A DNA stretch of 64,000 nt from Butyricimonas sp. Marseille-P3923 (lineage in GTDB: Bacteria > Bacteroidota > Bacteroidia > Bacteroidales > Marinifilaceae): contig NZ_FXXL01000005.1 in NCBI RefSeq assembly GCF_900184685.1, positions 186,001-250,000 on the forward strand, given 5' to 3'. A program made the position numbers and the translations under genes. The notes below the pieces were generated by a model. It did no database searches, was not told the DNA's origin, and saw only the letters and a program-made list of their open reading frames with translations. The first letter of the stretch is position 1; each line of letters opens with the position of its first letter. Below, in pieces: positions 1 to 64,000 of the stretch.

Positions 1-708
1 TAACGAATCTTGAGGGGCTTTCGGATCATAGCAAGTCTGAAATTCTTCCAAAGTATGGTTATGCCCGGGGAATTTAGCATCCATCTGCTCCTTGAATTTT
101 TGAGCATACTCTTCTATCACATAGCCTATTCTCCATCCCCCGTAAGTTCCGGCAAGCTTGGACTCCGGCACAACTTTATTCTTGTAATAGGAATACTCCG
201 CCAAATTTTCGGGAGCCGGAACTTTCGTCCGTTTCCCGTCGATAATCTTAAAAAATTCACCGTTACTCGTCATGTAATCCGCGTATTTATCTTTCAAACG
301 CAAAAATTCCCGATCTCCTTCCTGCATCAAGGATTCCATGACCTGCCCATCCTTACCTCCAAGGAAATTCCACCCGTTAATATCATCCGTGAAACCATTC
401 TTGTCATTATCCTTTCCGTCTGCTTTTTCTTTCGGGTTTACCCAGATCGCCTGCTTCAAATCCTCGTGCTCCACGTCCAGACCTGTCCCGATTAAAGCGA
501 CAACCGGTCTTTTCTTTATCTTTTTCCCCTTCAGAAATTCATAAGCCTTATTCACTTCTACCCCGTATACGCCATCTTGGTCAAAAGCACAATTATACCA
601 ATCCAAATCCGCTTGTTTCTTTTGTACCTGCTCATCTTGCTTAATTAACTGTGCATTCACGTTACCTATACCGATGCACACCAGTAATAATAAGAAATAC
701 TTTTTCAT
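1..708 (-). CDS. Subtilisin-like (S8) secreted protein, catalytic Asp replaced by Gly; 3' part outside window
   Basis: The ATG at 708 opens a 236-codon frame that runs off the window, so the C-terminal part is missing. Residues 1-19 form a Sec signal peptide (MKKYFLLLLVCIGIGNVNA, then Q20). Residues 67-100 resemble the start of the S8 subtilase catalytic domain as seen in Bacteroidota, including VEHEDL, an IWVN block, a DGKDNDKNGF-type acidic stretch and INGWNF. Subtilases carry their catalytic Asp in a V-x-I-D-[ST]-G motif. Here the motif reads ALIGTGLD, with Gly74 (codon GGG on the minus strand, 487-489) at the Asp position. The Ser and His regions are not visible, so activity cannot be judged fully. 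It is the last visible gene of locus 1, 116 nt after the tlpA-like gene; the spacer holds a dispersed repeat but no clear promoter. The family call is good; loss of activity is an inference. Confidence 0.8.
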   Translation of the reverse strand, partial: MKKYFLLLLVCIGIGNVNAQLIKQDEQVQKKQADLDWYNCAFDQDGVYGVEVNKAYEFLKGKKIKKRPVVALIGTGLDVEHEDLKQAIWVNPKEKADGKDNDKNGFTDDINGWNFLGGKDGQVMESLMQEGDREFLRLKDKYADYMTSNGEFFKIIDGKRTKVPAPENLAEYSYYKNKVVPESKLAGTYGGWRIGYVIEEYAQKFKEQMDAKFPGHNHTLEEFQTCYDPKAPQDSL

Positions 709-794
709 CATTTACAGAATTTATCTTGTTATACAATACGAAATCTTTAAAATTTACACGCAATGATAGACAATCGAGTAATCCACAATCACAC

Positions 795-829
795 AATCTA
801 AAATTTAAAATCTAAAATCGTAAATTACT
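795..829. repeat. Dispersed 3'-end repeat (AATCTAAAATCG type), copy 1
   Basis: An AT-rich run with repeated AATCTAAAAT units and the core AAAATCGTAAATTACT begins at the stop codon of the TlpA-like gene. Closely related sequence lies at the 3' ends of corA/DUF3467 (46111-46195) and tuf (57841-57904), so it is a dispersed repeat attached to gene ends. Confidence 0.6.
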
Positions 830-1823
830 CTCTGGCTTCCTCTATCGCCACCTTCACTTTCTCCCCTCGCAAACCTCTCGCGAGTATCCGTCCTTCCTTA
901 TCTATCAAAACGATAAAAGGGATTCCGTAAAATCCATAGGCTTTCTGAATCGTGTTAGGTTCATTACCGATCGTGAACCCCTCTTGATTCCATAACATCA
1001 CCCAAGGTAATTTCTCTTCCTCCAACATCTTACGCCAGTCCTTTTCCCGTTTATCCAACGACACGCTGATAAATTCCAAATCATCCCCTTTTAACTCGTT
1101 ATATATCGGTAAAAGACTTTTCATCTCATGCCGGCAAGGTCCGCACCATGATGCCCAAAAATCAACCAATACCAATTTCCCCCGAAAATCACTCAATCGA
1201 ACCCTTTTCCCCTCCGGATCAACATACTCGAAATCATAAGCCTCCGCACCCACGGCAAACGTTCCCAGACTATCCACCCGATGAGCCAGCCATTTCGCAG
1301 ATAGAGAATTTCGGTCAGCTTCCGGTACTAAATCCAATAACATCTTATTCGGTTCATACGCCTCCATATCGGCAATATAGGCCAACGCACTATACATGGT
1401 TCCATGTAACTTCCCTTTCACTTCTTCGGCAATTGTCTTTTTCTTCGGATTTTTCTCCGTGGGTATCCATTTCGACAATTCTAAAAAATCGTCTATCCCA
1501 TGAAAGGAGAGAGAGCTATTCCCGGGATTCTTTCCATTATAAAATCCTGTTATTGTTACCTCCCGACCACCCAGATAAATCGGTTGTTCCGTGCTGCCCA
1601 CGCTCAAAATATACACGTCCGGCATGACTTCTCCGGACATAGCTCGAAATTCTTTCCCATTGGTTACAGAAATAGATAATATCTCTTTTCCATCAATAGA
1701 AGTTACTTTGATTTCCGCAGGTTCCAGCAATCGCAACTTCCCGGATAGCACAAAATCGGTTTGAGCTATCCCGGGAGCAAACGCTCCCGAGATTAGCAAG
1801 AATACTAAAACAATTCTCAGCAT
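825..1823 (-). CDS. TlpA-like thioredoxin-fold protein with N-terminal DUF4369-like domain
   Basis: This 332-aa exported protein has a signal peptide over residues 1-20 (ending PGIA|Q). Residues 25-110 form a beta-rich segment like the DUF4369 domain that often precedes TlpA/AhpC-type thioredoxin domains in Bacteroidota. A helical linker follows, then a thioredoxin fold from about residue 195 with the redox motif WCGPC at 226-230, a YGFYGIPF segment containing the cis-Pro, and IDKEGRI. Such proteins reduce or isomerise disulfides in the periplasm. There is no lipobox. The gene starts 9 nt after the Mx1-like gene, so it belongs to the locus 1 operon; its role there may be to reduce imported peptides or to support the neighbouring secreted proteins. 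The electron donor (a DsbD/CcdA-type protein) is not in the window. Confidence 0.88.
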   Translation of the reverse strand: MLRIVLVFLLISGAFAPGIAQTDFVLSGKLRLLEPAEIKVTSIDGKEILSISVTNGKEFRAMSGEVMPDVYILSVGSTEQPIYLGGREVTITGFYNGKNPGNSSLSFHGIDDFLELSKWIPTEKNPKKKTIAEEVKGKLHGTMYSALAYIADMEAYEPNKMLLDLVPEADRNSLSAKWLAHRVDSLGTFAVGAEAYDFEYVDPEGKRVRLSDFRGKLVLVDFWASWCGPCRHEMKSLLPIYNELKGDDLEFISVSLDKREKDWRKMLEEEKLPWVMLWNQEGFTIGNEPNTIQKAYGFYGIPFIVLIDKEGRILARGLRGEKVKVAIEEARE

Positions 1824-1832
1824 ATTTTTTTA

Positions 1833-2741
1833 TTATTGCAAAACAACATTACCAATAGCTTGTAAATCTATCCCGTAGTTCTCCTTAAATTTATTTACAA
1901 GAACATCATATTTCTTCCGGATATAACCATTTACATCTTTTTTGGCATGCAATATTCCCTTGTTCGTGTAATCGTTAGCAGCCGGTTCGGCGATTAAAAC
2001 TTCATACGGGGTCTGAATGATCGCCCGCATATAAATCTCGACATCATCTTCCAGTTTCGTACCGGATTTTATATAGCCCCGCTCATACATATTCGCGTTC
2101 GTCACTCTTTCCTCGTAACTCATTCCATCGTAAAACGCCGCATCTTCCACGATCTTACTATTATTCAGCAACCGACTCAAAAAAGCATCGTTAACATCAT
2201 ATTTAAACGTATTCTTTTGAGTATTTGTCATGGTCAAAACATTCTCGTTTCCCCAATTAAATGCTAAAAAATCATACCCGCTATACACGTTGCGCAATGC
2301 GGTAGAACCGTTTGCAGTACGCCAAGTCAATTCACTACATAACAATAACTTTAATGGTAAACAACGACGTAAAGTGGAATCCGGATAAAAATCCAGAAAC
2401 AACGTTTCAATCAAATCCAACTGCTCACCCACGTAAGTTTCATCCGCGATGGCTCCAAGCAATCCATTATTGTACGGATATGCAGAACTGCTGCCTTCCG
2501 GAGTCGGTACAGACTCATTCCAACCGTCCAGATCCCAGTACAATTCTTTTAAATCGAATTTATACAAGATAAACGTATTACACCTTTCATTCCAATCCAC
2601 AATACGATCATCATAATCGTGCTCTCCCTGAGGCACGCTATACCCGAATTCAGGAGTTGCTGTCGGCGTTAAAGCATTCTCATCATCGCAAGCGACTAGA
2701 GAAACGGCTAATATAAACAAATAAATAAAATGCAATTTCAT
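1833..2741 (-). CDS. Peptidase_Mx1-like lipoprotein lacking HExxH (SusCD-associated)
   Basis: A start at 2741 gives a 302-aa lipoprotein (MKLHFIYLFILAVSLVAC, lipobox LVAC, then DDE). A start at 2762 is possible but overlaps the susD stop and lengthens the signal peptide. The layout matches SusCD-associated zinc metallohydrolase lipoproteins (Peptidase_Mx1, PF15890): a VPQGEHDYDDRI opening, an FILYKF strand, an LDLIETLFLDFYP helix, and late ERGYIKSG and EDDVEIY segments like the GFIS and NEDFAE parts of active members. No HExxH occurs anywhere; where the zinc helix should lie the sequence is TFKYDVNDAFLSRLL. The 26407-27240 paralogue has the same change. It probably binds a substrate or partner at the cell surface without cleaving it. 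The family assignment rests on pattern memory and is moderately sure. Confidence 0.65.
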   Translation of the reverse strand: MKLHFIYLFILAVSLVACDDENALTPTATPEFGYSVPQGEHDYDDRIVDWNERCNTFILYKFDLKELYWDLDGWNESVPTPEGSSSAYPYNNGLLGAIADETYVGEQLDLIETLFLDFYPDSTLRRCLPLKLLLCSELTWRTANGSTALRNVYSGYDFLAFNWGNENVLTMTNTQKNTFKYDVNDAFLSRLLNNSKIVEDAAFYDGMSYEERVTNANMYERGYIKSGTKLEDDVEIYMRAIIQTPYEVLIAEPAANDYTNKGILHAKKDVNGYIRKKYDVLVNKFKENYGIDLQAIGNVVLQ

Positions 2742-2751
2742 AACTTCTCGA

Positions 2752-4260
2752 TTAACGTTCATTTTGTTTCAAATAAGGATTACGATCTAAAGCGGATTGC
2801 GGTATCGGCAATACATAACGGGGATCTTCCCGCTCCAAGCTGATTTCCTGTTTAGATTCCGGGGCAATAAAATACACGTGTGTCAATTCAGGCATCCCGT
2901 AACGACGCAGATCAAACCAACGATGTTCCTCGAAACATAACTCTCTACGGCGTTCGTCTTTATAGAACTGTAATAATTCGTCAGCATCTGCGATATCAAC
3001 CTTCGTGTAAGTGACATTCCGCGTATCATAACGATTTTCACGCAACCTATTCAAATCATCCAAGGCCAATGTCCGGTAATTATCTTCACCTGTTTCCATG
3101 AATTTACGCGCATACGCTTCTGCCCGATTCAAGTACAATTCTGCCGTACGAATTCCCCGTGTCGCCCATTTATTATTTTTTCCACCTTTAAAACCATAAG
3201 AAGGATAAATAACAGCTCTAAAAGTAGACCAATCCATCCAAGCCTCATATTTAAAATACATATATCGCCGCAAATCCCAATGATTATCACTCTCCGCAGA
3301 AAACTCGTACAAATCCATTAACTCGTCCGACGCGGTATAAGGAGCTGTTGCCAAACCGCCCCCTCCGGGATAACACGCGGATTCCGCTTGACCTCCATAC
3401 ATCCAGATAATTTCATCACTGGTAGATTCATTATAGACACTCCAAGTACTGCTTCCCTGATATTGCATGGCATCTTCCGTCGCACTCGCCAAAGAGGTTA
3501 GAACGGACTTCTCTCCCAACACCATGTTGGCATATTTCAAAACATTATCCCAATCTTCCATGTAAAGATACACTCTACACAAAATTGACTTTCCAGCCAA
3601 GGCACTGATTTTATACAAGGACATGTCTATCCTATTTTCTTCCACTAGCTTAATCCCTTCTTCCAGATCGGTTACTATCCGTTTATACACCTCTGCCACG
3701 GTATTCCGTTCCATGAAGCCATCGTTCACCTCCATCTCCAATTTTAAAGGTACTCCCGGGTTCTGAGCCGGATCTCCATAATTATAAGGTAGTCCGTAAT
3801 AATTTACCAGTAAAAAATAATAATACGCACGTAATACAAGAGCCTGTCCCCGCATATTATTTTTTGTCTTCTCCTCCCCGCTTACCCGATCCATATAATC
3901 CATGACCGTGTTGCACCCCATGATTTTATTATAACAAACCTTCCAAGTATTATACCGGTTATCAGTGAGTTTCTCGTATATATCATCCCCCCAAGAAAAC
4001 AAGGGATATATATTCTCGACAGAACTTTCCAGCGTTTCCTGTCCTCCGGCACCATTACATTGCACATCGTCTGTAAAAAAATCAATATAAGCATATTGCA
4101 AATTGCTCATGGGATATGCCTCTCCAACCATTACCTGCATCAAATCGTCAACAGTCGACGGACGCACTTGGTCCTTACTGGATTCTTCAAGGAAATCGCT
4201 ACACCCGACGAATCCCAATAACAGTAGAAAGAATAATATATTTCTCATACGATTTATCAT
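2752..4260 (-). CDS. SusD/RagB-family outer-membrane lipoprotein (locus 1)
   Basis: This 502-aa lipoprotein has the lipobox GFVGC followed by SDFLEE, the usual opening of SusD proteins. A second possible start (MRNILF) lies four codons in. SusD hallmarks include MDYMDRVSGEEK, GQALVLRAYYYFLLVNYYG with the aromatic helical repeats, RTAELYLNRAEAYAR, FYKDERRRELCFEEHRWFDLRRYG in the last third, and a closing YVLPIPQSALDRNPYLKQN. SusD proteins cap the SusC barrel and bind the substrate before import. The start is 9 nt after the susC stop, and the downstream Mx1-like gene follows with almost no gap. With no glycan enzymes nearby, the ligand may be a peptide, as for RagB of Porphyromonas; this is inference. 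Confidence 0.95.
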   Translation of the reverse strand: MINRMRNILFFLLLLGFVGCSDFLEESSKDQVRPSTVDDLMQVMVGEAYPMSNLQYAYIDFFTDDVQCNGAGGQETLESSVENIYPLFSWGDDIYEKLTDNRYNTWKVCYNKIMGCNTVMDYMDRVSGEEKTKNNMRGQALVLRAYYYFLLVNYYGLPYNYGDPAQNPGVPLKLEMEVNDGFMERNTVAEVYKRIVTDLEEGIKLVEENRIDMSLYKISALAGKSILCRVYLYMEDWDNVLKYANMVLGEKSVLTSLASATEDAMQYQGSSTWSVYNESTSDEIIWMYGGQAESACYPGGGGLATAPYTASDELMDLYEFSAESDNHWDLRRYMYFKYEAWMDWSTFRAVIYPSYGFKGGKNNKWATRGIRTAELYLNRAEAYARKFMETGEDNYRTLALDDLNRLRENRYDTRNVTYTKVDIADADELLQFYKDERRRELCFEEHRWFDLRRYGMPELTHVYFIAPESKQEISLEREDPRYVLPIPQSALDRNPYLKQNER

Positions 4261-4269
4261 ATATAGTCA

Positions 4270-7200
4270 TTAGAAACTTAAATTCAAGCTGAATGTATAA
4301 TTTTGCGACAAGGGTTGAGAGCCGGTGGCAACTTCAGGATCTTTTCCTTTAAAATCCTTACTTACAATCATAAAAGGATTGGACACACTGAACGAGAAGC
4401 CCACATTTTGAGCAAACTTCTTGATCCATCCCTTGGACAAGTTATAGGACAGTGAAATATTGTTACACCGAAGAAAAGAAGCATTCACAACCCGGATATC
4501 CGTGTAATTATACAACCGGTAACTATAAGTACTCCCGGAAGGTAAATTCGTACTGGCATTCGTTTTCTTGTATTCCGGCAAAGCAGGGATATTCGTGTGT
4601 TCTTCATCACCCGGTTTACGCCACCGGTCTACTAAATCTTTTGGTAAATTATTATACTCGTACGGGGTACTGTTTATTATGTCGTCATCAAACATGGTCG
4701 CTAAAAACTTTTTACCTCCGACCGATAGATAGAAAGAAGAAGAAAGAGTTAAATCCTTGAATCTAAATCCCATGTTCAATCCGGCAGTAAAATCCGGATC
4801 TAACTTTCCCATATACTTCATATACACGGTAGCATCCGTGCGGGCTTCCGGGGTATCGACATCGGGCAAATTATACAGAGGGACTCCGTTCTTCGGGTCT
4901 AATCCGACAAACTCGAATGCCCAAAATCCCGACACGGGATAACCTTTCTTGTTCACGTTTCCGGCAACTGCCTGCGTCCAGTTCTCGTTCGATTCCAATT
5001 TACTGGTAACTTTATTATAATTCTTGGAGGTATTTAATCCCATGGTCCAAATAAAGTTCTTCGTCCGCACGGGGGCAAAACTAAAAGATAATTCCCAACC
5101 GTAATTTTCCAACGAACCTCCATTCATTGGCATACTCAACACGCCATTCTCAAAAGGAACCTCTTTATTAATAATAGCGTCTGTGGTCTTTTTATAATAA
5201 TACTCGAACGATCCGTTAATTTTATTCTTCCAAAACACGAAATCAGCACCGGCATTCACTGTCGCTGTCTTTTCCCATTTCAATTTCGGGTTCGGCAAAC
5301 TCTTTATTTCCATGTAATACTCACCCGTGGCACCGGATATTCCAGCCCCGGACGGTATTCTGGCTATCAAATCCGGGCTTGCCGCCTCACTTGCATTTCC
5401 TTGGTATCCGTACGTCAATCGGAAACTAAATTCATTCAAGAAATCCTGTCCCTCCAAAAAATGTTCCCGTCCCATATTCCAACGCAAACCGAAAGACCAA
5501 ACCGGAAGATAACGGGCATCCTTGTCCTGCCCGAAACGATTGGAAGCATCCGACCGAACACTGGCATTAAAAACGTAACGCTCATCGAAAGTGTAAGTAA
5601 AAGCGCCGTAGAAGGACAGTTTGTTAGACTTGTTATCAATAATAGAGGTTGTCGGTTGAGCGTACAACGTGTTCTCGCTAATACTTCCGACGTTCTGTGT
5701 CGTCAAAGGCGGATTCTTTATCGTCTGTCCTCTCTTTGGCAAGTAACCATAATATGTCCCCGTGAATCCGTCATATTTTGTACTGTTGACTTCCTGCCCC
5801 ACTGTGGCGGTAAGCAGATGTCTTCCAAAATTCTTCACGTAAGAAAATTGATTCCTCCAAGTATAGTTCTCGCTGCGTGAATCCGACATGTTCAATTGTC
5901 CCCCGTGAGGTAATCTTGAAAGTTGGTATTTATCATCATTCGGACCATACATACCAAATTCATACCCACGTATTTTCGCGATAAAATGCGTCATCTCCGT
6001 TATCCAAGATTCCCCGTGAGTGGAAGAATAGTTGTACCCTAATGCCATCTCATATTTCAATCCTTTGATAATTTCCCAATTCAAACCGATATTTACATTC
6101 AATGAATTTGAGGTATTCCCGTTACCGGACTCTGCCAACTCATTCAACACGTTGTATTTATATCCGTCACGATTGATGTAATATGCCAATTCTCCATTTT
6201 CTTCAAACGCGGGAAGAACCCGGCTCGTGGTAGACGCGTAGGAATAAGGCGAAATACTATTGTGAAAACCATTCGTTTTTGAAACGCTACCGGCAACTCT
6301 AGCCGAGAATTGCAATTTATCCCAGAAAACCGTGTTCACGTTTATACTTCCCTGATAGCTCTCGGAGTCATTTCCTTTGGCTGTACCGTTATTATTTGTA
6401 ATACCGAAAGAAGCATAATACGTAGTCTTGTCACTCCCCCCGGAAACACTGATATTGTTGGAATAACTAAACGGATTTTCATACAAGAGATCGAACCAGT
6501 CCGTATTTATGACTTCCAATTTCTTTACCCCGGTATTAAATTCATTGTAAGAAATTTTTTCCTGCAAATATTGTTGCAACAAAGCTTGGTACCCCACGTT
6601 TGCCAAAGAGGATGAACTGCCGACTAATCCGCGTTCATACATTTCCCGTGAAACATCAATTCTCTCCTTGGAATTCATTAAATTCAACTTATCATACGTG
6701 ACCTTGGAACCGATAGAGAAATTACCCGAATAGCTGATAGACATCCGCCCTTTCTCCCCTCTCTTTGTTGTGATCACGATGACTCCGTTTGCCGCTTTCA
6801 CACCATAGATTGCCGTGGCGGAAGCATCTTTCAACACGGTTACATCTTTGATATCGGAAGGATTCAACCAAGAAATGGCACTACCCACAAAATTTCGTAT
6901 CATGTCAATATTATCCGGGCTTGTATTATACGTTGATAAATCGGTCGCTTTAAAAGGAAGCGGATCTTCTTGTATAATTCCATCCACTACCCACACGGGG
7001 TCCTGACTACCTAACAACGTCGATGTTCCCCGTACCCGTACTTTCTGACGTGTCCCCACCAAACCATCCTGATTCTGGATAACTACACCCGGCAACTTAC
7101 CTTGTAATGCTTGCTCTAAAGATTGGGTCCCGTTCAGCACCAGATCCTCAGCCTTGATTGTACTCACGGAACCTGCCATATTCGATTTTTTAACCCGTTG

Positions 7201-7836
7201 ATAACCTGTCACCACAACTTCTTCCATCTCTTGTGCATCTTCCTCCATCACGACCTTTAACTCTTTCTCGCCCTTCCAAGTCACCAACTTCATTTTCATA
7301 CCCACGAAAGAAAAAATTAAAGTCACACTATCCCGTTTCGTGGTTGTAAATGTGAACTCTCCTTTTATTCCGGTAGCAACTCCTATTGTTGTGCCTTTTT
7401 CTCTGACAGTTACTCCCGGCAAAGGTTCTCCTTTTTTATCCTTCACAATCCCTTTAATAACTATCATCTTGTCCTCCGGTTTCTCATCCCTCACCCGAAT
7501 AACAATCAAATGTCCGTTAATCTCGTAAGTCAACTTTGTGTTAGCAAGGCAAATATCAAGCACATCTTTCAAATCAGCTTGCTTCACGTTGATGTTTATT
7601 GACGCAACATGCTCCACATCCTCTATCGAATACAAGAATGTAAATTCTCCTTTCTGCTCTATGAGCTTGAACACATTCTCTAACTTCCCGCCTGACATTG
7701 AAATATCATATTTCGCTGTCTGTGCCATACTTTGCAGAACGCTCATCAAAAGTAATAACACTGTCACTCTCATTTTCAAAAAAGTAATTTGCATTTTTCT
7801 CCTGCCGAGAAAACTCGATTCTCGCTTTTTTTTCAT
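4270..7836 (-). CDS. SusC/RagA TonB-linked outer-membrane transporter with STN domain (locus 1)
   Basis: This 1188-aa protein has a long basic N terminus, a signal peptide ending near QSMA|Q39, an STN domain (about 45-115, KLENVFKLIEQKGEFTFLYS), a carboxypeptidase-like domain (about 125-200, GEPLPGVTVREKGT), then EEVVVTGYQ and a plug (about 215-365). The plug holds VRGTSTLLG, PVWVVDGIIQED and VLKDASATAIYGVKAANGVI. The rest is a 22-strand-type barrel ending in YTFSLNLSF with a terminal Phe. The STN domain marks it as a signalling transporter that contacts FecR in the periplasm. It imports large ligands with SusD and TonB energy. Its plug is closely similar to that of the locus 3 SusC (28832-32440), more so than to locus 2. 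The 105-nt gap to fecR holds two hairpins with the same loop. Confidence 0.97.
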   Translation of the reverse strand: MKKKRESSFLGRRKMQITFLKMRVTVLLLLMSVLQSMAQTAKYDISMSGGKLENVFKLIEQKGEFTFLYSIEDVEHVASININVKQADLKDVLDICLANTKLTYEINGHLIVIRVRDEKPEDKMIVIKGIVKDKKGEPLPGVTVREKGTTIGVATGIKGEFTFTTTKRDSVTLIFSFVGMKMKLVTWKGEKELKVVMEEDAQEMEEVVVTGYQRVKKSNMAGSVSTIKAEDLVLNGTQSLEQALQGKLPGVVIQNQDGLVGTRQKVRVRGTSTLLGSQDPVWVVDGIIQEDPLPFKATDLSTYNTSPDNIDMIRNFVGSAISWLNPSDIKDVTVLKDASATAIYGVKAANGVIVITTKRGEKGRMSISYSGNFSIGSKVTYDKLNLMNSKERIDVSREMYERGLVGSSSSLANVGYQALLQQYLQEKISYNEFNTGVKKLEVINTDWFDLLYENPFSYSNNISVSGGSDKTTYYASFGITNNNGTAKGNDSESYQGSINVNTVFWDKLQFSARVAGSVSKTNGFHNSISPYSYASTTSRVLPAFEENGELAYYINRDGYKYNVLNELAESGNGNTSNSLNVNIGLNWEIIKGLKYEMALGYNYSSTHGESWITEMTHFIAKIRGYEFGMYGPNDDKYQLSRLPHGGQLNMSDSRSENYTWRNQFSYVKNFGRHLLTATVGQEVNSTKYDGFTGTYYGYLPKRGQTIKNPPLTTQNVGSISENTLYAQPTTSIIDNKSNKLSFYGAFTYTFDERYVFNASVRSDASNRFGQDKDARYLPVWSFGLRWNMGREHFLEGQDFLNEFSFRLTYGYQGNASEAASPDLIARIPSGAGISGATGEYYMEIKSLPNPKLKWEKTATVNAGADFVFWKNKINGSFEYYYKKTTDAIINKEVPFENGVLSMPMNGGSLENYGWELSFSFAPVRTKNFIWTMGLNTSKNYNKVTSKLESNENWTQAVAGNVNKKGYPVSGFWAFEFVGLDPKNGVPLYNLPDVDTPEARTDATVYMKYMGKLDPDFTAGLNMGFRFKDLTLSSSFYLSVGGKKFLATMFDDDIINSTPYEYNNLPKDLVDRWRKPGDEEHTNIPALPEYKKTNASTNLPSGSTYSYRLYNYTDIRVVNASFLRCNNISLSYNLSKGWIKKFAQNVGFSFSVSNPFMIVSKDFKGKDPEVATGSQPLSQNYTFSLNLSF

Positions 7837-7874
7837 AGTTTTGTACTAATTATTAAGATTAAACTCGGTTGTAA

Positions 7875-7933
7875 GCTTGTTGGCGCAAGCAAACAATCAT
7901 GAAACTTTAAGCAAGGACGTGTTGGCGCACGTC
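7875..7933 (-). promoter_or_regulatory. Twin hairpins with identical CGCCAA loops between fecR and susC (locus 1)
   Basis: Two perfect hairpins lie in the 105-nt gap. One is at 7916-7933 (stem GACGTG/CACGTC) and one at 7875-7890 (stem GCTTG/CAAGC). On the transcribed minus strand both have the loop CGCCAA although the stems differ. Neither is followed by a T run, so a simple terminator is unlikely. They lie where an ECF-dependent susC promoter or leader is expected. Confidence 0.6.
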
Positions 7934-7941
7934 TTTGTTTT

Positions 7942-9105
7942 TTATCTAATTCTCACAATAATTTTCTGTTCATCCACTGTAAATGATACTTTACCTGTTT
8001 TCTCCAACATCCTCAAAGTTTCCACTATATCGGAATATCTTTCCATTGTACCGGAGAACAAAATATCCTTCGCCCGGCTCTGCTCGTAGAATACAGTCAC
8101 GTTATACCACCGTGCGACATCGTCCAGAATAGACTCCAAACGCTCGCGACGGAAGACAAACTGTCCTTTCGTCCATGCCCGATACGCCTCGGCATCCACT
8201 TCCCGTACCTCCAGTTTATTTTCCCCGACAATCAAATCCGCCTGTTGGTTCGGTTCAAGAATCACGCTCTCCGATAGCGTTTTCACCTCCACCTTTCCAC
8301 TTAGCAAGGTAGCGGTCGTCCGCTCTTCAGAAGGGAACGATTTCAAGTTAAAGGAAGTACCCAACACCGTCACCATCATCCCGTTTACTTCTACACGGAA
8401 GGGTTTCGTGTCATCTTTTTTTACTTCAAAATACCCCTCTCCCCGGAGTATTACCCGTCGTTCATTCCCCACGAAAGCAACCGGATAAGTCAACTTCGAC
8501 CCGGCATTCAGCCACACCCTCGTTCCGTCAGCCAAGGTCACGTTAAACTCTCCCCCTTTCGGGACGTCCAACACGTTCAGCTTTTCCGCCTGCACATCGG
8601 TTTCCGCTTGATAAACCAAAGTATTATCTATTTGCTCGATTTTCCCGGACAGGCTGTCGTTCACGATCACTCCGCTATTTTTCCCCAAGACAACTTGTTT
8701 GCCCGTCTCCAGATGCAAAATAGCTTTCCGCTCTCCCGGTACAATCGCCACCACCTTTTTCACCTCCTTTTGCTCATCTACCCGTCCCGTCATCATGACA
8801 GCGAACCATCCCGCTGCAACCAGCACAATCACGGAAGCCGCATAACCGATCCATCGCCACGACAAGTTCCGGTGACGGGGCGCAATTTGTTGCTCCAACC
8901 GACGCCATACCTCTTCCCGGTGAATCGCACGATACTCGTCATAACTCCTGCTCAACGCACTTCCCTCGGACAACTCGTCAAATAGCTGACGATTAAAATC
9001 AGACTCATCCACCCAAGCGAACAACTCCCGTTTTTCCTCATCGGTAGCAATCCCTATTTTTACTTTGTAGATTAAATCCGCTATCTGAATATATCTTTTT
9101 GTCAT
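7942..9105 (-). CDS. FecR-family anti-sigma factor (locus 1)
   Basis: This 387-aa protein has a cytoplasmic N-terminal helical domain (about 1-80) that would hold the sigma factor, one membrane span at about 85-105 (WIGYAASVIVLVAAGWFAV), and a periplasmic FecR domain. The FecR domain shows VPKGGEFNVTLADGTRVWLN, LTYPVAFVGNERRV, GEGYFEVKKD, PFRVEV and VLGTSFNLK. A C-terminal DUF4974-like domain follows (about 310-387, FRRERLESILDDVARWYNV). It relays the SusC STN signal across the inner membrane to the ECF sigma factor encoded 78 nt upstream. Confidence 0.96.
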   Translation of the reverse strand: MTKRYIQIADLIYKVKIGIATDEEKRELFAWVDESDFNRQLFDELSEGSALSRSYDEYRAIHREEVWRRLEQQIAPRHRNLSWRWIGYAASVIVLVAAGWFAVMMTGRVDEQKEVKKVVAIVPGERKAILHLETGKQVVLGKNSGVIVNDSLSGKIEQIDNTLVYQAETDVQAEKLNVLDVPKGGEFNVTLADGTRVWLNAGSKLTYPVAFVGNERRVILRGEGYFEVKKDDTKPFRVEVNGMMVTVLGTSFNLKSFPSEERTTATLLSGKVEVKTLSESVILEPNQQADLIVGENKLEVREVDAEAYRAWTKGQFVFRRERLESILDDVARWYNVTVFYEQSRAKDILFSGTMERYSDIVETLRMLEKTGKVSFTVDEQKIIVRIR

Positions 9106-9183
9106 ATATTTATTGCATTTACACTACAAAAACAACCGAGAAGAAAAAACGGGTAGTGAAAAAGAGAAAAAATTTGAAATGTC

Positions 9184-9789
9184 TTAAATAAAAAACAGAA
9201 GATAGAAGTTATCCCTTAATTTCTCACGCAACAATTTATAAGCATTCTTTTTATGGAATTTCACCGTGTTCAACGTGATCTTCAGTTCCTCGGCAATCTC
9301 CTGATTATCCATTCCTTCCATATACAACAAGCATACTTTCCTGCTGTGTTCGGGCAAAGAATCAATCGCCGTGAATATCAACCGTCGGGTTTCCTCCTCT
9401 ATCACCGACTTCATGTAATAAAGTTCGGTGTCCTCCTCCCGTAGCATATCATTCACGTATTCCCGCTCCACTTTACGATGCTTCAACACATTCAACGCCT
9501 TGTTGCGCACCGTGGTATAAAGATAAGCCTTCACCGAAACCTCATCCGGAAATTCCCGTCTATTCTCCCACAAAGCCAGAAAAGTATCCTGCACCAGTGA
9601 CTCACATTCTTCCCTCTCTCCCAGATAACGACCAGCGAAAAGAACTAAAGTATTGAAATATTGATTGAACACGCTCTTGAAATCAAGACGTGTACCGTTA
9701 CCCAATATAATACTGTAATTCCTGTTCATAACTGCTTCTTTACTCACCTCAAAGCGTAGCAAATATGCGAATAAATTTTGAGTATCCAT
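9184..9789 (-). CDS. ECF-type RNA polymerase sigma-70 factor (locus 1)
   Basis: This 201-aa protein has a sigma-70 region 2 (FNQYFNTLVLFAGRYLG, ESLVQDTFLALWENR, VSVKAYLYTTVRNKALNVL) and a region 4 with an HTH (LPEHSRKVCLLYMEGMDNQE, then IAEELKITLNTVKFHKKNAY). It is the Bacteroidota FecI-like ECF class that pairs with FecR. An internal ATG at 9729 (MNRNYS) would give 181 aa, closer to the usual length, and cannot be excluded. The gene heads locus 1 and is divergent from the choloylglycine-hydrolase gene, with 60 nt between the longest sigma start and the hydrolase start. It is expected to activate susC1 when FecR releases it. Confidence 0.95.
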   Translation of the reverse strand: MDTQNLFAYLLRFEVSKEAVMNRNYSIILGNGTRLDFKSVFNQYFNTLVLFAGRYLGEREECESLVQDTFLALWENRREFPDEVSVKAYLYTTVRNKALNVLKHRKVEREYVNDMLREEDTELYYMKSVIEEETRRLIFTAIDSLPEHSRKVCLLYMEGMDNQEIAEELKITLNTVKFHKKNAYKLLREKLRDNFYLLFFI

Positions 9790-9849
9790 CCGTTTGAAAC
9801 AGAAATTCGTTTTTCCCGTATTACAAAAAAATACAAATCATTTACAATT

Positions 9850-10932
9850 ATGAAACATAAACTACAAATCTTACTAGCACTCTTTATCGCCATAAACTTG
9901 CAACCGCAATTCCTAAAAGCCTGCACCGGAATATCTTTTACCGCTAAAGACGGTTCCCGTGTCGTGGCTCGTACCATCGAATGGGGCGGCAGCAACCTCA
10001 ACAGCCAATACGTTATCGTACCGCGAGGCTTCAAACAACAATCTTACACGCCCGACGGGATTGACGGAATGCCATTCACCGCCCGGTACGGCTACGTCGG
10101 TCTAGCCGTAGAACAAAAAGAGTTTGTAGCAGAAGGTCTTAACGAAGCCGGGCTTTCTGCCGGATTATTCTACTTCCCGCATTACGGGAAATACGAAGCG
10201 TTCGAGCCGAACCAAAAAGCGACAAGTATCTCCGACCTACAACTCGTTTCTTGGATACTAGGCAGTTGCAAAAACATCGACGAAGTAAAAGAGGCCATTA
10301 AAAAAGTACATATTATTGGCATCGTCCCGCAAGCCTCCACCGTGCACTGGCGTTTTGCCGATCCTTCCGGACACCAAGTAGTTCTCGAAATCATTAACGA
10401 GAAACCTACCTTTTACGAGAATAAATTAGGAGTACTAACCAACGCTCCGGGATTCGAATGGCAAATGACCAATCTTAATAATTACGTCAATCTCTTCCCC
10501 GGTATGGCTTCTCCACAACAACTGAACGATATAAAACTTTCCTCCTTCGGCAACGGTAGCGGATTTCTAGGAATACCGGGAGATATCACTCCCCCCTCCC
10601 GTTTCGTGCGTGCCGCTTTTTACCAAGCCACCGCCCCCCAACAAGAGTCAGGCTTAAAAACCGTTCTTCAATGTTTCCAGATTCTAAATAATTTTGACAT
10701 TCCTATCGGGATTGAATATTCACCGAACACAAACCCCATTGACATACCTAGCGCAACGCAATGGACTTCGGCAACCGACATGACACACCGGATAATCTAC
10801 TACCGCACGATGCACGATAGTGCAATCCGTAGTATCGATTTAAATAAGATCAATTTTGCTCGTGTCAAATACAGAGCCATTCCTCTTGACACAGTACAAC
10901 AACAACCTATTATCCAGATAGATATTAAATAA
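9850..10932 (+). CDS. Choloylglycine hydrolase / linear amide C-N hydrolase family enzyme
   Basis: This 360-aa protein belongs to the Ntn-hydrolase family of bile salt hydrolases and penicillin V acylases. The ATG at 9850 gives a signal peptide whose cleavage after LKA would expose Cys25 (CTGISF) as the N-terminal nucleophile, as the family requires. Other family marks are ARTIEW after the Cys (with the conserved Arg), GLNEAGLSAGLFY, LTNAPGFEWQMTNLNNYVNL and PSRFVRAAF. The Glu in RTIEW resembles the Gram-negative branch, where substrate preference (conjugated bile acid, penicillin V, N-acyl amides) cannot be read reliably from sequence. It would act in the periplasm or outside. It lies alone on the plus strand between two SusCD loci, sharing a short divergent region with sigma1 and a bidirectional terminator with the gene at 10970. 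Confidence 0.92.
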   Translation: MKHKLQILLALFIAINLQPQFLKACTGISFTAKDGSRVVARTIEWGGSNLNSQYVIVPRGFKQQSYTPDGIDGMPFTARYGYVGLAVEQKEFVAEGLNEAGLSAGLFYFPHYGKYEAFEPNQKATSISDLQLVSWILGSCKNIDEVKEAIKKVHIIGIVPQASTVHWRFADPSGHQVVLEIINEKPTFYENKLGVLTNAPGFEWQMTNLNNYVNLFPGMASPQQLNDIKLSSFGNGSGFLGIPGDITPPSRFVRAAFYQATAPQQESGLKTVLQCFQILNNFDIPIGIEYSPNTNPIDIPSATQWTSATDMTHRIIYYRTMHDSAIRSIDLNKINFARVKYRAIPLDTVQQQPIIQIDIK

Positions 10933-10975
10933 TTAAAACGAGGAGGAGAGTTAAACACTCCTCCTCGTTTTAATT
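10931..10975. terminator. Bidirectional terminator, perfect 18-bp stem including both stop codons
   Basis: AATTAAAACGAGGAGGAG (10931-10948) and its exact reverse complement (10958-10975) flank a 9-nt loop. The A-rich and T-rich stem ends serve both directions. The left arm contains the last two bases of the hydrolase TAA and the right arm contains the stop codon of the convergent thioredoxin gene. Confidence 0.88.
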
Positions 10976-12028
10976 ATTTTTCTTCAATTGAATAATCTTC
11001 TCCCACCGAGCCTTTTGAGCGGGAGTAGCCGAAGCTAAAGGACAATCTTGATATTGCAAAAATGGACCAGCTAAACGAAAAAGCACCCAAAGTGCTAATT
11101 GAGAGTCACCTTGTAAAATAGGTATCTCTTTTTCACACACATCCAACAATTCGTCAATATCACCACCCTCCACCACCTTAGCGATTTCCAAAGAAGCTAA
11201 TAAACTTTTCTCGTTCACCAATTTCATTTTTTTGAGCTCTTTCTCTATCGCCTTCAAACGCTTACTTCCGACATTCACCATCTCCCCTCCCATTATAGCC
11301 AAAATTTCATTACAAAGATCTTCTCCCAATCGTTTATCCACCTCTTCACGACCAATCGCTACGTAAAATCTTTCTCGTTTATCTCTTAAAAATTTAAAAG
11401 CTTTGGAATCGGAAGGACTCAATTGCGAATTACCAAAAATAAACCAATAATCTTTGGATACCTTTTCTTCATCACTTGCCACTTTCAACAACTCATCTAC
11501 CACCACCACCGCTTTTGACCATTCATTAAACTTGTTCAATTTCTGAAGATATTGAAACAAAAATGCCTTATCTCGATCTCCGGTACGAAATTTCTCCTCC
11601 CAATTTCCTAATGATTCTGTACCCTCTATGCCTTCTTTTACCAATCGGATAAATTCATCTGCCTCGTATGCGCCAGAAATCTTATGTTGTATAGAACCAT
11701 CAGGCAAGATAAGGAAAAACGTGGGATAGGCTGCAACATTATATTTTTGACCGAATTTCTTCCCCTCTTCTTTTTCCATATCAAACTTCACGGCAACAAA
11801 CCTCGGATTAAAAAACTCGCCCACTTTTGCGTCGGGAAATACCTTTTCAGACATCAACTTACAAGGTCCGCACCAAGTCGTATAACAATCCACGAAAAGC
11901 AATTTATTCTCCGCTTTCGCTTTCGTTAAAGCCTCCTCAAAAGTAAGAATTTCAAAATTCACGCCCCCCTGCCCCCGAACTGCGATACAAGCCGCAAAAA
12001 AAACAATAAATAGTACAAACCTTCTCAT
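10970..12028 (-). CDS. Secreted thioredoxin-fold protein (locus 2, last gene)
   Basis: The ATG at 12028 gives 352 aa; an in-frame TTG nine bases upstream is a less likely start. A signal peptide (MRRFVLFIVFFAACIAVRG|Q) precedes a thioredoxin domain (about 25-135) with CYTTWCGPCK, VKFDMEKEEGKKFGQKYNV and AAYPTFFLILPDG including the cis-Pro. This resembles the Thioredoxin_7/DsbD-gamma-like group found as stand-alone exported proteins in Bacteroidota. The remaining 215 residues are mostly helical without a domain I recognise. It follows the 510-aa unknown gene after about 29 nt and closes the locus 2 operon, giving this locus two CxxC proteins. Confidence 0.88.
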   Translation of the reverse strand: MRRFVLFIVFFAACIAVRGQGGVNFEILTFEEALTKAKAENKLLFVDCYTTWCGPCKLMSEKVFPDAKVGEFFNPRFVAVKFDMEKEEGKKFGQKYNVAAYPTFFLILPDGSIQHKISGAYEADEFIRLVKEGIEGTESLGNWEEKFRTGDRDKAFLFQYLQKLNKFNEWSKAVVVVDELLKVASDEEKVSKDYWFIFGNSQLSPSDSKAFKFLRDKRERFYVAIGREEVDKRLGEDLCNEILAIMGGEMVNVGSKRLKAIEKELKKMKLVNEKSLLASLEIAKVVEGGDIDELLDVCEKEIPILQGDSQLALWVLFRLAGPFLQYQDCPLASATPAQKARWEKIIQLKKNN

Positions 12029-12057
12029 CACGAACAACTCTAAAATATTAATTTTTT

Positions 12058-13590
12058 TTAATCCACCGACAAGACCAATTTATACGTCTTTCCCGGCTCG
12101 AACCAAGTATCATACACCAACAACATATCATCAGACAATGCCACTCGCCAATCCTGCTCGGGTGCTAAACGAGGATTTTTCAAACGCTCCGGAAAAATAA
12201 CAGCAAACGGTATTTTACCAACCGTGGCAGGCTCTCCCGGTATTTGGTTATCAAACATTCTCATATAAATTCCATCCAATCGATCCACAGAAAAATTTTC
12301 TTTCGTTTTCAATGTAATCACATACTTTTTACCCTTACGAACCGTCTTCACGGTATAAGTTTCTTCCTCCGGTCGGAATCGCACATCCCATTTCGGATCC
12401 CCGAAATAAGCCAATAAATCCCGCTCCTGCCAAAAACCAAGAATATCCCCAACAGCTTCTTTACCCATCACCTTCGCCATCCGCTCATATATACCGGATA
12501 TATCATTCATAACATCCCAATTGAAATCAAAACTTGCTTCCAACAAACTCGGAGAAAAATTTTGTAACGTATATAATATATGCTGCTGTCCTAAAAAATA
12601 AGCCTCTGCCATCGTGTAACGCCCGGGCGTTACATGCCAGAATTTCAAACCACCCCACACGGCTTGCCCCAACATCACTTGGTTTACCGGGTATCCCACC
12701 ATTGAAGTTACATTCGGACGTCCCATCCATGCCAACGCACAACTCTTTTCGGGCTTATCCACATCACAACCGTAAGATCCCGCGGCAATATATACTTTCC
12801 GCTCACCCGCCCAATTCATCTCGTTATCCGACGTGTCTTGACGAGATATCTGATTATCTTCAATTTTAACCTCCTGCATCACGTGATGAAAAATACCATC
12901 CCGGGCATAAATTCTCTCGTGTACGCTGAAGTTATCAGGCATGGACAAATGGTAATTAGGAGCATAAGACTCACTCAACACGAAATCAGGCTTCACTCTT
13001 CGATAAAGATCATTAAATTTTTCAACCTGTTTCACGGCTGGCCAATATTCCATTGCCAACGTATCTCCTCGTTCCATTTTCATCCCTGATTTTCCCCAAC
13101 TCACATACCCAAACCGCTCCCAGTCCGCCTCAGTCAATTCCACTCTATTCTGTGATATCAACCCGTTGCGAATCTCGAGTGGCTCTTTAGCATTATTCAC
13201 CATCTTCATCGCCATATCCGCATCAAGCCCCGTGATAATTCCCCACATGAAATCGGCATATATCGAAGAAGTTACTTTACGCGACAAAATATGCATCCCA
13301 ATAATATAATCCCGGGTAATCTGCTCCGGTTTCTCTACTACCGCAACATAACGAGGGCGCATACGTCGCAATGCCTCCAATGTCTCAGCAGGCTTCTCCG
13401 CGTAATATACCACCTCCGCACCGTGTAATCTCTGTAAAGCCTCTACAACCCCATTCCAAGCTTTATCCTGTTCTACCGATCTACTAGCCAACACAACATA
13501 TTCGCATCCATCCACTTTCATTGACCGACGATTGCTGGCAAATACACTACCAACAATCAACAAAAACAACACAACAATACTTTTTCTCAT
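12058..13590 (-). CDS. Uncharacterised secreted 510-aa protein, possible gingipain-like (clan CD) fold with degenerate active site
   Basis: A signal peptide (MRKSIVVLFLLIVGSVFA) begins this 510-aa protein, and I do not recognise its family with certainty. Several parts recall C25-like proteins. These are EYVVLASRSV, a PRYVAVVEKPEQITRDYI strand, DFMWGIITGLDADMAMKMV like the gingipain region after the Asp, SESYAPNYHLSMP where a GHA-type His motif would be, and VYIAAGSYGCD followed by CALAWMG, VTSMVGYPV and FWHVTPGRYTMAEA where the Cys block would be. No HG or A-C pair is present at the expected sites, so a protease function is not supported. The C-terminal 120 residues look like a beta-sandwich. 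The gene lies 4 nt after the TlpA-like gene. Structure prediction would settle the fold. Confidence 0.5.
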   Translation of the reverse strand: MRKSIVVLFLLIVGSVFASNRRSMKVDGCEYVVLASRSVEQDKAWNGVVEALQRLHGAEVVYYAEKPAETLEALRRMRPRYVAVVEKPEQITRDYIIGMHILSRKVTSSIYADFMWGIITGLDADMAMKMVNNAKEPLEIRNGLISQNRVELTEADWERFGYVSWGKSGMKMERGDTLAMEYWPAVKQVEKFNDLYRRVKPDFVLSESYAPNYHLSMPDNFSVHERIYARDGIFHHVMQEVKIEDNQISRQDTSDNEMNWAGERKVYIAAGSYGCDVDKPEKSCALAWMGRPNVTSMVGYPVNQVMLGQAVWGGLKFWHVTPGRYTMAEAYFLGQQHILYTLQNFSPSLLEASFDFNWDVMNDISGIYERMAKVMGKEAVGDILGFWQERDLLAYFGDPKWDVRFRPEEETYTVKTVRKGKKYVITLKTKENFSVDRLDGIYMRMFDNQIPGEPATVGKIPFAVIFPERLKNPRLAPEQDWRVALSDDMLLVYDTWFEPGKTYKLVLSVD

Positions 13591-13594
13591 CTCC

Positions 13595-14125
13595 TTAAAT
13601 TCCTTTCAATTCTAATAATCGTTTCAACGTTTCTGGATCAGAAGGACGCGTCATATCAGCATCCACAATTTTCCCTTTCTTATCTAACAAAATAAAACGA
13701 GGTATTCCATTTATGTGATAGGCTTTCATAAACTCCTCTTTCCCCTCTGCATTTAATTGTACGCCCCCCATCTTGTTATCTTTCACGTATTTCAACCATG
13801 CCTTCCGACTCTCGTCCACTGACATACTCACGAAAACGATCTTTTTACCACGCATCTTCCGCTCCAATTCTTTCAAATGGGGAATCTCAGCACAACAAGG
13901 TCCGCACCACATCGCCCACACATCAATATACACGTATTTTCCCCTCAAACTTTTTAATGTCACGATTTTACCGTTCACATCCCGGTAACGAAAATCCGGT
14001 GACGCCATCCCGGCTTTCAGCGTATCCGCCACATTCTTCTCCACGCTCCCCGAGGTAGAGGCAATGGCTTGTCCCCCGGAGAAACCGAGAAGGACAAGCA
14101 CGAAAAATATATAAATCTTTGTCAT
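13595..14125 (-). CDS. TlpA-like thiol:disulfide oxidoreductase (locus 2)
   Basis: This compact 176-aa exported protein has a signal peptide (about residues 1-22, FSGGQAIA) and an AhpC/TlpA-type thioredoxin domain. The motifs are PDFRYRDVNGKIVTLKSLRG, VYIDVWAMWCGPCCAE with WCGPC at 73-77, VFVSMSVDESRKAW, and INGIPRFILLDKKGKI with the cis-Pro. It probably reduces disulfides in the periplasm. It sits between the PKD-like lipoprotein gene (6 nt upstream) and the 510-aa secreted protein gene (4 nt downstream), so co-transcription is nearly certain. Confidence 0.92.
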   Translation of the reverse strand: MTKIYIFFVLVLLGFSGGQAIASTSGSVEKNVADTLKAGMASPDFRYRDVNGKIVTLKSLRGKYVYIDVWAMWCGPCCAEIPHLKELERKMRGKKIVFVSMSVDESRKAWLKYVKDNKMGGVQLNAEGKEEFMKAYHINGIPRFILLDKKGKIVDADMTRPSDPETLKRLLELKGI

Positions 14126-14131
14126 TTGTTT

Positions 14132-15667
14132 TTATTTTGTATCCTTATAAAATAATTTCAACGGTTTATCAGCCACACCGACAAAACTGTTCACCAATTG
14201 CAGGTTTTCCGTTTTATAAATATAAACGCTTCCCTTCAATCCGGTTGCCGCAGGGTCGTAAGTTCCAACGTACAAATACTCTTCATCAGGACTTTGCGCC
14301 ATACAGGTAATTTCTCCGGGCACGGTGATAACCGACTCCACCTCAGAAATATCGGAGCCATGCCTCCAACGATATATGGAGTTACCGCTATTGTAGAAAA
14401 TGCTATTACTATACTTCGTGTTATACAACATATCGGATTCCTCGGTCAAAGTCAACGGAGCAGAAAGTTCGTAAGACTTATCACTCCATTTCTCGTCCCC
14501 ACTTTCATGCCCGAAAATTGCCTCCATATTCCACAATACCTCAATCCCCGAAACATAATTCGTCACCCACACCTTCCCGGGGTCATTTTTAGATTGGCTT
14601 ACCACGAGCAAACTCTTTTTCAAATTTGTATTCCCCACTATCAAAAAATTGACAATCCGACGTCCTTCAAAATCAGTGCCGGAGTCAAGTGATGCCTTTC
14701 CCAAAAGATTTGTATAGCATACCAATTTTTCATCCTCCGCCACCACAGGCAGTGACATCATTACTTCATCCCAATCATTCCAAAGCATCGCCTGATACAT
14801 CTTCGTTCCTTTCATCTTTGCCCCCCAAGCATCGCTCATCAATCCGTTCGACGTCAATTGAGATCCTACCACGATTCCATTCTCGGACAGCACCACCAAT
14901 TCATCTCTACACGGAGACAATGCCACCGGTTGTATATTCAATTCCGACACCAAAAGAGTCAAATCTATCTTGCGCAACACGAGTAGCGTATTGGGCTCCA
15001 ATTCATACGCACATCGGTTGGACTTGGAAATCACAAACACGGAATTTTTATACGCCCCATAATTCATCAAACTCATGTCCAAAGCATCCACTAACTCATA
15101 GTCTGGATTTATTCTGCTCCACACCTCCCAGTCAAAGTCTTCTTTCTTTGCCTTCAGCAATTCATTCGCATCTTCCAGCACAGAACAGAAGGACAACCGA
15201 CCTTTCCCCGCATCATCAGAACTTAACACCAGCAATCCCCTTTCCATTCCAGCCTTGATTTCCACCATCATGTAGTAAAAAGCACTACTAAACCCATCAG
15301 ACACCCGCAAACGTACCAAGAACTCCCCTACTCGATTAAAAGAATGTTCCAACACCGGTTTCTCCGAAACCAAATACAACGAATCCATCACCGGCTTTCC
15401 GTCTTTCCATTCGTTTACGTATCCCACCTTCCATTCATACACCACCTCATTTTCGGAATGATTCACCTCCGCTTCAAAATGCACTGGCATCATAAATTCT
15501 GCGTACGCCCTCTTTCCCTCTTCGTTGACGCCCTCTCCCTTAACTTTGACAATCGAAAGCTCGGGGATTTCGTTCACAAATCCGGTTGTGTCGTCATGAA
15601 TACAGGAAACCATTCCCGCAGACACTACAAACAACCACAACAACAATCGTATATATATCTTTTTCAT
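14132..15667 (-). CDS. PKD-like family lipoprotein (locus 2)
   Basis: This 511-aa lipoprotein (lipobox SAGMVSC followed by IHDD) has an early Ig/PKD-type domain (about 50-145) with VVYEWKVGYVNEW and VGEFLVRLRVSDGFSSAFYY. The rest is long and beta-rich, with short repeated strands such as GLLVLSSDDAGKGRLSF, SVFVISKSNRCAYEL and EEYLYVGTYDPAATG, suggestive of a beta-propeller. It matches the PKD-like lipoproteins that accompany DUF4843 proteins in Bacteroidota SusCD operons. It is likely anchored at the outer surface next to SusCD as an accessory binding protein. The ligand is unknown. Confidence 0.85.
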   Translation of the reverse strand: MKKIYIRLLLWLFVVSAGMVSCIHDDTTGFVNEIPELSIVKVKGEGVNEEGKRAYAEFMMPVHFEAEVNHSENEVVYEWKVGYVNEWKDGKPVMDSLYLVSEKPVLEHSFNRVGEFLVRLRVSDGFSSAFYYMMVEIKAGMERGLLVLSSDDAGKGRLSFCSVLEDANELLKAKKEDFDWEVWSRINPDYELVDALDMSLMNYGAYKNSVFVISKSNRCAYELEPNTLLVLRKIDLTLLVSELNIQPVALSPCRDELVVLSENGIVVGSQLTSNGLMSDAWGAKMKGTKMYQAMLWNDWDEVMMSLPVVAEDEKLVCYTNLLGKASLDSGTDFEGRRIVNFLIVGNTNLKKSLLVVSQSKNDPGKVWVTNYVSGIEVLWNMEAIFGHESGDEKWSDKSYELSAPLTLTEESDMLYNTKYSNSIFYNSGNSIYRWRHGSDISEVESVITVPGEITCMAQSPDEEYLYVGTYDPAATGLKGSVYIYKTENLQLVNSFVGVADKPLKLFYKDTK

Positions 15668-15683
15668 ATTATGTTTTATTTAA

Positions 15684-16475
15684 TTAAAGATAAGGATCAG
15701 GCATGCTTGTATAATCTCCGTCTTTCGGATTATTTTTCAAATGATCATACAAGGGACGGGCCACATATTTCCGAAGCAAGGTCCCATAAGGCTCATGCCA
15801 TTTCTTACTAAACCAATAATAATAATAATGAGTTCCATTAGAAACATATTCACAATCCCTACCCAAATTCGGTTCAAAATACGACGTCCACACATAAGGT
15901 TCTTTCTGTTCCACCGCATGATAGAACCGCATAAACAACTCGTGCAAGCGAGGTGTCCACGGCGCCCCAAACATATTACTGTTTGCAGACCACCAATCGG
16001 GTTCTGTCAGTTTATACGGAAGCAAAAGGAAACACTCCTGCGAAACCATCACGGGACGGAAGTTGTCATTTTCCACAATTCTCAACCCAAGCGAAAAAGT
16101 GTCCGTTTCGGAATAGGCATAAGAAAAATTCAAGAAACCGAAAGTTTCGCCAGCCGTGATATTACACGTGTCCTTGAAAGAGAAACAGTCGGCAGGTATC
16201 GTGGTCAAGGAATCGACCACCTCCACCTTGAAACGCCGGTCGACATCCCGGGTAAATCCGAGGATATCCACCCTCTCTCCGTACACTATCCATTTTTCTC
16301 CTCCCGATGCCCTTGTAAACACATGAACAGTGTCTTTCCCTCCCAGAAAATACACCCCGTCCTTTGCCTCGGCGTCGTACCACAAATATTCTCGTTCGCA
16401 GCCCCCAAAAGCGAAAACCGCCAAAAGGGAGCAACAAAGTCCAAAAAATCGATTCAATATCGTATTTATTTTCAT
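15684..16475 (-). CDS. DUF4843-family lipoprotein (locus 2)
   Basis: This 263-aa lipoprotein (AVFAFGGC lipobox, then EREYLWYDAEAKDGVYF) fits the DUF4843 family. The family pattern is a short opening strand with VYF, an IVYGERVDILGFTRDVDRRFKVEV segment split over two strands, TIPADCFSFKDTCNITAGE, and a C-terminal helical part ending in a proline-rich tail (YTSMPDPYL). The function is unknown. The family occurs almost only between susD and PKD-like genes, as here: it starts 12 nt after susD2 and ends 16 nt before the PKD gene. It is probably a surface component of the import complex. Confidence 0.85.
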   Translation of the reverse strand: MKINTILNRFFGLCCSLLAVFAFGGCEREYLWYDAEAKDGVYFLGGKDTVHVFTRASGGEKWIVYGERVDILGFTRDVDRRFKVEVVDSLTTIPADCFSFKDTCNITAGETFGFLNFSYAYSETDTFSLGLRIVENDNFRPVMVSQECFLLLPYKLTEPDWWSANSNMFGAPWTPRLHELFMRFYHAVEQKEPYVWTSYFEPNLGRDCEYVSNGTHYYYYWFSKKWHEPYGTLLRKYVARPLYDHLKNNPKDGDYTSMPDPYL

Positions 16476-16487
16476 ATTCTGCTCTAT

Positions 16488-17909
16488 TTACATTGTGAAA
16501 TCTTCTCTAAACTCAAATTCATCGTCCGGAATAAGCAATTGCCACATCTCTTCGGTCATGGTGACGACGTTCCTATCCACCGCTTCCACGGTTTCCGGGT
16601 GACGATGTTTCATCCTGAACCACACCTGCCCCTCCTGTGCCAACTCTCTCCGCCACTCCTTATCAATGTTCTCCAACGTCAACTCACCCTCAAACCGTTC
16701 CAAACCGCGCGAAGAGACTAAATCCTCCAAATATTTCCGTGCTGTTTCCGGGTGACTCTCCAACGCCGCCTCCGCTGCTATCAAATACATTTCCGTCACG
16801 CGGATCTGATTCACCCCTTCCACGCCCGCTGGCATCAAGGAAGAAATACCCGCCTCCACAGGATCGATTATTTTGACCCATCGGGTAGAACCACCGGTAC
16901 CTGGAGGTGCGATAAGCCACTCCTTACGCCAATCGTTTCCCGCCTTAGATTCGTAGAGACTCATATCACTATCGGAAGGTTTATACGCACTGTAATCGGA
17001 AGTCGTCAGAAAACACTCGGCCATCGGATCGTACAAATTCTTATTGGATAGCCCCCAAATGGCTTCCGTTTCAGCCACCACACCCGCCACGACAAAACGG
17101 GCATCTTTCGGATCACTGATCAAAGGAAACTTCTCGGAATCAATGACCGCCCGGGCATATTCCCCCGCCTTTTCCAAATCACCCGGTTCCCCGCGCATGT
17201 AATAAACCCGCGCCAGAGTAGCCTGCACGGCATACCAATTAAAATGCACCTCACGATTTCGGCAGATCACAAACTCATGCGAACGCACCCGCGGCAACAT
17301 CAAGAGCGTGTCGTCCTGCCGCAACAGTTTCTCAGCTTCCAACAAATCGTCGATGATCAAATTGTAACACTCCTTTACTGTCGAGAACGAGGTCACCGAA
17401 GAACCAAACCGGGTAATATAAGGAATGCCCCGCTCTCCCAATTTTACCGGAGCATACATCCTGAGCAAATCAAAATGCAGGTAAGCTCGCAATCCCAACG
17501 CTTCTCCCCGGTAAAGATCTCCGAACATGAGGCTCTCTCCCTCGTAAGCATCCAAATTCGCCAAAAAACTATTGATGTCGCTAATCGAACGGTACATCGT
17601 TTTCCAAATCGAATTGCACACCTCCCTTCCCGCCGGTTTCAAAAAATCATAATGCAGCACATCATACAACGCAGTATTTCCAGGTTTATAAAACTGTGCT
17701 AACAAATCCATCCGGCAAGGCACATAAAAACCGTATAATTCCGGTTTTGCCAATCCGCTATATATCCCATACAGCGCATCTTCCACACCTTCTCGGTCTG
17801 CAAACAACGTCTTTTCCAACACTTGCGTATTATCTCGCGAAGTCAGAAAATCATCGCACCCTCCCCACAAGAGAGCCACGAAAACCCATAATATCGTTAA
17901 TCTTTTCAT
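16488..17909 (-). CDS. SusD/RagB-family outer-membrane lipoprotein (locus 2)
   Basis: This 473-aa lipoprotein (lipobox LLWGGC, then DDFLTSRDNTQ) shows the SusD pattern: FADREGVEDALYGIYSGLA, GEALGLRAYLHFDLLRMYAP, IPYITRFG, YNLIIDDLLEAEKLL, WYAVQATLARVYYMRG, IRVTEMYLIAAEAAL and a late EWRRELAQEGQVWFRMKH. It binds substrate over the SusC2 channel. It starts 14 nt after the susC2 stop. The sequence is clearly different from the SusD proteins of loci 1 and 3, in line with a different ligand. Confidence 0.95.
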   Translation of the reverse strand: MKRLTILWVFVALLWGGCDDFLTSRDNTQVLEKTLFADREGVEDALYGIYSGLAKPELYGFYVPCRMDLLAQFYKPGNTALYDVLHYDFLKPAGREVCNSIWKTMYRSISDINSFLANLDAYEGESLMFGDLYRGEALGLRAYLHFDLLRMYAPVKLGERGIPYITRFGSSVTSFSTVKECYNLIIDDLLEAEKLLRQDDTLLMLPRVRSHEFVICRNREVHFNWYAVQATLARVYYMRGEPGDLEKAGEYARAVIDSEKFPLISDPKDARFVVAGVVAETEAIWGLSNKNLYDPMAECFLTTSDYSAYKPSDSDMSLYESKAGNDWRKEWLIAPPGTGGSTRWVKIIDPVEAGISSLMPAGVEGVNQIRVTEMYLIAAEAALESHPETARKYLEDLVSSRGLERFEGELTLENIDKEWRRELAQEGQVWFRMKHRHPETVEAVDRNVVTMTEEMWQLLIPDDEFEFREDFTM

Positions 17910-17923
17910 CGTATCGTCAATTT

Positions 17924-20900
17924 TTAGAATGTCGGACTAATGGTAAAATTGTATCCTCTCATATAGGGATAACCGGTACCCCGTTCATACTTCACCGTAC
18001 TCAACCGGGCAATGTCGCTGAAACCGATCCCCAACCCTAACCGCCTCAATCCGATTTTTTTCAACCAATCACCTTCCAAATTATAAGAAATGTTGATGGA
18101 GGAAAGATACAATTCGTTATTGCGCTCCACGAAACGTTCCGTGTGACCGGTTGACGGCTCTTTTACATTCGGATACATCACGTAATCGTTCACGCTCTTC
18201 CAACGTTCGGTGAACGCCCGACGGTCCACGTTGTTTTCGATGGTGATATTCTCAATTTTTCCTGCCCGCGTGGTATTATAGATATCTCCTCCGAACGTAT
18301 AGGTCAAGCCGGCAAACAGCGTGAGGTTTTTCCACCGAACACCGGTCGAAATTCCCCCCTGCATAATAGGGATTTTGTTCCCGATCGCCACCTTGTCCTT
18401 CGGATCATAAATAAAAGTGTAAGTACCATCCTTTTTGATAAAAATCTCTTTTCCCGTTGCCGGGTCTATACCGGCGGAACGCACGGCATAAATTGCGGTG
18501 GAGGATTCTCCCTCCTCCAACTGGATTCTCGGCGAAGAGGTGTTTTCGTCCCGATTTTCCGAATTTATATTTTTCAGTGAATTACTGATCTTTTTGATTT
18601 TGTTCTCCGTGTGACTCGTCGTGAAATTCAATGTCCAGCTCCAATCCTGCGTACGAATAACCGTTCCAGCAATAGCAAGTTCATACCCCCAGTTGGCACT
18701 TTCGCCCAAGTTGTATTTAACCTTGTCATATCCTATGGAAGGCGGCAACGAAACATCCATCAACAAATCCTTAGAAATCTCCTTATAGAAATCCAACTTC
18801 ACTCCTAAACGGTCATTGAATAAGTTGACATCCATGCCGACATCCAATTTCAACGTACGTTGCGATTTCAGTTTGTCATTTCCCATCGCCGACGGCAAAG
18901 CCCCGAGATTGTCGTCATACGCATTATCACTATAACTATATATAGTTTGTGCTAGAACTCCCCCGAAATTGTTGCTTCCCACATATCCCGCACTTCCCCG
19001 AATCCGGAAACTCTGTACCCATGCCAAATCAGCAATGAATTTCTCGTTATGCAGGTTCCACCCCAAACCAACTGACCAAAAAGGCGCCCAACGCCGGTCT
19101 TTAGAAATCGTGGCATTACCAGAAGTTCGATACGAAAAATCCACGAAATAACGGTCCTTCAATATAAAATTGACATTACCGAAATAAGCCACCGTTGCAC
19201 TATAGGATTCACTCCCGGTAGGATTCCCCTCTTCAGGATAACGCTGCGCAAAGTTCAAGTTATTCAAACGATCTTTCGTAAATCCCACCCCCGAAAAAGC
19301 AAACGAACTTCTTTTGTCTTGCGATATGTCCAATCCACCATGAAAACTCAACATAGTCCCATGCTCGTCCAAAGCAAGATTGTAATTTAACACACCTGAA
19401 AAAGCCCAAGAATAATTCTTGTCCCCGCTCAAGTTATAAGAACCTTTTTCATCTTCCTTAATGCCATCTTTCAAGAAACGAGAATCCTCCGGAGAAACAA
19501 AAGCATCCGTCTGACCGTCTCCCATAGTATAATTGGCATTAGCGGTAAAATATACTCCTTTCACGATATCCCATCTCACACTTAAGTTATTGGAAAAACG
19601 CTTGCTCTCCGCTTTACTGAAACTGCTCAACGTGGCATTGTAAATCGGATTAATCTTGTCGTATGACAACACTTTTACCCATTCCCCGTTTTCATCCACA
19701 GGCGAATCATAAGGATTGATTTCCACCCACGAATTATAGCTACCATAAGGCGAATCCTTGGAATTCAATTTATTGAAATCGGAACGGAAACTCACCGTCA
19801 GTTTGTTGTTCCAAAAATAAGAGAAATAGAATCCCAAATCAAAACTGCGGCGATAGTCCCCTTTCATAACACCCCGATCATCCGAATAATGAGCGGAAAT
19901 ACCGTAGTCCATGCCGCTTCCCCGTCCGGTGATGCTCAAAGAATGGTTATGCGACCAGGAATTGCGCAACGGAATAGATTTCCAGTCGGTATTCACACCG
20001 GCATTCACCCGTTTCAATTTCTCGTAATAGAGTTCATCGTATTCACCTATGTTACTATCGTATTTTCCAAACAATCGTTCCAACTCCAATTTCTCCCACG
20101 GCGAACAAAGATTAAAAGAAGAAACATCAGGAAATCCAATGTTAGGCACAAAATTATAACGTACCCTCAATTTACTTTCCGTCACCTTCTTTCTCATGAC
20201 CACGATAACACCGTTGGCAGCTTTTTCCCCATACATTGCCGTGGCGGAAGCATCTTTCAGAACATCCACTCGATCAATGTCAAACATATCCAAGTCATAC
20301 AATTGCTGCAGGCTGATTTCCACCCCATCCATGATAATCAAAGGACGATTCAATCCTTGTTCCATCTTTTCACTATCAAGCGAATTCATACCCCGGAGGA
20401 TAATTTCCGGCACCTTATTAGGATTCGAACCGTTGACATTGTCATCCACGATACGCAAACCGGGAACAACAAAAGACAACGCCTTGAGCATATTCGTCTT
20501 CGATATTTCCAACAATTGTTCACCCTTTACAGACGTCACCGCCCCCGTGTAACTGTTACGGTTTTGCGTGAAATAACCGTTCACCACAACCTCGTCTATC
20601 GACTCTACCTCTTCTTTCATCACGATACTCACCTCTTTGCCCGGGGTAACCTTCACTTCAACATTCCGCATCCCCACGAAAGAAGCCACCAGAACGATGG
20701 ATTCTTGCTCAGGTAACTCCAACCGGAATTTTCCATCCACATCCGTGGAAACTCCGATAGAGGTACCCTTTAACACGATCGTTACCCCCGGTAAAAGTTC
20801 CCCGGCCTCATCCTTCACGACACCATTAACAACAATCTTCTTTTTCTCCTGCTTGTCATCCTTTACACGATAGATCACAACCGTTTCCTCGTTAATCTCA

Positions 20901-21220
20901 TACCTCAACTTCGTGTCACGCAAGCAATAATCCAAAATCTCCTTCATCGATTTTTGCTGCATGTTCAAAGACACTTTAACATCCTTGATCTCGGTCGTCC
21001 AATACATAAACGTGAAATCGGTCTTTTTTTCCAATTCCCAAATCACTTGTTCCAGAGAAGCATTTTCCAAACGCACATCCAAAAGCTTATTCTGGGAATG
21101 CACCGCAGCTGTCACCTGAAAACAAGTAAGCATAAGCAAACACATTTTCAATGTCATAACTAGTAAAATTTTTTGCCAGATTCCTCGAAAAAAGGTCCCT
21201 GAATCTCGTTTTTTCTTCAT
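17924..21220 (-). CDS. SusC/RagA TonB-linked outer-membrane transporter with STN domain (locus 2)
   Basis: This 1098-aa protein has an extended basic N terminus, a signal peptide ending near AAVHS|Q, an STN domain (about 45-115, SLEQVIWELEKKTDFTFMYW), a carboxypeptidase-like domain (GELLPGVTIVLKGTSIGV), a DEVVVNGYF linker, and a plug with LKALSFVVPGLRI, RPLIIMDGVEI and VLKDASATAMYGEKAANGVI. The barrel ends in YNFTISPTF. The plug carries only the MYGEKAANG variant, setting it apart from the SusC proteins of loci 1 and 3. It imports the locus 2 ligand and signals to FecR2. An 81-nt gap to fecR2 contains a perfect 12-bp hairpin. Confidence 0.97.
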   Translation of the reverse strand: MKKKRDSGTFFRGIWQKILLVMTLKMCLLMLTCFQVTAAVHSQNKLLDVRLENASLEQVIWELEKKTDFTFMYWTTEIKDVKVSLNMQQKSMKEILDYCLRDTKLRYEINEETVVIYRVKDDKQEKKKIVVNGVVKDEAGELLPGVTIVLKGTSIGVSTDVDGKFRLELPEQESIVLVASFVGMRNVEVKVTPGKEVSIVMKEEVESIDEVVVNGYFTQNRNSYTGAVTSVKGEQLLEISKTNMLKALSFVVPGLRIVDDNVNGSNPNKVPEIILRGMNSLDSEKMEQGLNRPLIIMDGVEISLQQLYDLDMFDIDRVDVLKDASATAMYGEKAANGVIVVMRKKVTESKLRVRYNFVPNIGFPDVSSFNLCSPWEKLELERLFGKYDSNIGEYDELYYEKLKRVNAGVNTDWKSIPLRNSWSHNHSLSITGRGSGMDYGISAHYSDDRGVMKGDYRRSFDLGFYFSYFWNNKLTVSFRSDFNKLNSKDSPYGSYNSWVEINPYDSPVDENGEWVKVLSYDKINPIYNATLSSFSKAESKRFSNNLSVRWDIVKGVYFTANANYTMGDGQTDAFVSPEDSRFLKDGIKEDEKGSYNLSGDKNYSWAFSGVLNYNLALDEHGTMLSFHGGLDISQDKRSSFAFSGVGFTKDRLNNLNFAQRYPEEGNPTGSESYSATVAYFGNVNFILKDRYFVDFSYRTSGNATISKDRRWAPFWSVGLGWNLHNEKFIADLAWVQSFRIRGSAGYVGSNNFGGVLAQTIYSYSDNAYDDNLGALPSAMGNDKLKSQRTLKLDVGMDVNLFNDRLGVKLDFYKEISKDLLMDVSLPPSIGYDKVKYNLGESANWGYELAIAGTVIRTQDWSWTLNFTTSHTENKIKKISNSLKNINSENRDENTSSPRIQLEEGESSTAIYAVRSAGIDPATGKEIFIKKDGTYTFIYDPKDKVAIGNKIPIMQGGISTGVRWKNLTLFAGLTYTFGGDIYNTTRAGKIENITIENNVDRRAFTERWKSVNDYVMYPNVKEPSTGHTERFVERNNELYLSSINISYNLEGDWLKKIGLRRLGLGIGFSDIARLSTVKYERGTGYPYMRGYNFTISPTF

Positions 21221-21263
21221 AATTTTGAAAGATTAATAAATGAACTACTATTTATTAGTTGTC

Positions 21264-21294
21264 CATGCGTTTGTGTCACCAGCACAAACGCATG
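21264..21294 (-). promoter_or_regulatory. Perfect 12-bp hairpin between fecR and susC (locus 2)
   Basis: CATGCGTTTGTG (21264-21275) pairs exactly with CACAAACGCATG (21283-21294) across a 7-nt loop, 8 nt beyond the fecR2 stop. No T run follows on the minus strand. It occupies the same place as the hairpins of loci 1 and 3. Confidence 0.6.
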
Positions 21295-21301
21295 TTTTGT
21301 C

Positions 21302-22492
21302 TTATTCGCTTGATATATAAAACACACCATCCTTCCGGGATATAGAAATACTCGGATTTTTCTTCAACATCTCGATAATCGGATTCATGTTATTGTACCT
21401 ATTTAACTTGGCTCCCACCCGCATATTTTTCGCATCTTCATTCATAAATTCGTAACGCACGTTATACCAACGAGCCAAATACTTCATCACATCCTCCAAA
21501 CGCTCGTTCCGGAACACGAACTTTCCTTCCCGCCAAGCCATGTAACGTCCGACTTCGACTTTACTAACCTCCATAGTCCTTGCAGCCTTTTCGTAAACCA
21601 CTTGCTCCCCATGAACAATATCCTTGAATTGCCGACCGTCAAAGACCTGTACTTTCCCTGCTGTTAATGTCGTCGTCACCACCTCTTCATCTTCATAAGC
21701 TCGCAGATTAAAAGAAGTCCCCAATACTTTGACCGAAATATCGCGAGTCTTTATCACGAACGGATGCGCGGCATCTTCGGCGACTTCAAAATAAGCTTCA
21801 CCGGACAACTCCACCACTCTCTGCGCCCCTTTGAAACACACGGGAAAACATAATTTCGATTCCGCGTTCAAATAGACTTTCGTGCCGTCTGACAAGGTCA
21901 ACGTGTACTCCATTCCCGTCAACGTACTTATCGTGTTTCGGATTTCCTCCTCATCCTTTACATCATGCGCGACATAATCTATTCCCATCGAATCCGTCAC
22001 GAGCAGAGTCCCATCCGTTTCCTTCATCATGAATGTTTGGTCTTTCACGATATCCACCGTTTTCCCGTCAGCCAATGTCAGACGTGCCCCGGTAGTCCCC
22101 GCTTCTATCTGGTAAGCAAAAACAGGTTGTTTCGGCTCTTCTTCCCGAGAACGATTCAACCAAAAGAATAACCCGCAAGCGATTAGTATTATCCCCACCG
22201 CCGCGTATCTGGAAACGAACTTGAACCGATTTACCCGACCACCTTGCTTCTCTCCCGAAAGCACCTTTATTTTTCGATTCTCCTCGAAAACCTGCCATCC
22301 CTCCTGACAATCAAATCGCTCCGCGACACGCACAAATTCGTCATAATTCTCTCTGTTGAAAATCTCCTTAGCCAAACGACCGTTTTCTCTTTCCCAAAGC
22401 TCATACTTTTCCCTCTCCTCCCCCGAGTGAGTATTCATGAAAATAGCTGCTAGAATTTCCGCTATCTTAAAATGTTTTTTCGACAAACTCAT
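21302..22492 (-). CDS. FecR-family anti-sigma factor (locus 2)
   Basis: This 396-aa protein has a cytoplasmic helical domain (about 1-90), one span at about 95-112 (YAAVGIILIACGLFFWL), a periplasmic FecR core (LSDGTKVYLNAESKLCFPVCF, LSGEAYFEVAED, PFVIKTRDISVKVLGTSFNLR) and a DUF4974-like C terminus (FRNERLEDVMKYLARWYNV). It holds or activates sigma2 in response to SusC2. The gap to the sigma gene is unusually long, 341 nt against 78 nt in locus 1, and holds a large palindrome. Confidence 0.96.
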   Translation of the reverse strand: MSLSKKHFKIAEILAAIFMNTHSGEEREKYELWERENGRLAKEIFNRENYDEFVRVAERFDCQEGWQVFEENRKIKVLSGEKQGGRVNRFKFVSRYAAVGIILIACGLFFWLNRSREEEPKQPVFAYQIEAGTTGARLTLADGKTVDIVKDQTFMMKETDGTLLVTDSMGIDYVAHDVKDEEEIRNTISTLTGMEYTLTLSDGTKVYLNAESKLCFPVCFKGAQRVVELSGEAYFEVAEDAAHPFVIKTRDISVKVLGTSFNLRAYEDEEVVTTTLTAGKVQVFDGRQFKDIVHGEQVVYEKAARTMEVSKVEVGRYMAWREGKFVFRNERLEDVMKYLARWYNVRYEFMNEDAKNMRVGAKLNRYNNMNPIIEMLKKNPSISISRKDGVFYISSE

Positions 22493-22833
22493 AATATTTA
22501 CTATTGCTATTTTATACTATAACACGCAAAGTGCAAAATAGGAATAGTCGAAAACCGAAAAAAATTACAAAAAAATAATCCTAACCCACGAAATTAACCC
22601 CATCCCCCAAGAAATCGCCCTTATTTCACTCAAATTCCACTGTAAATCCGAAGAAGAGTAACCGTAATAATACCTCACCTACCGTACTCTCTCCGTTCCC
22701 GCTCTTATGTTGCTACAAAAAAGATTATAGCAACATAAAAGCGGAAACATCCCATAAACGAACAAGGGAGATTATTACTCCGGATTTACTGCGGCTTCAA
22801 GGCGGCTTTACCACTACTCTACCAAGATTGAAA
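22493..22833. other. Gene-free sigma2-fecR2 spacer
   Basis: No coding frame is supported in these 341 nt. The stretch contains the 158-bp imperfect palindrome described separately, preceded by an AT-rich segment directly upstream of fecR2. I see no TAnnTTTG promoter on the minus strand. Confidence 0.7.
22637..22794. repeat. 158-bp imperfect palindrome (MITE-like or long RNA hairpin)
   Basis: The outer arms are CCACTGTAAATCCG (22637-22650) and CGGATTTACTGCGG (22781-22794), which pair with two mismatches. Intermediate blocks GTAATAAT pair with ATTATTAC, and the inner arms CCGCTCTTATGTTGCT (22699-22714) and AGCAACATAAAAGCGG (22729-22744) pair with one mismatch around a 14-nt loop. Confidence 0.65.
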
Positions 22834-23379
22834 TCAGCAAAACAATAACAACAAATAAAAATGTTCTTTCAATTGCTCTCTCAATTTACGATAGGCAGTT
22901 TGTTTCAGAGATTTCACGGAACCTTCACCAATCCCCATTTCTTTTGCAATCTGGGGATTTGTCAATCCGTCAAGAGAATAACGAATGATAGTCCGCATCT
23001 GCGGCGGTAACGCATTTACAGCCTTCCACACTAAAAGATAAGTTTCCTGCGCCACAACCCAATCCTCGAAAACACCCTCGGATTCCAACTCCCGCCCGTA
23101 TTTCTCCAAATACCCCTGACTTACTTTCTCGTGTCGCAAGATATTTAAACAACGGTTGCGGGTGATCGTGTAAAGATACGCTTTCACTTTATAAATATCG
23201 CCAAAACGCTCTCGTCTTTCCCAATAATCGGCTAAGGCTTCCTGAGCAACATCCTTACATTGCTCATCATCTTTCAGGTATTTAGCGGCAAAAACACATA
23301 ACATGATATAGTAATCATCAAAGAATTCCTTGAATGCCTTCAGATTCCCTAATTTTATATCCGATATAATATCTCGCAT
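22834..23379 (-). CDS. ECF-type RNA polymerase sigma-70 factor (locus 2)
   Basis: This 181-aa ECF sigma factor has region 2 (FKEFFDDYYIMLCVFAAKYL, KDVAQEALADYWERRERF, VKAYLYTITRNRCLNILRH) and region 4 (VNALPPQMRTIIRYSLDGLT, NPQIAKEMGIGEGSVKSLKQ). Its length is typical of Bacteroidota FecI-like factors. It heads locus 2 on the minus strand, just after the locus 3 terminator, and probably uses its own promoter (TATTTTTG at 23410-23417). It is expected to drive susC2 and the genes down to 10970. Confidence 0.95.
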   Translation of the reverse strand: MRDIISDIKLGNLKAFKEFFDDYYIMLCVFAAKYLKDDEQCKDVAQEALADYWERRERFGDIYKVKAYLYTITRNRCLNILRHEKVSQGYLEKYGRELESEGVFEDWVVAQETYLLVWKAVNALPPQMRTIIRYSLDGLTNPQIAKEMGIGEGSVKSLKQTAYRKLREQLKEHFYLLLLFC

Positions 23380-23409
23380 TACATCACCATGTTATCTTTA
23401 TTTATGAAA

Positions 23410-23417
23410 CAAAAATA
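23410..23417 (-). promoter_or_regulatory. Possible -7 box of the sigma2 gene
   Basis: TATTTTTG on the minus strand matches the Bacteroidota -7 consensus TAnnTTTG, 30 nt upstream of the sigma2 ATG. A T-rich stretch lies where the -33 box should be, but there is no clean TTTG. Confidence 0.35.
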
Positions 23418-23440
23418 AACAATATTCATGTATTACCCTG

Positions 23441-23481
23441 AAAAAAGTCGAGGAAATTCTTCATAAAAGAATTCCCTCGAC
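23441..23481 (-). terminator. Rho-independent terminator of the locus 3 operon
   Basis: On the minus strand GTCGAGGGAATTCTT pairs with AAGAATTTCCTCGAC (15 bp with one G-U) around a 5-nt loop and is followed directly by TTTTTT. It lies 29 nt after the metalloprotease stop. Confidence 0.9.
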
Positions 23482-23509
23482 CTTACTAAAATACATTTAT
23501 GCTTCCCGA

Positions 23510-26275
23510 CTATTTTTTTAATCTTCTCTCTAACATAAATAATAACGCTTCATAATGCATAAGCTCCGCACCTTGTGACGTGGAAACTTTACTCTCCAAC
23601 AAACGTTGAATCCGTTTCCCTAACGTATATATATGAATGTCCGAATTATCTATAGCCAACACGGAAATTTGCCTTTGCCATCCATACCCGGAACCGAATT
23701 CAATAGTTTCCGGCATATCCCGGCATTCTTCTCTTCTTAATTCACCGGCAAATTTATTCGTGAGTCCGGATTCATCCAACCCGTAAGCAAGCACATCTTC
23801 CAAGGAAGGTCTATACGCATCTTGTGCATTCACAACCCCGAATAATCCTCCGGATTGTTTATCCTTAAACGTTTCCGCTACCATATTCACGGCAGCCATT
23901 TGCAACATTTTGTCCCCCTCTGTCAAAGGTTTGCCATTAATCGTATTTTCAAAAACCAAATTGTAGTAATCATCAAAGAACTCCTCTACCGTGTAAGGAT
24001 CCGTCGCAACGTGCGCGGACAACATCACACCCTTATACAATTGATGCAAACTCAAGGCTAATGATTTTTGGATCATTACTCCCATATCAATTCCAAGAGG
24101 GAATTTACTAATCAATTTCTTATCACATACCCAATCCGAATTGCGAAACTCGTTCATCACCCATTTCATCGAAGCTTTCTGTTTTTCTCTGGGAACAGAA
24201 ACAACCCGTTCTCCCGGAGTCCCTTCTTTCACCTCGGATAAATAGATTCCCCCGATATTATACATCACGTTACGAATATACCGATAATACTGGTTACAAA
24301 TACCTTGATAAAGACTCAACTTGTGAGAATCGTCCGGATCATCTTTAATCCAAGAATCCAAATTTGACAAAATGTATTTCAAATTTTTAATCCCGTACTC
24401 TCCCGCCTTCATCGGATCATCACCCAAATCTTCCTCCAGCGCACTCGGATCATAACGGCTATATACTTGTTGACGACCGTAACGATACATCGGATCCCCG
24501 GCTTTGGCATCTACCATTTTTTCCAGAATTACCGCTTCTTCATTCATACTTTTAGCTGTCGGGAAATACTCGTAATTCCATTTTACCAGATATTCATCAT
24601 ATACCCCCAAATCAGGGGGAGTCAATCTGACACCTTTATCCCCGGGTTGCGCGACATAATTGAAACGGGCATAATCCATGATAGAAGGTGTTGTCCCGTA
24701 TTTTTTCGTGAACTCCGCCGAACGTAAAGATTCTACCGGGATTGCGGCAGACGCCGCCATATTATGCATAAATCCGAGTGTATGACCGATTTCGTGAGCT
24801 ACCACGTATTCGATAGATTCATCCATAATCTTTTTAGGCATTTTCTTGTTTCTCACCAACGGATCTATTTGTGCAGTCTGGACAAAACGCCAATTATTAA
24901 TCATCTGCACCATATTACTGTAAACTAACACGGAAGCACTGATAATTTCTCCCGTGGTAGGATCCACGTACGAGGGACCCATGGCATTAGCGATACTCGT
25001 GGGTAAATAACGCACACAAGAGTACTTCAAATTATCCGGATCAAAGATCGTATCATTTTTGGGGAAATCCCGTACCTGCATCACATTCTTGAAACCGATT
25101 TTCTCGAACGCTTTATTCCAGCGCAAAATGCCTTTCTTAACCGGTTCGATCCATTCTTTCGGGAAAGCCGTATCCACGTACCACACGATCGGCTTTTTCG
25201 GCTCTACCAGTTTACCTTGCTTGTAAGCATTGACATCCTTGGGTTCAACACGCCAGCGATGTGCCACGGAATAAGTGACCAACCGGTCTTCAGCTTGCGT
25301 GAAATGTTCCTTATCCGTCAAAAAGATGCCGACACGCGAATCACTCTTACGGGGACGCATTTTATCCTCGGGCAACAACATCAGGGAACGAGTAGCAACC
25401 ACCGTCACATCCGCTCTCGCGTAGGTTGACATTAAATAAGTCAGACTCACCGTGTAAGGCATAAGTACCTTTACCGTCAGATTATCATCAAACGTTTTGA
25501 TACTACTCACAACCGAAGCACCATATTTCATTTTCGGCAAAATATTAAAAACGGAATAGTTTCCCCGGAATAATGGCAAATACTCGTTCTCTTCCGTGAA
25601 AAATTTAGTTACCTCGAACACGACTGTCGTTTGATCCGGTTTAAAAGCTGAAATTTTAAACGCCTCGACAACAACATCTAAAGAATTAGCCTCAATCGCC
25701 GACTTGATATTTTTTTCTTTCGCGTCATAAGTAGTCGTGGTATTTACACGTTGCAAATAAACTAACGAATCGACCAACTTGAATTTCACGTGCATCATCG
25801 TTCTGTGTGCCATATCGGCAAACACGCTGTTACTTGTTTCCGAAGCCGCGGAAGAAAGCACCATTTCCCGTCCGAAATATTCAAGAGGCATTTCAAAATA
25901 GAGTTTCTTGTCTATCTTGTGCAGCGTGATGAAATCACTTTCAGAAGTTTCAAATGCCTTGTCTGCAAACAAGCGATCATACGCAGTTTTCCGTTTTTCC
26001 GAAAATTCCTTCAATTTTCTTTTCGCTTCTTCCTGCGCCATTTTTGCACTATCATTCACCAAGGTATCACTTTCAGCGACCTCTTTCCGGTTGGATTTCT
26101 TTTTATCCATGACCTCTTTCAATTTTCGCCGCACCTCGGCCTCTTTAGTACTATCCTTGGTCAAGGTATCATACAGACATCCGTAACCGCTCTTTACCTC
26201 ATTCGAGGCAAACAACTTTCCATAACCCGGTAATAATATTAATATTACCAACAATGCATACATACAATTTTTCAT
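23510..26275 (-). CDS. Zinc-dependent metalloprotease, DUF5117/DUF4953 type (locus 3)
   Basis: This 921-aa exported protein has a signal peptide (about 1-23, GYGKLFA|S) and a Lys/Glu-rich coiled linker to about residue 95. A DUF5117-like beta domain follows (KKLYFEMPLEYFGREMVLSS). The catalytic domain carries H494-E495-I-G-H498-T-L-G-F-M-H504-N, a metzincin-type zinc motif with three His ligands, and a Met-turn candidate PSIMDYA downstream. The late region matches the long C-terminal part of the DUF4953 family. It should cleave proteins or peptides in the periplasm or outside. It lies 131 nt after the Mx1-like gene with no clear promoter and ends at a strong terminator, so it is the last gene of locus 3. 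It is the only visible protease in the window's three loci with an intact active site. Confidence 0.93.
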   Translation of the reverse strand: MKNCMYALLVILILLPGYGKLFASNEVKSGYGCLYDTLTKDSTKEAEVRRKLKEVMDKKKSNRKEVAESDTLVNDSAKMAQEEAKRKLKEFSEKRKTAYDRLFADKAFETSESDFITLHKIDKKLYFEMPLEYFGREMVLSSAASETSNSVFADMAHRTMMHVKFKLVDSLVYLQRVNTTTTYDAKEKNIKSAIEANSLDVVVEAFKISAFKPDQTTVVFEVTKFFTEENEYLPLFRGNYSVFNILPKMKYGASVVSSIKTFDDNLTVKVLMPYTVSLTYLMSTYARADVTVVATRSLMLLPEDKMRPRKSDSRVGIFLTDKEHFTQAEDRLVTYSVAHRWRVEPKDVNAYKQGKLVEPKKPIVWYVDTAFPKEWIEPVKKGILRWNKAFEKIGFKNVMQVRDFPKNDTIFDPDNLKYSCVRYLPTSIANAMGPSYVDPTTGEIISASVLVYSNMVQMINNWRFVQTAQIDPLVRNKKMPKKIMDESIEYVVAHEIGHTLGFMHNMAASAAIPVESLRSAEFTKKYGTTPSIMDYARFNYVAQPGDKGVRLTPPDLGVYDEYLVKWNYEYFPTAKSMNEEAVILEKMVDAKAGDPMYRYGRQQVYSRYDPSALEEDLGDDPMKAGEYGIKNLKYILSNLDSWIKDDPDDSHKLSLYQGICNQYYRYIRNVMYNIGGIYLSEVKEGTPGERVVSVPREKQKASMKWVMNEFRNSDWVCDKKLISKFPLGIDMGVMIQKSLALSLHQLYKGVMLSAHVATDPYTVEEFFDDYYNLVFENTINGKPLTEGDKMLQMAAVNMVAETFKDKQSGGLFGVVNAQDAYRPSLEDVLAYGLDESGLTNKFAGELRREECRDMPETIEFGSGYGWQRQISVLAIDNSDIHIYTLGKRIQRLLESKVSTSQGAELMHYEALLFMLERRLKK

Positions 26276-26406
26276 ACTATTCTATTAAAAATTAGGTAAT
26301 AAACTTCCATTTCTATTCGATTACAAATAGAGTCACAGGGAAAGAAGGTTCAAAAAGTCTTTAACCACTCTTCGAACAACTTCTCCCATAAACATTAAAA
26401 CTCGCT

Positions 26407-27240
26407 CTAATCCGTCAATACTTTCCCGGTCAACAATTCCAGATCTATATCATGCAATCTCTTCATTTCGCTCACGAATAACTGTACTCTGGTTTTGCAC
26501 GCCGGATAACTCCGAAATCGCATATTGATGATCGTTTGACTCGTCGACATCAAATAATCTATCGTTTTTTTGAAATCTTCCTGAAGGTTCAATTTGTAAG
26601 TACTCCCGTGAATAATTCCCATATTATATCCTGCTATTAAATCTGTTGCTAACGAATAATCCAAATCCAACGCTACCGGAACTTCAAATTTCCCGTTATC
26701 AATAATATAAGTCCAGAAAGCACTATTGATATTCTTTTTGAAAGTACTTTTCGTCGTTGCTGTCATGTTCTGCAGGCTCTCGTTGATATTACCGAAAGTA
26801 ATACTGATATTTGTTGTCAAATTCGCCGCATTTGAATATCCGCTCCAGATGCTGTCCGCCAGATAAATATAATGAGGCAGGCGTCCCACGAAAAATTCTC
26901 CCGGGTAAAGATCCAACCATAAATCGAACAAACTGTTCACTCCCGCTTCAAGATTCTCTTTTTTAGGCGGTACGATACGGTAGATTCCGTACCCCTCGAT
27001 AGACTGGATATTCCATAGCGGATCATGCGCCCCGTACTCGTACAGAATAAATATCTTATTCTCGTTGTAAAAATCGAGTATCAACGAATCGTACTTCTCG
27101 TTCCCCTGCGGGAGAACGTATTTCACGGATAAGGCCTCGGAAGGAACAATCGGATCGTCATCCTGATTACATCCTCCTATCATGAAAGAACACACGGCAA
27201 ATACAAAAACTACCGGTTTCAAAAAAATCTTCCTATTCAT
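26407..27240 (-). CDS. Peptidase_Mx1-like lipoprotein lacking HExxH (locus 3)
   Basis: This 277-aa lipoprotein (lipobox FMIGGC, then NQDDD) is a diverged paralogue of the 1833-2741 protein. Shared blocks are LPQGNEKYDSLILDF against VPQGEHDYDDRIVDW, IFILYEYG against TFILYKFD, LFDLWLDLYP against LETLFLDFYP, and STFKKNINSAFWTYII against NTFKYDVNDAFLSRLL. The last block is where active members carry HExxH; no HExxH or HE pair occurs in the protein. The later GYNMGIIHGSTYKL and EDFKKTIDYLM parts keep the family outline. It starts 18 nt after the susD3 stop. A surface binding role in place of proteolysis is inferred. Confidence 0.62.
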   Translation of the reverse strand: MNRKIFLKPVVFVFAVCSFMIGGCNQDDDPIVPSEALSVKYVLPQGNEKYDSLILDFYNENKIFILYEYGAHDPLWNIQSIEGYGIYRIVPPKKENLEAGVNSLFDLWLDLYPGEFFVGRLPHYIYLADSIWSGYSNAANLTTNISITFGNINESLQNMTATTKSTFKKNINSAFWTYIIDNGKFEVPVALDLDYSLATDLIAGYNMGIIHGSTYKLNLQEDFKKTIDYLMSTSQTIINMRFRSYPACKTRVQLFVSEMKRLHDIDLELLTGKVLTD

Positions 27241-27258
27241 ATGTCTTCTACTATTTTA

Positions 27259-28824
27259 TTATAAACTCACGGGTAAACGCGGAGACGATAACGTCTCGTT
27301 CAATTGCAAGCCACTATTCAAATCTGTCACGTAAGCAGGAATTTCCAACACGTACAGAGGGTCATGCTTCTCCAACACGTATTTCTCTCGTGTATTCCCG
27401 TCAAGAGCCCAAATCTTTTCCAAACGGGGCATACCGAAACGACGCAAATCGAACCAGCGTTGTCCCTCGTAACACAACTCCTTCCGGCGTTCCAGACGAT
27501 AGATATCTATTAATTCATCGGCATTTTTCATCTCAATACCGGGAAGGGCAGCTCCGCCCGCAGACACGTAACGTTTGGAACGGAAGTCGTTCAACAATTG
27601 CAATGCCTCATTTCCTGCCCCGGCATTTCCCGCCTTGTATTGTCCCAACAATGCTTCGATCGCGTTCAGGTAAGCCTCCGTCACCCGCACTCCTTGCGTG
27701 TAAGCTGATGTTGAAGTCGGGTATTTCAAAACGGAAACCATGACACTCGTACTAATAAGTTCCTTAATAACCTGTCCCGTTTCATAATCGTAATGCGAGT
27801 CAAATACACTATCCCTTGCCACAGAGAAGAAACCGTCAGCACGGGCATCTTTCCAATCTTCACTTTCAAAGGATTCATACAGACTATAAGAAGCGACAAA
27901 CGCACTGCTGGAAAGACTGGCATCACCTATGCCCCACACGTTATCCTTGGTCCCGTACATCCAGAGAATATCATCATTTTCAGCCGTAAAAATAGCCGTC
28001 GGTACACCTTGTGTATAATCACACAATTTTTTTTGTCCCATAACCACCCGGGCATGCTCCAACGCCTTTTCCCAATTTTCCATGTACAAATAGATTCTTG
28101 AAGCCAGCAAATGGGCAGTGAGAGAAGATACCCGGTATTTCGTACTTTCCTTTTTCCCTTTATCAAAATATCTTATACTATTCTCGATATCTTCGACGAT
28201 CAACGAATAAACCTGTTCTACCGTACTCCGGGCAAGACTTAACGCCCCGATTTCCGGTTCGGTAACAATAGGAACACCCAAACTTACCTTGGGATCGTTT
28301 TTCTCGTCATTATAAGGCCAACCGTACAAATTCACCAGCTGGAAATAATGGAACGCACGCAGACAATAAGCCTCTCCTTTTAAATAATTTTTGTCAATTT
28401 CCGAACCGACGGATTCATCCGCGTATACCAGAATAATATTGCACCCCAAGATACATTTAAAATGAGCCTGCCAAGGTAACACCCCCTTAGTCGCACTATA
28501 AGTATTCCCCGCCGTATTATTAATGACATCATTTACAGCCCCGGGTTGCCACGTGTAGAATAATTTATTCTCGATATCAGCATCCCTGTATCCCGAAGAG
28601 TAAGTACTGGTCGGATAATTATTCTCCACGTCATCATCCATGTAATAGAGCATCCTATTCACAACCTGACTATTAGGCAGATATCCCTCGTACAACAATA
28701 ATTCACTAAATGCTTGGGTAGATTCCGGAGTTACTTCATCCGAAGGAGTTTTCGCCAAAAAATCATCACAAGCCTGACAGATTAGCACAAGACTTATCAA
28801 CAGTAATATATTCAATCTTCTCAT
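27259..28824 (-). CDS. SusD/RagB-family outer-membrane lipoprotein (locus 3)
   Basis: This 521-aa lipoprotein (lipobox LICQAC, then DDFLAKTPSDEVTPES) has the SusD pattern: KGEAYCLRAFHYFQLVNLYGWP, VEQVYSLIVEDIENSIRYF, LLASRIYLYMENWEKALEH, VRVTEAYLNAIEALL and IDIYRLERRKELCYEGQRWFDLRRFGMP written here in parts. It ends YVLEIPAYVTDLNSGLQLN. It resembles the locus 1 SusD in order and motif wording (LCFEEHRWFDLRRYGMPEL there), supporting a shared origin of loci 1 and 3. It starts 7 nt after susC3. Confidence 0.95.
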   Translation of the reverse strand: MRRLNILLLISLVLICQACDDFLAKTPSDEVTPESTQAFSELLLYEGYLPNSQVVNRMLYYMDDDVENNYPTSTYSSGYRDADIENKLFYTWQPGAVNDVINNTAGNTYSATKGVLPWQAHFKCILGCNIILVYADESVGSEIDKNYLKGEAYCLRAFHYFQLVNLYGWPYNDEKNDPKVSLGVPIVTEPEIGALSLARSTVEQVYSLIVEDIENSIRYFDKGKKESTKYRVSSLTAHLLASRIYLYMENWEKALEHARVVMGQKKLCDYTQGVPTAIFTAENDDILWMYGTKDNVWGIGDASLSSSAFVASYSLYESFESEDWKDARADGFFSVARDSVFDSHYDYETGQVIKELISTSVMVSVLKYPTSTSAYTQGVRVTEAYLNAIEALLGQYKAGNAGAGNEALQLLNDFRSKRYVSAGGAALPGIEMKNADELIDIYRLERRKELCYEGQRWFDLRRFGMPRLEKIWALDGNTREKYVLEKHDPLYVLEIPAYVTDLNSGLQLNETLSSPRLPVSL

Positions 28825-28831
28825 GGTACTC

Positions 28832-31800
28832 CTATAAATTTAAATTAATTGAAAAATTATACGATGGAAGAATCGGTACATTCATGGAACCGGCTTCCGG
28901 ATCTTCTTTATGCAACCGTTTATTCTTTATCACAAACAGATTCGTTCCCGTCAAACTGAAAGACAAAAAGGATAATTTCACGTTTGACAATATCTTCTCG
29001 GGCACTTTATAGGTCAAAGTCATCGATTTGCAACGCATGAAATCGGCACTCACTACTCGATGCTGGGAAGCATCCCACATTTCATAGATATTACTTGTTC
29101 CACCGGGGTGTATGCAAGATGCCGATTCCGTGGGACGCAAGAAACCCGGTTTGTTGGTTGTATTTTCATCCCCGGATTTTCTCCAGTGTTCAACAAATTC
29201 CACGGGCAAATTTGCATCGAATTTCGGAACGGTAACCGTATATTGCCCCTTCTGATAAACCGTACGCAACCGCTTCATTGCTCCCAAAGCAAAAGCGAAA
29301 CTCGAATTAAAGGATAAATTCCGATAGGATAGGTTCACGTTAAATCCTCCTACTATATCCGGATTTTTACTACCGGAATGTACCAGATATTTCATCGGAT
29401 CACTTCTTAATTCTTCTTTCGTGTAAGAGGTGTTTTCCCCTAAATCAAAAATAGGCATTCCATTGCTTCCCAATTCTTTAAAGTTCCACGACCAGAAAGA
29501 ACCCACGGAGTAACCTGAAAAAGCGGAATACCCGTTCAAATAACTCAAGTACACATCTCTATACCCGGGACGTTTAACCTCGTTACGCGTAAAAGCCACG
29601 TTAGCCGACAAAACGAAGTTCCAATCTTTTGTTTTCACGACATTCCCCCTCAATGACAATTCAACACCCTCATTAGTCAACTTACTATCATTAAAATAAG
29701 TTTTCTCAACCCCGTACGCCAATGGCAATTGTCTATCATATAATACCTTATCACCAAATTTGATATAGTATTCCGCTGATAGCGAGAATCTGTTTTTCCA
29801 GAATCCCAAATCCACTCCAAAATTCACGGTACGCGTCTTCTCCCAATCCAGATCGGAATTGGGGATATTTCTCAATTGTAATTGGAATTCTCCCACGTAA
29901 GGATTTATCGCATTATTTCCGGTCAGATACCCGGCTATCAATTTCGGACTCACGCCATACACCACGTTTCCCTGAAAACCGTAGCTCACTTTCACGTCGA
30001 GAGCACTTAACAAATTCTGATCTTTCATCCACTTCTCCTCCAACATGTTCCAACGACCACTCACGCTCCATATAGGAGAGAAACGGAACTTCTTGTTCTC
30101 ACCGAAGCGATTGGTTCCATCCACGCTAAAACTAGCATTCAGCACGTAACGACGTTTGTAATCATAAACCAATGCTGCCATTACTTTCACGGCATTGTTG
30201 GGTCTGTCCGAAAGTGTCACGCGGTGTTTCGACGTCGAAGAACCATAATTATTGCCTAAAAAACCGGAATCATCTTTATTATATTCATAAAAAATAGTCT
30301 TTCCCCTGTCCGGGAAATAACCATAATCACTGGAATTAAAGCCACTGCTTTTCTGTGAAGAAATTTGACCTCCACCCATAAGATTCAACGAGTGAGCCTC
30401 CTTCCACACGTGGGTAAACCGAAGTGTTCCGCGAAGTTCCCATCGGTTATTATCCTGATCGCGGCGTTGGTAATATCCCCCGTACGGGTATTGGGAAAGC
30501 TTACTTTCCATTCCCCCGATATCGACAGTACCGTAATCATACCCTCTTTTTCGTGCCATATAGGCACTTTGCTCCGTGGCGTAACCAATCTCCACTCCAT
30601 GTGCCTCCTTATAAGCAAAAAGCAGTTCGCCCCGTAAACCCTTCCAAATATCCATTTTCAAATTTGCAGAAGCAGAAAATTCCGTTGTCTGGGTTTTCTT
30701 GGAAGTGTTTGCCAACTCGTCGAAAATATTAAACGTGATCGGGTTCTCGAATTTATATTTTATCCCGTCAACATCCCCGGATAAAGATTTTATCTCGGTG
30801 ATATAACGCTCGTCAGGAGCAATCGTTCTCGATGTCTGCAAGGCATAATACATCGGGGTAGTTCCCATGAAACCCCATACTTTACGGCTCGAATAACCCA
30901 TTTTTAAATCCGCTTTCAACCATTTAGCCAATTCCGTGTTCACCCGCACGTTAGCCGTGTAACGTTTCGTGTCGTCACCTTTTTGAGTTCCCCGGTCATT
31001 AGCAAGTCCCAATGAAACATAATACGTTGTATTTTGATTTCCACCGGAAACTGACAACGAATGATTATCACTTACCGTGTTCTCGAATAGCAAATCAAAC
31101 CAATCCGTGTTAAGTTGCTCGCGGTATTGATACTCTTTCAAGGCATCCTCCAGTGACCCTTTCCCGTTCAAATAATCAATCATGGTTTTCTCGAAACCGT
31201 ACTGTGGCAACACTTCAAACACAAGGCAATCGTCAAACATCTCTTTCGTGATAGCCATTCTCTGTTTAGAATTCATCATGTTAGCCGACTTCCGGTAACT
31301 CGGACGCTCCGTGAATTTCAAATTTCCCGTGTACGACACCGTCATTTTTCGGGCACTTCCTTTTTTAGTAGTAACCACAATAACCCCATTGGCCGCTTTC
31401 GTTCCATAAATAGCGGTAGCTGCCGCGTCTTTCAGAAAAGTGATACTTTCAATATCCATCGGGTTCAAACCGGAAATGGCATTACCGAACATAGAGTAAT
31501 CTTCCCCGTCCGACAAAGCCATTATATCTTCATTCGACAGGTTCATGATATCTTCCTGAATCACCCCGTCGACCACCCATACCGGAGCGGCATTACCCAA
31601 CAATGTTGCCGTTCCCCGCATTCTCACCTTTGGCAAAGAAGAAGGACTGCCGGAACCATACAGCAACATCAAGCCCGGAATTTCACCCTGTAGAACATCT
31701 TCCACGGAAGTAGCTCCCGGCACCATAACATCTTCCATTTTCACCGTGTAGGTCGAAGCTGCCGACAATTCTTTGGCAATAGTCTGGTAACCCGTTACAA

Positions 31801-32440
31801 CAACTTCGTCTACCTCTTCCACTTTTTCCCGCATCACAATCTCGTATACCATCACTTTCGTCACCGGAACAACTTGCGATTCCATTCCCACGAAACGGAC
31901 AAGTAATTTCTCTTCTATACCGTCCTTCACGTTGATAGAAAAAAATCCCAGCGAATCCGTCACGGTTCCCTGTCGCGGGTTACTTTTCAAAAACACCACA
32001 ACTCCCGCTAACCGATGCCCTTGCTCGTCTTTCACCACGCCATGAATCCTACGCTCTCGCTGTTGTGGTTGACTAACCGTCGCTTTCTTTGCGGATATCA
32101 ATATCGTTTTATCAGAAATCTCGTAAACTAAATTAGTATTCTTCAGGCAGAGTTTCAACACTTCCTCCACGGTCGCATTTTTCACCTTCAGATCGACTCC
32201 TTTCACGGCTCTCACGTCCTGAATATTATACAGGATATAATACCCAGACAACGCGCGCAACTCCTTCAGCACCTGTTCCAGTGTCGCACCTTTCACTTCC
32301 ATTTTAATTTGCTGTTGTCCCAATCCCGGCAATGCAGACAGCAAAGTCGGGAACAGCATCATGATTACAATTAGTCGCATCACTCGCAAAATTTTACTTT
32401 TCCACCCATGCAGGTGAACAATTAATCCTTGTTTTTTCAT
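28832..32440 (-). CDS. SusC/RagA TonB-linked outer-membrane transporter with STN domain (locus 3)
   Basis: This 1202-aa protein has a basic N terminus, a signal peptide ending near ALPGLG|Q, an STN domain (about 45-115, TLEQVLKELRALSGYYILYN), a carboxypeptidase-like domain (GHRLAGVVVFLKSNP), EEVDEVVVTGYQ, and a plug with MRGTATLLGNAAPVWVVDG, VIQEDIMNLSNEDIMALSDG and LKDAAATAIYGTKAANGVI. The barrel ends PSYNFSINLNL. The plug and early barrel follow the locus 1 SusC closely (TATLLG, PVWVVDG, IIQED, NMMNSKQRM against NLMNSKERI), so the two are paralogues. It imports the locus 3 ligand and signals to FecR3. Confidence 0.97.
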   Translation of the reverse strand: MKKQGLIVHLHGWKSKILRVMRLIVIMMLFPTLLSALPGLGQQQIKMEVKGATLEQVLKELRALSGYYILYNIQDVRAVKGVDLKVKNATVEEVLKLCLKNTNLVYEISDKTILISAKKATVSQPQQRERRIHGVVKDEQGHRLAGVVVFLKSNPRQGTVTDSLGFFSINVKDGIEEKLLVRFVGMESQVVPVTKVMVYEIVMREKVEEVDEVVVTGYQTIAKELSAASTYTVKMEDVMVPGATSVEDVLQGEIPGLMLLYGSGSPSSLPKVRMRGTATLLGNAAPVWVVDGVIQEDIMNLSNEDIMALSDGEDYSMFGNAISGLNPMDIESITFLKDAAATAIYGTKAANGVIVVTTKKGSARKMTVSYTGNLKFTERPSYRKSANMMNSKQRMAITKEMFDDCLVFEVLPQYGFEKTMIDYLNGKGSLEDALKEYQYREQLNTDWFDLLFENTVSDNHSLSVSGGNQNTTYYVSLGLANDRGTQKGDDTKRYTANVRVNTELAKWLKADLKMGYSSRKVWGFMGTTPMYYALQTSRTIAPDERYITEIKSLSGDVDGIKYKFENPITFNIFDELANTSKKTQTTEFSASANLKMDIWKGLRGELLFAYKEAHGVEIGYATEQSAYMARKRGYDYGTVDIGGMESKLSQYPYGGYYQRRDQDNNRWELRGTLRFTHVWKEAHSLNLMGGGQISSQKSSGFNSSDYGYFPDRGKTIFYEYNKDDSGFLGNNYGSSTSKHRVTLSDRPNNAVKVMAALVYDYKRRYVLNASFSVDGTNRFGENKKFRFSPIWSVSGRWNMLEEKWMKDQNLLSALDVKVSYGFQGNVVYGVSPKLIAGYLTGNNAINPYVGEFQLQLRNIPNSDLDWEKTRTVNFGVDLGFWKNRFSLSAEYYIKFGDKVLYDRQLPLAYGVEKTYFNDSKLTNEGVELSLRGNVVKTKDWNFVLSANVAFTRNEVKRPGYRDVYLSYLNGYSAFSGYSVGSFWSWNFKELGSNGMPIFDLGENTSYTKEELRSDPMKYLVHSGSKNPDIVGGFNVNLSYRNLSFNSSFAFALGAMKRLRTVYQKGQYTVTVPKFDANLPVEFVEHWRKSGDENTTNKPGFLRPTESASCIHPGGTSNIYEMWDASQHRVVSADFMRCKSMTLTYKVPEKILSNVKLSFLSFSLTGTNLFVIKNKRLHKEDPEAGSMNVPILPSYNFSINLNL

Positions 32441-32508
32441 ACATTTGTTACGTTTTTAATTTATTCTCGCGTCAATTGCCAAACCGAGGCGAGTTTAATT
32501 ACAATCTG

Positions 32509-32537
32509 TCCGATAAGATTTACCCGATCTTATCGGA
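32509..32537 (-). promoter_or_regulatory. Perfect 11-bp hairpin overlapping the fecR3 stop codon
   Basis: TCCGATAAGAT (32509-32519) and ATCTTATCGGA (32527-32537) pair exactly across a 7-nt loop. The stop codon of fecR3 (32530-32532) lies in one arm. There is no T run downstream on the minus strand. The position matches the hairpins of loci 1 and 2. Confidence 0.6.
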
Positions 32538-33711
32538 TTTCTTTTATCACGATATTTCGACCCTTAATCGTGTAGTCCACGTTCTGGGTCTTTTTCAGCA
32601 TATCCAATATTTTTGAAATATTCTCGTACTTCCGGATCACCCCGTAAAAAGTCTTTTCCCGCAACACGGGCGACTCGATCGTGATATCCACGTCATACCA
32701 ACGGGCTAATTTACGCATCATACTCTCCATATTCTCCTCGTCAAACACAAAGAGCTGATCTTTCCATCCCACGTAACTCTCCACGCTGACTTCCCGGCTC
32801 TCGATATTCCCCGTGCGTACATTCATCTCGGCCTGCCGTCCGGGAGTCAGCACCACCGGTTGTCCCGGCTGTATTTCCGAAGTTACCCGCACACTTCCGT
32901 TTACCAACGTAGTCTGTATCACGGGCTCATTCCGATAAGCCATTACATTAAACGCAGTACCCAACACCCGTATTGCCACACCTTCACAATGTACCTCAAA
33001 CGGTTTTCCCGTGCGTGTCACCTCGAAATAGGCTTCACCTTCCAGATACACATCCCGTCGCTCACCCGTGAAAACCACCGGGTAACGCAACCGGGTTTCC
33101 GAATTCAACCACACCCGTGTCCCGTCTGCCAGTGTCAATCGATACTCTCCCCCGCGGGGAATAATTATCGTGTTGTACTCCAACTTTGTCCCCGAAACAT
33201 TTCCATCCACTTGATAAGCGAGTATATTTGAATCATTCTTTACCATTATTCCGGCCATACGCGAAAGGTCTTTTGCCTCTCCGGCTGTCAAATCTATCCT
33301 GCTGCCGTCAGCCATTTCCAATATAGCACGTTCTCCACCGGGAAGCACATCCGCCACCACCGGACTCGGCTTCTGCTCTTCGCTCGTGAATAAAAGGATT
33401 CCTACAGCCAGCAAAGGTATCAATAACACGGCAGCCACCCGCACAAACCAACGTATCCGTCGAACTTTTCGTCCGGTCTGCCGCACGCCGGACATTACCC
33501 TCTCCTTCATCTTTTCCAAAGAATAAGCCTCATATTCCCGCAATCTTCCGGCAACAAATTCCGCCTCCGTCACCCGTTCGTAAAAAGCCTTATGTTCATC
33601 ACTTTCCGCCAACCATTCTTCCAAAGCTTTCTCTTCATCCGGAAGAATAATTCCTTTCATTCGGGCTGCAATCCACGAAGCTATCTTCAAATTATTTTTG
33701 TCATTTACCAT
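32530..33711 (-). CDS. FecR-family anti-sigma factor (locus 3)
   Basis: This 393-aa protein has a cytoplasmic domain (about 1-87), one span at about 89-108 (VRVAAVLLIPLLAVGILLF), a periplasmic FecR core (IPRGGEYRLTLADGTRVWLN, LRYPVVFTGERRDVYLEGEA, PFEVHCEGVAIRVLGTAFNV) and a DUF4974-like C terminus (FDEENMESMMRKLARWYDV). It controls sigma3, encoded 195 nt upstream. Its last codons and stop form one arm of a hairpin. Confidence 0.96.
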   Translation of the reverse strand: MVNDKNNLKIASWIAARMKGIILPDEEKALEEWLAESDEHKAFYERVTEAEFVAGRLREYEAYSLEKMKERVMSGVRQTGRKVRRIRWFVRVAAVLLIPLLAVGILLFTSEEQKPSPVVADVLPGGERAILEMADGSRIDLTAGEAKDLSRMAGIMVKNDSNILAYQVDGNVSGTKLEYNTIIIPRGGEYRLTLADGTRVWLNSETRLRYPVVFTGERRDVYLEGEAYFEVTRTGKPFEVHCEGVAIRVLGTAFNVMAYRNEPVIQTTLVNGSVRVTSEIQPGQPVVLTPGRQAEMNVRTGNIESREVSVESYVGWKDQLFVFDEENMESMMRKLARWYDVDITIESPVLREKTFYGVIRKYENISKILDMLKKTQNVDYTIKGRNIVIKEIR

Positions 33712-33790
33712 ACTTGCATTTCCACCATTTGAACAAATAACGACTACCCTATCAAAAAGAATGACAAGTTTTCCATTTATTTTGAAAAAA

Positions 33791-33894
33791 AATAATCCAC
33801 CTTAAAAATTAACCGATACGAACTAAACAAAATCCGATATAAATTCTTGGAAACTACACCGTGTTTTACACGGATTTCGCCATACCGGATTATT
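33791..33894. repeat. Palindromic elements in the sigma3-fecR3 spacer
   Basis: Outer arms AATAATCC (33791-33798) and GGATTATT (33887-33894) enclose a tight hairpin CCGTGT/ACACGG with a 3-nt loop (33859-33873). The 195-nt spacer has no supported gene. The arrangement recalls the larger palindrome in the sigma2-fecR2 spacer. Confidence 0.4.
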
Positions 33895-33906
33895 CAGCAA
33901 CAATCT

Positions 33907-34506
33907 CTACAGCCATAAAAAAGCTTCCCCGAAAACCACTAATACGACTCCTGCACCAAAACGATTTTTCAAGGTCGTCATCGCCCGTTGTTTTTGTGTT
34001 TTCACCGTGTGGATAGATACTTTCAACGTGTCGGCAATCTCTTGATTACTCAATCCCTCCAACCCTAATTTGAATACCCGGGCACATTCGGTCGGCAATT
34101 CTTCTATCGCCCGATAGAGTTGCCCCAGCAATTCCTCCTCGATCATCTTCTCGTCCAAAGTATCTTCGCTCAACTCCCGAATCAGCTCGTTTTCATGCTT
34201 CTCTATCACTTGCTGATGCTTTAATTGATCCAAACACTTATTCCGGGCACTCTGGTAAAGAAATACACGAATCGGTAGTAAAGCAACAAAATCTTTCCGT
34301 CGTTCCCACAAACTCATAAAACTTTCCTGTACAATGTCTTCCGAGAAAACATCATTTTTCAGAATAGAGTTACAATAAAAATAAAGAGACTTGCCGTAAG
34401 TCGTCAACAAGAAAGCCAAAGCTTCCTCATCGCTTTCCCGGAGTCTTTTCACCAGATAATCCGGCTCTTCCCGAAATCTCTTGTTTTGTAAACTTCTATC
34501 TATCAC
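33907..34506 (-). CDS. ECF-type RNA polymerase sigma-70 factor (locus 3)
   Basis: This 199-aa ECF sigma factor has region 2 (LLTTYGKSLYFYCNSILKND, EDIVQESFMSLWERRKDF, IRVFLYQSARNKCLDQLKH) and region 4 (IEELPTECARVFKLGLEGLS, NQEIADTLKVSIHTVKTQKQ). The frame opens with GTG at 34504-34506; no in-frame ATG gives a full region 2, so GTG is the likely start. A hydrophobic C-terminal tail (GAGVVLVVFGEAFLWL) extends beyond region 4, which is unusual. The gene starts 21 nt after the 869-aa protein gene with no visible terminator, so it may also be transcribed from upstream. Confidence 0.93.
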   Translation of the reverse strand: MIDRSLQNKRFREEPDYLVKRLRESDEEALAFLLTTYGKSLYFYCNSILKNDVFSEDIVQESFMSLWERRKDFVALLPIRVFLYQSARNKCLDQLKHQQVIEKHENELIRELSEDTLDEKMIEEELLGQLYRAIEELPTECARVFKLGLEGLSNQEIADTLKVSIHTVKTQKQRAMTTLKNRFGAGVVLVVFGEAFLWL

Positions 34507-34527
34507 GATGCATAAATTTATATAGGA

Positions 34528-37137
34528 TCATTTCAGTATTAACGGTATTCGCTTCCGGCAAATAATTCCATTTGTCGTGATTCCCTCCACGGTAACGGTA
34601 TATTTCCCGTAAGTATCAGCGGTATAGAACGACAGCTTTGCCGGATTTCCCTTGTCTATCGTCACAACCGGCTTCCAGTAAATCGTGGAACGCTCGTCAT
34701 AGCGATTATCCTTGCGTACGGAATCCACGTCATATTTCGGTACATAGAATTCGTCCGGTACTTGATAACCCAGTAGCTTAAACGGTAATACGTTCGGACG
34801 TCCCAAGGGTTTCGGAGTCCATCCCGGTTCCGCTGAAATAATCAACACCCCGTTCGCTCCCTGTTTGCCAAAAAATATCTGTCCCTGCATACCGTCTAAC
34901 AAAGATATATTCCGTAACGCACCCACCGGAATCAACCGGATTTGATCCATCGGCTCCTCGAAATCATTCACCAGTATATAAAGTTTACGCCCGAACTGCT
35001 TGAAACACTCTTCCCCCTCGTCATCATTCTCGAGCGTGACACCGGGTAACAATTGGATAATCTGGGTGATATCGAACATTCCATTCTCGGCAATTTGGGC
35101 GGAATCCAACTGGTGGTTCGCCAGATTATCATAGAACGAGTAAGACTTCTTGATTTTCCGCCGGACGACTTGCACCTCGTCCAACACGTATATTTTCTCG
35201 CCATTCTCGTAATAGTAATTCAACCCGTGTTGCTTGTAAAATTCCTCTTCTTTCTTTTTCTCCTGCATATTATAGGGTAAATCATAAACGGCAGGCAGAA
35301 ATTCATCCTCATCCACTCTCACGGTAACACCCCGACGCCCTTTCGCACTCAATGCCTGTACCAGAAAACTCGTGCTGTCATGGAATGCTATTCCGTCCAC
35401 GACAAAATTTCCCGTTTCGTCCGTTTCCACCATACGGCAAAGCCCGTAATTGGAAATCAACACGATATTCGCTCCCTTTGACTTCTTCCCCCAGAAATTA
35501 TTTACCCGTCCGGACACGATTTGTCCGATTTCCAACGGGAATTTCATTTCAGAGAACTCTCCTTTAGCAATCTTGGAAATGTCAAACCGGGTCCACCCGT
35601 GAGTCATCATCACGAGGTCAAGATGCGCAGCAACTTCCGGGGTTGTATCGTTAAAGTAATACGCGGGATGATCTATATACCCCTTTATATCGGAAGTCAT
35701 CAGCAGATTGGACAAAATATTATCCTCCAGCGAATCCTGCACCACCTTATCATTATCCGTGACAGAAATAGAAAAAGAGCCGTCCAGATATCCCTTGAAA
35801 GGTTCATCGAAATCAATTTCCATCTCCACCAGTTCCCGACTGACATAAGTCGGTTTATTCGTGGTGATCTTCAATTCGGGACGTTGTTTGAGCTTCCTGA
35901 AAAACAAACGCTGGCTATACACGTTAGCATCCCCGTCCATCAACACGATATGTGAAATTCCCTCCGGAATAACACTCATATCGATACTTCCTTTCATTAA
36001 TCCGTTTACCCGGTTGGACCCCAGAAGCATACCGCGGCAATGTACCAGAACATACAACTCTTTCGGTAATTTCGCATTCACTGCCTTAATTACCCGATAA
36101 TGTAACATAGAGTCCTGCCCGATAAGCGAAATACCCCACCCGTCGTCAGAAACCTTGGGCAAATCAAATCGCTTTTCGACCCCTTCTTCCGTTTTCATGA
36201 CGGCATAAAATTCCTTACCCGGATTCACCGGTAACTTGAAACATCCCATCCCGTCATGTACTGTTTCTATCGTGGCAATCACCACGGAATCCTGATATAC
36301 TTCTCCGCTGGCATGAACGGCACGCCCATCCGCCCCGATAGCCTTGAACGCCACTTTCTGCCAATTATTGGACAACAACGAACCGCCTTCTGGGAAAAAC
36401 TGCACGTCAAAATCCCGCAAATGGGCTGGTATATGAATATATCGTTTGAAAGAAAACGGACGTCCCTCCGGAAACTCCACCTCGATAGTTTTCATCGTGG
36501 TGTCAATCTTCACCTCGAATTTCCCCTCCTTATCCGTCCGGGCGTTTTTCTTGGAATACTGATCCTTTTTAATTCCGGCAATATAGGTCAGTAAAACCCT
36601 ATCATAAGGCTCTCCCTCGCTGTCCAGCAACCGAATCGTCGCCGTGTAATTATTCTCCCGGTTTTTCGTGTAAGTCACATCCGTCCACACCTTGGAATCT
36701 TCCGGATTTATAACCCGTATTTTCTTCTTGAACAGGAAATCCTCCCCTTGATTCTGCATATAGTAAGTATATCCCCGCAAACAATAATCCCCTTGTTGCA
36801 AATCCTTCGGGATATTCACCTGACCGTAAAAAGAAGAATCCCGTGACACCACCTTGATACGCTGCACGATAGAATCCCGTCGGTCTACCAAATCAACATA
36901 CACGAATCGACTGTACACGATAGGCTGCAAGCCCGCCGCATGAACAAGATACGCCCGAAACCAGACTTTTTCCCCCACGTTATAGACACTTTTATCCGTG
37001 TGCAGATAAAGTTTTTCCTGCTGCAATTCCCGAATCTGTGCCGTGAGGTTACTCAACAACTTTTTCTCGAACGGGGACATTTCCTTAAACGCATAAGCCA
37101 GTAAAATAATCCCTAAAATGACAACGACTTTTTTCAT
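34528..37137 (-). CDS. Large exported MG2/carboxypeptidase-like/TonB-plug protein without barrel
   Basis: This 869-aa protein has an N-terminal hydrophobic segment (MKKVVVILGIILLAYAF) that acts as signal or anchor. An MG2-like macroglobulin domain follows (about 40-150, KLYLHTDKSVYNVGEKVWFR), with further beta-sandwich domains. A carboxypeptidase-like segment near residue 560 shows VSGRVNNFWGKKSKGANIVL. A TonB-plug-like domain at about 680-780 shows DITQIIQLLPGVTL, KLYILVNDFEEP and FFGKQGANGVLIISAEPG. There is no outer-membrane barrel; after the plug-like part only about 90 residues remain. Proteins of this layout are common near SusCD genes in Bacteroidota and their function is unknown. It starts 17 nt after the antiporter stop and ends 21 nt before sigma3. 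Confidence 0.75.
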   Translation of the reverse strand: MKKVVVILGIILLAYAFKEMSPFEKKLLSNLTAQIRELQQEKLYLHTDKSVYNVGEKVWFRAYLVHAAGLQPIVYSRFVYVDLVDRRDSIVQRIKVVSRDSSFYGQVNIPKDLQQGDYCLRGYTYYMQNQGEDFLFKKKIRVINPEDSKVWTDVTYTKNRENNYTATIRLLDSEGEPYDRVLLTYIAGIKKDQYSKKNARTDKEGKFEVKIDTTMKTIEVEFPEGRPFSFKRYIHIPAHLRDFDVQFFPEGGSLLSNNWQKVAFKAIGADGRAVHASGEVYQDSVVIATIETVHDGMGCFKLPVNPGKEFYAVMKTEEGVEKRFDLPKVSDDGWGISLIGQDSMLHYRVIKAVNAKLPKELYVLVHCRGMLLGSNRVNGLMKGSIDMSVIPEGISHIVLMDGDANVYSQRLFFRKLKQRPELKITTNKPTYVSRELVEMEIDFDEPFKGYLDGSFSISVTDNDKVVQDSLEDNILSNLLMTSDIKGYIDHPAYYFNDTTPEVAAHLDLVMMTHGWTRFDISKIAKGEFSEMKFPLEIGQIVSGRVNNFWGKKSKGANIVLISNYGLCRMVETDETGNFVVDGIAFHDSTSFLVQALSAKGRRGVTVRVDEDEFLPAVYDLPYNMQEKKKEEEFYKQHGLNYYYENGEKIYVLDEVQVVRRKIKKSYSFYDNLANHQLDSAQIAENGMFDITQIIQLLPGVTLENDDEGEECFKQFGRKLYILVNDFEEPMDQIRLIPVGALRNISLLDGMQGQIFFGKQGANGVLIISAEPGWTPKPLGRPNVLPFKLLGYQVPDEFYVPKYDVDSVRKDNRYDERSTIYWKPVVTIDKGNPAKLSFYTADTYGKYTVTVEGITTNGIICRKRIPLILK

Positions 37138-37154
37138 ACACCTACCACATAAAA

Positions 37155-39308
37155 TTATTTATTCCTTTTAAACAGACTCCTCATCACGTCCGCCAAATCA
37201 TCCAGACTATCATGTGAATCCGCGTGCGGTATACTCTTTAGCGCTCCAAGTTCCTGTTCACCTATACCTATTTGCATCGGGTAAATCAAAATACAACTAT
37301 GCCTATTGAAATATTTGTTCAGATACGTCGGCACCAACGTCATGTTTTTCACGTAAGACGGGTAATTCCGACGGCTCATCACGATCATCAAAGCATCGTT
37401 CTCCTTCACATCACGGGAAATAATCAGGAAATCATCCCAATCGGCAAATTCATTAAATTCGACTTCAACAGCATGTTTCGCGTTCACTTCCTGCAAGACC
37501 GACAACACCGAGGCATCAGCATAAAATATAATTTTACTACTCGAATTTTTAGCAATATTCCATATCCGTATCACCCAATACGGAAAACCGATTTCCCGTT
37601 CGGCACGAGGGGGAACCACCACGATATATCGTTTGATTGTCGATAAGGGTTGCGACGGCCGGTACACCAAAGTAGTCGTCGCGCATTTCGACAAAACCCG
37701 GTCTGTCAGATTACCTAGGAAAGTATCCGATATCTCGCCCTCTTTACGGAGTCCCAACACAATATCCGTGATCTTATGTTCTTTCGTGGCATTTTTAATA
37801 CCGTTCACCACGTCGTCGTCGTAGCGCAAAGAAGTCACTAACTGGTTGTCCGTGGCGGCTGCCGCTTTCGTGGCTTTTTCCAATAACAGATTCGCTCTTT
37901 TTTCTGCCGTCGAATCACCCGTGTCCGCTTTAATCACGTTCAAAGCGGTCATAACCGCCTTCGCTTTCTTTGATTTTATAGTTACGGCAAGATTGACCAA
38001 CTCTTCCACGTTCTCGATATTACTCAACGGGATCAATATCCGGTCTTCCGCATCCTCGTCACTTTCCATCTCTTCCTCGGCAAACTCCGCCAAGGCTACC
38101 TCTTGCGCCCCTTTCTGCGTGGCAAAGGAAGCGACAATACAAGTCACCAGAATCATCACGATCGTACCGTTCAACACGCTCTCGTTCAGCAAACGAATCG
38201 GTTCCCCGTTCGGTGTCGTCCCTAATATCACGTTATACCCGACCAACACTGCTGCCAAAGTTGCCGCAGCTTGCGCGTTACTCAACCCGAAAATCAACGT
38301 TCTCTCCGAACTCGTGAATTTAAAGTTCCGTTGAGTCAACCATGCCGGAATAAACTTGGAAACCGTGGCTACCACCGTCATAACTACCGCTACCCATATC
38401 GAAGTCAGATCATTAAAAAACACGTGAAAATTAACCAGCATCCCGACTCCTATCAAAAAGAACGGGATAAAAAGAGCGTTTCCCACGAACTCGATCCGGT
38501 TCATCAATGCGGAAGTATTCGGTATCAGACGATTCAATGCCAACCCCGCGAGGAATGCCCCGATAATCGCCTCCAACCCGGCGGCCTCCGCCAAGAAAGA
38601 AGCCAAGAAGACCAATCCCAGCACAAAAATAAATTGCCCTACCCGATCATCATAACGCTTGAGATACCAATGTCCCACGACAGGAAAAACCCACAAGACA
38701 ATAAACGCGAACAATACCGTCAAAACTCCCAGTCTGATCCAAAAACCTTGAGTCAGTTCCCCGGTAGACATTCCGACAATCACCGCCAACACGAGCAGAG
38801 CGAGCAGGCAAGTAACAACAGTTCCCCCGATCGCAACATTGACCGCCCTGTTTTTCGTGATCCCGTATTTACTGACAATCGGATAAGTCACCAAAGTATG
38901 CGAAGCAAACATACTCGCCAACAATATGGAAGTCGGATAAGAAAAATCCAATAAATAGACTCCCGCAAACGTTCCCAGAATCATCGGAATAAAAAACGTG
39001 TACAAACCGAATATTAAACTTCTCTTGCTATTCTTTTTGAAATCCGCCATGTCTATTTCCAGACCGGCAACAAACATGATATACAATAATCCTACCGTCC
39101 CGAACAACACGATACTGCTATCCCGATCCATAACGTGCAGGCCGTAAGGACCTATCACGGCACCGGCTATGATCAAACCGACAATATCCGGAATCCGGAA
39201 CCGGTGTAACAAGAGAGGTGCAAACAGAATAATAAAAAGAATTACAGAGAATATCAACACCGGATTGGTCAAAGGTAATGTAACGCTTAGTATATTCAGA
39301 TGCATCAT
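37155..39308 (-). CDS. Cation:proton antiporter (CPA2/KefB-like) with C-terminal UspA-like domain
   Basis: This 717-aa inner-membrane protein has about twelve membrane segments in residues 1-400. They include IVGLIIAGAVIGPYGL, LLYIMFVAGLEIDMADF, MLASHTLVTYP-like text (FASHTLVTYPIVSKYGI) and IIGAFLAGLALNRLIP, all typical of the Na+/H+ exchanger (CPA2) family. Residues from about 430 form a soluble region with a universal-stress-like fold (ILIPLSNIENVEELVNLAVT, ITDIVLGLRKEG, TTTLVYRPSQPL). It exchanges Na+ or K+ for protons; ion preference is not readable. The N terminus begins Met-Met, so the start may be 39305. The next gene follows after 17 nt. Confidence 0.9.
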   Translation of the reverse strand: MMHLNILSVTLPLTNPVLIFSVILFIILFAPLLLHRFRIPDIVGLIIAGAVIGPYGLHVMDRDSSIVLFGTVGLLYIMFVAGLEIDMADFKKNSKRSLIFGLYTFFIPMILGTFAGVYLLDFSYPTSILLASMFASHTLVTYPIVSKYGITKNRAVNVAIGGTVVTCLLALLVLAVIVGMSTGELTQGFWIRLGVLTVLFAFIVLWVFPVVGHWYLKRYDDRVGQFIFVLGLVFLASFLAEAAGLEAIIGAFLAGLALNRLIPNTSALMNRIEFVGNALFIPFFLIGVGMLVNFHVFFNDLTSIWVAVVMTVVATVSKFIPAWLTQRNFKFTSSERTLIFGLSNAQAAATLAAVLVGYNVILGTTPNGEPIRLLNESVLNGTIVMILVTCIVASFATQKGAQEVALAEFAEEEMESDEDAEDRILIPLSNIENVEELVNLAVTIKSKKAKAVMTALNVIKADTGDSTAEKRANLLLEKATKAAAATDNQLVTSLRYDDDVVNGIKNATKEHKITDIVLGLRKEGEISDTFLGNLTDRVLSKCATTTLVYRPSQPLSTIKRYIVVVPPRAEREIGFPYWVIRIWNIAKNSSSKIIFYADASVLSVLQEVNAKHAVEVEFNEFADWDDFLIISRDVKENDALMIVMSRRNYPSYVKNMTLVPTYLNKYFNRHSCILIYPMQIGIGEQELGALKSIPHADSHDSLDDLADVMRSLFKRNK

Positions 39309-39335
39309 AGGAGAAAATTTTAATTCTTTGCATTA

Positions 39336-39343
39336 CAAATTTA
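39336..39343 (-). promoter_or_regulatory. Possible -7 box of the antiporter gene
   Basis: TAAATTTG on the minus strand matches TAnnTTTG, 27 nt before the antiporter ATG. I see no good -33 box at the expected distance. Confidence 0.3.
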
Positions 39344-39376
39344 TTATTTTTTACCGAAGAAGAAATCTAAAAAGGA

Positions 39377-39384
39377 TAATTTTG
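39377..39384 (+). promoter_or_regulatory. Possible -7 box of the GH92 gene
   Basis: TAATTTTG matches TAnnTTTG and lies 39 nt before the GH92 ATG. The -33 region is not convincing. Confidence 0.35.
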
Positions 39385-39423
39385 TCGGCAAAATCATTAA
39401 AACTTTAAAAATAATAAGCATCC

Positions 39424-41787
39424 ATGAGAACTCTCAGTAGCCTATTCTTGTTAATATCACTACTTTACTCGTGTCAAGACACGAACGTAAAAAAGCAACC
39501 CGTTGATTGGGTAGACCCACAAATCGGTTCCGTGCATTGTCGTTGGTTCTTCTATACACCCGCGGCACTCCCCATGGGTATGGCAAAATTAGCCCCGACG
39601 ACAAACGCCTATGGAAGTTACGGAAGTTGGACTCCCTGTGGATATGATGACCGTCATCATTCGCTCGAGGGCTTTGCCCATTTTCACGAGTTTCAAATCG
39701 GGGGAGTCGTGACAATCCCAACCACGGGTACATTGAAAACACTTCCCGGTTCTCTTGAAAACCCGGATGAAGGTTATCGTTCCCGCATCGACAAGAACAC
39801 GGAATGCTCCACACCGGGGTATTATTCCGTGAATCTCACCGATTACAATATCAAAGCCGAACTCACGGCAACAACCCGCACGGGTTTTCACCGCTACACT
39901 TTCCCCGAATCACCGGAAGCAAGAATATTATTCGACATCGGACACAAACAAGGCGAAAGCGCAACCGTGACCGACGCAGAAGTAACCTATCATCCCGAAA
40001 GCAACGAGGTGACCGGTTGGGTGGAAAACTACCCGGTTTACGCCATTTTCTGTCAGCCGGAGGGAAAAGTGAAAATCTACTTTGCCGCCAAACTGGACAA
40101 GCAACCTGAATCTGTCGGTACATTTGTCAATGACAAGATTACCGAAAATTCTCATTCCGAACAAGGTCCCGGATGCGGATTATTCTTGAATTTCAAGACA
40201 AAAGAACAGGAACAGATACAAATGCAGGTAGGACTATCCTACACGAGCATTGAAAACGCCCGCAACAATCGGGAAATAGAGTCAAAAGGCAAAACATTCG
40301 ACAACGTGAGAAACAGCGCTCGCGAAACATGGAACGAAATGCTGGGACGCATACAAGTCGAGGGTAGAACCGATGAAGATAAAACCAAATTCTACACCGG
40401 ACTATACCATGCTCTACTCGGCAGAGGCATTGCCAACGACATAAACGGGCAATTTATTCAACATGACAAGACGATAGGTCAAATTTCTCTGGATGAACAC
40501 GGGTTACCGCAATACGCCCATCACAACACGGACGGCATGTGGGGCGGCTTCTGGAACCTCACGCAAATATGGACTCTCGCCTACCCGGAAATCTATTCCA
40601 GCTACGTGAAATCCAATCTCGACTTCTACGAAAATTCCGGTTGGCTACATGACGGTGAAGCCGCTGGAGTCTACACGAATGGCGTGCAAACCAACTTTCA
40701 GGGGTTAGTGATTTGTGCCGCTTATCAGGCAGGCATCCGGGACTTCGATATCCACACGGCATGGGATGCCGTGCGTAAAAACGAATTGGAATACATCGGC
40801 AGGGACATGGGTAACGGGAAATACGATAACGAATACTTTATCAAGAGAGGCTATATACCCTTGAAAGATTACGTGTACCCGAACGAGTGGGTATGCAATT
40901 TCGGGGCATCCCACACGCTGGAATACGCGTTCAGTTGCTATGCCGCAGCACAATTGGCAAAGGCCTTGGGCAAAACAGCCGAGTATGACACGCTGCTATA
41001 TTACTCGCATGCTTACAAAAACCTTTTTGACCCCGAAACAAAATACATGCGCCCGCGGGAAGAGGACGGCACATTCATGAAAGATTTCGACCCGATGAAA
41101 GGCTGGAAAGGATTCCAAGAAGGGAATGCCGCCCAATACACGTGGTACGTTCCGCATGACGTGAAAAATCTAATCTCCCTCATGGGAATAGATGTCTTCA
41201 ACGAAAGATTGGAAAACACGTTCGCCGAGTCACGCAAGACTCTTTTCGGCGGCGGTAAAGAAATCGACAGTTTTTCGGGTGTCGAGAAACTATACAACCA
41301 AGGTAATCAACCTTGCCTGCACGACGCTTGGTTATTCAATTATTCCGGCAAACCTTGGCTGACACAACTATATACCCGTCTAATTTGTGACGAGTTTTAC
41401 GGACTCACTCCCGAACACGGCTATGGCTACGGGCAAGATGAAGACCAAGGACAACTGGGAGCATGGTACGTACTGGCTGCCATGGGGCTGTTCGACGTGC
41501 AAGGGGGAACAAACATCACCCCCTCCTACCAAATCGGTAGCCCGAAATTCAACAAGATTACAATCAAACTTGACCCGAAATATTATTCCGGAAAAGAATT
41601 TATCATTGAAACGGAAAATTGCTCCCCGACAAACTATTACGTTCAATCCGCCACGTTAAACGGCAAACCGTTGGACGACTGCTGGTTCTATCGTAAGGAA
41701 ATCATGAACGGTGGGCATTTAAAATTAAAAATGGATTCTATTCCCAATACCCAATGGGGTATCGCATCCATGCCCCACTCGAAATAA
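39424..41787 (+). CDS. GH92-family alpha-mannosidase lipoprotein
   Basis: This 787-aa lipoprotein (lipobox LLYSC, then QDTNVKK) contains the GH92 N-terminal beta-sandwich (VDWVDPQIGSVH near the start, MGMAKLAPTTNAYG) and the alpha/alpha-barrel. Barrel motifs are TDGMWGGFWNLTQIWTLAYP, FQEGNAAQYTWYVPHD with Glu566 as candidate acid, and GYGQDEDQGQLGAWYVLAAM with Asp672/Asp674 as candidate bases. The 106-108 residue spacing between the acid and bases fits the family. GH92 enzymes are calcium-dependent exo-alpha-mannosidases acting on N-glycans or yeast mannan. The gene stands alone on the plus strand, not next to a SusCD pair, and ends at a strong terminator shared with korB. Linkage preference is unknown. 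Confidence 0.92.
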   Translation: MRTLSSLFLLISLLYSCQDTNVKKQPVDWVDPQIGSVHCRWFFYTPAALPMGMAKLAPTTNAYGSYGSWTPCGYDDRHHSLEGFAHFHEFQIGGVVTIPTTGTLKTLPGSLENPDEGYRSRIDKNTECSTPGYYSVNLTDYNIKAELTATTRTGFHRYTFPESPEARILFDIGHKQGESATVTDAEVTYHPESNEVTGWVENYPVYAIFCQPEGKVKIYFAAKLDKQPESVGTFVNDKITENSHSEQGPGCGLFLNFKTKEQEQIQMQVGLSYTSIENARNNREIESKGKTFDNVRNSARETWNEMLGRIQVEGRTDEDKTKFYTGLYHALLGRGIANDINGQFIQHDKTIGQISLDEHGLPQYAHHNTDGMWGGFWNLTQIWTLAYPEIYSSYVKSNLDFYENSGWLHDGEAAGVYTNGVQTNFQGLVICAAYQAGIRDFDIHTAWDAVRKNELEYIGRDMGNGKYDNEYFIKRGYIPLKDYVYPNEWVCNFGASHTLEYAFSCYAAAQLAKALGKTAEYDTLLYYSHAYKNLFDPETKYMRPREEDGTFMKDFDPMKGWKGFQEGNAAQYTWYVPHDVKNLISLMGIDVFNERLENTFAESRKTLFGGGKEIDSFSGVEKLYNQGNQPCLHDAWLFNYSGKPWLTQLYTRLICDEFYGLTPEHGYGYGQDEDQGQLGAWYVLAAMGLFDVQGGTNITPSYQIGSPKFNKITIKLDPKYYSGKEFIIETENCSPTNYYVQSATLNGKPLDDCWFYRKEIMNGGHLKLKMDSIPNTQWGIASMPHSK

Positions 41788-41788
41788 A

Positions 41789-41829
41789 AAATAGAGGCGT
41801 TTCAATGAAACGCCTCTATTTTTTTTATT
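41789..41829. terminator. Bidirectional rho-independent terminator between GH92 and korB
   Basis: AAATAGAGGCGTTTC (41789-41803) and GAAACGCCTCTATTT (41807-41821) form a perfect 15-bp stem with a 3-nt loop. A T run follows on the plus strand, and the A-rich left flank serves the minus strand. Confidence 0.93.
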
Positions 41830-41839
41830 ATCAAACAAT

Positions 41840-42856
41840 TTATTTTACCTCCCAAACGTCACCGCTGTTCAATAAATCGTCAACACAATGAATCGGTGAT
41901 TTTGCTTTCACGTCTTCAATCTGTCCTTCCAGTGCATCATTATAAGTAATGCCTTCCACATCACGGATAACTCCCAATGCCACGGGATATTCCGGAGCTT
42001 TCATGTGCACCAGCATCCAATGTATAGAGGGATTCACACTATGAGCGTCATGTACCATGATATCGTCAAGAGTGATGCCATCTTTGCCAATCTCCACAAC
42101 TTTCAACTTTCCGGCTTTCATATCGAACATGATACCTTTATCTTTGTTCTTTCCAAAAACCATCGGTTCGCCGTGCTTCAAAATCAACTGACGTTCCTCT
42201 TTCATTTCTTTATCGGTAATCGCAGCATGAGCACCATCGGCAAAAATCACGCAATTCTGAAGAATCTCCACAACTGCAGTCCCTTTATGACGCACACCCG
42301 CCTCAATCACCTCGGCAGTCAAATTAATATTCATATCCAATGAACGGGCAAAGAATTTTCCTTGTGCACCGATTACCAATTCTCCGGGATTAAACGGAGT
42401 TTCAATCGTACCGTAAGGAGAAGTTTTAGTCTTCGTACCCAATTTCGTGGTCGGAGAATACTGTCCTTTTGTCAGACCGTAAATCTCGTTATTGAACACT
42501 AAAGTGGTAATATCGATATTCCGACGGATAGCGTGAATAAAGTGATTACCCCCGATTGCCAACGCATCACCGTCACCGGAAACCTGAAGGATATTCAATT
42601 TCGGGTTAGCACTCTTTGCCCCGGATGCTATCGCGGCAGCACGCCCATGAATCGTGTGGAAACCATACGTGTTCATGTAATAGGGGAAACGAGAAGAACA
42701 CCCGATTCCGGAAATAACTGCCCACGATTCTTTCGGGTACCCCAATTCAGCCATGGCCTTTTGTACAGAGTTGATGATACCATGGTCACCGCAACCCGGA
42801 CACCAACGAATCTCTTGGTTGCTCTTAAAATCTTTCGGTGTATATTGTTCTGCCAT
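41840..42856 (-). CDS. korB: 2-oxoacid:ferredoxin oxidoreductase beta subunit (KorB-like)
   Basis: This 338-aa protein is the thiamine-diphosphate subunit. RWCPGCGDHGI (Cys19, Cys22), GIGCSSRFPYYMNTYG (Cys53) and a later Cys in VEILQNCVIF are the likely [4Fe-4S] ligands. GDGDALAIGGNHFIHAIRRN carries the TPP/Mg2+ motif, and FNNEIYGLTKGQYSPTT completes it. With KorA it converts 2-oxoglutarate (or a related 2-oxoacid) plus CoA to the acyl-CoA, CO2 and reduced ferredoxin, reversibly. It starts 2 nt after the korA stop. The exact 2-oxoacid is inferred from the two-subunit architecture; a branched-chain or pyruvate role is possible but less likely. Confidence 0.9.
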   Translation of the reverse strand: MAEQYTPKDFKSNQEIRWCPGCGDHGIINSVQKAMAELGYPKESWAVISGIGCSSRFPYYMNTYGFHTIHGRAAAIASGAKSANPKLNILQVSGDGDALAIGGNHFIHAIRRNIDITTLVFNNEIYGLTKGQYSPTTKLGTKTKTSPYGTIETPFNPGELVIGAQGKFFARSLDMNINLTAEVIEAGVRHKGTAVVEILQNCVIFADGAHAAITDKEMKEERQLILKHGEPMVFGKNKDKGIMFDMKAGKLKVVEIGKDGITLDDIMVHDAHSVNPSIHWMLVHMKAPEYPVALGVIRDVEGITYNDALEGQIEDVKAKSPIHCVDDLLNSGDVWEVK

Positions 42857-42858
42857 GA

Positions 42859-44703
42859 TTATTTTCCTAATAATTCGGTTATTTTTTCTTTCAGCTCAAC
42901 TACCGTGAAAGGTAATCCTGCTACTTTATTATACTGATAGTAATTGTGGTGCGGGAACTTAGCTCTCAAATATTGAGCAAATTGTCCCAAATTCAACTCG
43001 CAAACGATAATCTTCTTGAATTTCGCAAGCACTTCACCCGTGTTCTTCGGAAGCGGATTAATAAAATTGAAGTGAGCCAAACTTACATCCGCACCCTCTT
43101 CTCTCAGTTCCTTTACCACGGAATACAAGTGACCGTAAGTACCACCCCATCCGACAACAAGCACATCGCCACCATCTTGGCTTCCGAACACTTCCTGTTC
43201 CGGGATATAATCGGCAATCTTAGCCACTTTCGCATCACGCAAGTCAGTCATCACCTGATGGTTTTCAGGAACATAACTAATCTCTCCGGTAACATTTACT
43301 TTTTCCAAACCACCGATGCGGTGTTCCAGACCTTTCGTTCCCGGCAAAGCCCACATTCTAGCCAAAGTTTCCGGATCACGAGCGTAAGGCTTGTAATCAT
43401 CTCCCTCTTTAGCCACTCTCGGGGTTATCACCGGAAGATCTTTCATTGCCGGAATCTTCCACGGTTGCGCACCGTTTCCAAGATAACCGTCAGTCAACAG
43501 AACAACCGGAGTCATGTGTTCAACTGCTATTTTAGCTGCCCAGAACGCGTAATCGAAGCAGTTACCCGGGGTACTTGCCGCTACAACAGGCATAGGACTT
43601 TCACCGTTACGCCCGTAAAGAGCCTGCAATAAGTCGGATTGCTCCGTCTTCGTGGGAAGACCTGTTGAAGGACCACCGCGTTGAACGTCAACAATAACCA
43701 AAGGCAATTCAGCCATTACAGCCAATCCGGCAGCTTCGCTCTTCAATGCAAGACCAGGACCGGAAGTAGTAGTTATAGCCAGATTACCCACGTAACTTGC
43801 ACCGATAGAAGTACAAATTCCGGCAATCTCATCCTCTGCCTGATAGGTTTTCACACCTAAATCACGTCTTAATGCTAATTCCTGTAAAATATCCGTTGCC
43901 GGAGTGATAGGATAAGAACCGCAGAACAAAGGTAAATTAGCCTTTTCAGCCGCTGCAAGGAATCCCCATGCAGTTGCCTTGTTTCCGGTAATCGTACGGT
44001 AGCGACCTTTCTCTATATGAGCAGGAGCCACATTGAAGTGTACAGCTAAAGCGTGTACGTTGGCAGCATAATTAAATCCGCTTTCCAAAACTTTCACGTT
44101 AGCTTTAGCGATCTCCGGTTTCTTACCGAATTTCTGGTTAATAAAATCTCTCGTATGATCTACCGTACGGTCAAACATCCAGTATATCATACCAAGAGCA
44201 AACATATTCTTACATTTAACGATAGATTTTTGATCCAGACCGCTGTCTTTCAAAGCCTCTTCCGTCAAAGTTGTCACTTTTACCGGGACTACATTATAAT
44301 CCTGCAAAACAACATCTTCCAACGGATTTGCCTTATACCCTGCTTTCTCGATGTTCTTATCATTAAATGCATCCAAATTCACGATAATCGTCGCACCCTT
44401 TTTAGCCCAACGCAAATTAGCTTTTAAAGCGGCAGGATTCATCGCCACAAGCACATCAGCAAAATCACCCGGGGTTTTCACCGGATTATCCCCAATATGT
44501 ACCTGAAAACCGGAAACACCACCTACAGTTCCTTGCGGTGCGCGTATCTCCGCGGGATAATCGGGAAACGTTGATACCCCGTTTCCAAATAAAGCTGCAG
44601 CATCCGAGAACTGCGAACCCGTCAATTGCATACCATCTCCCGAGTCCCCCGAAAAACGGATTACAATATTTTTTTTGTCGATAACTTCTGTCTTTTCACT
44701 CAT
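42859..44703 (-). CDS. korA: 2-oxoacid:ferredoxin oxidoreductase alpha subunit, gamma-alpha fusion (KorA-like)
   Basis: This 614-aa protein begins with a gamma-type domain (about 1-190, VIRFSGDSGDGMQLTGSQFS, PDYPAEIRAPQGTVGGVSGF), followed by an alpha-type pyrimidine-binding domain (about 210-430, FCGSYPITPATDILQELALR, TYQAEDEIAGICTSIGASYV, ITTTSGPGLALKSEAAGLAV). The C-terminal domain binds CoA or partner (DVLVVGWGGTYGHLYSVVKE). The fusion and length are those of the two-subunit KorAB enzymes of Bacteroidota. A good promoter (TTG-N19-TACATTTG) lies at 44785-44814. Confidence 0.92.
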   Translation of the reverse strand: MSEKTEVIDKKNIVIRFSGDSGDGMQLTGSQFSDAAALFGNGVSTFPDYPAEIRAPQGTVGGVSGFQVHIGDNPVKTPGDFADVLVAMNPAALKANLRWAKKGATIIVNLDAFNDKNIEKAGYKANPLEDVVLQDYNVVPVKVTTLTEEALKDSGLDQKSIVKCKNMFALGMIYWMFDRTVDHTRDFINQKFGKKPEIAKANVKVLESGFNYAANVHALAVHFNVAPAHIEKGRYRTITGNKATAWGFLAAAEKANLPLFCGSYPITPATDILQELALRRDLGVKTYQAEDEIAGICTSIGASYVGNLAITTTSGPGLALKSEAAGLAVMAELPLVIVDVQRGGPSTGLPTKTEQSDLLQALYGRNGESPMPVVAASTPGNCFDYAFWAAKIAVEHMTPVVLLTDGYLGNGAQPWKIPAMKDLPVITPRVAKEGDDYKPYARDPETLARMWALPGTKGLEHRIGGLEKVNVTGEISYVPENHQVMTDLRDAKVAKIADYIPEQEVFGSQDGGDVLVVGWGGTYGHLYSVVKELREEGADVSLAHFNFINPLPKNTGEVLAKFKKIIVCELNLGQFAQYLRAKFPHHNYYQYNKVAGLPFTVVELKEKITELLGK

Positions 44704-45051
44704 GACTTAGTTATTTGTTCTTTAATATTAAATTACAAAATGTATATTACAAAATCACACAATTTTTATGTTGTAAAACATATGCAAATGTAGCCAATAC
44801 AAACATCTAAACAAGTTTGTATCAGTATTTTTTTCTTTCGGCATATACCATTGACAATCAAGCTTGAGCATGTTGAAAAACATATTTTTCAACACAGATA
44901 AAATAAAACAGTTCTAAACAAGGCTCATTTTTCCGCCTTTTTTTGTTACTTTCTTGTTACCGTTGAAAATTCCAACGAATAATTTCCCTTTCAAAATGGA
45001 ACAAAAACACCCAAAAAATTGTATACGTAATAAAAACAAATTTAACTCATT
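44704..45051. other. Divergent korA-corA intergenic region with inverted repeats
   Basis: The 348-nt region has no supported gene. It holds the korA promoter (44785-44814, minus) and an inverted repeat ATACAAAC/GTTTGTAT (44797-44804 and 44815-44822) overlapping its -33 side. A perfect 10-bp repeat TGTTGAAAAA/TTTTTCAACA (44871-44880 and 44885-44894) lies nearer the middle. I see no convincing corA promoter box. Confidence 0.6.
44785..44814 (-). promoter_or_regulatory. korA promoter
   Basis: On the minus strand TTG (44812-44814), a 19-nt spacer and TACATTTG (44785-44792) match the Bacteroidota primary sigma consensus. The -7 box is about 82 nt upstream of the korA ATG. An 8-bp inverted repeat flanks the -33 box and could be an operator. 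Confidence 0.65.
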
Positions 45052-46113
45052 ATGGCTAGATTTCTGAAAGATCGGACAAAATCACAAGGAGCCGCTCCCG
45101 GTTCCCTTATCTTTATCGGGAAACAGAAAATGACTAAAAATTCGATCCATGTCATACAATACACCCCGGAAGGAGTCAAAGAATCCTTTCCGGAAACAGT
45201 CGACGGTATCAGTAATATGGTATCCAACGACCACATGACATGGATCAACATATCCGGTCTTCAGAATACAGGCCTGATTGCCGAAATAGGAAAAGCATTC
45301 GATATATCTTCCCTTTTTCTGGAAGACATTTTAAACACAGACCAGCGTCCCCGGTTCAGCGATGAATCCGACCACCTGTACATTATTGCCAAATCTTTCT
45401 ATCTAGGCAAAGAAGATGATATCGTACACATGGAACAACTCTCTTTCATCGTCGGCTCTCACTATCTGATTACAGTGCAGGAAACCGACGCAGATTATTT
45501 CAAGGATGTAAAGAAACGCCTTTATGACGGGAAAACCCGTATCCGCACTTATGGCACGGACTACCTTTGCTATGCGCTGCTGGATACGATTGTAGACAGC
45601 TATATCATCAACTTGGAAATACTGGGTGCCGCTATTGAGTCAAGAGGAAAAACAATCCTCGAATCCGATGTGAAAACAATAGAAGGTCTTTATCATTACA
45701 AAACGGAATTATCCTACATCCGGAAAAACGTCCGTCCTTTCAAAGAAGTCACCTCTCGTTTCACGAACTGTGATTCGTCCTTAATCAATGAACGCACGTA
45801 CACCTATCTGCACGACTTGGACGACTTGGTTCTACAAGCACAAGAAGCCATAGAAATCTACTACTCCATGGTATCCGACCAGATCAATCTTTACCAAACC
45901 AACACTAGCAACCGGATCAACGACGTCATGAAAGTATTGACGATTTTCTCCGCCATCTTCATCCCGCTCACTTTCATCGCCGGCATCTACGGAATGAACT
46001 TCCAATACATGCCCGAACTAAATCACCGCTACGCTTACCCCATCCTATGGGGTATCATGATTGTTATCACCATCATCATGCTACTCTATTTTAAACGGAA
46101 AAAATGGCTTTAG
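45052..46113 (+). CDS. corA: CorA-family magnesium/cobalt transporter
   Basis: This 353-aa protein has a cytoplasmic N-terminal domain (about 1-285) and two C-terminal spans. The signature IYGMNF follows the first span (VLTIFSAIFIPLTFIAGIYG), and the second span (LWGIMIVITIIMLLYF) ends in the basic tail KRKKWL. These are the standard CorA features for a pentameric divalent-cation channel. It is divergent from korA and convergent with DUF3467. Its TAG stop lies inside the left arm of the inverted repeat that separates it from DUF3467. Confidence 0.95.
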   Translation: MARFLKDRTKSQGAAPGSLIFIGKQKMTKNSIHVIQYTPEGVKESFPETVDGISNMVSNDHMTWINISGLQNTGLIAEIGKAFDISSLFLEDILNTDQRPRFSDESDHLYIIAKSFYLGKEDDIVHMEQLSFIVGSHYLITVQETDADYFKDVKKRLYDGKTRIRTYGTDYLCYALLDTIVDSYIINLEILGAAIESRGKTILESDVKTIEGLYHYKTELSYIRKNVRPFKEVTSRFTNCDSSLINERTYTYLHDLDDLVLQAQEAIEIYYSMVSDQINLYQTNTSNRINDVMKVLTIFSAIFIPLTFIAGIYGMNFQYMPELNHRYAYPILWGIMIVITIIMLLYFKRKKWL

Positions 46114-46195
46114 TAATTTTAGATTTACGATTTCAGATTTATGATTCCAGTCGCACAAATCTGTGCTTGTGGAAATCTGAAATCGTAAATTACTA
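46111..46195. terminator. Long inverted repeat between corA and DUF3467, dispersed repeat copy 2
   Basis: The arm at 46173-46195, reversed, reads TAGTAATTTACGATTTCAGATTT when joined in parts, and the left arm (46111-46140) is the same apart from a 7-nt TAGATTT insertion. Each arm contains the stop codon of one of the convergent genes. A second hairpin GCACA/TGTGC (46153-46166) sits in the loop. Related sequence is found at 795-829 and 57841-57904. Confidence 0.7.
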
Positions 46196-46510
46196 AGCCT
46201 GTCCCTTCGTTCCCAAATCCAACGGGAACATCGGGGTTCCGGGACCACCACCTTCGGGCAAGTTAATTTTACCGAAATTCATTTCAAATTTACGGATGTT
46301 ATCTTGTAACGCCAACATCAAACGTTTGGCATGTTCCGGGGTCAGTATGATACGACTCTTCACGTCAGCCTTCGGCACACCCGGCATAATACGAATAAAA
46401 TCCACGATAAACTCCGACGAGGAATGGGAAATTATAGCCAGATTAGCATAAGTCCCTTGTGCCACCTCGTGACTTAATTCGATATCAAGTTGTTGTTTTT
46501 TCTCTTCCAT
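46193..46510 (-). CDS. DUF3467-family protein
   Basis: The ATG at 46510 (MEEKKQQLDIEL) gives 105 aa. The family pattern is clear: EVAQGTYANLAIISHSSSEF, IVDFIRIMPGVPKADVKSRI and ILTPEHAKRLMLALQDNIRK, followed by a glycine/proline-rich tail. The protein is soluble and cytoplasmic; its function is unknown. The gene follows rpoC on the same strand, beyond a strong hairpin terminator, so it is fed by readthrough or by a promoter I cannot see. I believe the rpoC-DUF3467 order is common in Bacteroidota. Confidence 0.9.
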   Translation of the reverse strand: MEEKKQQLDIELSHEVAQGTYANLAIISHSSSEFIVDFIRIMPGVPKADVKSRIILTPEHAKRLMLALQDNIRKFEMNFGKINLPEGGGPGTPMFPLDLGTKGQA

Positions 46511-46536
46511 AATGGTTCGGTTATAGTTATAAAACA

Positions 46537-46562
46537 ATAGAGGCGCCTTTCGGCGCCTCTAT
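46537..46562 (-). terminator. Hairpin terminator after rpoC
   Basis: On the minus strand ATAGAGGCGCC pairs perfectly with GGCGCCTCTAT around a GAAA tetraloop and is followed by TGTTTTAT. It starts 8 nt after the rpoC stop and lies before DUF3467. Confidence 0.85.
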
Positions 46563-46569
46563 CTTATCG

Positions 46570-49500
46570 TTATTTTTCCATCCTTTCGAGATCCGCCTTA
46601 GAGCCTACGATCATACCTCTAAACTCTTTCATACCTGTTCCCACCGGTATCAAGTGACCGCAAATCACGTTCTCTTTCAATCCTTCCAGAGGATCGACCT
46701 TACCGTAAATTGCAGCTTCGTTCAACACCTTCGTGGTCTCTTGGAATGAAGCAGCAGAGATAAAGCTTGCCGTCTGCAATGCAGCGCGGGTAATTCCTTG
46801 TAATACCTGTGCCGAAGTTGCGGGCACCGCATCCCTAGCCTCAATCACCTTCAAGTCACGACGTTTCAATTGAGAGTTAATATCTCTCAACATACGTACC
46901 GTGATAATTTGTCCCGGTTTCACCCGATCCGAATCTCCGGCATCCAGTACAACTTTCTTACCGTAGATTGAATCGTTTTCTTCCATGAACTCACCTTTAT
47001 CAACGATTTGGTTTTCCAAGAATCTCGTGTCTCCGGCATCTTGAATCAATACCTTACGCATCATTTGGTGTACGATAATCTCGAAGTGCTTATCGTTAAT
47101 CTTCACACCCTGCATACGATACACATCCTGTACCTCGTTCACGATATATTCCTGTACTTTGATCGGTCCCTCAATATTCAGGATATCAGTCGGGGTAATC
47201 GCACCGTCAGACAACGGGGTTCCGGCACGTACATAATCGTTCTCCTGAACCAATATCTGTTTTGACAGAGATACCAGATACTTCTTCACCTCACCGGCTT
47301 TAGAAGTTACGATGATCTCGCGGTTACCACGCTTGATCTTACCATAAGTTACCTCCCCGTCAATTTCCGATACAACCGCAGGGTTCGACGGGTTACGAGC
47401 TTCAAACAACTCGGTAACACGAGGAAGACCTCCCGTGATATCGCCTGCCTTACCAACAGCCCTCGGAATCTTCGCGATCGTACTACCTGCCGTTACCTCT
47501 GCACCTTCTTTTACAACGATGTGAGCGCCTACCGGCAAGTTGTAACTCTTGATCATATTTCCTTCCGCATCATTGATACGCAAAGCGGGAGCTTTCATCT
47601 TGTCACGGAACTCGATGATAATCATCTCTCTAAATCCGGTCGTTTCGTCAGATTCTTCCTTGTAGGTTTCACCCTCAATCAAGTTCTCCAACCCGACAGT
47701 TCCGGCAAATTCAGTAATGATCAACGCATTGAACGGGTCCCATTCACAAAGCAACTCACCTTTATTTACTTCATCACCATCCTTCACGAACAATTTAGCC
47801 CCATAAGGAATAGCGTGAGAAATCAATATAATATTCGTGTTTTTATCCAGAATGCGCAACTCCGTCAAACGTCCGACAACAACGTCACAAGTCGTTCCGT
47901 TATCCAACACATGCTCGACAGAACGCAATTCCTCATACTCGACATAACCGTCATATTTCGCTTTCAACGAGTTCTCGCTGGAAATATTTCCGGCAGTACC
48001 TCCCACGTGGAAAGTTCTCAATGTCAACTGGGTACCCGGCTCACCAATAGACTGTGCTGCAATAACTCCGACAGCCTCACCTTTCTCAACCATACGGCTG
48101 GTAGCAAGGTTACGTCCATAACATTTAGCACAAACTCCTTTCTTCGCCTCACAAGTCAGTACGGAACGTACTTCAACCCGCTCGATCGGTGATTTTTCAA
48201 TAATATCGGCAATCACTTCCGTGATCTCGTCACCCGATGCCACGATCAATTCACCGGTATTCGGGTGATAAATATCATGCACGGACACGCGTCCCAATAT
48301 TCTCTCGGACAAAGAAGATACGATCTCCTCGTTATTCTTGATAGCCGAAATGGTAACCCCTCTCAACGTACCGCAGTCTTCCTCGGTAATCGTGATGTCA
48401 TTTGCCACGTCAACCAAACGACGAGTCAGGTATCCGGCGTCTGCCGTCTTCAATGCCGTATCCGCCAAACCTTTACGAGCACCGTGGGTTGAAATGAAGT
48501 ACTCCAACACCGAAAGCCCTTCCTTAAAGTTCGCCAAAATCGGGTTCTCGATAATCTGACCACCGGTAGCTCCGGATTTTTGGGGTTTCGCCATCAATCC
48601 ACGCATACCACCCAACTGACGAATCTGCTCGCGAGATCCACGGGCTCCGGAATCCAACATCATGTAGATAGAATTGAATCCCTGGTCGTCAGATGCCAAC
48701 TGCTTCATCAAAGTTGAAGTCAAGTTAGCGTTCACGTGTGTCCAAATATCAATAATCTGGTTATATCTTTCATTATTGGTAATGAATCCCATGTTATAGT
48801 TCATCATCACCTCTTCCACTTGATCGTATCCCTCCTGCAACAAATCTTGCTTGTTCTCCGGCACGATAACGTCACCCAAGTTGAATGACAAACCACCCTC
48901 GAACGCCTTACGGTACCCCAAGTCTTTGATATCATCCAAGAACTTGGCGGTCACATCCACCCCGCAACGTTTGAACACGTCACCGATGATGTCACGCAAA
49001 GCTTTCTTCGTGATCAAGGTATTAATATACGGATAATTCTTCGGGGTAAACTGATTCAATATCACACGACCGACAGTAGTCTTAATCATGTGGTTGATCG
49101 CGTTTCCTTCATTATCTACATCATCAATTTTCACTTCAATCTCGGCATGCAAATCCACAGCCCGCTCGTTGAAAGCGATAATCACTTCCTCGGGAGCATA
49201 GAACTTCAAACCTTCACCCTTCACGCCTTTTCTCGGTTTCGTGATATAGTACAAACCGAGTACCATATCTTGAGAAGGTACCGTGATAGGCGCACCGTTA
49301 GCCGGATTCAAGATGTTATGCGAACACAACATCAAAATCTGCGCTTCCAGAACAGCCTCGTTACCTAACGGCAAGTGCACAGCCATCTGGTCACCGTCAA
49401 AGTCGGCATTAAATCCAGTACAAGCCAAAGGATGCAAACGGATAGCCTTACCCTCGATCAATTTCGGCTGGAAAGCCTGAATACCCAAGCGGTGCAAAGT

Positions 49501-50814
49501 CGGCGCACGGTTCAACAAAACCGGATGCCCTCTCAACACATTTTCCAGAATATCCCAAACAATCGGGTCACGACGATCCACAATCTTTTTCGCACTCTTC
49601 ACCGTCTTCACGATACCGCGCTCGATCAACTTACGGATAATAAACGGCATGTACAATTCGGCAGCCATATCTTTCGGAAGACCGCATTCGTGCATCTTCA
49701 AGTCCGGTCCAACGACAATTACCGAACGTGCGGAATAGTCAACACGCTTACCCAACAAATTCTGACGGAAACGTCCTTGTTTACCTTTCAAACTGTCGGA
49801 CAAAGATTTCAACGGTCTGTTATTCTCGATCTTTACAGCGTTAGACTTACGAGAGTTATCGAACAATGAATCCACGGCCTCCTGTAACATACGTTTTTCA
49901 TTACGTAAGATCACATCCGGAGCCTTGATCTCGATCAATCTCTTCAAACGATTGTTACGGATGATTACCCGTCTGTACAAATCGTTCAAATCGGAAGTCG
50001 CAAAACGACCACCGTCCAACGGAACCAGCGGACGCAACTCGGGCGGTATCACAGACAACACCTTCACGATCATCCATTCCGGTTTATTAATCTCTTTACT
50101 CTCGCGGAAAGCCTCTACAACCTGCAAACGTTTCAAAGCTTCGTTCTTTCTCTGTTGAGAAGTCTCCGTATTCGCTTTATTTCTCAAATCATAGGACAAA
50201 TCATCCAAATCCAGACGCTCCAACAACATGGAGATCGCCTCGGCACCCATCTTAGCAATGAATTTATTCGGATCATCATCATCCAGATATTGATTATCCG
50301 TCGGAAGCTTATCCAGAATATCCAGATATTCCTCCTCCGTCAAAAAGTCCATTGTTTTGATACCGGTATCACCCATGATACCCGGGTTCACCACCACGTA
50401 TCTCTCGTAATAGATCACGGTATCCAGTTTCTTGGAAGGCAAACCTAACAAGTAACCGATTTTATTCGGTAATGATTTGAAATACCAGATATGAGCCACC
50501 GGAACCACCAATTGAATGTGCCCCATGCGCTCACGTCTTACCTTCTTCTCCGTCACCTCGACACCACAACGGTCACAAACGATCCCTTTATAACGAATAC
50601 GTTTGTACTTACCGCAATGACATTCGTAATCCTTCACCGGTCCGAAAATACGCTCGCAGAACAAACCGTCACGTTCAGGCTTGTAAGTACGATAGTTAAT
50701 CGTCTCCGGTTTTAGTACAGCGCCACTGGATCGTTCCAGAATCTCTTCCGGCGAAGCCAACCCAATCGCTATCTTAGTAAAACTCTTTACTTTATTGTCT
50801 TTTCTGAAGGCCAT
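46570..50814 (-). CDS. rpoC: DNA-directed RNA polymerase subunit beta'
   Basis: This 1414-aa protein has the N-terminal zinc ribbon [20 protein letters not shown], the catalytic Mg2+ loop NADFDGDQM near residue 470, the second zinc site ([13 protein letters not shown]) and the trigger-loop/bridge-helix region ([20 protein letters not shown]). The length is that of Bacteroidota beta'. It is the main catalytic subunit with RpoB. It follows rpoB after 91 nt that hold an AT-rich inverted repeat. Confidence 0.99.
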
Positions 50815-50826
50815 ATTTTATTTGTT

Positions 50827-50907
50827 AATTGAAAATTGAAAATTGAGAATTGAAAATTAATAGACTTTCTTTCCCCATTTTCAATTTTCCATTTTCAATT
50901 TTCCATT
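50827..50907. repeat. AT-rich inverted repeat in the rpoB-rpoC spacer
   Basis: Left arm AATTGAAAATTGAAAATTG and onward (50827-50858) pairs with a right arm built of ATTTTCAATTTTCC units (50877-50907). Each arm is itself a short tandem repeat. The right arm reaches the rpoB stop codon. It is probably transcribed as a long weak hairpin within the rpoBC message. Confidence 0.65.
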
Positions 50908-53900
50908 ATATTAGGTTTACGCTCAATCCTAACCCGCGAAGCTCATGCAACAACACGTTGAAAGACTCCGGAATCCCGGGATTCGGCAGAGGTTCCCCTT
51001 TCACGATATGCTCGTAAGTCTTCGTTCTTCCCATCACGTCATCCGACTTCACTGTCAGGATTTCTTGAAGGATATGTGATGCACCGAATGCCTCGAGTGC
51101 CCAAACCTCCATCTCTCCGAAACGCTGACCTCCGAACTGAGCCTTACCTCCAAGAGGTTGTTGAGTAATCAACGAGTACGGACCGATAGAACGAGCATGC
51201 ATCTTATCATCAACCATGTGCCCCAACTTCAACATGTAGATCACACCCACGGTTGCCGGCTGGTCGAAACGTTCTCCCGTTCCCCCGTCATACAAGTACG
51301 TGGTACCGAATCTGGGTACACCGGCTTCGTCCGTGTACTTATTGATATCTTCAAGAGTTGCACCATCGAAAATAGGGGTAGCAAACTTCACTCCCAAGTT
51401 CTTACCTGCCCAACCCAATACGGTTTCGAATACCTGTCCCAAGTTCATACGGGAAGGCACACCCAACGGGTTCAAACAAATATCAACCGGAGTACCGTCA
51501 GCCAAGAACGGCATATCTTCCACCCTTACCACGCGGGATACAATACCCTTGTTACCGTGACGTCCTGCCATCTTATCACCGATTTGTAATTTACGCTTTT
51601 TAGCCACGTAAACTTTCGCCATCTTGATGATACCCGTGGGAAGTTCGTCCCCGACAGTAGCGTTGTATTTCTTACGTTTGATCTGTCCCTCTATCTCTTT
51701 GTACTTGATGATATAGTTATGCAACAAGTCGCGGATCATATCATTCTTCTGCTTGTCTGTCGTCCACTTGTTCGGGTTGATCTGCAAGAAATCCATATTC
51801 TGCAACATCTTGTACGAGAACTTCACGCCTTTCGGAACAATATCCTCGTTCAAATAATTCTTCACGCCTTGTGAAGTCTTACCGTTCACCAGTTCGAACA
51901 ACTTATCGATCAACAGAGAAGTAAGATCACCTACTTTACGTTGGAACTGCTCGTCTAACTCTGCCAGTATATTCTTTCCGGCAGCTTTAGTCTTGCGGTC
52001 GCTGATCGTGCGTTGGAACAGCTTCTTGTCGATAATCACACCCTTCAAAGACGGGGAAGCCTTCAAAGAAGCATCTTTCACGTCACCGGCTTTGTCACCG
52101 AAGATGGCTCTCAACAACTTTTCTTCCGGACTCGGGTCAGACTCTCCTTTCGGGGTAATCTTACCGATCAAGATATCTCCCGGCTGTACACGAGCTCCGA
52201 CACGAATGATTCCGTTTTCATCCAGATCTTTCGTTGCCTCTTCACTCACGTTCGGGATATCGGCCGTCAACTCCTCAAGACCGCGTTTCGTTTCACGCAC
52301 TTCCAAAGAATACTCGTCCACGTGAACAGAAGTGAACACGTCATTCCGAACAATATTTTCGGAGATCACGATAGCATCCTCGTAGTTGTACCCCTTCCAA
52401 GGCATGAATGCCACTTTCAGGTTACGCCCGAGAGCCAACTCACCCTTCTGGGAAGAATAACCTTCCGTCAGAATCTGTCCTTCTTCTACACGCTCGCCTT
52501 TTCTCACGATCGGCTTCAACGTGATTGTCGTACTTTGGTTAGTACGTTGATATTTCGGTAAATAATACTCTTTCGTATCCGGCTCGAAACTTACAAAAGC
52601 CTCTTCTTCCGTGCGGTCATACTTGATCACGATCTTGCGCCCGTCCACGAAACTAACCACACCCGGACCTTCAGCAACAATCTGTGTTCTGGAATCCTTG
52701 ATCAAGTTAGCTTCCAAACCGGTACCCACGATCGGGGACTCCGGAGAAATAATCGGAACTGCCTGACGCATCATGTTAGATCCCATCAATGCGCGGTTAG
52801 CATCATCATGCTCCAAGAACGGAATCAAAGAGGCAGCGATAGAAGCAATCTGGTTCGGGGCAACATCAATCATGTCCACCTCTTCACCCGCTGCCAACGG
52901 GAAGTCGGCATCTTGTCTGGCTTTTACCCGCTTATTGATAAACTTTCCCTCTTCATCAATGGGGGAACTAGCTTGAGCGATTACCTTTTCTTCTTCCTCC
53001 TCTGCCGAATAATATCTCACTCCTTCTTCAGATAAATCCACCACTCCGTTATTCACCTTACGATAGGGAGTTTCGATAAAGCCAAGGTCATTGATCTTCG
53101 CATACACGCAAAGAGATGAAATCAAACCGATATTCGGTCCCTCGGGCGTTTCGATCGGACACAAACGACCATAGTGAGTGTAATGCACGTCACGCACCTC
53201 GAATCCGGCACGATCTCTCGAAAGACCACCGGGTCCCAATGCGGACATACGTCTTTTGTGGGTTATCTCAGCCAGCGGATTCGTTTGATCCATGAACTGG
53301 GACAACGCGTTCGTTCCGAAGAACGAGTTAATTACCGAAGACAAAATCTTCGAATTAATCAAGTCAACCGGGGTAAACACCTCGTTGTCGCGCACGTTCA
53401 TTCTCTCGCGAATCGTACGTGCCATACGGGCCAACCCTACTCCGAATTGATTATATAATTGTTCGCCAACCGTACGTACGCGGCGGTTGCTCAAGTGGTC
53501 GATATCGTCCACGTCCGTCTTGGCGTTCAACAAACGGATCAAATATTTGATGATCTCGATAATATCCTCTTTCGTCAGCACACGGATATCCGGGTCTGTC
53601 GCAAGATTCAACTTCTTGTTCAACTTGTAACGTCCCACGTCACCCAAATCGTAACGTTTGTCCGAGAAGAACAACTTATCAATCACATCGCGTGCAGTAG
53701 CCTCATCTGGCGGCTCCGAACTACGCAATTGCCTGTAAATATGCAACACCGCTTCTTTCTCTGAATTACAGGGATCCTTTTGCAGCGTGTTATATATAAT
53801 AGCATAATCAGCCAAGTTTTGCATTTCCTTGTGAAGAAGGATCGTTTTCGCGCCGGATTCGACAATTGCATCAATATGCTCAGGCTCCAGTACCGTTTCA

Positions 53901-54718
53901 CGATCAACGATAATCTCGTTACGCTCGATAGAAACGACCTCACCGGTATCTTCATCAACGAAATCTTCAATCCAAGATTTCAAAACACGAGCAGCCAAAC
54001 GTCTGCCAACGACTTTCTTCAACCCCGTACGGGAAACATTGACTTCATCTGCAAGACCGAATATCTCGAGGATATCCTTATCCGTTTCAAACCCGATCGC
54101 TCTCAAAAGAGTTGTCACGGGCAATTTTTTCTTCCGGTCGATATACGCGTACATCACGTTATTGATGTCCGTGGCGAACTCGATCCATGAACCCTTGAAC
54201 GGAATAATTCTCGCGGAATAAAGCTTCGTACCATTCGCGTGGATACTTTGCCCGAAGAAAACGCCGGGAGACCTGTGTAACTGAGAAACTACCACTCGCT
54301 CTGCTCCATTGATCACGAAAGTACCCTTCGGAGTCATGTAAGGAACATTTCCTAAATATACATCCTCGATAACGGTATCAAAATCTTCATGTTCCGGGTC
54401 TGTACAGTACAACTTTAACTTCGCTTTCAAGGGTGCGCCGAAAGTCAATCCCTGACTCAAACACTCCTCGATCGTGTAGCGGGGCGGATCTATAAAATAG
54501 TCCAAAAATTCCAAAACAAAGTTGTTCCGTGTATCAGTTATAGGAAAATTTTCCTTGAAAACCGTGTAAAGGCCTTCATTCTTTCTGTTCTCAGGCGTGG
54601 TACCTAATTGAAAAAAGTCCTTGAAAGACTTCAACTGCACCTCAAGAAAATCAGGGTATTCCAGCTGATTTTTTATCGATGCAAAGCTTATTCTATTGTT
54701 TGAATTATATGAAGACAT
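50906..54718 (-). CDS. rpoB: DNA-directed RNA polymerase subunit beta
   Basis: This 1270-aa protein has all beta landmarks. The rifampicin region (about 455-500) reads [40 protein letters not shown], with the Asp, His and Ser positions tied to rifampicin resistance unchanged. [31 protein letters not shown] and [16 protein letters not shown] follow. It forms the active-site cleft with RpoC. A perfect hairpin lies in the 93-nt gap after rplL, a likely attenuator. Confidence 0.99.
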
Positions 54719-54759
54719 CTATTATTTTTTTTGAACCTAAACAATCATAACAACAAAAT

Positions 54760-54788
54760 GGTTTAGAGTCCACATGAGACTCTAAACC
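54760..54788 (-). promoter_or_regulatory. rplL-rpoB attenuator-like hairpin
   Basis: GGTTTAGAGTC (54760-54770) and GACTCTAAACC (54778-54788) form a perfect 11-bp stem with a 7-nt loop. On the minus strand it is followed by ATTTTGTTG. It lies 42 nt before the rpoB ATG. Confidence 0.7.
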
Positions 54789-54811
54789 TAAAAACCTACC
54801 GGTTTTATACC

Positions 54812-55189
54812 TTATTTAAGTTCAACTTCAGCTCCTGCCTCTTCTAATTGAGTTTTCAATGAATTAGCTTCTTCTTTAGAAACTTTTTCTTTCAATGGAG
54901 CCGGAGCCTTGTCAACGATTTCCTTAGCTTCTTTCAAACCAAGACCGGTCAATTCTTTAACCAACTTAACTACGGCTAATTTAGCGGCACCTGCTGATTT
55001 CAAAATAACATCGAATTCAGTTTGTTCAGCAGCAGCGGCAGCAGCGCCACCAGCTGCAGGAGCAGCAACAGCTACAGCAGCAGCTGCAGGTTCAATTCCG
55101 TACTCTTCTTTTAAAATGTCAGCTAATTCTTTTACGTCTTTTACGGTAAGGTTTACTAACTCTTCTGCAAGTTGTTTCAAATCTGCCAT
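54812..55189 (-). CDS. rplL: 50S ribosomal protein L7/L12
   Basis: This 125-aa acidic protein has the N-terminal dimer domain ([20 protein letters not shown]), an Ala/Gly-rich hinge ([20 protein letters not shown]) and the C-terminal factor-binding domain ([40 protein letters not shown]). It forms the ribosomal stalk with L10. It starts 42 nt after rplJ. Confidence 0.99.
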
Positions 55190-55231
55190 TTCTATTCTAT
55201 TTAAAATTGTTTGTTTACTAAACTATAAAAA

Positions 55232-55750
55232 TTATTCTTTTTCAGAAAGTGTTTTAACAACACCAGCGATCGTATTTTGTCCGGATTGCAACGCGGAAAT
55301 AACATTCTGCATCGGTGATTGCAACATCGCGATAACGTCCGCAATCAACTCTTCCTTAGACTTAATACTGATCAATGCCTCAAGTTGGTCTTCACCAACG
55401 TAAGTACATTCCTCAACGAAAGCTCCTTTGAATACCGGTTTGTCTTTGGTCTGACGGAACTCTTTAATCAGTTTGGCAGGACCATTTCCGGTATCGCTCA
55501 ACATGATAGCGCTATCTCCCTTCAACACGGAGAAAAGCTCCTCGTAATTGTTGTTAGCGTTTTCCAAAGCCTTTCTCAACAAGGTATTCTTTACTTGCAC
55601 CAACTTGATGTTAGCGTTGAAACAAGCCCGACGCAAAGCTTGTGTATCCACAGCGTCAAGTCCTGAAATATCACTAACATACAAGTGCTTGTAAGTATTC
55701 ACTTGTTCGGTTAAGGTCTCTATTACGACTTTTTTATCTTCTTTTTTCAT
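55232..55750 (-). CDS. rplJ: 50S ribosomal protein L10
   Basis: This 172-aa protein shows the L10 pattern: KHLYVSDISGLDAVDTQALR, KLVQVKNTLLRKAL, SAIMLSDTGNGPAKLIKEFR and a C-terminal helix that binds L12 dimers. It anchors the stalk on 23S rRNA. The 29-nt gap to rplA leaves little room for the long autoregulatory leader known from enterobacteria. Confidence 0.98.
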   Translation of the reverse strand: MKKEDKKVVIETLTEQVNTYKHLYVSDISGLDAVDTQALRRACFNANIKLVQVKNTLLRKALENANNNYEELFSVLKGDSAIMLSDTGNGPAKLIKEFRQTKDKPVFKGAFVEECTYVGEDQLEALISIKSKEELIADVIAMLQSPMQNVISALQSGQNTIAGVVKTLSEKE

Positions 55751-55779
55751 ACTACTGAAGTCCTTTTTAGATTACTACA

Positions 55780-56475
55780 TTAATCAAGTAAAGTCTTTGG
55801 TTCTACTTGAATACCGGGACTCATCGTACTTGACAGATACACGCTCTTGATGTAAGTACCTTTCGCTGCAGTCGGTTTCAGTTTATTGATCACGTTCAAG
55901 AATTCTCTCGCGTTCTCCATAATCTTCTCCGGCTCGAACGTTACTTTACCAATAGAAGCGTGAATGATACCGAATTTGTCAACTTTAAAGTCGATCTTAC
56001 CTGCTTTAACCTCAGTAACAGCTTTCCCGATTTCCGGGGTTACCGTACCACTCTTCGGGTTAGGCATCAATCCACGAGGACCCAAAATTCTACCAAGAGC
56101 ACCTACCTTACCCATTACAGAAGGCATCGTGATGATAATATCGATGTCGGTCCAGCCGCCTTTCAATTTCTCGATATAATCGTCCAAGCCCACGTAATCG
56201 GCCCCGGCTGCTTTAGCTTCTTCCTCCTTGTCAGGAGTACACAAAACCAAAACTCTTACTTGCTTTCCGGTACCGTGAGGTAAAGTACATACACCGCGCA
56301 CCATTTGATTGGCCTTACGCGGGTCTACACCCAGTCGAACGTCCATGTCAACTGACGCCTCAAACTTCGTGAAAGTTACTTCTTTCACAAGCTGTGCGGC
56401 CTCGTCGATAGAGTATACCTTTCCACCTTCGATCTTCGCTAAAGCTAACTTTTTATTTTTTGTCAGTTTACTCAT
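55780..56475 (-). CDS. rplA: 50S ribosomal protein L1
   Basis: This 231-aa protein matches L1 along its length: [80 protein letters not shown] and a C-terminal [17 protein letters not shown]. It binds 23S rRNA at the E-site stalk. It starts 24 nt after rplK. Confidence 0.99.
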
Positions 56476-56499
56476 TACGTTTGAAGTGTTACAAGTTCA

Positions 56500-56937
56500 T
56501 TAAAAAGGTCTGTCACCGGTTACGGTAATACCCATACTTCTGGCGGTACCAGCTACCATACTCATTGCTTTTTCAATCTCGAAAGCGTTCAAATCTTTCA
56601 TCTTGTCCGTGGCAATAGCTCTCACCTGTTCCCAAGTGATAGAAGCCACTTTCTTGCGATTGGGCTCCGCGGATCCGGATTTAAGTTTAGCAACTTCCAA
56701 AAGTTGAATAGCAACAGGAGGTTGTTTTGTAATAAAATCAAACGACTTATCACCATACACCTGTATAATTACCGGGATGATTTTGCCTGCCATCTCCTGA
56801 GTTCTAGCGTTGAATTGCTTACAGAAGTCCATGATGTTGACTCCCTTAGAACCTAACGCCGGTCCTACTGGAGGGGACGGGTTTGCAGCTCCGGCTTTAA
56901 TTTGCAGCTTGATAATAGCTTCAACTTGTTTTGCCAT
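56500..56937 (-). CDS. rplK: 50S ribosomal protein L11
   Basis: This 145-aa protein shows [40 protein letters not shown], the [11 protein letters not shown] linker region and a C-terminal [15 protein letters not shown]. The N-terminal proline-rich part matches the thiostrepton-binding domain. It starts 23 nt after nusG in the standard secE-nusG-rplK-rplA order. Confidence 0.99.
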
Positions 56938-56960
56938 GATTGTTTTTAATCAAATAATTG

Positions 56961-57509
56961 TTATTCTTTTTCTACCTGCATGAAACTCAATTCAAGTGGC
57001 GTTTTCCGTCCGAAAATCTTGACAATTACTTTCAAGCGTTTCTTGTCGGAATTCACCTCCTCTATCACGCCGGTAAAACCATTAAACGGTCCGTCAGTCA
57101 CTTTAACCGACTCGCCAACGAAATAAGGAATACTTATTTCTTCTGGTTGTTCCGCGAGTTCATCCACCGTACCGAGTATCCGGTTCACCTCCGCTTGACG
57201 CATCGGCACTGGATCTCCTCCTTTGGTTTCCCCCAGGAAGCCTATCACGTTCGTGATGTCACGAAGCATGTGAGGGATTTCTCCAACGAGCGCGGCTTCA
57301 ATCAACACGTAACCCGGGTAAAGGTTTCGCTCACTGCTATACTTTTTCCCGTTACGCACTTGATACACCTTCTCGGCAGGCACCAAAACCTGAGAAACAT
57401 ATTCCTGAAGCCCTAAACTGGCGATTTCATTCTCGATGTACTCCTTTACCTTCTTCTCTTTACCTCCAATGGTTCGAAGCACATACCATCTTTTCTGTAT
57501 TTCAGCCAT
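56961..57509 (-). CDS. nusG: Transcription termination/antitermination protein NusG
   Basis: This 182-aa protein has the NGN domain (KRWYVLRTIGGKEKKVKEYI, LYPGYVLIEAALVGEIPHML, VIGFLGETKGGDPVPM) and a C-terminal KOW domain (VGESVKVTDGPFNGFTGVIE). It binds RNA polymerase and couples it to ribosome or Rho. It starts 18 nt after secE. Confidence 0.98.
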   Translation of the reverse strand: MAEIQKRWYVLRTIGGKEKKVKEYIENEIASLGLQEYVSQVLVPAEKVYQVRNGKKYSSERNLYPGYVLIEAALVGEIPHMLRDITNVIGFLGETKGGDPVPMRQAEVNRILGTVDELAEQPEEISIPYFVGESVKVTDGPFNGFTGVIEEVNSDKKRLKVIVKIFGRKTPLELSFMQVEKE

Positions 57510-57527
57510 GTTAGACCTCCAAGATTA

Positions 57528-57719
57528 TTAGTAAAACAAATTATATATACCGGTCACGATATGTCTGAACGAGAAATCCATCGCGAATATGCAAAGCGCT
57601 ATGATGACGGAAGCTATCATCACGATCGTCGCACTACTTTGGAGCTCAGACCACGTAGGCCAAGTTACTTTATTCACCAGCTCATTATAAACATCTGATA
57701 TATAACTCTTAACTTTCAT
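57528..57719 (-). CDS. secE: Preprotein translocase subunit SecE
   Basis: This 63-aa protein has the amphipathic part YNELVNKVTWPTWSELQSSA and one membrane span (TIVMIASVIIALCIFAMDF), the short single-span SecE form. It stabilises SecY. It starts 19 nt after the tRNA-Trp gene and precedes nusG. Confidence 0.97.
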   Translation of the reverse strand: MKVKSYISDVYNELVNKVTWPTWSELQSSATIVMIASVIIALCIFAMDFSFRHIVTGIYNLFY

Positions 57720-57738
57720 TTGTTCTTTAATTTAGTTG

Positions 57739-57811
57739 CACGGGAGGAGAGGTTCGAACTCCCGACCCTCGGTTTTGGAGACCGATGCTCTACCAACTGA
57801 GCCACTCCCGT
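57739..57811 (-). tRNA. trnW: tRNA-Trp (anticodon CCA)
   Basis: On the minus strand the acceptor stem ACGGGAG pairs with CTCCCGT. The D arm contains GGCTCAGTTGGTAGAGC, the anticodon stem CGGTC... with loop CTCCAAAA gives anticodon CCA, and the T arm GGGAGTTCGAACCTCTC has one G-U pair. The discriminator is G and the 3' CCA is not encoded (the next bases are CAA). It lies between tuf and secE. Confidence 0.97.
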
Positions 57812-57814
57812 GTG

Positions 57815-57837
57815 TGAGTCGGCACGAAGCCGACTCA
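57815..57837 (-). promoter_or_regulatory. Hairpin just 5' of tRNA-Trp
   Basis: TGAGTCGGC (57815-57823) and GCCGACTCA (57829-57837) form a perfect 9-bp stem with a 5-nt loop that reads TTCGT on the minus strand. It ends 3 nt before the tRNA 5' end, so it could be a processing signal or the end of the tuf message. Confidence 0.55.
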
Positions 57838-57840
57838 TTT

Positions 57841-57904
57841 ATTTTGGATTTATGATTTAGTAATTTCAGATTAAATCATCAATCTAAAATCGTAAATCTA
57901 AAAT
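57841..57904. repeat. Dispersed 3'-end repeat, copy 3 (after tuf)
   Basis: ATTTTGGATTTATGATTT (from 57841) and an inverted relative built of AATCTAAAATCGTAAATC (57881 onward) form an imperfect hairpin ending 5 nt from the tuf stop. The sequence is related to the copies at 795-829 and 46111-46195. Confidence 0.6.
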
Positions 57905-57908
57905 CTTA

Positions 57909-59096
57909 TTAGTCTAAGATCTCAGTGATCTGACCAGCACCAACGGTTCTACCACCTTCACGGATAGCAAAACGCAAACCTACGTTACAAGCTACCGGAG
58001 TGATCAAATTAACCTCGATGGTCAAGTTATCACCGGGCATTACCATCTCGCGTCCTTCCGGAAGAGTGATTTCACCGGTAACGTCCAAGGTACGGATATA
58101 GAACTGCGGTCTGTATCTATTATGGAACGGAGTGTGACGACCACCTTCTTCTTTCTTCAAGATATAAACCTCAGCTTTGAATTTATCGTGCGGTTTAACT
58201 GAACCCGGTTTTGCCAACACCATACCACGTTTGATCTCGTCTTTATCGATACCGCGAAGCAACAAACCAACGTTGTCACCAGCCTGACCTTCATCAAGAA
58301 TCTTACGGAACATCTCAACCCCGGTACATACGGTTTTCTTACCGTCAGCACCCAAACCGATGATTTCCAATTCATCACCAGTGTGAACGATACCAGTTTC
58401 AATACGACCGGTAGCAACAGTTCCACGACCAGTGATAGAGAACACGTCCTCAACAGGCATCAAGAAAGCTTTATCAACGGCACGTTGCGGCAACTCGATC
58501 CAGTTGTCAACAGCATCCATCAACTCCATTACTTTCTCTTCCCATTTAGCTTCTCCATTCAACGCTCCAAGAGCAGAACCCAAGATCACCGGGGTATTGT
58601 CACCATCATATTGATAGAAAGACAACAACTCGCGAACTTCCATCTCAACCAATTCCAACATTTCCGGGTCGTCAACCATATCCACTTTGTTCAAGAATAC
58701 AACGATTCTCGGAACGTTTACCTGACGAGCCAAAAGAATGTGCTCACGCGTCTGAGGCATCGGACCATCGGTAGCGGCGCAAACCAAGATAGCACCGTCC
58801 ATCTGAGCAGCACCAGTTACCATGTTCTTCACATAGTCGGCGTGTCCCGGACAGTCAACGTGTGCATAGTGACGGTTGGCAGTCTGGTATTCTACGTGAG
58901 AAGTATTAATGGTGATACCTCTTTCTTTTTCCTCCGGAGCGTTATCGATAGAATCGAATGAACGTAATTCAGAAAGACCTTTTTTTGCTAATACCGTAGT
59001 GATAGCAGCCGTCAAAGTAGTTTTACCGTGGTCAACGTGACCGATAGTACCAATATTTACGTGTGGTTTGGACCTGTCAAAATGTTCTTTAGCCAT
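57909..59096 (-). CDS. tuf: Translation elongation factor Tu
   Basis: This 395-aa GTPase has G1 [10 protein letters not shown], the switch region [14 protein letters not shown]3 [13 protein letters not shown]4 NKVDM and SALGALNG, followed by the two beta-barrel domains ([55 protein letters not shown]). It delivers aminoacyl-tRNA to the ribosome. A strong promoter (TTG-N21-TACATTTG) lies at 59218-59249. Confidence 0.99.
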
Positions 59097-59217
59097 AACT
59101 CTAAAACAATTTTATTATTAAACAATTTATCACAATAACTCTATATTCATGCAAGTAACTCGCTGTCTATCCACTCCTTGAACAGAAAAGGCGAGATCTC
59201 CCATTTAATTTGGCTTG

Positions 59218-59249
59218 CAAATGTACAAATTAAAAATCATATCTCACAA
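59218..59249 (-). promoter_or_regulatory. tuf promoter
   Basis: On the minus strand TTG (59247-59249), a 21-nt spacer and TACATTTG (59218-59225) fit the Bacteroidota primary sigma consensus. The leader to the tuf ATG would be about 115 nt. A short hairpin ATCTCA/TGAGAT (59241-59259) that may end the hpf transcript overlaps the -33 box. Confidence 0.7.
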
Positions 59250-59267
59250 TAAATGAGATCATTTTTC

Positions 59268-59564
59268 TCAATTTTCTCTTTTTTCTTTCGCCTTAACTAA
59301 TTGTCTCTTGAGCACATCATACAACTCATCGACAGTCTCCTCGAAAGTTTTCGCGTTCTTTTTGGCAAATACTTCCTGCCCTTTTATATCTACATGTACC
59401 TCGGTCAGTTTATTCTCGAGTTGATCATCCTTTTCCAATTTCAAGGTAACGTCAACTCCCATAATACCGTCGTGGTACTTTTCCAGCCTCGAGAATTTCT
59501 TGTTTATAAACTCTTCCAACACCGGATTAACTGAAAAACCTACAGGATTAATTCTAATTTCCAT
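59268..59564 (-). CDS. hpf: Short-form ribosome hibernation-promoting factor (HPF/YfiA family)
   Basis: This 98-aa protein fits the HPF/RaiA fold: MEIRINPVGFSVNPVLEEFI, NKKFSRLEKYHDGIMGVDVT, EVHVDIKGQEVFAKKNAKTF and EETVDELYDVLKRQLVKAKE. It has no long C-terminal dimerisation domain. It binds 30S subunits in stationary phase. It starts 18 nt after xerC, so the two share a transcript. Confidence 0.92.
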   Translation of the reverse strand: MEIRINPVGFSVNPVLEEFINKKFSRLEKYHDGIMGVDVTLKLEKDDQLENKLTEVHVDIKGQEVFAKKNAKTFEETVDELYDVLKRQLVKAKEKREN

Positions 59565-59582
59565 ATCGTTTCCTCCTATAAT

Positions 59583-60494
59583 TTATGCTCGCGGGTGAGC
59601 TTGTTTAAAAATCTCCAACATTTTCTCTACCGAATTATGCGTGTAAACCTGAGTGGCTGCCAGACTGGAGTGCCCCAACAATTCCTTGATACCTTGGATT
59701 GACGCCCCCCGATCCAGCAAGTGAGTGGCAAACGAATGCCTCAACACGTGCGGACTGCGCTTTGACAATGAAGTATGTTCTGCCAACGCCGCCACCACCA
59801 AACGGTAAACGAATTGCGGGTAGATCGGCTTACCTTTATCGGTCACGAAGAACATCCCGTGTTCACGTCCCACGACTTCGGCACGCCCCTTGATATAACA
59901 AGCAATATCCTCCTCCAGTTCTCTCAAGATCGGGACTTCCCGCTGTTTTCCGCCCTTACCGTGGACACGTATACAATGCCGCGACAAATCAACATCAACC
60001 AGCCGTAATCCGACAATTTCAGAACGCCTCATGCCCGTGTCGTAAGCCATCAGCAAAATCAGAAAATCTCTCAACCCATGAAAGCCTTCCTCTTTCTCCG
60101 CATCATCCAGCGTGATCTCCATATCCTGCTCGTTCACGAAAACAGGCAATCTTTTCGGCAACTTCGGCCCCGAAATATCTTCGGCCGGATTCACCTCCAT
60201 CACCCCTTCTTTCACGAGGAATCGGAAAAACGCTTTAACACTGCTCAACTTACGCTTACCGGAAGCCGGATGCAACTTTTGTTTCCCCCCTTTGTTCCTC
60301 AAGGCTCCTCTCATTTCCGCCACGACCCACTCCCTCACGAGCTTGGTCGTCATTCGGGAAAAATCCTCGTCTTCCTCGTCCATTCCACAAAAATCGTAAA
60401 ACTGACGCAAATCCGTCTTGTAAGCGACCACCGTATGAGCGGAGTAACGCTTCACGTCTTCCAAGTATTTCAAAAATAGTCCGATCTGTGTCAT
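59583..60494 (-). CDS. xerC: Site-specific tyrosine recombinase (XerC/XerD type)
   Basis: This 303-aa integrase-fold protein has an N-terminal SAM-like DNA-binding domain (MTQIGLFLKYLEDVKRYSAH) and the catalytic residues Arg in YDTGMRRSEIVGL, Lys in HGKGGKQREVP, His249 and Arg252 in HVLRHSFATHLL, His275 in LGHSSL and Tyr284 in QVYTH. It resolves chromosome dimers at dif. The position between rpsU and hpf is the usual Bacteroidota one, so it is a core gene, not a mobile integrase. XerC against XerD is not decided by sequence alone. Confidence 0.93.
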   Translation of the reverse strand: MTQIGLFLKYLEDVKRYSAHTVVAYKTDLRQFYDFCGMDEEDEDFSRMTTKLVREWVVAEMRGALRNKGGKQKLHPASGKRKLSSVKAFFRFLVKEGVMEVNPAEDISGPKLPKRLPVFVNEQDMEITLDDAEKEEGFHGLRDFLILLMAYDTGMRRSEIVGLRLVDVDLSRHCIRVHGKGGKQREVPILRELEEDIACYIKGRAEVVGREHGMFFVTDKGKPIYPQFVYRLVVAALAEHTSLSKRSPHVLRHSFATHLLDRGASIQGIKELLGHSSLAATQVYTHNSVEKMLEIFKQAHPRA

Positions 60495-60564
60495 TTTTTA
60501 TAAATAATAAGTCGTAAGCAAGTTACGCCTTTTGTTTGGAAAAACAAAGGAAGAATTCGATTTT

Positions 60565-60756
60565 TTAATCTTCAGCTTGTTGCAAAGATTGACGATAGGC
60601 AGCCTTCATACGAGCCACTCTGTTTCTTACAGACGGTTTCGTGAAAGCTTGACGATCTCTCAGTTCTTTAATAACACCGGTTTTCTCGAATTTTCTTTTA
60701 AATTTCTTCAACGCTCTCTCGATGTTTTCACCTTCTTTTAATGGTACAATTATCAT
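60565..60756 (-). CDS. rpsU: 30S ribosomal protein S21
   Basis: This 63-aa basic protein begins MIIVPLKEGENIERALKKFK and continues RKFEKTGVIKELRDRQAFTK and PSVRNRVARMKAAYRQSLQQ, matching Bacteroidota S21. It acts at the 30S platform near the anti-Shine-Dalgarno region. It heads the rpsU-xerC-hpf cluster; a -7 box (TATCTTTG, 60928-60935) upstream suggests a leader of about 165 nt. Confidence 0.97.
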   Translation of the reverse strand: MIIVPLKEGENIERALKKFKRKFEKTGVIKELRDRQAFTKPSVRNRVARMKAAYRQSLQQAED

Positions 60757-60927
60757 GATTTTCTAGTATTTAAAATGAATATTTTTTATATAACACAAAA
60801 TTCGACAACACTTTATCGTGCTGTTCTCCACTAAATAATATGTATTCTTTTTAATCTCTCGATAATAATTGACCACCCCCTTTCAAGCGGATTGAAGTTT
60901 ATATTTAACAATTCAAAAAACTGGTTG

Positions 60928-60935
60928 CAAAGATA
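60928..60935 (-). promoter_or_regulatory. Possible -7 box of the rpsU operon
   Basis: TATCTTTG on the minus strand matches TAnnTTTG exactly. No clean TTG is found 19-21 nt upstream, so the call rests on the -7 box and on the position before rpsU. Confidence 0.45.
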
Positions 60936-61149
60936 TATCAATTAATTAAGATATAAAACCCTTGCAGCCTATTTTTTTCTCGTACACAAAGAAATAATCA
61001 TTCCCTTCCCTTGAGCACAATACCATGAACAAGGGTAAAACTCCCATTGACCAACAGCAAAGCACCCCACCTGCTTTTCAGCAACCGGAACTCATCACGA
61101 GACAATCGGCATGCCACCCGCGTTAAAAATACCTTTTTTATGCAAAAAC

Positions 61150-61237
61150 GTGGGCGATAAGTGGGCAAACTGTGGGCGAAGTGTAGGCGATGCCGCCCAA
61201 AAGCCGCCTATAAGCCACCCAAAAACCGGATAAAATC
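61150..61237. repeat. Degenerate 11-nt periodic repeat with dyad symmetry
   Basis: Eight consecutive 11-nt units are in exact phase: gtgggcgataa, gtgggcaaact, gtgggcgaagt, gtaggcgatgc, then cgcccaaaagc, cgcctataagc, cacccaaaaac and cggataaaatc. The first four carry GTGGGC and the next three carry the complementary CGCC/CACCC type, so the block is both periodic and roughly palindromic. Confidence 0.7.
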
Positions 61238-61300
61238 ATAGGACATCCCTATCTATAGCATAGCATGACCTTACCCCCAGAATATTTATCCCTCGCTAAC

Positions 61301-61579
61301 TCAAGGATTCAGCAAATCCTTGCAATAATAATTCAAGATGCCGTTAATCATATCCAGATAGGTCTTCGCCTTCGTGTTTTCCGGGTTTATCCGCACGACT
61401 TCATTAAAATGATTCAACGCTTGAGTGGTATCCCCCTTGGCATAATACACCACCCCCAACTCCAACAACACGGTTTCACGTTCTCCCGCACCATTCTCCA
61501 ACATTTGCAAAAGCATCGCGATAGCTTCATCCCTCTGTCCGTTCTTCGCTAATTGTTTTGCCTCTTCTATATTCATCAT
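61301..61579 (-). CDS. Small tetratricopeptide-repeat protein
   Basis: This 92-aa cytoplasmic protein starts with Met-Met (the start may be 61576). It contains about two TPR units: EAKQLAKNGQRDEAIAMLLQ, ETVLLELGVVYYAKGDTTQA and LNHFNEVVRINPENTKAKTY. There is no signal peptide or membrane span. Such proteins mediate protein contacts; the partner is unknown. It has its own likely -7 box (TATCTTTG, 61635-61642) within the gap after the M23 gene. Confidence 0.85.
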   Translation of the reverse strand: MMNIEEAKQLAKNGQRDEAIAMLLQMLENGAGERETVLLELGVVYYAKGDTTQALNHFNEVVRINPENTKAKTYLDMINGILNYYCKDLLNP

Positions 61580-61634
61580 ATCGAAATTTACTTATATAAT
61601 ATGTATAAACTTAACAGGACTTTTTTGTCCATTT

Positions 61635-61642
61635 CAAAGATA
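61635..61642 (-). promoter_or_regulatory. Possible -7 box of the TPR gene
   Basis: TATCTTTG on the minus strand, 55 nt before the TPR ATG and 16 nt after the M23 stop, matches TAnnTTTG. The -33 region lacks a clear TTG. Confidence 0.45.
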
Positions 61643-61657
61643 GTAATTTTTGTTGAA

Positions 61658-63331
61658 CTATTTTACATACACGTCGGTTTCAAAAATCGCTTCATTTTTC
61701 ACGCCATCTTTCACGTTCAACACGAGCCGGTTTTTCCCTTTCACGAAGACCGGTTCGTTAAGACTTCCCTCGAGCAAGCGATTTTTGGCATCGTAAGTGA
61801 ACAGACACCACTTCCCGTTCACCTCCACCCGGTAAGAAGCAATTCCGGACAAATCGTCGAATACCCGGAATTGAACCCTTCGCCCTTTCACCCCCGTGTA
61901 TAAAATCACCGGGGCAATCGTATCCTGCCGGATAGTGTATTCTCCCAACACACGGGTAGACGCCTCCAACCCTCCGGTGCGCCACTCGGTATTTAAAGGA
62001 GATAAACGTCCTTTTTCTTCCAACAGACAAAAGACGGATTTATCCGGAAAATCCCCTTCGACGGACAACCTTGCACTCTTCAACAAGGGATATACCCGTT
62101 CTGTCAAAGAAAAAACCTCTACCACCCCCGTGCTATCCTTCTCCCTCGAGCAGACACGAGGCTTACAAATAACGGGATATGCCAATGCCCCCGCTTCCAA
62201 GCACAAAGAATAATTACCGTTCCGCAAATTATATCCCCGAGCACATGTCAAAACCTCCGCCCCTTCCGGTATATCCAACCCGGCAGCCTCCTGCCGTCCC
62301 ACCAGTTGAAACAATACCTTGGAACGATTCCCGTTTATATCCAGCAATTCGATTGCCACGTCGACAACACTATCCTTTTGCACCCCGATAAAACCGCCTT
62401 GCCTGTTGCTCGCTCCCAGCAACCGGGACTGACAATCCCCGAAAGCCAGATACACGTATCTGCCCTCCCGGTACTGGTGAAAATCTTTTATCGTGTTTAC
62501 CAGCGGGGACTGATCAAAAGACAGGCGATCCATTTTCAACTCGAAAATTTTCTCCCCGTTCGCCGATACTTCCATATCATACACCCCGAGTTTATTCCAT
62601 GAATCTTTCATGAAATCATCCGCTTGCACGCCGACACCGACATTACCGGCAGGCACGCTGATTTTCCCTCCCCGGTACACCCGGTTTCCCGTGTTTTTCA
62701 CTTCCACCCGACGGGCCCCGGCGTTCACTCCTTCACGAGAAAAAGTGTACACGTAAACACCCCGCACGTTAGGTCCCGTTTCATCCGCCACGGAAAGATA
62801 GTTCAAAGGATTCAGCGCGTGCTCGCTTTCCGTTTCCCGCACCTCGAAATGCAAATGCGGTCCCATGGAGGAACCGGAATTACCGCTATAAGCGATCGTG
62901 TCACCCGCGCGAAAGAAAAGCTGCCGCCCCACGAGGTTCTCGTCAATGGCAAACGATTCCTTATTATATTGTATCTCCCGTACCACTTTCGCCACCCGGG
63001 GCACGAAACGGCTCAAATGCCCGTACACGGTAGTGATTCCTCCCTCGTGCTCGATATACAAGGCATTCCCGTATCCCGTGGGGGACACCTTGACACGGGC
63101 GACCATCCCGTCCTTCACGCAGATCACGGGCAGCCCTTCACGTCCCCCGGTCTTAAAATCGAGCCCCGAATGCAGGTGCGTGGCACGCAATTCTCCAAAA
63201 TTTCCGCTCAATAGCGGGGTCCCGTGCAACGGGAACAACAACCGCTCCGACTGGGCGCAAATATTTGATGATAAAACGAGTAGCGTGATTCCCGACAACA
63301 GAATCCTTCTCCACAATCTTTTCCTTTTCAT
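61658..63331 (-). CDS. M23-family (LytM-like) metallopeptidase, secreted
   Basis: This 557-aa protein has a signal peptide (about 1-26, LVLSSNICA|Q), then an M23 domain with H54-S-G-L-D58 (THLHSGLDF), YIEHEGGITTVYGHLSRFV and PHLHFEVRE, the three metal-binding motifs of the family. Residues 44-180 thus form an intact LytM-type endopeptidase that would cut peptidoglycan cross-bridges. The C-terminal 370 residues are beta-rich, with several Ig-like segments and a closing FDDLSGIASYRVEVNGKWCL block like those in related Bacteroidota peptidases. It is divergent from the zapB-like gene. Confidence 0.92.
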   Translation of the reverse strand: MKRKRLWRRILLSGITLLVLSSNICAQSERLLFPLHGTPLLSGNFGELRATHLHSGLDFKTGGREGLPVICVKDGMVARVKVSPTGYGNALYIEHEGGITTVYGHLSRFVPRVAKVVREIQYNKESFAIDENLVGRQLFFRAGDTIAYSGNSGSSMGPHLHFEVRETESEHALNPLNYLSVADETGPNVRGVYVYTFSREGVNAGARRVEVKNTGNRVYRGGKISVPAGNVGVGVQADDFMKDSWNKLGVYDMEVSANGEKIFELKMDRLSFDQSPLVNTIKDFHQYREGRYVYLAFGDCQSRLLGASNRQGGFIGVQKDSVVDVAIELLDINGNRSKVLFQLVGRQEAAGLDIPEGAEVLTCARGYNLRNGNYSLCLEAGALAYPVICKPRVCSREKDSTGVVEVFSLTERVYPLLKSARLSVEGDFPDKSVFCLLEEKGRLSPLNTEWRTGGLEASTRVLGEYTIRQDTIAPVILYTGVKGRRVQFRVFDDLSGIASYRVEVNGKWCLFTYDAKNRLLEGSLNEPVFVKGKNRLVLNVKDGVKNEAIFETDVYVK

Positions 63332-63353
63332 AAAAAAACGATTAATTTCACCG

Positions 63354-63361
63354 CAAATTTA
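63354..63361 (-). promoter_or_regulatory. Possible -7 box of the M23 peptidase gene
   Basis: TAAATTTG on the minus strand, 22 nt before the ATG, matches TAnnTTTG. The -33 box is weak. It lies back to back with the zapB-like promoter. Confidence 0.4.
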
Positions 63362-63370
63362 ATAACACTC

Positions 63371-63401
63371 TTGATATTTAAAAGAAATATTTCTATCTTT
63401 G
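63371..63401 (+). promoter_or_regulatory. zapB-like/zapA promoter
   Basis: TTG (63371-63373), a 20-nt spacer and TATCTTTG (63394-63401) match the Bacteroidota consensus. The leader before the ATG at 63420 would be about 12 nt. Confidence 0.75.
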
Positions 63402-63419
63402 TCGTGTAAAGAATATGTT

Positions 63420-63710
63420 ATGACAGCAAAAGACAATGCCGTTATTAACGAGCTAAACGAGAAAATTGAACGACTGATAAAACTATATATATCCTCGCTG
63501 GACAAAAACAGAGAGAAGGATACGGAAATTAAAGAACTCCGTGACCGGATCGAGCGGATGAAAAGCGAGAACATAAAATTACATGAAGAAATCAAAACAT
63601 TGAAGGTGGCGACAGCTATTTCAACCGGAGAAGGAAGTACCGAGGCGAAAAGTAGAATAAGCCAACTTGTGCGGGAGATTGATAAATGTATTGCTCTTTT
63701 GAATAATTAA
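63420..63710 (+). CDS. Small coiled-coil protein, ZapB-like
   Basis: The ATG at 63420 (MTAKDNAVINELNEKIERLI) gives 96 aa; an upstream in-frame non-ATG start would fall on the promoter. Residues 8-70 form a coiled coil with heptads (IERLIKLYISSLDKNREKDT, EIKELRDRIERMKSENIKLH). The C terminus (SRISQLVREIDKCIALLNN) is helical. It lies 2 nt before zapA, the usual arrangement for a cell-division accessory protein in Bacteroidota. The link to ZapB is by context and shape, not by strong sequence identity. Confidence 0.75.
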   Translation: MTAKDNAVINELNEKIERLIKLYISSLDKNREKDTEIKELRDRIERMKSENIKLHEEIKTLKVATAISTGEGSTEAKSRISQLVREIDKCIALLNN

Positions 63711-63712
63711 AT

Positions 63713-64000
63713 ATGAATGATAAACTTACTGTTACTCTAAATATAGCCGGTAGGCCTTGCGTTCTGACCATCGAGAGAGAGGAAGAAGAGGCGATCAGAA
63801 AAGCCGCCCAGCTGATTAATAGTAAGATTGCAAAATATAGGGAAAAGTACGCGAATGCCGATCCCGTCGACTTTCTAGCAGTTACCGCGTTACAATTCAC
63901 GGTAAAAATGTTGGAAGCCGAGAAACAAAACGACGTCGAGCCCGTATTAGAGGAAGTGAGGAAGATCAGCAACAGGCTGGACGGAGTTCTGAAAGAGTAG
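63713..64000 (+). CDS. zapA: Cell division protein ZapA
   Basis: This 95-aa protein is complete, with its TAG stop on the last three bases of the window. It opens MNDKLTVTLNIAGRPCVLTI and continues EREEEEAIRKAAQLINSKIA and AVTALQFTVKMLEAEKQ, matching ZapA. It stabilises the FtsZ ring. It is co-transcribed with the coiled-coil gene upstream. Confidence 0.9.
   Translation: MNDKLTVTLNIAGRPCVLTIEREEEEAIRKAAQLINSKIAKYREKYANADPVDFLAVTALQFTVKMLEAEKQNDVEPVLEEVRKISNRLDGVLKE

Follow-up and report, generated by a model that had tools for sequence, protein, structure and literature searches.

Protease homologues and thioredoxins behind SusC-SusD pairs of Butyricimonas sp. Marseille-P3923, with a conserved cassette in which protease catalytic residues are lost

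Three SusC-SusD loci were found in the window, the 64,000-nucleotide stretch of contig NZ_FXXL01000005.1 which was analysed. By Pfam scans all three lie on the minus strand, locus 1 at 34506-23510, locus 2 at 23379-10970 and locus 3 from 9789 to beyond base 1, with the following genes in order:

33907..34506, minus strand: locus 1 ECF sigma factor (Sigma70_r2/r4_2)
32530..33711, minus strand: locus 1 FecR-type anti-sigma (FecR and FecR_C)
28832..32440, minus strand: locus 1 SusC with STN domain (STN, CarbopepD_reg_2, Plug)
27259..28824, minus strand: locus 1 SusD (SusD-like_3 and SusD_RagB)
26407..27240, minus strand: locus 1 pseudo-Mx1 lipoprotein, 277 aa, zincin-like, without HExxH (similarity cluster and hhalign; no Pfam match)
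23510..26275, minus strand: locus 1 Met-zincin protease, HEIGHTLGFMH intact (DUF4953, PF16313, 3.8e-98; DUF5117)
22834..23379, minus strand: locus 2 ECF sigma factor (Pfam)
21302..22492, minus strand: locus 2 FecR (Pfam)
17924..21220, minus strand: locus 2 SusC, STN match under the Pfam cut-off (Pfam)
16488..17909, minus strand: locus 2 SusD (Pfam)
15684..16475, minus strand: locus 2 DUF4843 lipoprotein (Pfam)
14132..15667, minus strand: locus 2 PKD-domain lipoprotein (PKD 6.7e-6; PKD chains of the PDB also hit by the family profile)
13595..14125, minus strand: locus 2 Thioredoxin_8/Redoxin, WCGPC (Pfam and motif)
12058..13590, minus strand: locus 2 510-aa secreted protein (no Pfam match)
10970..12037, minus strand: locus 2 thioredoxin-domain protein, WCGPC (Pfam and motif)
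9184..9789, minus strand: locus 3 ECF sigma factor (Pfam)
7942..9105, minus strand: locus 3 FecR (Pfam)
4270..7836, minus strand: locus 3 SusC with STN domain (Pfam)
2752..4260, minus strand: locus 3 SusD (Pfam)
1833..2762, minus strand: locus 3 pseudo-Mx1 lipoprotein, 309 aa (HExxH lost; structure model resembles 4l7a)
825..1823, minus strand: locus 3 TlpA-like thiol-disulfide protein, WCGPC (AhpC-TSA/Redoxin/Thioredoxin_8)
1..711, minus strand: locus 3 pseudosubtilase, first 237 aa of 567 (full gene C3:185011-186711; PF00082 9e-24 on the full 567 aa)

The proteins of the three loci (n=22) were scanned against Pfam and, at the E<=0.001 used for calling glycan enzymes, no match to glycoside hydrolase, lyase or sulfatase families was found among them; four of the 22 had no match of any kind, one of the four being a subtilase when taken at full length. 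In every locus a SusD lipoprotein comes after a plug-bearing SusC TonB-dependent receptor, and the scans agreed with the initial annotation, which had described sigma-FecR-SusC-SusD followed by protease homologues, CxxC thioredoxins or both, with glycan enzymes absent. The STN domain which it had assigned to all three SusC proteins was found in loci 1 and 3, but not in locus 2, where the match scored 20.5 bits against a Pfam cut-off of 28.4. Locus 1 has no thioredoxin. Its Met-zincin carries the HExxHxxGxxH motif (as HEIGHTLGFMH) within the PF16313 domain, which is consistent with the active zinc protease that had been predicted. A GH92 gene was observed just outside the loci, near locus 1 (39424-41787, plus strand), and a CBAH hydrolase ORF lies between loci 2 and 3 (9778-10932, plus strand).

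The host genome was then surveyed for co-occurrence of the cargo families with SusCD, a check which had been named beforehand, and Met-zincin, thioredoxin and Mx1 matches were found to concentrate behind SusD. A match to at least one of the three families was present just downstream of 70 of the 133 SusD genes and absent downstream of the other 63; these are counts of matches rather than curated genes, with 150 of 172 candidates scored in one count and some frames bearing two matches. Of the matches themselves, 38/45 for Met-zincin, 67/89 for Thioredoxin_8 and 9/9 for Mx1 lay within 13 kb downstream of a same-strand SusD gene, compared with 16% of random positions. The three window loci are a small sample of the 133 in the genome and not a unit of their own.

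Cargo was counted in 56 of 57 loci (L005, with a split SusD, was left out) plus the three window loci, per same-strand run, so that counts may take in genes past the next sigma gene (e.g. at L047). Thioredoxins were found in 27/56 sampled loci and Met-zincins in 11/56, and dead second copies of tandem Met-zincins made up 4 of 18 copies. Glycan enzymes were few in comparison, the other sampled downstream proteins (n=86) including at least two GH92, at least two alpha-L-fucosidase and at least one melibiase match. These matches, together with the GH92 gene near locus 1, would fit an import of glycans, of glycopeptides or of some other non-peptide nutrient, with the protease homologues trimming glycoprotein backbones and the thioredoxins as accessories, and SusCD systems are known mostly from glycans; however, the scarcity of glycan enzymes in the sample and their absence from the three loci make this explanation unlikely.

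By its sequence, the lipoprotein of about 310 aa behind SusD in loci 1 and 3 (psMx1) is a zincin-like relative of Peptidase_Mx1 that has lost HExxH. The motif was absent in 22/22 members of the host genome and in 12/12 further relatives; in locus 1 FWTYI stands in its column. The family aligned with active Mx1 at 98.6% (hhalign), and the structure model of the locus 3 protein (pLDDT 81.9) matched the PDB with a Foldseek E of 2.7e-6, yet with a TM of just 0.41-0.47; VIA-align against 4l7a gave Z 13.6, rmsd 4.5 and 219 aligned residues, rows below it (Z 6.6 or less) not being taken as evidence. The cluster was built by similarity, three HExxH-bearing Mx1 proteins of the genome fall outside it, and TIGR04549 was reached at E<=0.1 by 2/22 members. 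The lipobox with its invariant Cys is retained, followed by acidic residues in 21/22 members (by eye), and PMC5080379 describes acidic residues in this position as a surface-export signal; psMx1 is thus probably located at the cell surface. Its omega was 0.085. A thioredoxin was present in 13/20 psMx1 loci compared with 14/36 other sampled loci, a weak enrichment (p 0.094).

In the locus 3 subtilase the Asp-His-Ser triad of Peptidase S8 enzymes reads G/T/G (Asp to Gly, His to Thr, Ser to Gly). In a first survey, Asp and His were lost in 12/12 and Ser in 11/12 subtilases of the cassette described below, while the triad was intact in 19/19 outside it; as 10 of these 19 also adjoin a SusC-SusD pair, being linked to SusCD is not by itself associated with a loss of catalysis. 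In a family survey, Asp and His were lost in 20/21 loci with psMx1 (one was intact), while the subtilase was intact in 25/25 loci without cassette neighbours, meaning none within the short flanks available, with 30/31 matches of one search taken in. The two surveys overlap in species and their counts are given apart. One intact subtilase, L140, stands in the identical cassette gene order and, together with a tree of 24 rows (two identical; the truncated L139 left out), suggests that the pseudosubtilase arose from a protease that was once active in the locus.

Purifying selection acts on the dead copy, whose omega of 0.047 is the lowest within the operon. Neither the oxyanion AAGN nor the S-[LF]-G strand remains in the dead subtilases, which share a gained QN..YP-type motif; the substrate groove is, to judge from these motifs, rebuilt, and the pseudosubtilase may consequently not bind peptides like subtilisin. 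Signal-peptidase-I-like N-termini were seen by eye in the pseudosubtilase, the thioredoxins and the Met-zincin of the window, which are probably periplasmic. Of the surface pseudo-proteases proposed in the initial annotation, the dead proteases themselves are real (psMx1 without HExxH, the subtilase without its triad), but a surface-lipoprotein signal was found only in the Mx1-like one.

Locus 3 belongs to a cassette with the order SusC-SusD-psMx1-TlpA-pseudosubtilase-aspartyl protease-(degenerate aspartyl domain::thioredoxin), which occurs in Butyricimonas relatives, two Bacteroides and one Pedobacter; the frames have stayed open and the genes in order from one genus to another. Both D-T/S-G motifs were kept in 15/15 single-domain aspartyl-protease genes, and in 14/14 last cassette genes a degenerate aspartyl-protease-like domain was fused to a WCGPC thioredoxin (three ORFs of <=350 aa from other genomes were dropped, and a gene common to L002 and L001 was counted once). 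T/S-G has been lost from the fused domain, though most of its motifs still have their Asp; it is therefore likely, but not certain, to be inactive. The fusion gene physically links protease-like with thiol-disulfide functions. No literature on a SusCD-thioredoxin-pseudoprotease cassette was found among the open-licence PMC papers searched.

In locus 2, the 510-aa protein was not counted as a pseudo-protease, since a C25 identity was unconfirmed by searches. HATE and GNC motifs, which we take to be tied to C25 (gingipain), were present in 8/11 aligned family members and absent from the locus 2 copy; no C25 match was found in Pfam or PDB sequence searches, hhalign against the one C25 match of the genome gave 0.4%, and the single-sequence structure model had a mean pLDDT of 35. 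The DUF4843 and PKD lipoproteins were also considered as relatives of the BT2261/BT2262 lipoproteins, which are presumably present in the PDB, but profile searches returned no such chain.

The thioredoxins of loci 2 and 3 exceeded Pfam cut-offs for thioredoxin-type domains and carry WCGPC, as TlpA/ResA-like proteins do, but 13595-14125 fell below the NCBIfam ResA cut-off (80.8 against 170 bits) and 825-1823 below that of TlpA (79.5 against 230 bits). In the sampled loci, SusD proteins of thioredoxin loci were not richer in Cys (4.5 compared with 5.4 elsewhere, p 0.14), which gives no obvious sign that the thioredoxins serve to mature proteins of their own locus; SusC proteins were slightly richer (4.1 compared with 3.0, p 0.053). 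A role as maturation factors for Cys-rich proteins of the locus was set aside, as the Cys counts gave it no clear support. The SusC trend would also agree with envelope quality control, in which thioredoxins and protease-like proteins would see to the reduction, folding or clearance of SusCD and other surface proteins, with the dead proteases in a chaperone-like part; pseudo-proteases frequently serve as scaffolds or chaperones, and TlpA-like proteins work on thiols and disulfides generally. Such a role is nevertheless improbable, as SusD does not follow the trend and the cassette is locus-bound, in up to four copies per genome (G009), and usually includes an aspartyl protease with intact motifs.

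It is less probable still that the dead proteases are decoys which bind protease inhibitors, or sensors of peptides, with SusC/FecR signalling rather than nutrition as the main output. A sigma/FecR pair does precede each locus and the pseudosubtilase is conserved yet predicted to be non-catalytic, but it has no lipoprotein signal (by eye) for the surface, where a decoy should sit, and the thioredoxins are left unexplained. That the protease homologues are meaningless, decaying copies beside importers, as the dead Met-zincin second copies might suggest, is hardly credible given the low omega of both pseudo-proteases, the retention of frames and gene order between genera and the new motif common to the dead subtilases.

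The three loci are best read as importers of peptides with thiol reduction in the periplasm, at a probability of roughly 0.45; both the substrate and the reduction step are inferred. Each locus would form a substrate-induced outer-membrane importer with SusC as barrel and SusD as lid, the ECF sigma/FecR pair probably reading the SusC N-terminal domain on the model of known sigma/FecR systems. In loci 1 and 3 the Mx1-derived lipoprotein, without its metal site, would stand beside SusCD at the cell surface, and the cargo would most likely be peptides or protein fragments. For the locus 3 cassette, cargo would pass SusCD, be opened in the periplasm by the TlpA-like and thioredoxin-fusion proteins, presumably by disulfide reduction, and go to the intact aspartyl protease for cleavage; in locus 1 the intact Met-zincin would serve. 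The Mx1-like protein and the pseudosubtilase, having lost their old catalysis, would most likely act as binding or hand-over subunits derived from former proteases.

Dead proteases beside thiol-disulfide proteins suggest that the cassette serves to capture peptides and reduce them. A stronger form of peptide import is doubtful, namely a dedicated reductive machine for disulfide-bonded peptides in which former members of three protease classes have given up catalysis to handle substrate, one of them at the surface and two in the periplasm, where one is joined to the reductase. A locus protease made into a conserved non-enzyme beside an aspartyl::thioredoxin fusion offers a testable handle on peptide capture, reduction and cutting, and the cassette still calls for explanation if the peptide reading is wrong. 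With 133 SusD genes in a gut lineage, half of them with proteases or thioredoxins behind, there are signs of a side of SusCD biology beyond glycans which has had little study.

The sigma/FecR pairs might hint at metal or haem import, but pairs of this kind stand ahead of many SusCD loci, and the idea was dropped for that reason. As to iron limitation as a common inducer, the portion of PMC10434189 consulted points neither way, with SusD genes among both the raised and the lowered genes.

Compared with known systems, the window loci share the sigma/FecR-SusC-SusD layout of a PUL but differ in that its linked carbohydrate-active enzymes are absent from all three. The SusC/SusD pair is common to RagAB (Porphyromonas gingivalis) and BT2261-64 (Bacteroides thetaiotaomicron), for which structures with oligopeptide ligands exist according to PMC7782687. 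Among solved SusC proteins, RagA comes nearest to that of locus 2 by sequence (6sli, 3.9e-55), with another SusC homolog at 3.5e-52; loci 1 and 3 are instead closer to 8ypu/8ypt (SusC to 8ypu_C at 1.2e-91, with RagA at 1.9e-55, and at 1.5e-111, respectively; locus 3 SusD to 8ypt_A at 1.2e-38), so similarity to RagA does not discriminate. To our knowledge, RagAB has no thioredoxin or pseudo-protease cassette. The psMx1 proteins resemble the TIGR04549/Peptidase_Mx1 lipoprotein (PDB 9urd, 4l7a) in position behind SusD, lipoprotein nature and zincin-like fold, and differ in that HExxH is gone in every sampled member, while the locus 3 pseudosubtilase matches Peptidase S8 over the whole PF00082 domain but has lost Asp, His, Ser and the oxyanion Asn and carries a new conserved motif.

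Pfam scans of 25 window proteins, together with direct reading of the sequence, confirmed the three SusCD loci with protease-like and thioredoxin cargo and without glycan enzymes that the initial annotation had described. The loci lie in tandem. In each, an ECF sigma factor and FecR come first and SusC and SusD next, and no Pfam match to a glycan enzyme family was found inside the three loci. The features in the window are:

34506-23510, minus strand: locus 1; after SusD, a 277-aa lipoprotein and a Met-zincin with intact HEIGHTLGFMH
23379-10970, minus strand: locus 2; after SusD, a DUF4843 lipoprotein, a PKD lipoprotein, a WCGPC redoxin, a 510-aa protein and a WCGPC thioredoxin
12058-13590, minus strand: the 510-aa protein of locus 2
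9789 to the left edge of the window, minus strand: locus 3; after SusD, a 309-aa lipoprotein, a TlpA-like WCGPC protein and the start of a subtilase
39424-41787, plus strand: GH92 glycoside hydrolase, the glycan enzyme closest to the loci, divergent from a Na/H exchanger-Usp gene
9778-10932, plus strand: choloylglycine hydrolase family (CBAH) ORF (5.9e-68) between loci 2 and 3, opposite in strand to them; counted from its first TTG, it shares 12 bases with the sigma gene
34528-37137, minus strand: 869-aa protein directly upstream of the locus 1 sigma gene, with a weak MG2 match (29.1 vs a cut-off of 32.8)

The 5.3-Mb source genome contains 134 SusD matches (133 once one split gene was joined), 45 Met-zincin matches, 89 Thioredoxin_8 matches (from the 150 candidates, of 172, that were scored) and 9 Mx1 matches, of which three are strong. 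For the last three families, 38/45, 67/89 and 9/9 matches, respectively, lay on the same strand as a SusD and at most 13 kb downstream of it, compared to 16% of random places; at least one of the three families was found downstream of 70 of the 133 SusD genes and none downstream of 63. As protease and thioredoxin matches are concentrated behind SusD across the genome, the three loci of the window are a sample of that pattern. Along with these three, 57 loci were drawn at random from the 130 outside the window, and 56 were counted after one with a split SusD was left out. SusC-SusD was followed by a ~310-aa lipoprotein in 20/56 (and in window loci 1 and 3) and by DUF4843 and PKD lipoproteins in 22/56 (and in locus 2), one sampled stretch having both layouts. 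The same-strand runs contained thioredoxins in 27 loci, Met-zincins in 11 and an ABC transporter (ATPase plus membrane or auxiliary type) in 9. These ABC ATPase plus ABC-2/ABC_transp_aux genes, which we take to be Gld-like, lie downstream of SusCD at L012, L024, L028, L029, L033, L045, L050, L051 and L058, six with DUF4843-PKD and three with the pseudo-Mx1 lipoprotein described below. Among the 86 other downstream proteins, glycoside hydrolase families accounted for at least 5 matches; the peptidases among the matches listed included S9/DPPIV, M13, BSP, trypsin-like and Mx1. At L048, three related ~780-aa genes come after SusCD-DUF4843-PKD, and one of them is directly matched to DPPIV/S9 peptidase; the three DPPIV/S9 matches among the 86 proteins are probably these genes.

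The ~310-aa lipoprotein after SusD is a pseudo-Mx1, and HExxH was absent from all 22 sampled members and all 12 relatives from other genomes. At E ≤1 the family profile matched only two PDB entries, 9urd (E 0.0041; titled 'substrate import-associated zinc metallohydrolase lipoprotein') and 4l7a (E 0.0054), and hhalign against the three HExxH-bearing Mx1 proteins of the genome gave 98.6% probability (E 7.6e-16). A structure model of the locus 3 protein (pLDDT 81.9) matched 4l7a with both Foldseek (E 2.7e-6, TM 0.41-0.47) and VIA-align (Z 13.6, rmsd 4.5, 219 residues), where the rows below it had Z ≤6.6 and were largely other zinc-protease folds. In 21/22 members (scored by eye), two or more of the five residues after the invariant lipobox Cys are acidic, and since this matches the Bacteroidetes lipoprotein export signal described in PMC5080379, the protein is probably at the cell surface.

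Locus 3 belongs to a cassette of SusC, SusD, pseudo-Mx1, TlpA, pseudosubtilase, aspartyl protease and a fusion of a degenerate aspartyl domain to thioredoxin. Its subtilase, a 567-aa full frame read from genome sequence adjoining the window, has its closest named relative in Butyricimonas synergistica DSM 23225 (85%), which suggests Butyricimonas as the genus of the source genome. Asp, His and Ser are all lost in the three subtilases (S8) of the genome that lie in SusC-SusD-pseudo-Mx1-TlpA-S8 loci; a fourth SusCD-linked subtilase keeps Asp, with Glu and Lys replacing His and Ser, and the remaining four have an intact triad. When named genomes were scanned with a profile built from the three dead subtilases, 31 loci were returned, 12 of which carry the cassette (Butyricimonas, Odoribacteraceae, Bacteroides reticulotermitis, B. 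congonensis and Pedobacter punctiformis; one is a cut contig with only pseudo-Mx1 and S8 visible). Asp and His were lost in 12/12 of these and Ser in 11/12, while D-H-S was kept in 19/19 non-cassette loci. As 10 of these 19 intact subtilases, from Bacteroides, Coprobacter, Hoylesella, Prevotella and a Bacteroidales MAG, also lie upstream of a SusC-SusD pair (L080-L083, L085, L086, L088, L089, L091 and L092; 9/10 with DUF4843), loss of catalysis goes with the cassette and not with SusCD as such; in these ten loci S8 and SusCD form a different pairing, one that is probably catalytic.

Among 56 family genomes, 12 had strong matches, and 30 loci were fetched. Pseudo-Mx1 adjoins the subtilase in 21/30, and in these Asp and His were lost in 20 and Ser in 18 (L136 retains Ser and L139 is cut). 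The subtilase of L140 (genome G047) has all three residues in an unchanged gene order and is likely an active counterpart of the pseudosubtilase. Three loci with aspartyl-type neighbours and no pseudo-Mx1 in the short flank had lost His and Ser, and the remaining six, two with thioredoxin neighbours, were intact; with the phylum survey (19/19 read) this gave 25/25 intact subtilases. In that survey of 395 genomes, 68 had a match at E ≤1e-60, and triads were read in the best 19 of the other genomes' matches. Only the source genome exceeded 313 bits (its own copies >1100), so the cassette is rare in this sample, where more diverged dead copies may exist.

In a tree of 56 subtilases the 24 dead cassette rows (23 different) formed one clade (support 100/100), whose sister was intact L140 plus a Glu/Lys-Arg pair (98/86; both together 100/96). 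The simplest reading is an ancestral locus with an active protease, from which catalysis was lost at least twice. Between the source genome and B. synergistica, omega was lower for the pseudosubtilase (0.047) than for the other genes of the operon (0.06-0.09), values that are rough because synonymous sites are near saturation. By eye, the oxyanion AAGN and the S-[LF]-G strand were absent from 23/23 dead copies, and a new motif was present (QN..YP in 19/23, YP in 22/23). The pseudosubtilase has thus been rebuilt rather than left to decay, and protease-like holding of peptides may be gone.

The pseudosubtilase is usually followed by one or two aspartyl-protease-like genes and the fusion gene. 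Both D-T/S-G motifs were retained in 15/15 distinct aspartyl-protease-like genes aligned (ORFs ≤350 aa from other genomes being left out), and 14/14 fusion genes joined a degenerate aspartyl-type domain to a C-terminal WCGPC thioredoxin. The fusion motifs were DL[AST] and DTW in 13/14, the Pedobacter copy having DPR and DFY instead; as Asp stays and T/S-G is gone, this domain is likely, though not certainly, inactive. That thiol-disulfide exchange and protease-like handling share one cargo, which we infer to be an imported peptide, is best supported by this fusion together with the TlpA gene that precedes the pseudosubtilase. The SusD Cys count was not higher in thioredoxin loci (4.5 vs 5.4, P 0.14), and that of SusC was borderline (4.1 vs 3.0, P 0.053).

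HExxH was missing from 4/18 Met-zincins (17 sampled and one from the window), each the second of a tandem after an intact copy (KYLGE at L019, REIGS at L023, QRVGI at L049 and RETGI at L051 in the HExxH column); tandem Met-zincins are often a pair of intact and dead copies, a further sign that protease copies without catalysis recur as a theme in this genome.

Relatives of the 510-aa protein of locus 2 were found in 18/56 family genomes, source included. Searches of Pfam and the PDB and an hhalign comparison assigned it no fold. HATE and GNC motifs were present in 8/11 aligned members; in the locus 2 copy and its two nearest relatives Tyr replaces the His, Asn is missing and the Cys column reads Ser, Cys and Ala.

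The initial annotation had proposed reductive peptide capture by pseudo-proteases, SusCD, TlpA-like proteins and an active zinc protease. This interpretation is partly supported, in a sharper form: the pseudo-proteases exist, are conserved and under selection, and both gene order and a fusion link them to thiol-disulfide proteins. Among the mechanisms considered, peptide import with reduction has the most support, held tentatively at a probability of about 0.45, with a putative substrate and chemistry.

Compared to known systems, pseudo-Mx1 resembles the 4l7a/9urd-type Mx1 lipoproteins in fold and profile but is without HExxH. RagA is the closest solved structure to the locus 2 SusC (3.9e-55), closely trailed by another SusC homolog (3.5e-52), whereas loci 1 and 3 are closest to 8ypu/8ypt; the peptide reading is therefore based on the cargo genes and not on the importer.
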